Shown here piece after piece: positions 1 to 31,152 of a stretch of DNA of 31,152 nucleotides; within the stretch, counting starts at the first letter, position 1; the number at the start of each line of letters is the position of its first letter. Origin of the DNA: a virus; the IMG/VR virus record IMGVR_UViG_3300020000_000175, positions 1-31,152 of that record; one strand, written 5' to 3'. The notes under the pieces were generated by a model. The model searched no databases. It had not been told where the DNA came from and saw nothing but the letters and a program-made list of their open reading frames with translations. The position numbers and the translations under genes were made by a program.

Positions 1-58
1 TAACATCCACGTCCAGAAAACCGAATCAGTCTGCTAATATTTTAACATATCATTTAGT

Positions 59-85
59 AATCAATCCATTCAATCAATCCAATTC
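59..85. repeat. short direct repeat AATCAATCCA, two copies
   Basis: AATCAATCCA occurs at 59-68 and again at 72-81, a 13-bp period, inside the AT-rich stretch before the first promoter. No gene is visible in 1-163. The repeat may be an operator-like site or chance in an AT-rich leader. Confidence 0.4.
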
Positions 86-163
86 TAATATTATCCATTA
101 CTTTGGATATTGTCTCGATAGAATTGCCTCAATCTACCCGACATTATCAGATAAAGATTTCTC

Positions 164-192
164 TTGACATTGGTCCCGACATTTGAGAGAAT
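164..192 (+). promoter_or_regulatory. sigma70-like promoter for the first gene
   Basis: A perfect -35 box TTGACA (164-169) is followed after exactly 17 bp by GAGAAT (187-192), a four-of-six match to TATAAT. Transcription would start near 199, leaving a very short leader before the ATG at 212. The -10 box is weak, so strength is uncertain. Confidence 0.5.
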
Positions 193-211
193 GATTCTAT
201 GGAGTGTGTAT

Positions 212-463
212 ATGGAAACGAATACGACTACTTACGAATGTGTAATCTGTCGCGGTATCAATTCTCTTGCACGTCTGCACTGTAAGCATTGTGGAACCAT
301 TCCACGCGATTACAGTCCAATTGGAAAGACTTCAATTCAAAAGGACGAGAGTCTATTTATTGAGATTCTCTCGGCCTTTGGTTGTGAACGCCAAGAGATT
401 TACAAGATTGGCCGAATTGGATTTCAGCGAGTAGCAGACGATTATTACGCAGAGTCTCGCTAA
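212..463 (+). CDS. 83-aa zinc-ribbon protein, unknown function
   Basis: I do not recognise this protein beyond a small zinc ribbon at its N-terminus: CVIC near residues 10-13, then CKHC about 11 residues later, a CxxC...CxxC spacing that normally binds one zinc ion. The rest (residues 30-83) is mixed charged sequence ending YYAESR. I chose the ATG at 212 because GGAG lies 7 nt upstream; a TTG further upstream at 164 is part of the -35 box and cannot be the start. The gene is a free-standing unit with a promoter directly upstream and a strong hairpin terminator just after the stop codon. It is the first gene of the rightward block, so immediate-early expression and a role in host takeover or regulation are reasonable inferences, not shown. 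Confidence 0.75.
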   Translation: METNTTTYECVICRGINSLARLHCKHCGTIPRDYSPIGKTSIQKDESLFIEILSAFGCERQEIYKIGRIGFQRVADDYYAESR

Positions 464-484
464 TCTCGCCTTCGGCTCGAATCG

Positions 485-535
485 AAAACCCTGTCAGGCT
501 GTCAGAATATTGACACTTGACAGGGTTTTTCTTTT
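485..535 (+). terminator. intrinsic terminator after the first gene, overlapping the next promoter
   Basis: A perfect 12-bp inverted repeat, AAAACCCTGTCA (485-496) against TGACAGGGTTTT (518-529), encloses a second hairpin TGTCA/TGACA (500-504/511-515) and runs into a T-rich tail (526-535). Its 3' arm contains the -35 box of the next promoter. Confidence 0.85.
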
Positions 536-545
536 GTGCTATACT
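517..545 (+). promoter_or_regulatory. strong sigma70-like promoter for the 169-aa gene
   Basis: TTGACA (517-522), an exact 17-bp spacer and TATACT (540-545) make a near-consensus promoter. A second TTGACA lies 7 bp upstream at 510-515. The -35 boxes lie in the terminator hairpin of the preceding gene. The downstream sequence GTGCTATACTG resembles the promoter at 1527-1556. Confidence 0.85.
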
Positions 546-605
546 GTTCTCACGTCGCCGGGATTTCCCCAGCGTCAATTCTTTGACAATCGAATGGAGA
601 TTACC

Positions 606-1115
606 ATGACTCAGGCTGCCGTATCGGAAAAGGAAGCAAAGTCTGCCGCTCTGAAAGCACGTTCCGAGGATATGGACAAGAGAGAGGCAGCAGAGAATGC
701 CAAGCGGACAGGTAAGGGAACACGTTATACCCTTGCTATGACGCGAGGCAAGGGAACTACCGAAGTCAATTACGAGTCATTTCATCTTGACAAGCCAGAT
801 ACTCTGCCAGGTGATTTGACAGAGTTTATGGCTTTAACCGAAAAGTTCGGTGGTCGAAAGGATGAGAATCTTCTGGCGTGGCTTGTGGATGGATTCAATG
901 AGAATCAATACACTGCTGCCAGTGACCCAATCGCGGATTTCGTAAACGCTGCATGGGCTGATGAACTGAAAAAGAATTTCAGACTTGCAGTTCGGAACTA
1001 CTCCAATGGTGTTGGAGTGACAATCGAAGATGCCGTGAGTCTTATCAAGCCGGGATTTGATAAGATGCACGATAAGAACGTGGCCGCGGCAAAGGCTACT
1101 GCTGCTACTGCGTAG
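606..1115 (+). CDS. 169-aa protein of unknown function, probably highly expressed early
   Basis: The family is not recognised. The N-terminal 35 residues are rich in Ala, Lys, Glu and Arg and probably helical. The middle has beta-like stretches (RYTLAMTRGKG, then TEVNYESFHL), followed by helical segments around DLTEFMALTEKFGG and DPIADFVNAAWADELKK; the C-terminus is an Ala-rich tail ending ATAATA. I chose the ATG at 606 because GGAG lies 6 nt upstream (596-599); the upstream in-frame codons fall in or near the promoter. The gene stands alone between a near-consensus promoter and a strong terminator, which suggests abundant production, as for an early host-takeover or nucleic-acid-binding protein. 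That role is inferred from context only. Base composition is richer in G+C than the operon that follows. Confidence 0.8.
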   Translation: MTQAAVSEKEAKSAALKARSEDMDKREAAENAKRTGKGTRYTLAMTRGKGTTEVNYESFHLDKPDTLPGDLTEFMALTEKFGGRKDENLLAWLVDGFNENQYTAASDPIADFVNAAWADELKKNFRLAVRNYSNGVGVTIEDAVSLIKPGFDKMHDKNVAAAKATAATA

Positions 1116-1152
1116 CACGCTTCGCGTGGTAGTAATCGAGCGATAACGATAA

Positions 1153-1199
1153 GGGGTTAGGATTAAGGCTAGTATATAGCCTAGTCCTAACCCTTTTTC
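1153..1199 (+). terminator. intrinsic terminator after the 169-aa gene
   Basis: GGGTTAGGA (1154-1162) pairs with TCCTAACCC (1185-1193), and an inner stem AGGCTA/TAGCCT closes a small loop. A run of five T (1194-1198) follows. It is a classic strong bidirectional-looking hairpin. Confidence 0.9.
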
Positions 1200-1254
1200 T
1201 ATTTCTGCTTGCTATTTATCTGCAATCATTTTTGCCATTGGCGCCAGTCCACGC

Positions 1255-1294
1255 TATAACACGTTGTAACACGTCTACACACGTCTATACAGGC
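1255..1294 (+). repeat. iteron-like 10-bp tandem repeats
   Basis: Three and a half units in exact 10-bp register: TATAACACGT (1255), TGTAACACGT (1265), CTACACACGT (1275) and a decayed CTATACAGGC (1285). The consensus is roughly YTAYACACGT. A 10-bp period places each copy on the same face of the helix, typical of binding sites for an initiator or regulator. Confidence 0.6.
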
Positions 1295-1430
1295 CATTAG
1301 CACGCTACAGCAGCCCGCCAGCGCACGCTAACGTCAACTCCGGCCTACACTTAACCCCGTTTTTGCGCCTCTCCACGCGTCACTGTAGACGTTCCAGCCT
1401 GTCGGGGTTTCGTGTCCTGTTTAGGTGTCA

Positions 1431-1502
1431 TTCTATTATTATCTTATATATATTATTATATATATATATATGTATATATATATATTATGTATATATATAA
1501 AA
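1431..1502. other. A/T tract, possible DNA unwinding element
   Basis: About 70 bp consisting almost wholly of alternating TA steps, with only a few C or G. Such sequence melts very easily and can also extrude as a cruciform. It lies about 140 bp downstream of the iteron-like repeats and just upstream of a promoter. Confidence 0.5.
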
Positions 1503-1526
1503 GAAAGAGCAAACCCCAATCAGCCC

Positions 1527-1556
1527 TTGACACCGACAGGGGTTACGTGCTATAGT
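1527..1556 (+). promoter_or_regulatory. sigma70-like promoter for the early operon
   Basis: TTGACA (1527-1532), an 18-bp spacer and TATAGT (1551-1556). The spacer ends ACGTGC, so the -10 context GTGCTATAGTG resembles GTGCTATACTG of the promoter at 517-545, suggesting a shared phage promoter design. An inverted repeat AACCCC/GGGGTT (1512-1517/1539-1544) brackets the -35 box and might be an operator. Confidence 0.75.
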
Positions 1557-1562
1557 GACACT

Positions 1563-1727
1563 CACACACGTTATCGCATGGCACGGACTGACGCTAAGTG
1601 TAGGCGGCAGAGCCACTTACAGGCGTTCGGCCGGCGTCCGGCAGGGTTCCACGGCCTGCGACAGCGTGCGACGACGTGCAATAGCATGGTTCTAACGTGC
1701 TAACAGGTGGCATAGGCTAATTAGGAA
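1563..1727 (+). ncRNA. GC-rich, hairpin-forming 5' leader or small RNA
   Basis: The 165 nt between the promoter and the first small gene are far richer in G+C than the surrounding genome and contain no gene. Visible hairpins are TAAGT...ACTTA with an inner GGC/GCC (about 1595-1622) and GCCGG-CGT-CCGGC (about 1630-1643). It could be a structured untranslated leader, a separate small RNA, or part of the origin region. No known RNA family was recognised. Confidence 0.35.
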
Positions 1728-1739
1728 ATGGAGATTAAA

Positions 1740-1844
1740 ATGAGATATCTAATGATTGTGTTAATTGCAGCAGCATTGCTAATTGGTGAGTTGATTGGAA
1801 CTGTGGTTGCTAAGATTGCTTATCATCCTATTGGATTGAATTAG
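1740..1844 (+). CDS. 34-aa single-pass membrane protein
   Basis: This short gene encodes one hydrophobic segment (about residues 4-25: LMIVLIAAALLIGELIGTVV) followed by a short polar tail ending HPIGLN. It begins at an ATG 6 nt after GGAG, and its stop is followed by AGGAG, which serves the next gene. It could act in the inner membrane, for example as a small holin-like, superinfection or host-modulating peptide, but the sequence alone does not tell. It is the first gene after the promoter at 1527. Confidence 0.6.
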   Translation: MRYLMIVLIAAALLIGELIGTVVAKIAYHPIGLN

Positions 1845-1854
1845 GAGAATTAAA

Positions 1855-2220
1855 ATGAGTAACCTAAAAGAAGAAATACTCAATTCATTACGATTACAGG
1901 GTTCGGCTGACGATGATAATAAAGAGATTAATGTTATCATTGCCAGCCGTTCTCACATTAGCACTATTCTAGATTTATCTGGTGGACTGCCCAAGTTCAG
2001 AATGTCTATTGCTAAGAGATTTGATTTCATTACTAAGCAGCCGTTAGCATTAGAGAGTCTTTCACCGTTAGCAATTCGTTGCTGTTTATGCAGTAAAGTA
2101 ATTGGTTATCCAGCATGGTATTATAACGTGAATTACACAATCAATCACTTTCACTACTTCGTTTGTTTTGACACTCATTCACCAATTAAGGTGACTGCTA
2201 GATGCTATAGGAGAGTATGA
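1855..2220 (+). CDS. 121-aa protein with a C-terminal zinc-binding-like motif, unknown function
   Basis: Not recognised. The first half is mixed helical sequence. The second half has CCLC near residues 75-78, followed by HFH and a further Cys within FVCFDTH, which could form a degenerate zinc site. The ATG at 1855 has AGGAG 7 nt upstream. The stop codon overlaps the next start (ATGA), so translation of the two is probably coupled. Confidence 0.7.
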   Translation: MSNLKEEILNSLRLQGSADDDNKEINVIIASRSHISTILDLSGGLPKFRMSIAKRFDFITKQPLALESLSPLAIRCCLCSKVIGYPAWYYNVNYTINHFHYFVCFDTHSPIKVTARCYRRV

Positions 2221-2447
2221 TGATGTATTACGATACAGAGTATGAATCAATGCTTAACGAAGCTAATTATGCAATTCAAATAGCACAGAGAATGCTTAAA
2301 AAGCATGGATATTGGGTAGCAATGTATAACTGTATGACATTAGCAATTCATTGCCGTAAAAAGAGAAATACTGAATGGGATGAAGAAGAATTGATTGCAG
2401 TTACTTTCTGGTGGGGAGTTAGAAATCTGATTTACAAATCACGTTAA
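2217..2447 (+). CDS. small 76-aa hypothetical protein
   Basis: Unknown acidic-aromatic, mostly helical protein starting MMMYYDTEYES. Three ATG codons occur in a row (2217, 2220, 2223). AGGAG at 2209-2213 is better spaced for the second or third than for the first, so the true N-terminus may be one or two residues shorter. The gene overlaps the previous stop codon by four bases and belongs to the same operon. Confidence 0.65.
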   Translation: MMMYYDTEYESMLNEANYAIQIAQRMLKKHGYWVAMYNCMTLAIHCRKKRNTEWDEEELIAVTFWWGVRNLIYKSR

Positions 2448-2466
2448 CATATTACCATTCACGCTG

Positions 2467-2682
2467 ATGAAGCATAGACAAAACATTATGACCAAAAACC
2501 AAAGAGTTGAAATCGAACAATCTTTAATGAGCATAGAACAAAATGTTGATTTTCTTATTCGTGAAAACACATTCCAACCTAGCAATGCTGTTATATATGC
2601 TGCTATATTCGTTGATGTTAAGGCGATTCGTGAACAGCTTAGAGAAATTGAGAAAGGAAAAATAAATAAACCTAGTCGTTAG
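2467..2682 (+). CDS. small 71-aa helical hypothetical protein
   Basis: Unknown. Two long amphipathic helices are suggested (QRVEIEQSLMSIEQNVDFLI and VKAIREQLREIEKGK). Neither the ATG at 2467 nor the in-frame ATG at 2488 has a clear ribosome binding site; the second gives 64 aa. Codon use matches its neighbours, so the gene is probably real. Confidence 0.55.
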   Translation: MKHRQNIMTKNQRVEIEQSLMSIEQNVDFLIRENTFQPSNAVIYAAIFVDVKAIREQLREIEKGKINKPSR

Positions 2683-2735
2683 CTAATTGCTAACCTGAAT
2701 GAGCCTACAGTCTAAGGCGAAACTAGGAGAGTAAA

Positions 2736-3050
2736 ATGTCTGTATTTCGTAACAGCCCACAGGTGAAGAATGAATCAGGTGAAACTACTATTAAGCGTTA
2801 TGTTCATCAGAAGTTGCATGGTGATCATAATAGCGTCCACTGGCAGATTACAGAAGGTGGAAAGGTTATTTTGAGTAAGGTAGTAGGTAAGGACGAAAAG
2901 ACTGGTGATATTGAATATGATGAGATTGAAATTCCAGCATCTCTCGTATTCAAGCTCGCCAATATGCTGAAGAATACTAGAGAGATTGTTTTCGTTCCAG
3001 TCTCTCAGTTGGCTTCAGTAAAAGATAAGACTTCAGCCGTTGATGAGTAA
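2736..3050 (+). CDS. 104-aa hypothetical protein
   Basis: Not assigned to a family. It has beta-rich central sequence (VHWQITEGGKVILSKVVG, then a DIEYDEIEIP strand) followed by a helix (LVFKLANMLKNT). A single-strand nucleic-acid-binding or adaptor role would fit the position but there is no diagnostic motif. The start at 2736 has AGGAG 7 nt upstream, one of the better ribosome binding sites here. Confidence 0.7.
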   Translation: MSVFRNSPQVKNESGETTIKRYVHQKLHGDHNSVHWQITEGGKVILSKVVGKDEKTGDIEYDEIEIPASLVFKLANMLKNTREIVFVPVSQLASVKDKTSAVDE

Positions 3051-3062
3051 CGGTTGAAATAA

Positions 3063-3869
3063 ATGTGGCTCTGTAATTGTGGTCTGACTGTTGCAAATGC
3101 TTCTCATTGTCCATTATGCAAGTGCAGCAGTCAGACCATTGAGCCTTTTGAAAGTTATGACGAATTCGATGCACTCATTTTTAAGTGTCGTGATTTTGCA
3201 CTAATTAAAATATTAGGTTATCTAGCCGTTAACACAGTATACGCAATGGAGAATCCAGTGACACCACAAGAAGAACTGTTTAGTAAATTCTTTAATGAAG
3301 AAAGAATGCTCATTAAAGACATGGATATTTTGACGATGAGAGCACATAGAGAAGAAATGGCTCTCATTGCATTTGAAGCAAGAGCTAGATTAACTGCAAT
3401 AGATGAAGATGAACGTGAGCGTAATGCTAAATCCAGAAAAGAAAAAGGCACTACTGGATTTGCACGTTCAGTCAATGATGATGATTTGGCTAGTGAAGCC
3501 ATTAACAAGATTAAAGAAAGAGGTAAGAGATTATCTAAGGTAGAGAAGATGATTGAACAGTTTGTAGGTATGGGATTTGAGCGCAGTGAAGCAGAGAAAT
3601 TGGTATCTGCTAGAACCGTCAAAGACCATCTTGAGAATAAGAGAGATAACTTTAGAGTTGAGGATTTGAAAACGAAACCGGAGTCAGAATCTGAGGATTT
3701 GACATCGGATAAACCTTTTGTTAACCCATTTGACAAAGCAAAGGGAATAGTTCCTGCTTCGCAGGAAGTTCACATTAACGAAGAAACTAACACTGTGATT
3801 ATTACTAAGACTGAAGAAATTAAAGAGGAACCATACAATCCATTTAAGGGTTTGACTAGCAAAGGATAA
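3063..3869 (+). CDS. 268-aa zinc-ribbon and UBA-like protein with NPF motifs
   Basis: The N-terminus carries cysteines at 4, 6, 16, 19 and 21 (CNC, then CPLCKC), a zinc-ribbon arrangement. A long charged helical or coiled-coil middle (about 65-155) leads to a segment at about 157-190 that resembles a UBA/TS-N three-helix fold (KVEKMIEQFVGMGFERSEAE), including the MGF signature loop. The C-terminal 70 residues look disordered and hold two NPF motifs (221-223 and 259-261) near Lys and Gly. Such a layout suggests a scaffold or adaptor that binds another phage or host protein. The NPF tail recalls the one on the RecA-like ATPase at 8310-9212. The function is unknown; the UBA call is by eye and needs a profile search. 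Confidence 0.7.
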   Translation: MWLCNCGLTVANASHCPLCKCSSQTIEPFESYDEFDALIFKCRDFALIKILGYLAVNTVYAMENPVTPQEELFSKFFNEERMLIKDMDILTMRAHREEMALIAFEARARLTAIDEDERERNAKSRKEKGTTGFARSVNDDDLASEAINKIKERGKRLSKVEKMIEQFVGMGFERSEAEKLVSARTVKDHLENKRDNFRVEDLKTKPESESEDLTSDKPFVNPFDKAKGIVPASQEVHINEETNTVIITKTEEIKEEPYNPFKGLTSKG

Positions 3870-3873
3870 AATA

Positions 3874-4161
3874 ATGACTACAACAGTATGTAATACGTTA
3901 AAGCTAAGAAAAATTAATCCTAAAAATAAAAATGAATCCATGGCGTGGGAGGTTCTTGATAAGAAAGAAACTTTCAGATATGGAATCGTTGTCAAACAAT
4001 ATAATGAATATTTCTATATGAAGTTAGCATGGAGAAGTGTAAAACGACACTTTTGGATTTTTTATACGATTGATGGTGATTATATTCTTGGTAAAACGAG
4101 ACTTCAAGCTCTTAAACCATTAATTGATAATCTAGGGAGACTAACAAATGTCTCTAAGTGA
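3874..4161 (+). CDS. 95-aa hypothetical protein
   Basis: Unknown basic protein with an aromatic-rich, beta-like core (FRYGIVVKQYNEYFYMKLAW, then HFWIFYTIDGDYILG). It starts 4 nt after the preceding gene and its 3' end overlaps the SNF2 helicase gene by 14 bases, which suggests translational coupling to the helicase. Confidence 0.65.
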   Translation: MTTTVCNTLKLRKINPKNKNESMAWEVLDKKETFRYGIVVKQYNEYFYMKLAWRSVKRHFWIFYTIDGDYILGKTRLQALKPLIDNLGRLTNVSK

Positions 4162-5749
4162 AATCGTTAAACAAGAATGTCCAGTTTGTAAGAAAGTAGC
4201 CGTTGAGAAGGAAAGTGTAAACTTTGGAAATAAGAAGCTAATCAAACTCGTCTGCGGACATATGATTAGTTTTGAATCACTCATAAGCATCGATGAATCT
4301 GTTTATGAGTCTATAATCTTCAGTGATGGCAAGAGACCTAGGCCATATCAGATTGAAGGAATGAAATTCGTTGAAGAAGCAGGATTTAATTGCATTATAG
4401 CGGATGAGCAAGGTTTAGGTAAGACAATTGAAATAGGTTGTTTACTTAAACTTCATCCAGAAGAATTACTACCATGTGTTATTACTTGCCCAACTACTGT
4501 TAAAAGACAGTGGTTAACTGAACTCATGCGTATCTGTTGTCCTAACGGAACGCAAGAGGAGCGAAAGAAATATCTCACACAAGTTATTCAGTCTGGTAAA
4601 GAGAAAGCAATACCAGGCTTTCAGATTTACATTGTCACATTCGACATGCTCAAGAAAGAAGATTTATTTGAGTATGTTCCAGATATTAAGTTGATCGTAG
4701 TTGATGAGTGTCAGAGAATTAAGAATCATCTCAGTGACAGAGCTAAAGCCGTTCAGAAGATAGCTAAGAAGTGTGAATACCATATCCCAATGTCAGGGAC
4801 TATAATCCTGAACAATTCGGGAGAAGCATTCACAATTCTGAATCTAGTTAAGCCTACGAGATTTCCACAATATCAACGCTATCTTGAAACGTATTGTGAT
4901 ATATATGAATCAGCATGGGGATACAAAGTAGGTGGATTAAAAGATAGAGAGAGATTCCATGAAGATACAAGAGATATACTGATTAGAAGAACTAAAGATC
5001 AAGTTCTCAAGGATTTGCCGGCTAAAGATAGAAAGTTCTATCACGTCGATTTAGACCCAAGATTCAACAAGGCATATGGCAAAGCTCTAGAAGAACTAGA
5101 TGAACTCTTTTATGATGACGACATGTCAGCATTTGAGAAGGGTTCTAGCACTATCGCCATTATGTCAAAGTTAAGACATATCACTGGATTAAGTAAGGTA
5201 GAAGAATGTATTGACTTTACAACAGAGTTCTTGCTATCAACTCAACGTAAGATTACAATCTTCAGCCATCATAAGGATGTGGCTGACTTATTAGTAATGA
5301 AACTTAATGAGTATCTAGAACCAATAGGTCTTGAGAAGGTAATTCATCTTAGTGCTGAGTTAGATGGAAATGGAAGGGCTAATGCTGTAGAAAAGTTTAA
5401 GACTAATGATAAATGTAGAGTAATGGTTGCATCAACTCTAGCAGCAGGTGAAGGTATTAACCTTCAATTCTGTTCTGATGCAATAATGCTAGAGAGACAA
5501 TGGAATCCAGGTAAAGAAGTTCAGGCCGAAGATAGATTTCATAGATTTGGACAGCTCAATCCGGTAAGTATTACGTATATCATAGCTATTGGAACAATAG
5601 ATGAATATTTCACTGAGCTAGTAGAACAGAAGCGAGCCATTGTATCTGCAACGATAGATAATGTAGATATTGAATGGCAGGAACAGAATTTGATGAAAGA
5701 GCTTACAACGATGCTCTTGACTAAAGGACGTGAGAGATGGAGACTTTAG
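4148..5749 (+). CDS. SNF2-family DNA helicase/translocase with N-terminal zinc ribbon
   Basis: A 533-aa superfamily 2 ATPase that tracks along double-stranded DNA using ATP. Motif I is DEQGLGKT (about 86-93), motif II DECQ (186-189) followed by RIKN, motif III MSGT (215-218), and motif VI QAEDRFHRFGQ (459-469) with its arginine fingers. The order and the RxHRxGQ-type motif VI are characteristic of SNF2 proteins. Residues 11-38 contain CPVC and CGH, a small zinc ribbon that could contact DNA or a partner. Phage SNF2 proteins usually accompany replication and recombination genes, as here. The start at 4148 has GGGAG 7 nt upstream. The gene overlaps both neighbours, so it is embedded in the operon. 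The length suits a minimal SNF2 core without accessory domains. Confidence 0.93.
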   Translation: MSLSEIVKQECPVCKKVAVEKESVNFGNKKLIKLVCGHMISFESLISIDESVYESIIFSDGKRPRPYQIEGMKFVEEAGFNCIIADEQGLGKTIEIGCLLKLHPEELLPCVITCPTTVKRQWLTELMRICCPNGTQEERKKYLTQVIQSGKEKAIPGFQIYIVTFDMLKKEDLFEYVPDIKLIVVDECQRIKNHLSDRAKAVQKIAKKCEYHIPMSGTIILNNSGEAFTILNLVKPTRFPQYQRYLETYCDIYESAWGYKVGGLKDRERFHEDTRDILIRRTKDQVLKDLPAKDRKFYHVDLDPRFNKAYGKALEELDELFYDDDMSAFEKGSSTIAIMSKLRHITGLSKVEECIDFTTEFLLSTQRKITIFSHHKDVADLLVMKLNEYLEPIGLEKVIHLSAELDGNGRANAVEKFKTNDKCRVMVASTLAAGEGINLQFCSDAIMLERQWNPGKEVQAEDRFHRFGQLNPVSITYIIAIGTIDEYFTELVEQKRAIVSATIDNVDIEWQEQNLMKELTTMLLTKGRERWRL

Positions 5750-6027
5750 AATTAGCACCGATAGAGCAGATTGATATTACTAGAGTAAATGAAAAGAAGA
5801 AAAATATTAGTGATTTAGTTTGGATAACGAAAGAGAAACAAACAATTAAATTAGGAGATATAGAGAATTCTCATCTCAGAAATATAGCATTAATGTTAAT
5901 GGGGATGGGGTATCAAATTTATATTTGTAGAGATGAAGCTAGAGTATTATGGTTAACAGCTTTGCGTATGGAATGGGAAAAGAGAATGCTAGCTAGAACC
6001 ATGAATACTTTAGAGCGTGGAGAATGA
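5737..6027 (+). CDS. 96-aa hypothetical protein
   Basis: Unknown. It overlaps the end of the helicase gene by 13 bases and ends with an ATGA overlap onto the next small gene. The sequence is charged with one hydrophobic stretch (LRNIALMLMGMGYQIYICRD). Its last residues MNTLERGE are encoded by a duplicated 12-bp word that recurs at the next start codon. Confidence 0.6.
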   Translation: METLELAPIEQIDITRVNEKKKNISDLVWITKEKQTIKLGDIENSHLRNIALMLMGMGYQIYICRDEARVLWLTALRMEWEKRMLARTMNTLERGE

Positions 6028-6035
6028 ATACTTTA
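6001..6035 (+). repeat. 12-bp direct repeat ATGAATACTTTA at a gene junction
   Basis: ATGAATACTTTA is present at 6001-6012 and 6024-6035, 23 bp apart. The first copy encodes MNTL near the end of the 96-aa protein; the second supplies start codon and first residues (MNTL) of the next gene. It looks like a small tandem duplication. Confidence 0.6.
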
Positions 6036-6128
6036 ACATCTCATCAATTAATTACAGGGTTAGTTGCAGCTATTGCGTTAGGTTTCTTGATCGGATTAGT
6101 TGTGATGGTAATCATTGGGAGAAGATAA
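6024..6128 (+). CDS. 34-aa single-pass membrane protein
   Basis: A short gene whose product is almost entirely one hydrophobic helix (about residues 9-31, rich in Leu, Val, Ile, Gly and Ala), ending in GRR, a positive-inside signal. The start overlaps the previous stop (ATGA), and the stop TAA overlaps the next ATG (TAATG), so it is wedged perfectly into the operon, strong evidence that it is translated. Its role is unknown. It is similar in size and topology to the 34-aa protein at 1740-1844, although the sequences differ. Confidence 0.65.
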   Translation: MNTLTSHQLITGLVAAIALGFLIGLVVMVIIGRR

Positions 6129-6358
6129 TGTCAAATTATAAGCTCAAGCATCAGCCTAGATTAGAGTCTGGTCGTAGAATTCCAAGAGGTAGTGCAATAC
6201 ATGAAGCCGTCTTGCATGGATTAAAAGAGATTGCCAGAGATGAACGTAAGTCTATTAGTTGGGTAGTGCATGAGATTGTAGCAGATTATTTTCAACTAGA
6301 TATTATGGGCGAAAAGAAAACTGTTAGAGAGTTTGTTAGAAAGGTAAGAAGGTCATGA
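6128..6358 (+). CDS. 76-aa ribbon-helix-helix (CopG/Arc-like) DNA-binding protein
   Basis: The central sequence has a short basic strand region (SGRRIPRGSAIHEAV) followed by helices ending SWVVHEIVADYF. The S-x-V-V-x-E-x-V/I-x-x-Y pattern is typical of ribbon-helix-helix repressors, which dimerise and put a two-stranded sheet into the DNA major groove. I chose the ATG at 6128 because GGGAGAAG lies just upstream and the TAATG overlap couples it to the membrane-protein gene; a longer frame from 6017 runs through that gene in another frame and is unlikely. It probably regulates phage transcription; the target is unknown. Confidence 0.65.
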   Translation: MSNYKLKHQPRLESGRRIPRGSAIHEAVLHGLKEIARDERKSISWVVHEIVADYFQLDIMGEKKTVREFVRKVRRS

Positions 6359-6516
6359 CTATTGAAGAACTTATCAAAAAATTAGAAGATGCTGAGAATG
6401 ATTGTGATGAGGATTGGGAAAGAGTTCATAGTAGACAGGATGATGCTCTATTAGATTATATTAATGACGATAAAGTAACAGAAATTTTCAATCGAACTCC
6501 TAAATGGTATGCCTAA
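6355..6516 (+). CDS. 53-aa acidic hypothetical protein
   Basis: A very acidic small protein (first half rich in Glu and Asp, e.g. KKLEDAENDCDEDWE), ending FNRTPKWYA. It starts with an ATGA overlap on the ribbon-helix-helix gene. No family is recognised; a DNA-mimic or antagonist role is a possibility that composition alone cannot show. Confidence 0.6.
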   Translation: MTIEELIKKLEDAENDCDEDWERVHSRQDDALLDYINDDKVTEIFNRTPKWYA

Positions 6517-6518
6517 TC

Positions 6519-7448
6519 ATGACTGAAGAACTCGATAAAGGAATTCTCATAGAGACTGCTACTGATAAGAAGGTAAATATAGTTCTAGACATGAGTCAGT
6601 TTGACCTATTTGAGCTATGCCAATATAGATATAATGTAAGACATAATCTCCTTAAAGCTCCGCCAAAGAAAGCAGAAGCACTAGATAAAGGTTCATTAGC
6701 TCATGAAGGATTAGATGTTTATTTTAATCTACTGAAGAAAGGTATTCCATTTCAAGATAGAATGCATGAAGCTATCAAACATATTCAAGCATTAGCAGCA
6801 GACCCAGATCAATCCCATCTAGAACCTGAAGATGTAGCTGTATTGATTTCAGCCGTTGAGCAATCATGCGATTACTGGCGCTTTGAAGATGAGCAAATGA
6901 TAATCCATGAAATTGAGCAGGCTTTCGCTTTCATTCTATTCGAAGATGAATTCATACGTATCATTATAACGGGTAAGATAGATTTACTAGTAGACATTCC
7001 ATCAATTGGCCGAAACTCAGGCTATAGCAATCTTCCAATCGACCACAAGACTTATCAGAGAGACTATCCACTTGGAGAGTTGAGTAATCAGTTTACATGC
7101 TACACATATGCAGTCAAATCGAATTACATAATCATTAACCGAATTGGTCTGCAAAAGACAGTCAAGCCTGAAGATAAATTCAAAAGAATTCCCTTATCAT
7201 ATGACCCAATTAAGAAGCAACAGTGGGCAGATAATGTTAAGGATGTAATTATTGATGAGTATCTTCAGTGCGTAGCAACTGGTAGATGGAAGATGAACTT
7301 TACTAGTTGCGATAAGTTCAATCGTAAGTGTGAGTATTATGAAGTCTGTAATAGTTCCGGTATTGAAGCCAAGATGTATAAATTAGACAGCCAATTCGCA
7401 ACGGTTAGTCCGTGGGATGTAACGGCTAAGTTCTCAAAGAACTCATAA
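6519..7448 (+). CDS. Cas4/RecB-like PD-(D/E)XK exonuclease with predicted 4Fe-4S cluster
   Basis: The 309-aa protein has the landmarks of the PD-(D/E)XK nuclease superfamily: a GSLAHEGLD motif with His62, a GKID motif with Asp155, IDHK with Asp175 and Lys177 as the catalytic D-x-K, and QFTCY (Q191) as the QxxxY motif. Cys34 in FELCQYRY and three C-terminal cysteines (264, 271 and 277, in CDKFNRKCEYYEVC) match the one-plus-three cysteine layout that binds an Fe-S cluster in Cas4 and AddB-type proteins. No CRISPR array is present, so a role in resecting DNA ends for phage recombination, alongside the RecA-like ATPase and ssDNA-binding protein, is likely. The start at 6519 lies 2 nt after the previous stop; a ribosome binding site is weak and coupling probable. 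Confidence 0.85.
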   Translation: MTEELDKGILIETATDKKVNIVLDMSQFDLFELCQYRYNVRHNLLKAPPKKAEALDKGSLAHEGLDVYFNLLKKGIPFQDRMHEAIKHIQALAADPDQSHLEPEDVAVLISAVEQSCDYWRFEDEQMIIHEIEQAFAFILFEDEFIRIIITGKIDLLVDIPSIGRNSGYSNLPIDHKTYQRDYPLGELSNQFTCYTYAVKSNYIIINRIGLQKTVKPEDKFKRIPLSYDPIKKQQWADNVKDVIIDEYLQCVATGRWKMNFTSCDKFNRKCEYYEVCNSSGIEAKMYKLDSQFATVSPWDVTAKFSKNS

Positions 7449-7461
7449 GATATTAAAAGAC

Positions 7462-7626
7462 TCACTCTCTCTTGGCACCGAACTTTAACCGCGTAGCCTA
7501 TGGTAGTTCCACAGGAATAATTCCAGATGGCGAAGGAGCGAGTTTAACAGTCGATTGAGAGTGATAGACGGGGCTGAACATAATTCTACGCTTAATTCCC
7601 TAAAGCGAGGATAGTTCAGCCTCGTC
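7462..7626 (+). ncRNA. candidate structured RNA in a gene-free gap
   Basis: The 196-nt gap (7449-7644) has no gene but several nested complementary segments. An 8-bp stem TCACTCTC (7462-7469)/GAGAGTGA (7557-7564) encloses a branched hairpin with TGG/CCA and TTCC-ACA-GGAA (around 7499-7525) and CGC..GCC/GGC..GCG. It is followed directly by a 13-bp stem GACGGGGCTGAAC (7567-7579)/GTTCAGCCTCGTC (7614-7626) with a single G-U pair, closing an inner CGCTT/AAGCG hairpin. The G+C content is higher than in flanking genes. No terminator T-run follows. It does not match any RNA class I could recognise. It may be a free-standing RNA, a processed leader of the next gene or a regulator. Confidence 0.5.
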
Positions 7627-7644
7627 GCCTGATTTGAGGTTAAC

Positions 7645-7806
7645 ATGGAATATCTAGGATGGATTGTAATTCTATTATTTTTAGCTCCGTTTGTATATAT
7701 TAGGATATCATGGAGATGTAGACATTGTCACTTCTATCAAGATGATAAAACAATATGGCAATTTCTTAATATTCTTAAGAAATGCCCATATTGCGGGAGA
7801 TGGTAA
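7645..7806 (+). CDS. 53-aa membrane-anchored zinc-ribbon protein
   Basis: The first 20 residues form a hydrophobic helix (LGWIVILLFLAPFVYI), followed by CRHC and, near the C-terminus, CPYCGRW: two CxxC pairs about 20 residues apart that can bind one zinc. The likely topology is an N-terminal membrane anchor with a cytoplasmic zinc ribbon. GAGG lies 6 nt upstream of the ATG. Its frame differs from a longer open frame beginning at 7691, which I regard as the next gene read too far upstream. The function is unknown. Confidence 0.6.
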   Translation: MEYLGWIVILLFLAPFVYIRISWRCRHCHFYQDDKTIWQFLNILKKCPYCGRW

Positions 7807-7807
7807 C

Positions 7808-8140
7808 ATGGACAAAAAGCACGTTCACAAGTTCAGGAGGCATACATATACAACTGGAAACATAGTGTATTTCTGTGCACTTCCTGATTGTAATGCTAAA
7901 ATTAAACCAGTATTAACCCTTGGTAAGAGAGCTATTTGTTGGTTGTGTGGTAATGAATTTATTATGAATGAGTATTCTATTAGGTTAGCTAAGCCTCATT
8001 GTCAGGATTGTCATAAGGTTAAAAATACTGGTGAAGGAGAAGGAAAGGAACCTGTAGTGTTAACTCCATCAATACCATCTATAGCATTGAAAGATAGGCT
8101 TCTAGGATTGACAGCAAAGGATGATGGAGAGGACATATGA
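7808..8140 (+). CDS. 110-aa multi-cysteine zinc protein, unknown function
   Basis: Three cysteine clusters are present: CALPDC (about residues 23-28), CWLC (44-47) and CQDC (65-68), plus several His. This suggests one or two zinc-binding sites, similar in style to small phage zinc-finger proteins. The last 40 residues are charged and probably flexible. The start at 7808 was chosen because GGGAG lies 7 nt upstream and it begins one base after the previous stop. Confidence 0.65.
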   Translation: MDKKHVHKFRRHTYTTGNIVYFCALPDCNAKIKPVLTLGKRAICWLCGNEFIMNEYSIRLAKPHCQDCHKVKNTGEGEGKEPVVLTPSIPSIALKDRLLGLTAKDDGEDI

Positions 8141-8313
8141 CAAGAGATGAACTGCTAATTGAAATGAAAATTACAGCTGACACTTATTCATCTAGTGAAG
8201 ATAAATACGTTAGAGAGATGTGCCGATTTATTATGTTCTGTTTGAATAATACTCTTATTACTCAGCATATTAAGGATGCATTACCAGAGGAACTAGAGGA
8301 TAAGAAATCATGA
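8137..8313 (+). CDS. 58-aa hypothetical protein
   Basis: Small helical, acidic protein (MTRDELLIEMKIT... ending EELEDKKS). It is linked by ATGA overlaps to both the upstream zinc protein and the downstream RecA-like ATPase, so it is almost certainly translated. No family is recognised. Confidence 0.65.
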   Translation: MTRDELLIEMKITADTYSSSEDKYVREMCRFIMFCLNNTLITQHIKDALPEELEDKKS

Positions 8314-9212
8314 AAGCCAGTGACCTACAAATCGACGCTTATACATCTATATTAATGAAGTCTCCTCCAGGATTTGGTAAGACATTAGCAGCATTATCTT
8401 TTGCATTAGAAGGACCAGTGCATGTTAGTTACTTTGATAAGAAGAAGCCAGTAGAGCTATTAACTTATTTCACTGAAAAGAGATTTGGAGCTAAGGCTAA
8501 GACTATCATTGATAATATTGAATATGATGTATATGGTGCTCACAATGCACATGAATATCTTAATAAGATGATAGCATTGAACGAAGATTGTAGATACTTT
8601 GCAGTGATTACAGATAGTGTTACGAATCTTACTGCGTCAGCGGTTAACTGGTCATTAGGTTGGAGAGATCCTAAGAAAGGTAAGAAAGATAAACTTAATA
8701 AAGATGCTCCTGCTATGATTCCTGATTGGGATGAATATAAGGTTGAGACTTCTTTAGTTTCGCAAGCTCTAGATTTACAGAAGTCTTTACCATGCCATGT
8801 TATCTGGACAGCGCACCCATTACCATCAATCAAAATTGAGGGCAGCGGTGCCAGCCAGAAAGTTACTAAAACGAACCCAATTGTTACGTATGGTAGTAAA
8901 GTAGCTGGTATGATTCCAGGTAGCTTTACTGAAATCTATCATCTTAGTCAGGTAGGTAATTGGGGAGCTGAAGGTGGTAGCAAAAAGAAATTCATTTGTA
9001 ATCTTGAAGCTATTGGAGATGAGTTTGCAAAGTCTCCATTAATGGGTACATATTATAAGGAATTAGATTTTACGGATAGGTTGTTCTATGAGGTTTGGAA
9101 GGAGGCGTTAGATGACGTAGCTAGAAGATCAAAGGAGGAAGTGGAATCCACAATAGAAACTACTATTAATCCATCCACAACTGAAAACAACCCATTTGCA
9201 AAGCGTTGGTAA
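8310..9212 (+). CDS. RecA-like AAA ATPase, Sak4-type recombinase
   Basis: The 300-aa protein is a single P-loop ATPase. Walker A is SPPGFGKT (18-25), Walker B a hydrophobic strand ending in Asp102 (FAVITDS), and a later strand HVIWTAHP (163-170) resembles the sensor region of RecA-fold proteins. This matches phage AAA_24/Sak4-type ATPases, which act as single-strand annealing or strand-exchange factors together with a phage ssDNA-binding protein. Such a protein is encoded two genes downstream. The C-terminal 30 residues look disordered and end NPFAKRW, which may be a short peptide that docks to a partner, echoing NPF motifs in the protein at 3063-3869. The ATG overlaps the previous stop. Confidence 0.85.
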   Translation: MKASDLQIDAYTSILMKSPPGFGKTLAALSFALEGPVHVSYFDKKKPVELLTYFTEKRFGAKAKTIIDNIEYDVYGAHNAHEYLNKMIALNEDCRYFAVITDSVTNLTASAVNWSLGWRDPKKGKKDKLNKDAPAMIPDWDEYKVETSLVSQALDLQKSLPCHVIWTAHPLPSIKIEGSGASQKVTKTNPIVTYGSKVAGMIPGSFTEIYHLSQVGNWGAEGGSKKKFICNLEAIGDEFAKSPLMGTYYKELDFTDRLFYEVWKEALDDVARRSKEEVESTIETTINPSTTENNPFAKRW

Positions 9213-9218
9213 AACTTG

Positions 9219-9422
9219 ATGGAATACTCTACTGGAGCTAATCAGATTGAGCCATATGATTCTCCTAAGATGGTTAGAATGCCAACCATGAAGGAGAGAT
9301 TAGAGCTAGCCGTTAAGGAAGCTGAAGAAAAATTAGCTAACGCTAAGGAGGCTAGAGCATTATTCGATAAGAATCCTGATTTGGAAAGGCTATTAGACTT
9401 ACTTCAACGTAGTAATTTCTAA
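9219..9422 (+). CDS. 67-aa coiled-coil protein
   Basis: After a short flexible N-terminus, residues 24-60 form a clear heptad-like coiled coil (MKERLELAVKEAEEKLANAK onward) ending in a leucine-rich segment (LERLLDLLQRS). A TTG at 9216 also precedes the ATG at 9219. Similar small coiled-coil proteins often neighbour phage recombination ATPases; its partner may be that ATPase. No enzymatic motif is visible. Confidence 0.7.
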   Translation: MEYSTGANQIEPYDSPKMVRMPTMKERLELAVKEAEEKLANAKEARALFDKNPDLERLLDLLQRSNF

Positions 9423-9446
9423 ACCTGAATCTTTAAGAATAAGAAA

Positions 9447-9476
9447 TTTACATAAACAATATTTATCTACTAGATT
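9447..9476 (+). promoter_or_regulatory. possible promoter before the ssDNA-binding gene
   Basis: In the 125-nt gap 9423-9547, TTTACA (9447-9452) and TAGATT (9471-9476) are separated by 18 bp. Both boxes deviate from consensus and the region is A/T-rich, so chance is possible. An internal promoter here would raise expression of the binding protein. Confidence 0.3.
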
Positions 9477-9547
9477 TTATTGGACTAAAAAGTGGTAACA
9501 GAACGAAGAAACAAAACCGTAAACCAAACACAAAAGGTAAAACGACA

Positions 9548-9928
9548 ATGAAACAATTCCTCACACCGGACGATCTCAAGAAGGGTGATCTAGCAGAACC
9601 TGGTTGGTATCCTGCTGAGATTACTGATTACAACGAGAAGAATGCAGATACAGATAGCTCCACTAATTGTATCTTCACCTTTAAGGTCTTGGATGGTCCG
9701 TCTAAGGGTATTTCCCCAAATAAGCTGTTTAATGAGAAGGCTCTAGGGTTTGGTAAGAATCTCTGGAAGACCCTTGGCTTTCCATTCGATCCTGTTAAGG
9801 GTTATGAGCTGAGTACTGATCTATTTAGAAAGACTATTGGATATAAACTTGAGGTATATATTAAGCGTGGTAAATCCAATAAGGGCAATGAATTCAACGA
9901 CATCGCTGACTTCAGGCCGTTGAAGTAG
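9548..9928 (+). CDS. single-stranded DNA-binding protein, DUF669-like
   Basis: A 126-aa protein with the pattern of DUF669-type phage ssDNA-binding proteins: PGWYPAEITDY near the N-terminus (a first OB-fold strand), a central FTFKVLDGPSKG, then a late basic segment KLEVYIKRGKSNKG leading to FNDIADFRPLK. It would coat single-stranded DNA in replication and recombination and probably works with the RecA-like ATPase upstream and the polymerase downstream. The codons are G/C-richer than the neighbours, as expected for an abundant protein. A gap with a possible promoter lies before it and a hairpin terminator after it, so it may be expressed at higher level than the rest of the operon. Confidence 0.75.
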   Translation: MKQFLTPDDLKKGDLAEPGWYPAEITDYNEKNADTDSSTNCIFTFKVLDGPSKGISPNKLFNEKALGFGKNLWKTLGFPFDPVKGYELSTDLFRKTIGYKLEVYIKRGKSNKGNEFNDIADFRPLK

Positions 9929-9935
9929 TTCTCTA

Positions 9936-9979
9936 GGGTCATGCTTACTAATCCAGCAGTAGGCATGACCCATTCTTTT
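9936..9979 (+). terminator. hairpin after the ssDNA-binding gene
   Basis: GGGTCATGC (9936-9944) pairs perfectly with GCATGACCC (9963-9971) and is followed by ATTCTTTT. The T-run is short, so it may be a partial terminator or an mRNA-stabilising hairpin that limits expression of downstream genes. Confidence 0.6.
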
Positions 9980-9991
9980 GAAAGGGTAAGA

Positions 9992-10264
9992 ATGAGTCAT
10001 CTCTTAAGCAAACCGAAATGGATACGTCGAGCCGTTGAGACACATAATTGGCATGTAAATAAAGTAAAGGATGATGATGGATGGACTATATCAGATACTG
10101 CTAGAGTGTTAAAGAGATCCTATGGTAGCGTGAATGAAGATTTACTAATAGCTGACTGGTATGAGTCACACGAAGAAATAATATCCAAGTTTAGACATGC
10201 TAATCAGGCATTGAATTACATTAGACTCCAGAAAAAGAAGATTGAATCTAGACTCATAGACTAA
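9992..10264 (+). CDS. 90-aa helix-turn-helix protein
   Basis: Residues about 27-60 (GWTISDTARVLKRSYGSVNE and following helix) look like a helix-turn-helix: ISDTARVL as the first helix, SYGSVNEDLL as the recognition helix. The N-terminal SKPKWIRRAV segment is basic. I chose the ATG at 9992, which has AGGG 5 nt upstream; an earlier in-frame ATG at 9941 falls inside the terminator hairpin. It probably binds DNA or recruits the polymerase, whose gene overlaps its stop codon by one base. A role as regulator or replication accessory protein is inferred. Confidence 0.65.
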   Translation: MSHLLSKPKWIRRAVETHNWHVNKVKDDDGWTISDTARVLKRSYGSVNEDLLIADWYESHEEIISKFRHANQALNYIRLQKKKIESRLID

Positions 10265-12765
10265 TGCCTAACTACGTGCCAGGAGTTGGTTCTCTAGCTC
10301 CAAGATTAATGATTGTAGGAGAAGCTCCAGGTGCTCAGGAAGATGCTCAGAAACTTCCAATGGTTGGACCAACTGGTGAAATTGTTAATGATTTATTGTT
10401 TAAGTGTGGAGTACATAGGAGTGAAGTATACATCACTAACGTAGTCAAGTTTAGACCACCTATGAATGATTGGGATAAGCTACATCTTATTGGAGTAGAT
10501 GTTAAGCAATCAACTGAGGAACTTTGGGAGAATGAGATTAAAAGACTTCAGCCAAACTGTATACTTGCAGTTGGTAACAAAGCCCTTAACGCTATTTGCG
10601 GTGTCGATGGAATACTTAATTATCGGGGTAGTATACTCAGTGCCGTTGATGGTATTACTAAATGCATACCGACGATACATCCGGCAGCGTTATTTAGTCG
10701 TTCTACAGGCGAAGATGAAAACAAAGGTGGACTCGAATGGACGTGGATTAAATTAATAGAAGCAGATTTCCAGAGAGCCGTTGATGAATCACTTAATCCC
10801 AAAATTGAGTTACCAGATAGGAACCTAACCGTAGCACATAACTCTTTAGACGTGCATCGTTTCTTTAGGGAGTATGAACACCTTGATAAATCTGCAATGG
10901 ATATTGAGTCTATTAATTGTGTTCCTGTCTGTATTGGATTCGCTTTTACCAGACAGCATGCTATCTCGATACCGTTGCTACGTAAGATTGGTCCTCATTA
11001 TGTTACTGATATGGGTGATAATGAGATGGACGATATATATAAGATAGTCTATGAGAAATTAGCAACGCTTAAACTTGTTGGACACAATCTTAAGTATGAT
11101 GAATTCAAATTAACATTGATGGGATTCGGCGACCGGAAATTTAGAACTATGAATGTTTATTCTGATACATTAATTAAAACCCGTGTCATATTTCCTGAGA
11201 TGCCGAAGAAACGGCTGAATGATGTTAGCAGTCTTTGGACTAGAGAGCCTTATTACAAGGAAGAAGGAAAAGAATTCAAGTTAGGAAAATTCAAACCCGA
11301 ACAGCTTCTATTGTACAACGCCAAGGATTGTGCAGTTGAGATAGAAGTCGATGAGGAACAAGAGAATGACCTCATTCAATTGGGTAATTCTTACGGAGTC
11401 CCACTAGTAGACTATTATTATAATTACATGATGAAGAAACATAAGTTCTATCTACGTATGGAGAATGTAGGATTTGAGACTGATCATGCTAGGCAATTAG
11501 AATTACGTAAGAAATATACAGTGATGCAGGCTGAAGTTCATGCTCGATTAGTAGAACAAGTAGGACGAGAGATTAATGTAAAGAGCTATCCTGATATGTT
11601 CACCTTGTTGTATAAAGAAATGAAGTTCAAAGTTCTAAAACGTAACCCAACTGCTGAGGAATCAATCGTAAGGTTGATGTCTAATCATGCCAAGAAAAAA
11701 GGACAAAAAGAAATACTCACAGACGTTCTCGAAGAAAGACGAATTAGAGATCAGAAGTCGAGATATATTAATTTCCAGCCTGATTACGACGGAACTTGCA
11801 AAACGTCCTACAATATCTCAGCTACTGAAACGTGTAGAAGCTCAACTTCCATTCTCAAGAAGCCAGTTAGACCGAAAAAAATTGGACTTGCTTTTCACAC
11901 TATCTCAGCGCACGGCAGACTTGCGAAAGATATTAAATCAATGTTACGACCAAGAAAGGGTAAAGTATTTGTTAAAGCCGACGCTTCCCAAGCGGAAGCA
12001 AGAATAGTAATGGTTCTAGCTAAGCAGTATGATATACTTGAAGTAATAGATAAGATTGATATACATCGCAGGACGGCTGCTTTAATTCTTGGTATGACTA
12101 GAGAGTTAGATTTACGTCCAGTCTTTATACCAGTGATAGATGAGCTGGGCAAAGACAGCCCGGAAAGATTTTGTGGTAAAAAGACTAGACATGCAGGTAA
12201 CTATCAAATGGGCAAAGGTAGATTCATGTTAGAATTTAACACCGATGCTCAGAAGTTTGAGATAGATATTAACATTAGTGAGTGGAAAGCAGGCGAAATG
12301 ATTCGCTTGTTCCGCGAAGCTGATAGTAGATTGGAGAGTAACTTCTGGAATGACATTACCGAAGCAATCAAATCCACTCGTTGTCTTATTGATCCGTATG
12401 GTGGTATTCGTATTTTTAATGGTCGTATGGATGACGAATTGTTCAAAGAAGGTTATGCGAATATTCCGCAAAGGACGGTTAGTCATCTTGTCCAAGGTGC
12501 TGGATTAAAGATAGAAGAAGAATTAAACAACGATGATGATGGCCAATTCATTGGAGAGAAACACGATGAATTAATAATGGAAGTACCTGAGAATAATTGG
12601 GAGCCATATGCTCAGCTTCTAAAGAAGTATATGGAAGTGCCAATTGATTTCAGCCGTTACTGCTCCATTAAACGTGATTACATTTTAACAATTCCATGTG
12701 ACGTTGAGATTAGTAATACTCATTATGGTGATTTCCAGAAAGTAAAGTTAGAGAAAGTCGCATGA
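10264..12765 (+). CDS. fusion of uracil-DNA glycosylase-like domain and family A DNA polymerase
   Basis: This 833-aa protein is probably the phage replicative polymerase. Residues 1-170 form a family 4/5-like uracil-DNA glycosylase domain (GEAPGAQED at 19-27, NVVKFRPP at 59-66, HPAA at 139-142). The usual Fe-S cysteine in K-C-R-P-P is Phe here. A 3'-5' exonuclease follows: ExoI D213/E215 (AMDIES), ExoII N275/D279, ExoIII Y351/D355 (YNAKD). The polymerase domain has a TxTxR-like TETCR (521-525), motif A DASQAEAR (573-580), motif B around KKTRHAGNYQMGKG (639-652) and motif C KHDE (766-769). Motif B lacks the standard Lys and Tyr-Gly of Pol I (see findings). No 5' nuclease domain is present. The start ATG overlaps the previous stop by one base. 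Confidence 0.92.
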   Translation: MPNYVPGVGSLAPRLMIVGEAPGAQEDAQKLPMVGPTGEIVNDLLFKCGVHRSEVYITNVVKFRPPMNDWDKLHLIGVDVKQSTEELWENEIKRLQPNCILAVGNKALNAICGVDGILNYRGSILSAVDGITKCIPTIHPAALFSRSTGEDENKGGLEWTWIKLIEADFQRAVDESLNPKIELPDRNLTVAHNSLDVHRFFREYEHLDKSAMDIESINCVPVCIGFAFTRQHAISIPLLRKIGPHYVTDMGDNEMDDIYKIVYEKLATLKLVGHNLKYDEFKLTLMGFGDRKFRTMNVYSDTLIKTRVIFPEMPKKRLNDVSSLWTREPYYKEEGKEFKLGKFKPEQLLLYNAKDCAVEIEVDEEQENDLIQLGNSYGVPLVDYYYNYMMKKHKFYLRMENVGFETDHARQLELRKKYTVMQAEVHARLVEQVGREINVKSYPDMFTLLYKEMKFKVLKRNPTAEESIVRLMSNHAKKKGQKEILTDVLEERRIRDQKSRYINFQPDYDGTCKTSYNISATETCRSSTSILKKPVRPKKIGLAFHTISAHGRLAKDIKSMLRPRKGKVFVKADASQAEARIVMVLAKQYDILEVIDKIDIHRRTAALILGMTRELDLRPVFIPVIDELGKDSPERFCGKKTRHAGNYQMGKGRFMLEFNTDAQKFEIDINISEWKAGEMIRLFREADSRLESNFWNDITEAIKSTRCLIDPYGGIRIFNGRMDDELFKEGYANIPQRTVSHLVQGAGLKIEEELNNDDDGQFIGEKHDELIMEVPENNWEPYAQLLKKYMEVPIDFSRYCSIKRDYILTIPCDVEISNTHYGDFQKVKLEKVA

Positions 12766-12766
12766 C

Positions 12767-14017
12767 GTGAAATCTAACTCCTGGATTCAGGATTTAATAT
12801 CTGAGCATCAAGACGTAGAGACACCAGCTAGTTGGATATATTGGAGTCTAGTATGTTGCATCAGCGCAGTAGCTGCAAATCAATATACATTAAGAACTCT
12901 CAAGGGTAATGTAGTCTATTACCCAAATATCTATGTCATGCTTCTGGGAGAATCAGGACTTGGAAAAGGATTTCCCGTTAATCTGGCTAAGAGGTTGGTA
13001 CAAAGTGCCGACTCTACTAGAGTTATTGCTGGAAGATCTTCTATACAAGCTATCATTAAGGAATTGGCGACTACAAAGTCTGCTCAAGGAAAACCCCTCA
13101 TTACTGACTCTAGGGGATTTATTGTCAATGGAGAATTATCTACTGCTATTATCCAGGATCCAGACAGTCTCACTATTCTTACAGACCTATACGATAGAAA
13201 CTACAATACGCAGTGGAATAATTTACTTAAAGGTGATGGAGTCGAAAAGCTTAAAGAACCGTACATCACATGTCTTTTCGGTAGTTCCCCCGCACACTTC
13301 TATGATAGCATTCCTCAAGCTAATATCGAAGGAGGTTACATTGGTAGGAACTTGGTCATTTACGAAGAATCAAGATCAAAAGAATTAGATCTACTTGATG
13401 GACAGGAGGAGAGCGTAGATGATGATAAGTATGAAGGATATATAGTTCCTAAATACATACCACATCTAGTACATATAGCTAGTAAAACAATAAAGATGGT
13501 TCCAGATCCCCGCGCCAGAGAAATGTTTAATATTTGGCGTAGAGAATGGAGAGCTAATCAACATGTATATAATGATAAAACAGGATTTGTTAATAGAGTA
13601 CCGGATCACGTTCTTAAATTAAGTATGTGCTTAGCTCTTGCTCGATATGATTTCGAGGGTTGTATTAGAGAGCCTGAGATTCAAGAAGCAATTACTCAGG
13701 TCACAAATTTAATCTATGCTAGCCGTAAAGCAGCAGAAGGTGGTGGTCTTGATCCGTTGGCTCAACAAACCAAAAAGGTTGTTGATTATCTTATTTCTGC
13801 TAGAGATAATCAGCTCTCTCGCACTGACCTTCTTGTATTGGGCTATGGCAATTTTGATCCTAACACTCTTGACAAAATAATGGAGACGCTTATGGAAATG
13901 AAATGGGTAAAAAGATCTAAAAAGCAATTCGGTAATGGATCAGATTGGACGTATCATTTATCTGGTGAACCTCTTGAGAGTTATAAAATCTTCAAACAGA
14001 ATCTGGAAAAGAGATGA
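12767..14017 (+). CDS. DUF3987-like P-loop ATPase, probable replicative helicase or helicase-primase component
   Basis: A 416-aa protein with N-terminal helices, then a P-loop GESGLGKG (61-68) and a later strand FIVNGELST (118-126), matching DUF3987-type phage proteins that are thought to serve as helicase or primase-helicase subunits. The C-terminal 80 residues look like a winged helix (SRTDLLVLGYGNFDPNTLDK and a final beta hairpin KRSKKQF). The P-loop ends Lys-Gly rather than Lys-Ser/Thr. The start is a GTG at 12767 just after the polymerase stop; no ATG fits the frame near there. The position right behind the polymerase supports a replisome role. It ends with an ATGA overlap on the next zinc-ribbon gene. 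Confidence 0.75.
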   Translation: MKSNSWIQDLISEHQDVETPASWIYWSLVCCISAVAANQYTLRTLKGNVVYYPNIYVMLLGESGLGKGFPVNLAKRLVQSADSTRVIAGRSSIQAIIKELATTKSAQGKPLITDSRGFIVNGELSTAIIQDPDSLTILTDLYDRNYNTQWNNLLKGDGVEKLKEPYITCLFGSSPAHFYDSIPQANIEGGYIGRNLVIYEESRSKELDLLDGQEESVDDDKYEGYIVPKYIPHLVHIASKTIKMVPDPRAREMFNIWRREWRANQHVYNDKTGFVNRVPDHVLKLSMCLALARYDFEGCIREPEIQEAITQVTNLIYASRKAAEGGGLDPLAQQTKKVVDYLISARDNQLSRTDLLVLGYGNFDPNTLDKIMETLMEMKWVKRSKKQFGNGSDWTYHLSGEPLESYKIFKQNLEKR

Positions 14018-14193
14018 CTAATCCATTCCATAAAGAATGTTTAATTAATTGGGATCGTATGGAACGTACTGTTAAATGTGAAGTATGTAAGAGGACTGAG
14101 GTGACTAGAAATAACGAGCCTGTATGTCCTAGATGTAAGTGGCCTATGGTAACTGTGTTGAAGTTCTTTGAGGAGAGGAAAGGATTCAAGTGA
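14014..14193 (+). CDS. 59-aa zinc-ribbon protein
   Basis: Two CxxC pairs, CEVC and CPRC, separated by about 12 residues form a standard zinc ribbon; the flanks are basic. The protein starts MTNPFHKE, another NPF tripeptide. The ATG overlaps the stop of the DUF3987-like gene. It may be an accessory factor of the replication proteins or a nucleic-acid-binding regulator; this is not established. Confidence 0.65.
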   Translation: MTNPFHKECLINWDRMERTVKCEVCKRTEVTRNNEPVCPRCKWPMVTVLKFFEERKGFK

Positions 14194-14236
14194 TGTATAT
14201 TGTCAAAGTAAGTGGAAAGTCTATGGGTAAAGTAAA

Positions 14237-14581
14237 ATGATTAAACTTGTAGATAAAAATGATAATGGAGAACTTCCACTAGCTAAATATATTACTCGAA
14301 TAGAGTTAATACCAGAATTAGTTAAAATAGTAAGTGAACTTCTTATTCAATTAAAACCACACATTGAAAATAAAAATTTAATTCCTTTTTATTGTTTTAA
14401 GGTTGAGGCCGGATATAAAGTTGGATTGGAATCAATATTAAATCATCTAATGACATTGAACTATTTATCAAAAGGATGTTATTTTTATACCTGTGATGGT
14501 ATGAAAATATTTGAAGTTCGTGGGCCATCTGGGGGTATTACAACATCTGTTTGCTTCTATTTAATGGCTTTAGGAGAATAA
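14237..14581 (+). CDS. 114-aa hypothetical protein
   Basis: Unknown, with alternating helical and beta-like stretches (ELVKIVSELLIQLKPHIENK; FKVEAGYKVGLESIL; GCYFYTCDGMKIFEV). Codon use is more A/T-rich than in the replication genes. It ends 10 bases before the first tRNA gene, so it and the tRNA are probably on one transcript. Confidence 0.6.
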   Translation: MIKLVDKNDNGELPLAKYITRIELIPELVKIVSELLIQLKPHIENKNLIPFYCFKVEAGYKVGLESILNHLMTLNYLSKGCYFYTCDGMKIFEVRGPSGGITTSVCFYLMALGE

Positions 14582-14591
14582 ACAAGAAAGA

Positions 14592-14681
14592 GCCACCTTG
14601 GCGAAATTGGCAAACGCGAAGGACTTAAAATCCTTTTCTGGCAAACCCAGATTGTCGGTTCGATTCCGACAGGTGGCACCA
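14592..14681 (+). tRNA. tRNA-Leu, anticodon UAA
   Basis: Acceptor arms GCCACCT/AGGTGGC pair fully, discriminator A is followed by an encoded CCA. The anticodon stem AAGGA/TCCTT holds loop CTTAAAA (anticodon TAA). A long variable arm CTGG/CCAG and T-arm GTCGG/CCGAC with TTCGATT complete a class II leucine tRNA that reads UUA and UUG. Confidence 0.95.
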
Positions 14682-14700
14682 TTTTAATTTGAGGTCTTTT

Positions 14701-15060
14701 ATGTTTCCACATGAATTAAATCAATTGGCAGAAAGAGTTCATACTGCAAATAAGAAATGGTGGATTGATATAAAAACTGGAGAGCCTATTGAACGTAATG
14801 TAGGAGAAATGCTATGCTTAATTCATTCTGAGATTAGTGAAGCATTAGAAGGGCATAGAAAAAGTTTAATGGATGATAAACTACCTCATAGGGAGATGTT
14901 TGAGGTAGAACTAGCTGATGCTCTAATTAGAATACTAGATTTAGCTATTGGTTTAGGATATGATATTGGAGGAGCTTTTGAAGAAAAGATGGCATATAAT
15001 GCAATAAGACATGACCATTCTATAGAAGGCAGATTAGAACAACACGGTAAGAAATACTAA
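14701..15060 (+). CDS. MazG-like nucleotide pyrophosphohydrolase
   Basis: The 119-aa protein matches the helical MazG-like fold: EMLCLIHSEISEALEG with E44 and E47 as the ExxE pair, EVELADALIRILD with E70 and D73 as the ExxD pair, and a final helix containing EEKMAYNAIRHDH. These acidic residues bind magnesium and a nucleoside triphosphate, which is cleaved to monophosphate and pyrophosphate. In phages such enzymes adjust dNTP pools, lower ppGpp, or remove unwanted nucleotides. GAGG lies 6 nt before the ATG at 14701; an upstream TTG is not needed. The gene lies between two tRNA-Leu genes. Confidence 0.85.
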   Translation: MFPHELNQLAERVHTANKKWWIDIKTGEPIERNVGEMLCLIHSEISEALEGHRKSLMDDKLPHREMFEVELADALIRILDLAIGLGYDIGGAFEEKMAYNAIRHDHSIEGRLEQHGKKY

Positions 15061-15067
15061 AGCAAAG

Positions 15068-15155
15068 GCCACAGTGGCGGAACTGGTATACGCAACGGAC
15101 TTAAAATCCGTCGATGCCTAGCATCATGTGGGTTCGATTCCCACCTATGGCGCCA
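15068..15155 (+). tRNA. second tRNA-Leu, anticodon UAA
   Basis: Acceptor GCCACAG pairs with CTATGGC with one C-A mismatch at the fifth pair; discriminator G and encoded CCA follow. The anticodon stem ACGGA/TCCGT has loop CTTAAAA, the same anticodon as the first tRNA-Leu. The variable arm GATGC/GCATC and T-arm GTGGG/CCCAC are intact. It is divergent from the first copy, so not a recent duplicate. Confidence 0.9.
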
Positions 15156-15160
15156 AAATT

Positions 15161-15328
15161 ATGAAAATCATCAAGATCAAATTAATCGTAGAAGATACAT
15201 GTAATCCTTCAAATCAAGATGCTATAAGTTATGTGAATGACCTAATATGCGAAGCGATTAGTAGAGAAGAACGTCAGAAACATCCTAGAATTAAACTTAT
15301 ATTAATTGAATCTAAGCATATAGGATAA
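15161..15328 (+). CDS. 55-aa hypothetical protein between tRNA genes
   Basis: A small beta-alpha protein (MKIIKIKLIVEDTCNPSNQD..., then a helix SYVNDLICEAISREERQK, then a strand RIKLILIES). The ATG at 15161 lies just after the second tRNA. A longer frame starting at 15128 is inside the tRNA and is rejected. No ribosome binding site is obvious and the tRNA end may be processed away, so translation is less certain. Confidence 0.5.
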   Translation: MKIIKIKLIVEDTCNPSNQDAISYVNDLICEAISREERQKHPRIKLILIESKHIG

Positions 15329-15337
15329 TAATCAAAC

Positions 15338-15412
15338 GGGCCATTAGCTCAGTCTGGTCAGAGCAGTAGACTCATAATCTAACGGTCGTAGGTTCAAATC
15401 CTACATGGCCCA
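15338..15412 (+). tRNA. tRNA with CAU anticodon (Met or lysidine-modified Ile)
   Basis: Acceptor GGGCCAT pairs perfectly with ATGGCCC; discriminator A and no encoded CCA. The anticodon loop CTCATAA gives CAT, the D-arm is AGCTCAGTCTGG-type, and the T-arm GTAGG/CCTAC is intact. A paired first base argues against an initiator tRNA. Elongator Met and Ile2 cannot be separated by eye. Confidence 0.93.
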
Positions 15413-15433
15413 CTAATTTTGGAGAAGAAAGAA

Positions 15434-15577
15434 ATGATTTGTAACTATTGTAAATTAGAATCAGAGATTACATACTCTGTTTACCAACATTTCCAACTTG
15501 CAGTAGTTTTCTGTTCAATTAGATGCTTATATCATTGGTCGCATAAACAGTTCTTTGAGGAGATTAACAAAGAATGA
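15434..15577 (+). CDS. 47-aa cysteine-rich protein
   Basis: CNYC near the start and a second Cys pair spaced CSIRC in the middle, plus His residues, suggest a treble-clef or zinc-ribbon-like mini-domain. GGAG lies upstream of the ATG and the stop overlaps the next ATG (ATGA). Unknown function. Confidence 0.55.
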   Translation: MICNYCKLESEITYSVYQHFQLAVVFCSIRCLYHWSHKQFFEEINKE

Positions 15578-15744
15578 CAATAGAATATACGCTCTGTCCT
15601 CTATGTGATACTAAAATGATAAGAGCTACATCTAAGTATGGTCCATATTGGAGATGTCCTAGATGGGGATGTAAAGGAACTAGAGATGCAGAAGGACGTA
15701 GTAAACAAGAGAAAGATGATGAATATGAAAAGGAAAAAGAATGA
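15574..15744 (+). CDS. 56-aa topoisomerase-type C4 zinc finger protein
   Basis: CPLC at residues 8-11 and later WRCPRWGCKGTR match the C4 zinc finger found at the C-terminus of bacterial DNA topoisomerase I (CPxC, 15-20 residues, CxxxxC-K/G). The finger stands alone here with an acidic-lysine tail (KQEKDDEYEKEKE). It probably binds single-stranded DNA or RNA polymerase; this is inferred from the family. It is linked by ATGA overlaps to both neighbours. Confidence 0.65.
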   Translation: MTIEYTLCPLCDTKMIRATSKYGPYWRCPRWGCKGTRDAEGRSKQEKDDEYEKEKE

Positions 15745-15989
15745 GATTTCCGCCTGAACTCTTAAAACAAATAGCTGATTTCTGTACTGAAAATAAAATA
15801 GGTGTAGCTCATTTATATCAAAGTGAAGCAGATGTTACTATCATACTAGCAGGACCAAAGGATTATCATCCAGATCAGATTTCTATTGTTGCTGCTCATA
15901 TGCTATTGACCGGAGTAGTTAGCAATGCTGTTAAGATAACTAATGAGATACAAGAGTCTACTAACTTACCAAAGGATAAAGTTAATTAA
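15741..15989 (+). CDS. 82-aa hypothetical protein, last gene of the rightward block
   Basis: Unknown mixed alpha/beta protein (ELLKQIADFCTENKIGVAHL, then a strand TIILAGP and helix DQISIVAAHML). It ends the rightward operon; its stop overlaps the stop of the leftward virion gene by four bases, with no room for a conventional terminator. Confidence 0.65.
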   Translation: MRFPPELLKQIADFCTENKIGVAHLYQSEADVTIILAGPKDYHPDQISIVAAHMLLTGVVSNAVKITNEIQESTNLPKDKVN

Positions 15990-18577
15990 TCATTAGGAAT
16001 TTTCTTAGCTAACTGGCTACCCCAAATTGGTATGAATTGTCTAACCGTAGATTTTAACAAGGGCTTATAGCTTAGATCTTTAACAGATTTAACAGCTCCA
16101 GCCGTTAAGTCAGCAGCCATTCCAGCCGTTGGACCAGCAAAGAATGAGATAACATCTGCCGGTCTACCAGTAGATGCAGCCTTTAATGCTTCACCAACCA
16201 GGCCAATACCAAAGGCATTAGAAGCATTATCAATTACACGTAGCAATCCTTCAGGTCTTTCCTGTCCACGAATAACAGCTTTAATATCTCCAGCAACTTC
16301 ACCAAATACTTGAGATGCAAGTGCTAACTTTAGCATAGGATGTATACGTCCATGATTAAGATCCTGAACCATAGCATTCTTAATATTGGTAGACTGAATA
16401 AAGGCAAACTTCTTAAATTGAGTTAATAGATTAGCCATTGGCTCATTAGACCAATGGTGTGGCAAGTCTAATGTGTTAACACGTCCTTGAGTTAAATCAG
16501 TAAATCTGTTAGCAGCAGTTGCAAGTTGTAGAGGAGTTAACTTCTCCTGCATTAATACACGTTCAGGCTTCTCAAGTAATAAATCCTTTAACCGTGCAAG
16601 GTTATAACTAGATGTAGGATTTCTCTTAAGAGAATTGAAGATAGATTCAACCTGATATTTACCAGTCAATCCGGCTGCAGAACGTAAGAATTCTTCAACC
16701 CACTTATTACCATAATGGAACTTAGATGAATAACCAACTTCATCTGCCGCGTCTCTAAACAAAGACTGAAGAACTCCCATCCTTTGTGCATCAAATCTTC
16801 CATTCTTAGTTAACGCACTAATAATACCCTTAGCTGCATTAGCTACATCACCCTTAAATCCAATCATAGATAAACCACCAGCCGTATTGGATGGAGCTGA
16901 TAGGGCTAGCTTAGTCATAGCCTGAACTTGAGTTAAGTGTCTAACACCAGGAGAATCTTTGAATTCATCATGCTTAAGAAACTTAGACATTATATCTCTA
17001 GCTTTACTTTCACCAGCTTGACCATTCTTCTGACCAATCTCCTCGATTAAAGAATTAATTATATTAGGTTCTTTACTAGCTATGTCATTAACTCCAAGAT
17101 ATTTATCAGTGAATGCTCTATCAGCCATATCAATATAGTGCTTATGTAATACGTCAAGATCACGTCGATATCCTGGAAAGTTAGCTAGCCGTTCGTGTAA
17201 TGCGTCTGATAGAATAGGATTATTCTGTCGTGAACGAGATAGAATTCTTTCGGCTGTGACAGAACTAACCCCTTTTTCCTGCATAAGTGACTGAATGATT
17301 TGATCTTTATTCTGATCGAAGAAATCTCTATCGAACTTATGAGGAAAGTAATTCTCTCGTGGTTCAAAAGGAGCTAGCTCACCAGTAGATAGTCTCATTT
17401 GAGAACCAGACTCAGCCATTAACTTCGTTAAATCTTTATCATTTTGTCTAATAACATTAACAAGATTCATGACCATAGGATCAGGACTTTTATCTCCACT
17501 TTCTACAACACTAATAGCTTCATCAATCTGTTCAGGAGCTAATCCTTCAGCGGCCTTATTAATTCTAGCTGATCTCTCGCCGGACCATACAGCAGTATGA
17601 GTATCCTTTAATTTAGAGAGTCTTTCAATTTCCTCACCTGCTGGTCCAAGTCTACGTAGTGCATGAGCATCTGATTCAATTACACCTTTGCGTGCTAGCT
17701 CGGTAATATCAACGGCTTTCTTTGTTTGCCTTTCAGTAAACCCAGATTTATTAATAGATGATTCAGTAACAGGTGCAGCAATAGGTGGTTCAGTAGAATC
17801 AGTCTTAGCAGCTTCTACATTAGCAGTTACTTCTTCAGCTATAGTCCTAGGAGCTTTAGGAGCTGATGGTAGAATAGGTTCATTAGGATTAATTGCAGCC
17901 GTTCCGCCTCTCATTTCTCTACTAGGGAAATTAAGTAATCTCTTAGGATCTTCTATACCAGCTCGTTCTAAATCAGCTTCTAATGAAGATAGACCAATAG
18001 GGTTACCATTAGCATCAATATTATGACCAAGTAGTCTAGCTTGTTCTTGAGGATTACCAAATGTTAATGGCTCAGGTAAAGCTCTACCAGTAGGACCAAC
18101 TGAAATCTTAGGAGCTTCTAATAATCCCCTAATCTTAGGAACTTCAGGTGGTAGTACTTCAGGAACTTTAATATCTTCAACAACACTACCAGTAGGTCTT
18201 TTACCCAGACCAGCAAGTCCTAATACTGATTCAGGTTCTTGTAATCCTTCTGTAAAGAAACGGCCAGGAAACGATGCTACTCTATTGAATGTATTGATTG
18301 GACTTTTCATCCATTCAGGTAAAAGATCTGATTCATTTATACCTTTTTCCATGTTCTGCATAGCAGAAGTATTAAGTACAGAGATAGCATTAGTCATCCT
18401 AGAATCAGGACGTTGTTCGATATCTATAGGTTTATCAGATTTCCATTGAGTAGTTAAACCAATCTTTTCCCAATGACCTCCTTTGTTAGCGTCATCAGGA
18501 ACAAAGCTACTAGCCTGTTCATCAGGAATAAAACTACTCTGATCGTCAGGAATAAAACTACTAGTAGGATCAGGCAT
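15986..18577 (-). CDS. 863-aa virion protein, probable internal or ejected protein
   Basis: The largest protein of the late block and the last gene in it. The N-terminus has a triple repeat SSFIPDD (6-12), SSFIPDE (14-20), SSFVPDD (23-29), a motif seen at the N-termini of some large phage virion proteins. A proline-rich linker (about 60-250) follows. Residues 280-650 are charged and helical; the C-terminal 200 residues alternate amphipathic helices with small hydrophobic stretches (GPTAGMAADLTAGAVKSVKD). Size, location at the end of the late operon and helical make-up resemble proteins that podoviruses eject into the host, but no enzymatic motif (lytic transglycosylase or polymerase) is visible. 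Function is inferred. Confidence 0.75.
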   Translation of the reverse strand: MPDPTSSFIPDDQSSFIPDEQASSFVPDDANKGGHWEKIGLTTQWKSDKPIDIEQRPDSRMTNAISVLNTSAMQNMEKGINESDLLPEWMKSPINTFNRVASFPGRFFTEGLQEPESVLGLAGLGKRPTGSVVEDIKVPEVLPPEVPKIRGLLEAPKISVGPTGRALPEPLTFGNPQEQARLLGHNIDANGNPIGLSSLEADLERAGIEDPKRLLNFPSREMRGGTAAINPNEPILPSAPKAPRTIAEEVTANVEAAKTDSTEPPIAAPVTESSINKSGFTERQTKKAVDITELARKGVIESDAHALRRLGPAGEEIERLSKLKDTHTAVWSGERSARINKAAEGLAPEQIDEAISVVESGDKSPDPMVMNLVNVIRQNDKDLTKLMAESGSQMRLSTGELAPFEPRENYFPHKFDRDFFDQNKDQIIQSLMQEKGVSSVTAERILSRSRQNNPILSDALHERLANFPGYRRDLDVLHKHYIDMADRAFTDKYLGVNDIASKEPNIINSLIEEIGQKNGQAGESKARDIMSKFLKHDEFKDSPGVRHLTQVQAMTKLALSAPSNTAGGLSMIGFKGDVANAAKGIISALTKNGRFDAQRMGVLQSLFRDAADEVGYSSKFHYGNKWVEEFLRSAAGLTGKYQVESIFNSLKRNPTSSYNLARLKDLLLEKPERVLMQEKLTPLQLATAANRFTDLTQGRVNTLDLPHHWSNEPMANLLTQFKKFAFIQSTNIKNAMVQDLNHGRIHPMLKLALASQVFGEVAGDIKAVIRGQERPEGLLRVIDNASNAFGIGLVGEALKAASTGRPADVISFFAGPTAGMAADLTAGAVKSVKDLSYKPLLKSTVRQFIPIWGSQLAKKIPND

Positions 18578-18578
18578 C

Positions 18579-19109
18579 TTAGTAGCCTCTAAAATTTCCC
18601 TGATTACCAGCCTGTCTCATAATAGGATTAGCAGGTCTTTGTGTCTTACGTAATCCAGCAGAGTTATTAGAATTATTCATTCCACCACCGAACATTGGAT
18701 TTCTCTGTAACATCTGTGCAAATTTAGGATCACTAAACATCTGCATCAATCTAGAAAATACATCACCAGAAGGTCCAACACCAGGGAATTGTCTACCATT
18801 AGGTAATTGACCGCTCATAGGTGGTGGCATTCTACCAGGAATAGACATTTGTGGCATTCTATTAGGAGAAGCTTTTCCCAAAAAACTAGGATTACCACCA
18901 ATACTAGTACCTAAATTAGGACCAGGAGCAGACCTTTCATTTTGAAAGAAAGGACTTCTAGTATCAAATGTAGGTCCAGGACCAGCAAATGATGTAGGAC
19001 CTGATTGACCAGGCATATTAGGTTGCATCATATTATCTGTAGGTCTTCTAATAATATTAAAGTTACTAAAACTACCACCAGTTGGACCAGTTGCGTTATT
19101 CCAATTCAT
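18579..19109 (-). CDS. 176-aa Gly/Pro/Asn-rich low-complexity protein
   Basis: Almost entirely low-complexity sequence rich in Gly, Pro, Asn, Ser and Met; no regular secondary structure is likely. I chose the ATG at 19109 rather than 19124 because GGAGG lies 8 nt upstream and the ATGA overlap couples it to the preceding gene. Lying between two large candidate internal virion proteins, it is probably a flexible virion or scaffold-like component. Unknown function. Confidence 0.65.
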   Translation of the reverse strand: MNWNNATGPTGGSFSNFNIIRRPTDNMMQPNMPGQSGPTSFAGPGPTFDTRSPFFQNERSAPGPNLGTSIGGNPSFLGKASPNRMPQMSIPGRMPPPMSGQLPNGRQFPGVGPSGDVFSRLMQMFSDPKFAQMLQRNPMFGGGMNNSNNSAGLRKTQRPANPIMRQAGNQGNFRGY

Positions 19110-20665
19110 TGATCTATCCTCCATCCCTTTGCTTTTGCTTCTTCAGGAGTAGCCCAACCACCTCCCTGTGGAGTAGTAACATGAACTAAACCAGGTTTGG
19201 GTGGATTACCATATTTACTAGGAATTTCTCTTTCAGTAATAGTAGCAGTTTGTCCTTTACCACCAATTGGAATAACTGATTTCTTAGCATAGATAGCATC
19301 TTGCATCTTCTTGTATTCATCTTCAGTTGGACCAAATATCAAACCAGGCTTTTCAATATCTACCATTCCAGTTTTCTTATCAACAGTAATATAGCTTCTT
19401 AACTTAGGATTATCAGCCTTGAATTGTTCAGCGGCAGTAGCATAATTTAATTTCCTATTAGCAGCAGATTCTTGACTAGCACTCTTAGGTTGAACAGTAG
19501 CTACAGGTTTTTGAGTTTCACCAGGCTTAGGAGCATTAGGCTTTTCAACTGTAGCAGGAGTAAATTCTTTATTATCAAGATCAAGAGTTCCTTCAATAGT
19601 CTTAGATGGATCTTCAGGATCTTGAATAGATGCTTTAACTACTCTATTTCTCTTAGCCTTTTCAGTTGCTGTAGTCTTAGCAGTAGCAACAGCAGAAGCC
19701 TTCTCAACTGCATACTTCTGCTTTTCTTCAGCACTCATGAAGGTAGCATCAACAGGTATCTTAGAACCATCCTTAAAATAGAATGCAGCTTGACCAGAAT
19801 CATCAACCTTAAATACACCACCTTTAGCTACAGCCTGAGATATCTTTAATTTCTCCTCAAATTCATGTTGTTTCTCAGCGAATCTACGTTCACTAAGATC
19901 CATCCTCTGGCCAAATTCGCCTTTTAATTCAGTATCTCTATTTTGTAATCTATCGAGTCTCTTATTAGCCATATCCTGAGTCATAACACCACTAGCAATT
20001 TGTCTCATATTAACATTATTACCACGTTCAGCATTAGCAGCCGCTAGTGTAGGTTGAATTTGATTCTTCCAATCCTCCAATGATCTATGATAACCTGGGT
20101 CCATAGCTTCTTCAGCTAATCTTGGACCACCAAAGAAACCTAAAAAGCTAGCACCTAATTTACGTCCAAATCCAGCATGATGTCTCTGAGGATAACTAGA
20201 TAACATAGCATCTAGTCTATCTTGTGCAGCATGTTCAGGCTTATATAATGACATGAATTGATCATATTCATTTTGTATATTATTATCACGAGCATTACCA
20301 GCTAAATCTAATTGAGGTATTGAATTCTCAAATCCAGGCTGATCAACTTGTGGACTCTGTTGACCACCGATATCACCTATAAAATTAGGAGAATTATAAT
20401 CTTCAATAGGCGGAACTACTACAGGAGGAGCAGGAGTAGAAGAATCTAAACCTGAATCCATACTTAACGGCTGATAGCTATTACCAAACAAACCACCAGT
20501 ATCAGGCATGTCCATACCAAATGATGTAGGATCATTAATATCTGGCATATTCATACTACCAGTAATACCACCCTGTTCAGGTAAATCATTACCCACAGGC
20601 TGATTAGGATCAAATAATCCGCCAAAAATATTACGTAGATGCAAGAGATCAAGTAATCCAGGCAT
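19106..20665 (-). CDS. 519-aa low-complexity/coiled-coil virion protein
   Basis: Residues 1-140 are disordered, rich in Gly, Pro, Asp and Asn. A helical region follows, including a coiled-coil segment (MDLSERRFAEKQHEFEEKLK) at about 256-275. The C-terminal part is Lys/Pro/Gln rich, with the compact ending GGGWATPEEAKAKGWRIDQ. It lies in the same stretch as three other large proteins of similar style and is a candidate internal virion protein. No enzymatic motif was recognised. Confidence 0.65.
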   Translation of the reverse strand: MPGLLDLLHLRNIFGGLFDPNQPVGNDLPEQGGITGSMNMPDINDPTSFGMDMPDTGGLFGNSYQPLSMDSGLDSSTPAPPVVVPPIEDYNSPNFIGDIGGQQSPQVDQPGFENSIPQLDLAGNARDNNIQNEYDQFMSLYKPEHAAQDRLDAMLSSYPQRHHAGFGRKLGASFLGFFGGPRLAEEAMDPGYHRSLEDWKNQIQPTLAAANAERGNNVNMRQIASGVMTQDMANKRLDRLQNRDTELKGEFGQRMDLSERRFAEKQHEFEEKLKISQAVAKGGVFKVDDSGQAAFYFKDGSKIPVDATFMSAEEKQKYAVEKASAVATAKTTATEKAKRNRVVKASIQDPEDPSKTIEGTLDLDNKEFTPATVEKPNAPKPGETQKPVATVQPKSASQESAANRKLNYATAAEQFKADNPKLRSYITVDKKTGMVDIEKPGLIFGPTEDEYKKMQDAIYAKKSVIPIGGKGQTATITEREIPSKYGNPPKPGLVHVTTPQGGGWATPEEAKAKGWRIDQ

Positions 20666-21933
20666 TAGCTTAAAAAGGGAGTAGAAGCACCAGCAATACC
20701 ATTACCGACATTTCTAATAAATCCACCAAATGGATCAACAAATGATTGGAAGTTACCAGGCACATTAGCACCAATATAATTTTGAGCATTCATGCTACCA
20801 AGTGATAATTGATTCTGCAGTTGCCCAGCCTGTAATTGGTTAGACATAGAATTCTGTAATTGATCAGCAAAGAATTTACCCATTCCAGGTTGAGTACCAA
20901 ATAATCCAGCCATACCACCGATAGCACCTTGCTCACCACCTAAAGCTCCTAATAATGCAGAAGATTCAGAACCTAATCCTGAACCCCAAGCTGAAAGACC
21001 ACCAAGTTTACCCTTTTGTACTAATTCAGCAATCATTCCTTCAGCATTAGTAGTAGCATCTGAGGTTTGCTGCCCTTGATCTCTATTGAATCTACCTAAT
21101 GCTGTAGTATAACCGGGACTATAACCACCTTGTAGAGCTTTCTGTCTATTAAGATTCTGTAATGCCTGGCTATAGACTGATCTAATTGGAGAAATCGCTC
21201 TGGCTCGAATATTTGATTTATCGGCATCAGATAGTCCGCCTGTCTGTGCCATGTTTGAAGCACTGCCAATAAAGTTACCAAATTGTCCTCTGAGATCGCC
21301 ATAAAGATTTTGATATTGCGGTAGCATTCCCTGATATAGACTAGATATTTGACTATAATCACCTAATGACATGCCAGGGATTCCACCCTGGCCATAAGAT
21401 CCTATTCCACCTCCGCCACCACCAGCAGTTAAGAACTGTTTTCTACCAGTTCCACCACCAGATCCTGCTCCACCAATTAAGTCTATAACTCTACCATCAG
21501 GTAGTTCAACTTTAGTTCTCATTCCAGCAGAATTAGCACCTAATAGTCTCATAACCATTTGATTTAATTGACCTTCATTAGCTATTAACTGCTGAGAAGA
21601 TAATGTATCACCTGGGAATAATTGATTAATCATAGCTTCATAATCTTGATTTCCTCCACCACCATAAGAATTCTGAATAGGTCCTTGATTGGGAAAACTA
21701 GTGCCAAAATTATTATCAGGAAATGCTGTTTGTCCAAACTGACTATAGCTTGGGATTGTGCTACCCCAATTATTAACAGATCCATAAGATGGTCCAGAGC
21801 CACCCCAATATAAACTATTATTGGCACCATACTGATTACCTATATTACTCTGAACACCAGTCAAATAGCTTTGTGCTAATTGCTGTTGTTCATCAGCTTT
21901 ATTTTCTGAACGCTTGTGGTCGCCTTTAGCCAT
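20665..21933 (-). CDS. 422-aa Gly/Gln/Asn/Ser-rich virion protein
   Basis: The first 150 residues are rich in Gly, Asn, Tyr, Ser and Gln (SYGGGGNQDYEAMIN-type sequence); residues 190-400 are long helical segments rich in Gln, Asn, Ser and Ala with glycine-rich breaks. Such composition is typical of phage internal virion or ejection proteins. The start overlaps the M15 peptidase stop by one base. Unknown precise role. Confidence 0.65.
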   Translation of the reverse strand: MAKGDHKRSENKADEQQQLAQSYLTGVQSNIGNQYGANNSLYWGGSGPSYGSVNNWGSTIPSYSQFGQTAFPDNNFGTSFPNQGPIQNSYGGGGNQDYEAMINQLFPGDTLSSQQLIANEGQLNQMVMRLLGANSAGMRTKVELPDGRVIDLIGGAGSGGGTGRKQFLTAGGGGGGIGSYGQGGIPGMSLGDYSQISSLYQGMLPQYQNLYGDLRGQFGNFIGSASNMAQTGGLSDADKSNIRARAISPIRSVYSQALQNLNRQKALQGGYSPGYTTALGRFNRDQGQQTSDATTNAEGMIAELVQKGKLGGLSAWGSGLGSESSALLGALGGEQGAIGGMAGLFGTQPGMGKFFADQLQNSMSNQLQAGQLQNQLSLGSMNAQNYIGANVPGNFQSFVDPFGGFIRNVGNGIAGASTPFLS

Positions 21934-22286
21934 TATTTTCTACCACCATGCTCTATAGAAAAGTGATTGCCATCTTTCTTCTTAAAGCGACCACCCCAAC
22001 AACAATTAATGTTATCTAAACTTAATGATTCCCAGGCTTGTCCCAATAATAAGTAATCTTCAGTAGCCGTTAAGAAGTGACCATCTTTGAATAGATTCAA
22101 ATCAATAGCTAGCCGTTGAGTATGAAGTGATGACTTGATCCCAAGTCCTAATTTAGCAAGACGTTCTGCTTCTTCAGGAGATCTCCAGGCTTCCCCTAAA
22201 GTTATTTCAAATCCTAATTCTTCAGCTTTCTTAAACAGAGAAATTAATAAGAAAGCAAAGATTGATTGTTTCTCCCTAAGAGTCAT
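21933..22286 (-). CDS. M15-family peptidoglycan peptidase (endolysin or virion lysin)
   Basis: The 117-aa enzyme has the VanY/M15 metallopeptidase pattern: GEAWRSPEEAERL near residues 31-43, SLHTQRLAIDLNLF (53-66) with zinc ligands His55 and Asp62, and CWGGRFKKKDGNHFSIEH with His108 and His113. These enzymes cut the peptide stems of peptidoglycan as L-Ala-D-Glu or D-Ala endopeptidases or carboxypeptidases. There is no signal peptide or binding domain, so it acts either as a holin-dependent endolysin or as a virion-associated lysin. Location between the GNAT gene and the candidate internal proteins is compatible with both. It overlaps both neighbours. Confidence 0.85.
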   Translation of the reverse strand: MTLREKQSIFAFLLISLFKKAEELGFEITLGEAWRSPEEAERLAKLGLGIKSSLHTQRLAIDLNLFKDGHFLTATEDYLLLGQAWESLSLDNINCCWGGRFKKKDGNHFSIEHGGRK

Positions 22287-22663
22287 AAATTTAACACCAA
22301 CCCCTTCCCTTTTGTTGGATTAAAATTTAATTTTTCTAGATGCTTTAGAAATTTCTCATCTTGTACGAATGCATGTAATTGTTTATATCCCATATTACAG
22401 ACATTTCGTATAGCTGCTTGTAGAATCATATGAGAAGCATCACGTCTATTCTCAATGGATAAATCTTTATTCATCACTATGTCAAGTTCTACAAGGCTTT
22501 GGATGCCACCGATACAAATAAGATCATTGTTATTCGTAACAGTATAAAGTTGTAATGTCTTATCGTTTAGTACGTCAACCGCTGCAAATTCATCTTTATA
22601 ATGTTTATCACATAGCTGTTGTAAAGATGTAATATCACTTCTCTTGAATAAGCCAAGATGCAT
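22283..22663 (-). CDS. GNAT acetyltransferase-like protein
   Basis: A 126-aa protein with the beta-alpha order of GNAT proteins: a strand DLICIGGIQSLVEL, then a short helix after a cofactor-site-like stretch (NRRDASHMILQAAIRNVC), and a late beta strand (YKQLHAFVQ) with the final helix (FLKHLEKLNFN). The acetyl-CoA loop (Q/RxxGxG/A) is not clearly preserved, so it might be a degenerate GNAT fold. Small GNAT-like proteins of this size are common in the tail or lysis region of tailed phages, with unclear purpose. Overlaps both neighbours. Confidence 0.5.
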   Translation of the reverse strand: MHLGLFKRSDITSLQQLCDKHYKDEFAAVDVLNDKTLQLYTVTNNNDLICIGGIQSLVELDIVMNKDLSIENRRDASHMILQAAIRNVCNMGYKQLHAFVQDEKFLKHLEKLNFNPTKGKGLVLNL

Positions 22664-24102
22664 TATTGTATCTCCAATCCTAATGCAGTAAAGGCTGTCA
22701 TTCCAGTAGTACTCTTACATCGTATTACATCATTAGATGACATTGTAACACCAATAGTCGCAACGAAGGTTGAGTGTGGTGCTAATTCATAATTATAATA
22801 TTGATATTGCTTAGGATTATCGGCTGCTCCAGATTGAGCTATTGATATACTAATATAATCTACATATGGTCCTGTATTACAGACTGTGATAGAGCTACTA
22901 ACCACAGTCTTACCAGGAGGTGCTGTATAAACCGCAGTTAAAGTATTAGGTAATGGTTGATTTTGACCTAATATTTTACTAGTATCAGTTCCACTACCAA
23001 TGCCATCATCTAGACCAGAAACATTAATAGCAATTAATGGTAAATGAGCACCACTTGTTTCTACAAATGCTCCAACTTGATTAGTTCTTCCAGCCATTTT
23101 CAGGCTAGGTAACGGCTGAATACCTTTAACTATTTCTGCTGTTGCATTAGATGTTAAAGCTGCATAATTCCAGTTGATATTATTCACAGTAGTTGGTCTT
23201 ACTGCAATTCCATATGTAGTTCCTGATACTAGAGTGATAGGAGGTATTTTATAAAAATGTGGAGCACCCGCTGCTACTACTCCAGAAACTACATCAGGAT
23301 CTGGCACAATTGTAGCAATAACAGTAGGAGTTCCATAAGGATCGCTATATAAAATTACTTCAAAATTATCAGTAGTGGCAATTCCAGAAATTGAAGGTGC
23401 TATATATGACACCTGCATAGTATAATTAGGAGTAAAAGTTCCAATATATTCATCAGGAGATGAACCTGAATTAAAAGAGATAGTACTAACACCCGCTGAC
23501 CATGAAATAGGATTAGTTGATACAATCCATCCTAAAGTTCCGTCATCAAATACTATAATTGCATAAACAAATGTTGTATTAGATTTGGTTAATACTCCAG
23601 TATTGGTAGTTCCATAAGGAAATCCAAGATTTGCGTCCGTTAACATTATATGATTACTTTGACAACCATTAATAGCTACGCTATCAGCTCCAGCTCTGGC
23701 TGGCATTGTAATTACTATTGCTATTAAATCTCCATCTGATAATGTTTTATTACCAGTATCCATAACTGCTAAATTTAGTGCATTAGCTGTTATGATATCA
23801 GTTCCAGCAACATATTCTTTACGAACATCATAGGTTAAATCTTCTAATCCAGTTGCTAAATCAACATCCTGAATACCAATCCTTAAAGTAGTTCCAACAG
23901 CAACAAACGTAGTACCTAGTGGATACCATAAAATCTTACCAAGACCAGCACTAATAACTTTGTTAGAGCCGTTACCCTGTATGACTACTTGACCTATAAC
24001 AGCACCGCTTCTACCAGCAGCATTTATTGTAACGACAGTAATATCGTTAGCATAAAATGGCTCAGAAGTTAATATTAAGTTATTTATATTTTGAATAGCC
24101 AT
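22663..24102 (-). CDS. 479-aa beta-rich virion protein with C-terminal domain shared with the 110-aa protein
   Basis: The protein is almost all beta sheet with many Thr, Ser, Val and Gly and no charged clusters, as in tail fibre or head decoration proteins. The C-terminal ~104 residues (about 376-479) align without gaps with the complete 110-aa protein encoded at 25360-25692, roughly 40% identical by eye, with shared GQ.P, CN..PY, GAAD..KQY.YY, TFV.T and D-V-x-R-C positions. This suggests a repeated oligomerisation or attachment module. The first 370 residues hold two or three other beta domains, unassigned. The start overlaps the preceding gap by few bases. Confidence 0.65.
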   Translation of the reverse strand: MAIQNINNLILTSEPFYANDITVVTINAAGRSGAVIGQVVIQGNGSNKVISAGLGKILWYPLGTTFVAVGTTLRIGIQDVDLATGLEDLTYDVRKEYVAGTDIITANALNLAVMDTGNKTLSDGDLIAIVITMPARAGADSVAINGCQSNHIMLTDANLGFPYGTTNTGVLTKSNTTFVYAIIVFDDGTLGWIVSTNPISWSAGVSTISFNSGSSPDEYIGTFTPNYTMQVSYIAPSISGIATTDNFEVILYSDPYGTPTVIATIVPDPDVVSGVVAAGAPHFYKIPPITLVSGTTYGIAVRPTTVNNINWNYAALTSNATAEIVKGIQPLPSLKMAGRTNQVGAFVETSGAHLPLIAINVSGLDDGIGSGTDTSKILGQNQPLPNTLTAVYTAPPGKTVVSSSITVCNTGPYVDYISISIAQSGAADNPKQYQYYNYELAPHSTFVATIGVTMSSNDVIRCKSTTGMTAFTALGLEIQ

Positions 24103-24110
24103 TTTAATTA

Positions 24111-24485
24111 TTAAACTAAACCAACTTCACCTTCTGCCTGGAATGTAAGAGATGTGTTAGCAGAAGCTCCTCCAACTAAAAATCCATTAGTTCCTTCTAG
24201 CCTCATCAAACCATACCAATCAATGAATGAGTTAGCTGGTACTGATAAGGCTTGTCCAATTACTTCTGTACCAGCAGCATTAGCACCTGTAGCACCTTTC
24301 CAGAATGAACAAGTTTGTGCTCCTGCAGTCTTATTTACAATTCTAACATGTCTAATAATAATATAAGTAGCAGTAGCTGTATAACCCGCTGCTCCTGCAC
24401 CAGCCGCAGCAGGAGCAACTATATTAGTGGTTAATGTAGTCGTTAAAGCAACTGGTCCAAAGATTTCAATCTTGTTCTGCGCCAT
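24111..24485 (-). CDS. 124-aa beta-sandwich virion protein
   Basis: An almost wholly beta protein with Ala/Gly/Thr-rich strands (ALTTTLTTNIVAPAA; YIIIRHVRIVNK; GLMRLEGTNGFLVGGASANT). Its layout, length and spacing of strands resemble the C-terminal domain of the 479-aa protein and the 110-aa protein, so it may be a distant member of the same fold family. A fibre, head-decoration or baseplate role is likely; not certain. Confidence 0.6.
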   Translation of the reverse strand: MAQNKIEIFGPVALTTTLTTNIVAPAAAGAGAAGYTATATYIIIRHVRIVNKTAGAQTCSFWKGATGANAAGTEVIGQALSVPANSFIDWYGLMRLEGTNGFLVGGASANTSLTFQAEGEVGLV

Positions 24486-24494
24486 TTTAATCCT

Positions 24495-25160
24495 CTATAT
24501 TACAGGAGGCAAGAGAGCTTCATGCCACCTGAAACCAATTTGAATTGATGATGCAGTAGCTGCACCTGCTAGGGCCGTTAATGATAATTGACCCTTTGGA
24601 GGAATAATAATCAATCCTTTAAGATCCACATCAGTGATTGTACCAACTTGTAATGTATTAGCAGGAGCAGCTACAGTTCCTATAGGCATCCAGTTAGCTG
24701 CTATTCCATCTACTGCTCCAAGAGTAATACCTACTGCAACACGACCAGCACCGCGATATGGTAAATTACCACGTAAAGGTCTTGGAGTAATTGTATTAGC
24801 AATTGCAGTAGGAATCTGAGCCTGAGATACGTTAGCTAAAATTCCCATAGCTTGAATTGCTGCTGTAACTACAACTTGAACTACCCAAACTGAATCAATA
24901 ATATAAGACTTACCATTATCTGGTTCACCATTCCATAATGCAATTAATGCAGCCGTTGTTGGAATAGCTACAACAGGAGCAGCAGCAGTAGTTGTTCCAG
25001 CCCAATATGAATTACCAGAATTAACAAGCTGAGCTAAGAGAGGTAACCCATTAGCAACTATTTGTTCGCCACGATTATTTAATTGTGGCTGTTCGTCCGT
25101 TCCCTCAGCATAGTTTGGTTGCTGCGAACCTCTGACAGCAGCCAAGATTTTTGTCATCAT
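24495..25160 (-). CDS. 221-aa virion protein
   Basis: Beta-rich with many Ala, Val, Ile and Thr; the middle holds repeated strand-like runs (PVVAIPTTAALIALWNG; SVWVVQVVVTAAIQAM). The C-terminal segment GLIIIPPKGQLSLTALAGA followed by FRWHE is compact. I cannot name it; it is likely a structural component such as a head or tail accessory. The first codons are ATGATG, so the start may be one codon later. Confidence 0.6.
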   Translation of the reverse strand: MMTKILAAVRGSQQPNYAEGTDEQPQLNNRGEQIVANGLPLLAQLVNSGNSYWAGTTTAAAPVVAIPTTAALIALWNGEPDNGKSYIIDSVWVVQVVVTAAIQAMGILANVSQAQIPTAIANTITPRPLRGNLPYRGAGRVAVGITLGAVDGIAANWMPIGTVAAPANTLQVGTITDVDLKGLIIIPPKGQLSLTALAGAATASSIQIGFRWHEALLPPVI

Positions 25161-25363
25161 GAATTTAGCTCCATCAGAAGATCACGAATTTCTTCAAGAA
25201 TTTCAGTTTGTCTACTCATAGCCTCTAAAATAGCATCATCTCTAACATTATGTGAAGTTCTAACACCCTTCTTAGTAGTGTTTACTACTCTAGTTTGTGT
25301 ATTTGGCAGATTAAGTTCAGGTCCATTAATCTGCTGTAATGGGTTAGTTGAACCTTGGCTCAT
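25157..25363 (-). CDS. 68-aa small virion-associated protein
   Basis: N-terminal 40 residues are flexible; residues 42-68 form a short amphipathic helix (DDAILEAMSRQTEILEEIRD). Such short helical-tail proteins between structural genes are common and may mediate trimerisation or act as chaperones. It overlaps both neighbours by four bases. Function not known. Confidence 0.6.
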   Translation of the reverse strand: MSQGSTNPLQQINGPELNLPNTQTRVVNTTKKGVRTSHNVRDDAILEAMSRQTEILEEIRDLLMELNS

Positions 25364-25692
25364 GGCGTTATTTGAACTCCAAAGAGATTGAATGAGACGG
25401 TTCCTGTATCACTGTAACAACGAACTACATCAGCAGCAGCTAAAGTCATTCCTAAAGTACCAACAAATGTATCATTAGGATCTATTACTAAATCATAATA
25501 CATATACTGTTTAGTATCATCAGCAGCTCCTCCGACTGCTACTGAAAATCTAACTTTAGCAGAATAAGGAGCCTGGTTACAAAATGAAAATGAGCTACCA
25601 ACTAAACTAGTTCCATTTGGACAAGTATATAAATCAGTTAGTACCTGAGCGGCTGGATAAGATTGTCCATATACTGCAATAGTATCAGTCAT
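25360..25692 (-). CDS. 110-aa beta-domain virion protein, paralogue of the 479-aa C-terminus
   Basis: The whole protein corresponds to the last domain of the protein at 22663-24102, about 40% identical without gaps by eye. Conserved features include GQ..P, SS...CN..PY, GAAD..KQY.YY, and the run V-V/I-R-C with S and T-G after it. This is a stand-alone version of that domain. Domains of this kind typically form trimers in fibres or decorate capsids; the identity is unknown. It is preceded by the collagen-like fibre gene, overlapping by one base. Confidence 0.65.
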   Translation of the reverse strand: MTDTIAVYGQSYPAAQVLTDLYTCPNGTSLVGSSFSFCNQAPYSAKVRFSVAVGGAADDTKQYMYYDLVIDPNDTFVGTLGMTLAAADVVRCYSDTGTVSFNLFGVQITP

Positions 25693-26849
25693 TATCCACC
25701 CATTAATGCAAACTGTCTAGCTAATCCTGGTGGTACTGCAACTACTTTGCCGGGAGGTCCAGGAATATAAGATTCTTCTCCATCAATACCATCTAAAACT
25801 ATAAAACTAGTTCCACTACCACTACCTGAACCTGCTGGACCTTGCGGTCCTGTTGCACCTGTAGCACCTGGTATTGGTGGTTCTGGATCTATTACATCTC
25901 CTAAATCTATAAGTAACATTAATCCTGATGCTCCTGTTGCACCTTGAGCACCATCAGCACCTCTTATTCCAGGAATAGGTATTTCAGCATCAGGAATATC
26001 TACATCTAAAAATATAGCTGGACCTGTTGGTCCTTGTGCTCCAGTTAATCCATCAGTTCCTTTTATACCAGGAATAGGAAATCCATCTTCACCATCTATA
26101 GGATCTAAGAAAATACCTACTGCACCTTGACTACCTGTATCACCTTTATCACCTTTAGAACCAGGTAATCCTGGTATTGGTAATTCAGGTTCAAGAACAT
26201 CTAATTCTAAATAAACTGCTGGTCCTACAGGTCCTTGGCTACCTGTTAAACCAGTATCACCTTTAGCACCAGGTATAGGAGAATCTGATTCAAGTACCTC
26301 TGGTTCTAAATAAACCATTGGTCCTTGAATGCCTTGTGGTCCTTGTGGACCTGTACTACCAACACCAGAACTTGAAAGCATCATCATTGGTTCATCATTA
26401 TCAATATCTCCTAATATTGTTAAAAATGCTCCAGATGAAGAACCTCCATCAGTGATACCTGTTACATTAACAGTTCTCTTATGAATTACTGTATCATCAA
26501 ATGATACGTTAGTACCTGGTAATAATTCTCTAGATGATGGAAGTCCAGCAGATTCATCTGTAGCCGTTAAGAAAGTAGCATCCTTGAAAAGCTCATTAAT
26601 AATGCTAACACTGGAAGTGAATCCATTAATTACAACTGAAATAGCAGTAAATTGACTTACTGTTAAATCTTTATTTTGTTGAGCATTCTTAAGTAACTGA
26701 TTGATAACTTGGTAAAGTGCATTGTTTTTAGTTTGTATACCAGAATCATTTAATATTTTGAATAATGGTCTAAAATCTATTTGTTCTCCAATAGGGCCAA
26801 GCCACTTCTTATTAGTATCTGGTAGACCATCATCCCATTTCTTAGCCAT
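25692..26849 (-). CDS. 385-aa fibre protein with interrupted collagen-like repeats
   Basis: Residues 1-135 form a globular N-terminal part, presumably for attachment. From about 160 to 365 runs of Gly-X-Y (e.g. STGPQGPQGIQGP, PGLPGSKGDKGDTGS) alternate with six acidic-hydrophobic inserts ending PIPG or YIPG (about 178-193, 212-227, 246-261, 279-294, 310-328 and 348-364), a period of 32-37 residues. The repeats would form a segmented trimeric stalk. The last 20 residues (VAVPPGLARQFALMGG) may cap the tip. A tail or head fibre is likely, extending toward the LamG-like or beta-domain proteins in adjacent genes. Confidence 0.8.
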   Translation of the reverse strand: MAKKWDDGLPDTNKKWLGPIGEQIDFRPLFKILNDSGIQTKNNALYQVINQLLKNAQQNKDLTVSQFTAISVVINGFTSSVSIINELFKDATFLTATDESAGLPSSRELLPGTNVSFDDTVIHKRTVNVTGITDGGSSSGAFLTILGDIDNDEPMMMLSSSGVGSTGPQGPQGIQGPMVYLEPEVLESDSPIPGAKGDTGLTGSQGPVGPAVYLELDVLEPELPIPGLPGSKGDKGDTGSQGAVGIFLDPIDGEDGFPIPGIKGTDGLTGAQGPTGPAIFLDVDIPDAEIPIPGIRGADGAQGATGASGLMLLIDLGDVIDPEPPIPGATGATGPQGPAGSGSGSGTSFIVLDGIDGEESYIPGPPGKVVAVPPGLARQFALMGG

Positions 26850-28888
26850 TATACACCTATTTGTCCAGTATCAGCGAACGGATCTGGAATTTTAACTACT
26901 TCTGTAGTGGGTGGAGTAAATGTCACCCAAAGTGTATCATTCCTTTTTCCAGGAACGATTTTATAAATTCCTCCAGAAATTGCCGATAATACATTAACCA
27001 TCATACATGATACAGATCTACCAAATAATTGAGCATGATCAGTAACTTGATCAGCACCACCAGAGAATATGTCAGATAATGAAGTACTAGTTAACACTCC
27101 TGTAGCAACGTCTAATAGAGCTAATTTACCAATAGTGTCAGATGGCTGATCAAATAACCATACAATAATCTTTGTAGAATCATTAGCATATGCTATATGA
27201 TCAACGATATTATAAGTTCCAGTTTGTTCAAACGAGCCAGCTAGAACACCTCCTGAAGTTACATGAATGACAAAGCATTTAGTTGCAGTAAAATCAACAT
27301 ACCAAGTGACTAACGAATCATCAGATAAAACTAAAATTTCACCATTATGTAACGCAGGAGAAACCGCAATGTTACCTGCGTGGATATTCAGATCTGGAAC
27401 ATTATATAGATTTGGTAATGCTACGTTATTAATGATGTCCCATTTCTTGATATCAGGAGTAATAGCATAATAAAGAATAGTTCCATCTATACTAACCCCA
27501 ATAGCTGTTGGACTACCTGCTGATAATTGAGCACCTGTATCAGTTAAGATTCCACTTTTAGTTAGTTTCCATAATCTTCTATCAAGTCTATTTAGAATGT
27601 ATACATCAACTCCATTATAAGCCATGCATACGTCATTAAGACCAGCACCTAGAGCTGTAGGAGTAGTATCTAGTGAAGCTACGTAATCTAAGTTATTATC
27701 AAATAGAGCTAATCCAGTACCTTCTCTATAATTCTTGAATACATCATGCCAGACTGTCTCACCACTGGTAAATGCAGCAGCCATTTCTCCAGCAGGAAAT
27801 CTAATCAAGGCAGCTAATAAATTACCACCAATATCCCAAAGAGTCGAAGGGAATCCAGCCGTATCGTCATTAACTAAGACTGAATTCAACGCAATCGAAC
27901 TTGGAACAGTAATTGATCTAATGTCAAACTGGCTAGTGAAATCAAAGTTACTGGCACCACCAGCAGAACGTATAACTTTGAAATAATAGTCACCAGGTCC
28001 AACAACCCGGAAGAATCCTACGTTTGTTCTGTTAACAATTTCAGAGTTTCCATCAGACATATACATAAATGTCTTAGGAGTAAAGGTTCCACCCTTGTTA
28101 GTAAATGAACCAATAGCTATCGGAACTAAAGTAGTAAACTTAAACCAAAATAAATTAGAAACATTGAATTCAGCCTGTGTAACGACTCGTGAAAATGGGA
28201 ATACTGCACCAATATCTACTGGAGTTGCAGGTAATGTGTTATTAACGAAGTTGCTAATTGTTGAAATATCAGTATAATGATTATTATGTCCACTAATATC
28301 TAGTTTATCAGTAATTAATGGAACATCTGCTACTAAATCAGTAGTATCATAAGCCTTTGATGATTGAAATTCAGTAAATACTTCATTTAGAGTTAAAGCT
28401 CTTGAAAATTCTCTGTAATATGCTAGATTTTCATTGGTAACACTATTACCAGCTCCAGATGAAAACCCATCTCCACCAATAACAGAAGCTACCCATGTAA
28501 CTCCTGATATATCTAAAGTGAATCTACCAATCTCAGTATCATTAACCTGAAAAATATGAACATTTCCTTTACGAATATATGCTATTTTTGTTTCAGTAGT
28601 ACCTGCAATGACTGATACTGGTGTTTTTAAGTCAGTAATTCCATCATAGGCTTCAACATAGTACTGTTGTTGACCTGCTACTAGAGTTCCAAAGATACCA
28701 AAAAATCTAGTATAGGCTGTAGCTGGTCCAGGTAATGCATTAAGATAAGCTAATACAACTCTATAATTAGTTCCAGCAATATTTCCAAGTGGTTTGAATC
28801 TTAAAAGAGCAGTAAAATCAGAACTTGGGGATACAAGATTAGTAGTTCTATATAATCCATCACCAGTATTTAGAAATTGGTCAGCCAT
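26849..28888 (-). CDS. 679-aa tail fibre or receptor-binding protein with LamG-like and propeller-like parts
   Basis: Residues 1-190 resemble a concanavalin A/LamG-type lectin domain: DFTALLRFKPLGN, YYVEAYDGITDLK, an aromatic strand HIFQVNDTEIGRF and a terminal strand ENLAYYREFSRALTLNEV. The middle (190-390) is beta-sandwich-like. From about 390 to the end short repeated strands with VYILNRLDRRLWKL, TILYYAITPDIKKWD and IIVWLFDQ suggest a beta-propeller. Lectin-like domains at fibres usually bind host glycans. No collagen or peptidase motif is present. Its gene precedes the collagen-like fibre gene and overlaps it by one base, so they may assemble together. Receptor binding is inferred. Confidence 0.65.
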   Translation of the reverse strand: MADQFLNTGDGLYRTTNLVSPSSDFTALLRFKPLGNIAGTNYRVVLAYLNALPGPATAYTRFFGIFGTLVAGQQQYYVEAYDGITDLKTPVSVIAGTTETKIAYIRKGNVHIFQVNDTEIGRFTLDISGVTWVASVIGGDGFSSGAGNSVTNENLAYYREFSRALTLNEVFTEFQSSKAYDTTDLVADVPLITDKLDISGHNNHYTDISTISNFVNNTLPATPVDIGAVFPFSRVVTQAEFNVSNLFWFKFTTLVPIAIGSFTNKGGTFTPKTFMYMSDGNSEIVNRTNVGFFRVVGPGDYYFKVIRSAGGASNFDFTSQFDIRSITVPSSIALNSVLVNDDTAGFPSTLWDIGGNLLAALIRFPAGEMAAAFTSGETVWHDVFKNYREGTGLALFDNNLDYVASLDTTPTALGAGLNDVCMAYNGVDVYILNRLDRRLWKLTKSGILTDTGAQLSAGSPTAIGVSIDGTILYYAITPDIKKWDIINNVALPNLYNVPDLNIHAGNIAVSPALHNGEILVLSDDSLVTWYVDFTATKCFVIHVTSGGVLAGSFEQTGTYNIVDHIAYANDSTKIIVWLFDQPSDTIGKLALLDVATGVLTSTSLSDIFSGGADQVTDHAQLFGRSVSCMMVNVLSAISGGIYKIVPGKRNDTLWVTFTPPTTEVVKIPDPFADTGQIGV

Positions 28889-30771
28889 TATGTGTATGTC
28901 CCAATTGCCAAAACATCTGTTTGGATAAGAGCAATTGTAATAGGAGAAATATCAAATGTCCATTTAGACCATTTAATAGTTTTCCAATTCAGACCCCAGC
29001 GGTAATCTCCCATTAATATCATCTGTTGGGCTGGAATAGCAAAATATATTTTCTGGTTAAGGGAATCATTCAGAAGTTGAAATTGTACAAATTGATTTCT
29101 GTCAATTGCGAGCCAAAGATCTTGAATCTTCCAGGTAAGCTCAGGACGACTATATGCTCCGTTAAAAATAAATATGCCAGAATAATCAGCAATAAGAAGA
29201 AAATCAATATTAACTCCACCAGAATCCAAGACTGTACCAATACCATGAACAGATGCTCCAACACCCTGGTCTAATATTGTTAATTGCCAAGTAGATGGAA
29301 CATCATTATTATCAATTATTGCAGCCGTTCGAGTCTTTTTGTACAAATATAAAACATCTCGATACTCCTGTGCATTTGTAACTGGTAATCCATCCAATGG
29401 AAAGATAATAATTCCATCAACCTGGTCGAACGCTTCTGGTTCGCCGACGGCTGATAAATAAGCCAAGCTAATATCATTAAAGGTAGTTGTAAGAACCATC
29501 CTACCATGATAAGTATTAAGAGTGACACCAGCAGGAATTTCGCTAAAATTGTCGATAAGATGACTAGCATCTTCAAGAAGATCTGCATCATAAAATGAGA
29601 TTTCTTTGGATGTATCAGTATTGTTTTCTAGAGTTCCTTCTGGAACAAAGAAATACTGGTAAGCAGTTTGATCACCATTGTAATTAGCAATGGCTTTGGT
29701 TGCTACGAGATGACGCTTCGTAACAAAAGAATCTGGCGAAACGGGAATATTAGTTACATTAATACTCTTTAATATATCAACCACGTTAACAGACGCCGCT
29801 ACCTCTGGTCCTAATGCTGTAAGATATCCTGTATCTGTCTCATAAACCACCATAATAAGGTGGAATCCAAGATCAGCAAATCCTTTATTAGCTGTATTCT
29901 TAGCAAGTAATCCAGTTACAGTTGGAATCGCACCTAAAGCTAAAGGTGTGACTAGAGCAGAATCAGGTACATTAGTTCTAATATAATCATCAGTATTATT
30001 TGGGATAGTAACTGCTTCATAATAAGTATAAGATGATTGATCTGATGTATATACAGATGGATCAATCGCGTGAGTCATTCCTATTACACGAGAGACAGTT
30101 CCTAATGGACCGACTGGTACTTCAATATTCTCTATCTGTTTACCACCAGGAGCATAGATAACAGGAAATACTTCGATTGCTAATGTATCACCTAATCCGC
30201 CTCTATATATAACAGTTACTAAATGGACTCCTTTGTCAACGACTCCATCAAATGCAGAGTTAAAGGATTTGAAATTCTGATTATCAACCGTAGTAGCATT
30301 AGATGGAGGAAATCCAGCAGCTTTTCTCGCGTTTGTTCCATCTCCTTTGTATACATAAACAAATTCATTTTCTAATCCTTTTTGATAATGTTCTCCATTC
30401 AATGTAATAAATGTTTGGAAAGGAGTAATATAAGCTCTACCATTGTATGACTGAAATCCAAAATCAGTCATTTTTGCAATGGTTAATAATGGACCATATA
30501 CTGTATTGCTACCATCTAATAATGCATGAAAAATTTGTCCTAATGTATTAAGAATCAGCAATCCTTCAACAGTTTGAGTCTTATAATCATACATTCTAAC
30601 TACTTTACCAACAGCTAATAATATATCTAATCCGGGTCTAGTCTCATATCCACCTTCCACGTATGCGACATTATTACAATCAGAAAAATGATCTAATGGA
30701 CAAGAATCATCTGGACCTCTTTTCCAGAGGCCATTAAATTCTTCAATTAAGAGTGCGCCGTGGGATCTCAT
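28888..30771 (-). CDS. 627-aa tail nozzle or tail-tube-like protein (gp12-type)
   Basis: The N-terminal pattern FNGLWKRGPDD ... CNNVAYVEGGYETRPGLD (about 13-47) matches the start of phage tail nozzle/tail tubular proteins of the T7 gp12 kind, where short N-terminal strands end in a G-x-x-x-RPG segment. The remainder is mostly beta (repeated GFxSYNGRAYITPF, YxxNEFVYVYKG), compatible with a propeller or multi-ring tail component. No peptidase motif is present. In podoviruses such a protein closes the tail. It is the first large late protein in this window and is preceded by a small gene overlapping by one base. Alternative: a tail hub or adaptor. Confidence 0.5.
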   Translation of the reverse strand: MRSHGALLIEEFNGLWKRGPDDSCPLDHFSDCNNVAYVEGGYETRPGLDILLAVGKVVRMYDYKTQTVEGLLILNTLGQIFHALLDGSNTVYGPLLTIAKMTDFGFQSYNGRAYITPFQTFITLNGEHYQKGLENEFVYVYKGDGTNARKAAGFPPSNATTVDNQNFKSFNSAFDGVVDKGVHLVTVIYRGGLGDTLAIEVFPVIYAPGGKQIENIEVPVGPLGTVSRVIGMTHAIDPSVYTSDQSSYTYYEAVTIPNNTDDYIRTNVPDSALVTPLALGAIPTVTGLLAKNTANKGFADLGFHLIMVVYETDTGYLTALGPEVAASVNVVDILKSINVTNIPVSPDSFVTKRHLVATKAIANYNGDQTAYQYFFVPEGTLENNTDTSKEISFYDADLLEDASHLIDNFSEIPAGVTLNTYHGRMVLTTTFNDISLAYLSAVGEPEAFDQVDGIIIFPLDGLPVTNAQEYRDVLYLYKKTRTAAIIDNNDVPSTWQLTILDQGVGASVHGIGTVLDSGGVNIDFLLIADYSGIFIFNGAYSRPELTWKIQDLWLAIDRNQFVQFQLLNDSLNQKIYFAIPAQQMILMGDYRWGLNWKTIKWSKWTFDISPITIALIQTDVLAIGTYT

Positions 30772-31079
30772 TATCCAGGATAAGACGATGCAGAGGGTTT
30801 GATGAATACTATTACTCTCTGAATGAGAAAATATTCATTAAGTTCTGTCGTTAAAATCCTGAATTTAGTACGTTGACTTCTGAAGTTAGCTATTCTGGTA
30901 GGTTCTAATCCTGGTGAAGTCTGCATCTGTAATGGTAACATCGTAAATGTTCTAGTATCATCTAGATTATGGAGAGACATTTTTAACTCCCCAGTTCCAT
31001 TTAATCTCATTCTCACGCCTGTAACGTGAGCAATGTATTCAGCTCCGCGAAAGATTCCAGCACTTGATCCTGAAGCCAT
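30771..31079 (-). CDS. 102-aa virion-associated protein, unknown
   Basis: Small beta-rich protein (GIFRGAEYIAHVTGVRMRLN, ELKMSLHNLDDT, then TKFRILTTELNEYFLIQRVI). GAGG lies a few bases before the ATG on the minus strand. It overlaps the nozzle-like gene by one base. Probably part of the tail assembly operon; family not recognised. Confidence 0.6.
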   Translation of the reverse strand: MASGSSAGIFRGAEYIAHVTGVRMRLNGTGELKMSLHNLDDTRTFTMLPLQMQTSPGLEPTRIANFRSQRTKFRILTTELNEYFLIQRVIVFIKPSASSYPG

Positions 31080-31097
31080 TATAACCTCAAAATGGAG

Positions 31098-31152
31098 CTA
31101 TTCTAGCCTAGAGCACACATGACATCCCGCGCTTGTGATCACACGGGTTCCC
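31098..31152 (-). CDS. 3' end of an upstream minus-strand gene, cut by the window edge
   Basis: In one minus-strand frame the final bases read GTRVITSAGCHVCSRLE followed by TAG at 31098. A second frame gives GNPCDHKRGMSCVL and a TAG at 31108. The first is preferred because its stop lies 18 nt before the next gene, leaving room for its ribosome binding site. Too short to identify. Confidence 0.35.
   Translation of the reverse strand, partial: GTRVITSAGCHVCSRLE

Follow-up and report, generated by a model that had tools for sequence, protein, structure and literature searches.

The window, as we call the whole 31,152-nucleotide stretch analyzed here, is an IMG/VR contig of a tailed soil phage with a G+C content of 37.5%; given that its longest relatives are mostly 44 to 50 kb in size, it is considered a fragment of a genome. 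The mechanically called genes form two blocks, of which the one on the plus strand encompasses the replication genes, namely those for a SNF2-family helicase (4148-5749; PF00176, phrog_62), a PD-(D/E)XK exonuclease (6504-7448; PF12705, phrog_1218), a Sak4-like single-strand annealing ATPase (8310-9212; phrog_124, with a match to Pfam AAA_24 below the cut-off of that model), a DUF669 protein (9548-9928; PF05037), a family A DNA polymerase with a fused N-terminal uracil-DNA glycosylase domain, both recognized by Pfam (UDG-PolA; 10264-12765), and a DUF3987 protein (12767-14017; Pfam and predicted fold). The minus-strand block contains genes for tail and virion proteins, among them a collagen-like tail fibre and an M15 peptidase, and between the two blocks lie two tRNA-Leu(TAA) genes and one tRNA-Met gene on the plus strand (14592-15413). 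Capsid and terminase genes, which are common to the relatives of this phage, are absent from the contig, and an 8 kb stretch of the window showed no similarity to named phages at the DNA level. The DUF3987 protein is annotated as a primase, but neither the Pfam scan nor the comparison of the predicted structure recognized a primase domain in it. Its predicted fold (mean confidence 88) consists of an AAA+ domain and a C-terminal winged helix and has MCM helicases as the best matches among solved structures; the prediction thus likens its fold to the ATPase and winged-helix region of these helicases.

The heptamer AGCCGTT is scattered over both gene blocks. It is present on the plus strand in 21 copies (1945-1951, 2039-2045, 3035-3041, 3224-3230, 4198-4204, 4747-4753, 6851-6857, 9308-9314, 10030-10036, 10776-10782, 12652-12658, 16100-16106, which is antisense to a structural gene, 16124-16130, 17187-17193, 17897-17903, 22065-22071, 22111-22117, 23967-23973, 24951-24957, 26562-26568, and 29323-29329) and in the opposite orientation, on the minus strand, in five (7421-7427, 11210-11216, 17711-17717, 20466-20472, and 23111-23117), exactly as counted in the original prediction, which gave 21 copies and about five complements. 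The reversed pattern, taken as a control, occurs once on the plus strand and never on the minus strand. With 26 AGCCGTT against two AGCCGCT on both strands together, the window uses the former variant nearly exclusively. Its copies fall into all three reading phases, with a preference for phase 2, and are located in the plus-strand replication genes as well as antisense to the minus-strand structural genes, so that the described spread over both blocks and several frames is borne out.

The expectation of about one copy per strand, which had been estimated roughly, is matched by Markov models of orders 0 to 2, with 0.8 to 1.3 copies on the plus strand; for the window, 0.8, 1.3, and 3.9 copies are expected under orders 1, 2, and 3, respectively, and AGCCGTT is the top heptamer under all three. 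Shuffling of synonymous codons within genes gave means of 2.5 copies on the plus strand and 0.9 on the minus strand, and maxima of 8 and 4 in 500 shuffles, versus the observed 21 and 5; for the 26 copies pooled, the Poisson p value relative to the codon-shuffle expectation is below 1e-14. Because these expectations contain the codons of the motif itself, the enrichment is, if anything, underestimated. Given that the shuffles remain far below the observed count and that the copies occur in all phases and in both gene directions, the over-representation of AGCCGTT in the window is confirmed as real and as going beyond codon usage. That the excess merely stems from composition, preferred codons or recurrent protein motifs could be suspected from the depletion of CpG, for which GCCG is the preferred context, and from the favoured phase 2, but this explanation is hardly credible considering that codon-preserving shuffles yield about one eighth of the observed count, that copies exist in all phases, in both senses and also between genes, and that homologous capsid genes paired with another replication module lack the word. 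Codon preference, composition and gene direction are ruled out as causes by the Markov and codon-shuffle tests in the window and in its relatives, and the proposed action at the DNA level, in the sense that neither codon usage nor the direction of genes accounts for the word, stands. A literature search for AGCCGTT gave no relevant match among the hits listed.

Scans with the polymerase alignment and with the capsid alignment yielded 79 and 80 viral loci, respectively, and 47 further records were read whole. The genomes that carry the same replication module as the window, hereinafter clade A, number 28 with the window included and have polymerases at least 57% identical. The motif, which the original prediction proposed to look for in related phages, recurs here: in 27 of the 28 genomes, which are not independent of one another, AGCCGYT is enriched approximately 3- to 13-fold over the codon shuffle (most of the genomes were assessed from the per-genome table and the remainder from pooled and per-genome counts). 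When only coding sequences are considered, the ratio of observed to expected AGCCGTT is 8.1 on the plus strand and 6.7 on the minus strand for plus-strand genes, and 6.4 and 4.0, respectively, for minus-strand genes; the coding-only enrichment of AGCCGCT is similar, resulting in an overall 4- to 8-fold excess of both words, on either strand and irrespective of gene direction. Words with one mismatch are mostly near or below expectation, with exceptions at positions 6 and 7, and AGCCGCA, AGCCGTC and AGCCGGT are also enriched, albeit to a lesser degree. The mix of variants differs within the clade, from the almost pure AGCCGTT of the window to the mixed forms of G032, with 76% polymerase identity, and other relatives. 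The word is also present in G056, a record from which the polymerase region is missing. The word is not obligatory for the clade A module given that G036 (L277, L278), which possesses this module with the DUF3987 gene cut by the contig end, is enriched neither for AGCCGYT nor strongly for any other word.

The flanks of the heptamer had been proposed to extend it to YAGCCGTTRA, which is roughly right for the window; across the family, the form is AGCCGYT followed by a base other than T, any base, and a base other than A. The extension is confined to the 3' side (no T at position 8; any base but A at position 10; a weak preference for C or G at position 13), and AGCCGYT, being asymmetric with a one-sided extension, is not a palindrome. 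In alignments of relatives, the rate at which AGCCGYT sites are retained is about 2.4 times that of control words containing CpG; turnover is nevertheless fast, with just 41% of the sites kept at more than 80% identity, and changes are most common at position 4, which in the preferred phase is the wobble C of GCC. The gaps between copies fit random placement, with no regular (Okazaki-like) spacing, only 0 to 3 neighbouring copies per genome are less than 30 bp apart, and about 8% of the copies are intergenic, which is near the share of non-coding sequence. The requirement is for many copies somewhere in the genome and not for copies at fixed places.

The support for the strand polarity on which the original prediction placed its emphasis is weak in the window. 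The 21 plus-strand copies out of 26 correspond to p values from 0.04 (genome-pooled shuffle) to 0.27 (within-gene shuffle), and to p = 0.008 when compared with the window's words that differ by one mismatch (45:35). Since the shuffle already predicts 63 to 73% of the copies on the plus strand, the observed ratio says little about a strand effect beyond codon usage. Other words of the window are as strongly biased, for example CATTAGC (18:2) and AGTTCCA (15:2). A side observation is that AGTTCC is enriched over codon shuffles both in the window and in genomes of clade B1, one of the groups with a different replication module. Polarity is pronounced in the two closest relatives, G032 and G029 (55:14, p = 2e-5, without the window; 78:20, p = 7e-7, with the window included), and in G010 (64:14, p = 2e-7). 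By contrast, none of ten other relatives tested singly departs from the expected ratio, and in several relatives with another replication module the respective enriched words are about equally represented on both strands. Accordingly, a single orientation read by a moving machine does not hold up as a general property, and polarity is a trait of the window's closest lineage and of some others, such as G010, and does not define the phenomenon.

A strictly oriented signal serving a directional machine, such as a series of primase start sites or a packaging signal, would fit the ratios in the window (21:5), its two closest relatives and G010, as well as the excess of AGCCGTT on the polymerase strand, which extends over most of the genome with balance in some stretches. 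It appears very unlikely in view of the ten singly tested relatives without a significant orientation bias, the absence of a recognized primase domain and the random spacing of the sites. Specifically, a primase site is unlikely because no primase domain is recognized and many genomes are not polarized; the consistent lagging-strand polarity expected of primase initiation sites is not seen in those ten relatives, and the reading of the heptamer as a primase start site loses its candidate enzyme, the annotated primase being predicted to be an MCM-like AAA+ helicase. Nor does AGCCGTT show, along the genome, the flip at an origin or terminus that was to be looked for and that characterizes KOPS-type signals.

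Phages with a capsid of the same family but with polymerases 32 to 44% identical lack the AGCCGYT word and often over-use other words, CGCG- or GCGC-based: CGCGCGC in G044 and G051, CGCGCC in G052, CCTCGCG in G049 and G055, GCGCCGG in G018, and CAGCGCR in G037. No strong word was detected in G043, G046, G025, G028, and G040 (the last without the polymerase region), and no word of comparable strength was found in five named outgroup phages (polymerase distantly related in four, terminase related in one). Several words enriched in other clades (CGCGCG, GGCGCC) are full or near palindromes and hence have no orientation. Across genomes, the Mantel correlation of the usage of CG-containing six-mers is 0.80 with polymerase divergence and 0.17 with capsid protein divergence, with p = 0.002 at 500 permutations; the partial Mantel coefficients are 0.79 and −0.09, respectively, and those computed from structural genes alone are 0.76 and 0.13. 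The same partition is apparent in every homologous gene tested, structural or replicative, where clade A has 8 to 13 AGCCGYT per 10 kb against 0 to 3.4 in clade B1, and B1 has 9 to 43 CGCG against 2 to 11 in A. Given that other classes of words also track the polymerase, albeit more weakly (r of 0.5 to 0.6), part of the correlation reflects a general genome signature. Word usage tracks the replication module and not the capsid, even inside the capsid genes.

This distribution can be compared with that of several known short words. Chi sites are typically GC-rich 5- to 8-mers, and it is conceivable, although we are inclined to doubt it, that AGCCGYT is a Chi-like site of the host, at which a helicase-nuclease of the RecBCD or AddAB type stops degrading linear or rolling-circle phage DNA, the dialects differing with the hosts of the different replication modules. 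The polarity in the window's lineage and in G010 would suit rolling-circle tails, and the word is over-represented in the phages beyond composition, as expected of Chi. Chi is known to accumulate in phages that leave the host nuclease unblocked; in those lacking nuclease inhibitors, the Chi of Escherichia coli is over-represented, with a median observed to expected ratio of 2.3 in lambdoid phages (PMC3784561). Like Chi, AGCCGYT is a short, GC-rich, asymmetric word that is spread genome-wide and enriched in phages requiring concatemers; unlike Chi, which reaches 0.2 per kb in recombinase-lacking lambdoids, it attains approximately 1 per kb (PMC3784561). Further differences from Chi are that the AGCCGYT dialect shifts between close relatives, as in the nearly pure window and the mixed G032, that the word occupies both strands in most genomes, and that several of the words over-used by other clades are unoriented. 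Neither 118 Bacteroidota genomes nor two metagenome-assembled genomes holding related contigs display a comparable enrichment, although these may not be hosts. The search for a host with the polymerase alignment gave no match among species genomes, and the capsid alignment led to two metagenome bins of doubtful assignment, one match being a contig in a Bacteroidetes bin. Most capsid genes are preceded by Shine-Dalgarno-like sequences, which speak against a Bacteroidota host.

The second alternative dispenses with a reader altogether: biased mismatch repair or errors of UDG-PolA might create and keep a functionless word. Uniform density in all genes and random spacing are expected of mutation linked to replication, and the high turnover of sites and the correlation with polymerase divergence point in the same direction. 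A mismatch-repair ratchet with switching words has been proposed for the HIP sequences of cyanobacteria (PMC4390886), and HIP1 and its alternatives resemble AGCCGYT in being genome-wide words at about 1 per kb, the identity of which switches between lineages (PMC4390886). However, AGCCGYT differs from HIP1 in being non-palindromic and carried by virus genomes, a ratchet would need the context of seven letters when most one-letter neighbours of the word are not strongly depleted, and the HIP model requires a matching methyltransferase. Pfam scans of the window recognized no methyltransferase, and a signature scan of the genomes detected none that they have in common. On balance, this mutational origin is unlikely.

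These genomes also bear restriction-like marks. In the window, TTTAAA and CTCTTC are absent (29 and 21 expected, respectively) and CAGCTG occurs once (17 expected), and in some B1 relatives GATC and GTAC are reduced to 0.03 to 0.2 of the expectation; such strong avoidance is a restriction-like signature. Synonymous escape from an avoided site was rejected as the main cause of the word: CAGCTG, GATC and GTAC are strongly avoided in this test, but AGCT is not, AGCTGTT is only slightly below expectation (0.79), and none of the B1 words neighbours an avoided one. In phage T7, the sites of the type III restriction enzyme EcoP15 are all in one absolute orientation, which is explained by escape from restriction. 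AGCCGTT shares with these sites an orientation bias across a phage genome that is independent of gene direction, but unlike them is in excess and occurs in both orientations, with five inverse copies in the window. DNA uptake sequences (DUS/USS) are short words that have a stable core and dialects differing between lineages, and in having lineage dialects AGCCGYT is similar; unlike DUS/USS, it is not concentrated in intergenic inverted pairs and is present in phages without a recognized integrase. Neither inverted pairs at terminators between genes nor an intergenic excess, the hallmarks of uptake sequences, were apparent from the close neighbours and intergenic copies counted above.

Taken together, these observations tentatively point to AGCCGTT being the window's dialect of a distributed recognition word at the DNA level, with the family form AGCCGYT and its weak 3' extension. 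Under this scenario, a putative trans-acting, sequence-reading factor that handles replicating or recombining phage DNA would maintain the word genome-wide, and what this factor reads would be inherited with the replication module (UDG-PolA, the SNF2 and MCM-like helicases, the exonuclease and Sak4). We infer from the sequence comparisons that the word has a protein reader, that it persists through selection and not through biased mutation, and that it serves the processing or protection of ends, recombination or replication of phage DNA. The involvement of a factor co-inherited with the module is favoured given that the dialect shifts among close relatives, that it is not shared within the capsid family, and that the word is long and specific. 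Host range may itself travel with the replication module, in which case a host factor would produce the same correlation.

The protein encoded at 3063-3869 on the plus strand of the window is present in 26 of 27 clade A genomes and in none of 19 others, and in most of its members contains a variable N-terminal RanBP2-like zinc finger. A role of this protein as the only reader is not supported, given that the finger was not found in the motif-bearing G012, G022 and G032. A different protein with finger-like cysteine pairs is encoded in B1 genomes (e.g., 615-1358 in G042).

Over-represented words of this kind (Chi, uptake sequences, HIP1) have been described chiefly in cellular genomes and in phages using the same word as their host, and the forces behind some of them are disputed. 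Here, in a large family of soil viruses, the word differs by lineage, pervades all genes and goes with the replication module instead of the capsid, and such a family makes the choice between selection by a reader and mutation by a writer testable by comparison. A more far-reaching and, in our opinion, doubtful possibility is that a factor encoded in the module reads the word of the lineage as a self-identity code, so that the replication or recombination machinery would distinguish its DNA from host DNA or the DNA of other phages, and capsid genes meeting a new module would be rewritten into the new dialect. If a viral protein indeed reads the word, this would amount to sequence-based self-marking of viral DNA; if the host reads it, the dialect could help to trace uncultured phages to their hosts.

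Follow-up and report, generated by a model that had tools for sequence, protein, structure and literature searches.

Several structured RNAs of phages resemble, in one respect or another, the element described here. The put RNA of phage HK022 consists of two stem-loops with a very short linker between them, RNase III processing sites of the T7 type are hairpins that lie between the genes of a phage operon and have internal loops, and the c4 antisense RNA (RF01695) is a phage RNA made from a transcript that it shares with neighboring genes. GOLLD and ROOL are phage-encoded structured RNAs of unknown function that often lie close to tRNA genes (PMC12286853), and the manA and wcaG motifs (RF01745 and RF01761) are structured RNAs of environmental phages (PMC2864571).

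The present element lies in a 31-kb virus record of an uncultivated soil phage, IMG/VR record IMGVR_UViG_3300020000_000175, whose positions 1 to 31,152 make up the whole stretch of DNA analyzed (31,152 nucleotides, here called the window). Like GOLLD and ROOL, the element is phage encoded and structured and is often found near tRNA genes, but it is only about 130 to 200 nt long and has two arms; both of those families are far more elaborate, and many GOLLD RNAs are longer than 800 nt. In common with HK022 put and the EAR antitermination RNAs, it is a structured RNA within an operon, although no Rfam relation to them was found and the likeness is one of plan alone. It differs from T7-type RNase III sites in occurring once per record and in having conserved loop sequences. 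Unlike c4, it has no Rfam match and no antisense target has been identified for it; manA and wcaG, which sit in potential 5' untranslated regions of particular genes, differ from it in these placements and in being Rfam families.

No family in Rfam 15 (including GOLLD, ROOL, c4, manA, wcaG, ribozymes, and riboswitches) reached its gathering threshold in the gap that holds the element or in the element of 10 relatives, and an E-value search of the gap against Rfam returned chance scores only. Searches for tRNA and tmRNA (ARAGORN and RF00005) found none in the gap and none within the element, the tRNAs lying elsewhere or behind it. This agrees with an earlier note on the same DNA, which could match the gap to no known tRNA, tmRNA, ribozyme, or riboswitch. 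Across the libraries, where no family matches, and the limited literature searched, the element most likely represents a new RNA family among phage-encoded structured RNAs.

The gap between plus-strand ORFs runs from 7449 to 7644 (196 nt), from the end of an exonuclease ORF at 7448 to the start of the next plus-strand ORF at 7645, so that the gene-free gap of about 200 nt seen previously does hold no plus-strand gene. The features of the region are as follows.

6504 to 7448, plus strand: PD-(D/E)XK (Cas4-like) exonuclease, the upstream gene (Pfam PDDEXK_1, E = 1.7e-12; PHROG exonuclease, E = 3.3e-20)
7456 to 7461, plus strand: 5' leader AAAGAC; relatives have AAGAY or GAAAC ahead of the outer stem
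7462 to 7564, plus strand: arm 1, predicted by folding, with outer stem P1a (7462-7469/7557-7564) and a branched interior (sub-type A, see below)
7565 to 7566, plus strand: UA, the two-base linker of the arms; the first pair of arm 2 behind it is an invariant G-C
7567 to 7626, plus strand: arm 2 (P2), with an inner hairpin on a stem of 13 pairs, 7567-7579/7614-7626 (z = -6.67; 22.5 bits with covariance model R1, see below)
7627 to 7644, plus strand: 3' tail, with GC right behind arm 2 and then the ribosome-binding site GAGG (7636-7639)
7645 to 7806, plus strand: small downstream ORF of 53 aa, found at this place in relatives only in L004
7808 to 8140, plus strand: zinc-ribbon-like ORF with paired CxxC motifs, which in relatives usually bounds the element's interval on the downstream side

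The order of genes behind the gap is the small ORF, the zinc-ribbon-like ORF (no match in Pfam or PHROG), a Sak4-like ATPase, an ORF without a PHROG match that we label SSB-like, and a fusion of uracil-DNA glycosylase (UDG) with DNA polymerase A; the tight packing of these genes suggests an operon. The fusion, at 10264 to 12765, is a single protein of 833 aa and is kept throughout the related phage group. Elsewhere in the window, the stretch from 14592 to 15413 contains one tRNA-Met and two tRNA-Leu genes that share the anticodon TAA, and tRNA-Leu(TAA) recurs in many relatives, in several of them directly behind the RNA element. A long gap at 1116 to 1716, with a hairpin followed by a T-run (about 1151 to 1205), TA runs, and a G+C-rich stretch, is possibly a regulatory or origin region, and a minus-strand protein with collagen-like Gly-X-Y repeats (25692 to 26849) is probably a tail fiber.

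The folding energy of the gap is -71.4, compared to -48.0 ± 4.7 for dinucleotide shuffles (z = -4.97), and none of 200 shuffles was as low. Folded alone, arm 2 stands well apart from its shuffles (z = -6.67), with arm 1 at just z = -2.45. All 8 bp of P1a are standard, and they enclose a branched arm; the second stem has 13 pairs, one of them G-U, around an inner hairpin. The fold thus bears out the long-range 8-bp stem around a branched hairpin and the nearly perfect 13-bp stem that had been picked out by reading the letters, and the higher G+C content ascribed to the gap was likewise found (0.48, versus 0.38 for the whole window). There are no terminator-like sites between 5700 and 9600, and the window's tail, CGCCTGATTTGAGG, lacks the U-run that directly follows the GC-rich stem of an intrinsic terminator, as the earlier note had said in pointing to the missing T-run. 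A promoter scan was uninformative (18 found versus 15.2 expected).

The two closest relatives of the exonuclease (L001 and L002) have a structured gap at the same place, with CGYGTAGC and TAAT motifs in common with the window. Searches with polymerase and exonuclease profiles extended the set to more than 100 loci, some of them from the same records, and most loci spanning the region retain the order exonuclease, zinc-ribbon ORF, ATPase. The matched part of the Cas4-like gene in L009 (1722 to 2624) has a single in-frame stop codon. In one large group the gap contains a two-armed RNA with a strongly conserved core. A covariance model, R1, was built from 16 of these relatives (sub-type B below) and calibrated briefly, so that its E-values are rough. 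It matches 29 loci (22 plus 7 more) at 32 to 137 bits, all on the operon strand and between the Cas4-like exonuclease gene and the zinc-ribbon-like ORF, and searches of whole records gave at most one copy per record. A filtered R1 search of the whole record G000 gave no match. A pattern made from the motifs had nine scattered matches in genome contigs, seven without R1 and two at 19.1 and 11.7 bits, which we read as chance, and its matches in four other viral contigs (L126, L130, L132, and L134) had neither R1 nor the neighboring genes.

Beyond the metagenomes, nucleotide matches to isolated phages cover at most 13% of the query, with E of about 8. Among isolated phages the neighboring exonuclease has no relative and the polymerase only remote ones (about 22 to 28% identical); the polymerase profile gave no hit in bacterial or archaeal genomes. 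Because isolated phages offer remote polymerase relatives alone and no exonuclease, and the genome collections gave no match, no host can be named.

The element is built to a common plan: a leader, short and rich in purines, precedes arm 1, whose outer stem has about 7 to 12 bp; then come UA, arm 2 with a stem of 12 to 13 bp, and GC, and in most relatives a U-rich tail follows. The window's tail has no such U-rich stretch. Arm 1 of sub-type B, the common one, contains an internal loop that is conserved (GCCGUU opposite AACAGUAGUGC); usually there is also a hairpin of 5 bp, capped by a 7-nt loop with GAAAG in it. Five members of this sub-type (L026, L032, L046, L066, and L094) carry an extra inserted branch or a longer interior in arm 1.

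The pairing is supported by compensatory changes. In the 16-sequence alignment of sub-type B, double changes of this kind occur in 27 of 31 consensus pairs. P1a is among the stems that covary in this sub-type. By an independent count of pairs, 94.9% of cells are paired (68.3% when shuffled) and 140 cells have double changes (39 when shuffled); none of 500 shuffles was as high on any measure of covariation, and sliding the strands against each other collapses the pairing. A second, anchor-based alignment of 25 sequences, made with hand-set rules, has 701 Watson-Crick, 55 G-U, 7 A-C, and 17 other combinations in the cells of the proposed pairs. Since G-U so outnumbers A-C, it is the plus-strand transcript that folds. 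A tree-aware null, in which substitutions are permuted over the tree in the manner of R-scape (a script of ours that uses a single Fitch reconstruction and 60 replicates and does not distinguish significance under about E = 0.017), found 15 of the 32 proposed pairs significant at E < 0.05 and no pair outside the list; two of the next-ranked pairs outside it, 14-57 and 15-56, simply extend the outer stem. By the same test there is no significant covariation between leader and tail. Also considered and rejected was a switch that would pair the AGCCGUU strand of arm 1 with the 3' strand of arm 2: at least 7 Watson-Crick pairs could form in just 6 of the 25 sequences, and the pairing is not conserved. 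In many sub-type B members (e.g., L047, 1089 to 1233), arm 2 repeats the AGCCGUU strand of arm 1 within its own 5' strand.

The window belongs to a smaller set, sub-type A, together with the near-identical L004 and with L001 and L002, which make up three independent lineages. All four have the leader and outer stem, the linker UA, and arm 2 with the GC tail, and the P1a stems of the three lineages differ in sequence while each is complete. The sub-type B interior of arm 1 (GCCGUU, GAAAG loop, and AACAGUAGUGC) was not found in the window, whose own interior is common to L001, L002, and L004 only. The window's R1 score of 22.5 bits (for 1 Mb, E = 0.0046, a rough value) comes mainly from the second-arm side. 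A descriptor of the shared architecture (leader, outer stem, linker, and arm 2) matches 22 of 30 element-bearing loci, the window included, and nothing in 2.28 Mb of shuffled sequence; the window has the full two-armed order of leader, P1a, UA, P2, and GC. Between the window and L004 there are no differences in the 109 nt of arm 1 and leader, with nearby sequence and genes differing by about 1 to 10%, and the two differences in arm 2 (7620 and 7622) are G-C and G-U swaps, one in each direction, that keep the pairing. By eye, GUAG-GGC ... GCC-GAAR in the long sub-type B variants L032 and L046 resembles GUAG-CC ... GGC-GAAGG in the window, which is a lead. A different multi-hairpin element, which we call sub-type C, was also seen by eye behind the exonuclease gene in two sequences (L043, 3961 to 4158, and L053, 714 to 905), with the conserved sequences GTTAAGTAGTGAGTAA and GAAAAGAACCAAGTAA.

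The proposal of an uncharacterized structured RNA is therefore supported by covariation in relatives and by the lack of an Rfam family, with the qualification that it holds for a family of which the window's copy is a divergent sub-type, with the interior of its arm 1 outside the family model. The expectation that homologous gaps would show compensatory changes held strongly across the larger related group, and close relatives have the element at the same site, so that the gap is neither absent nor unstructured there. Conservation does not extend to many distant relatives, which have no element, and one has it elsewhere in the operon.

In the polymerase tree the sub-types form groups, with support of 0.991 for B, 0.998 for B and C together, and 0.357 for A, B, and C together. 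No element was seen in L068 and L081, the tips adjoining sub-type C. Most of the sister clade also lacks it, the descriptor finding none in the loci at hand, and therefore not all of these phages need it. The descriptor was also applied to 14 whole or near-whole records that lie outside sub-types A and B. It picked out a copy in the outgroup phage L042 and five matches judged false (L151, L154, L157, L160, and L180), which span an open frame and have no G behind arm 2. In L042 the element lies behind the SSB-like gene instead; it must therefore be either ancestral and moved, or transferred. In most loci the element starts 4 to 15 nt past the upstream stop codon, whichever gene that is (in a minority, from a short overlap up to about 230 nt from it), and ends shortly ahead of the ribosome-binding site of the next ORF or of a tRNA gene. 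The tRNA genes follow at 7 to 14 nt in six loci (L018, L027, L037, L076, L091, and L092) and at about 28 to 78 nt in L013, L047, and L029. ORFs that we read as homing-endonuclease-like lie beside or near the element in L018, L033, and L062.

In our view, these comparisons establish that the gap encodes a real, uncatalogued, conserved structured noncoding RNA on the plus strand. A minus-strand ORF of 53 aa (7485 to 7646) overlaps the gap; that the gap is a gene is made unlikely by the covariation and the excess of G-U in relatives. A chance fold is excluded within the family by the covariation. That arm 2 is a plain intrinsic terminator would accord with its GC-rich stem and with the U-rich stretch behind it in many relatives, but the window has no U-run, L007, L016, and L118 likewise have none, and same-strand replication genes follow closely; together, terminator and chance fold are hardly credible. 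Only slightly less improbable is a hairpin acting as DNA, for example as a replication origin or as a primase or packaging site. Its location among replication genes would suit such a role and covariation is also expected of single-stranded DNA hairpins, but the ratio of 55 G-U to 7 A-C indicates that the fold of one strand is constrained, as for a transcript, and the element is packed like a tRNA. A role as leader or switch for a single downstream gene, as a riboswitch or through protein autoregulation, is suggested by the short distance to the ribosome-binding site in the window and several relatives, and is improbable nonetheless: the next gene may be a small ORF, a homing-endonuclease-like ORF, a tRNA gene, or the zinc-ribbon ORF, and these varied neighbors, with the placement behind the SSB-like gene in L042, argue against the element's being the leader of one fixed gene.

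The main rival, which we regard as a real though lesser possibility, is a cis-acting operon element, in which the folded transcript would act on the RNA that carries it by recruiting a machine or by resisting one, as in processive antitermination (HK022 put and EAR RNA) or in RNase III-type cutting and mRNA stabilization (the T7 intergenic sites). The element lies in a dense run of same-strand genes, a short distance behind a stop codon; the polymerase gene is downstream in sub-type A and B loci and for the relocated L042 copy alike; two stem-loops with a two-base linker would resemble the put plan; and some tails are weakly boxA-like (CGCUUUUAAA in L001). On the other side, the loops (GAAAG, GCCGUU, and AGUAGUGC) are strongly conserved, where RNase III sites usually need less conservation of loop sequence, the tail varies between relatives, and no known family matched. 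A role in cis, whether in antitermination, RNase processing, or stability, would fit nearly as well as excision and action in trans.

We nonetheless favor, at a probability of roughly 0.55, a new structured RNA that is co-transcribed, probably excised, and active in trans. Because it sits tight between the upstream stop and the next ribosome-binding site or tRNA, the RNA would probably be transcribed together with the replication and recombination genes and probably be cut out of the operon transcript, like the tRNAs that often lie behind it. Since its neighbors differ between phages and the outgroup has it behind another gene, the free RNA would most likely act in trans, with its conserved loops as the binding site for a host or phage factor. 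Against action in trans, an element within an operon could act wholly in cis; against the reading as a whole stand the filtered R1 search of G000, which gave no match, the lack of the element in most of the sister clade, and the interior of the window's arm 1, whose homology to that of sub-type B is no more than possible. A more specific and rather doubtful version is a class of small phage RNAs, excised with phage tRNAs, that would disable or recruit a host factor in trans (candidates being RNA polymerase, an RNase, a ribosome component, or a tRNA-targeting defense) on a fixed two-arm scaffold with an exchangeable interior of arm 1, which would have been replaced between lineages.

Not many structured RNAs have been described from lytic phages, and for most of them no function is assigned. 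The element described here has strong covariation support and is short enough for synthesis and probing; as far as searched, it is restricted to a phage lineage known from metagenomes only, where it sits amid recombination and replication genes and beside tRNA genes. With a covariance model and exact ends in hand, it can be asked whether a free RNA or an operon-embedded element controls infection in these phages.
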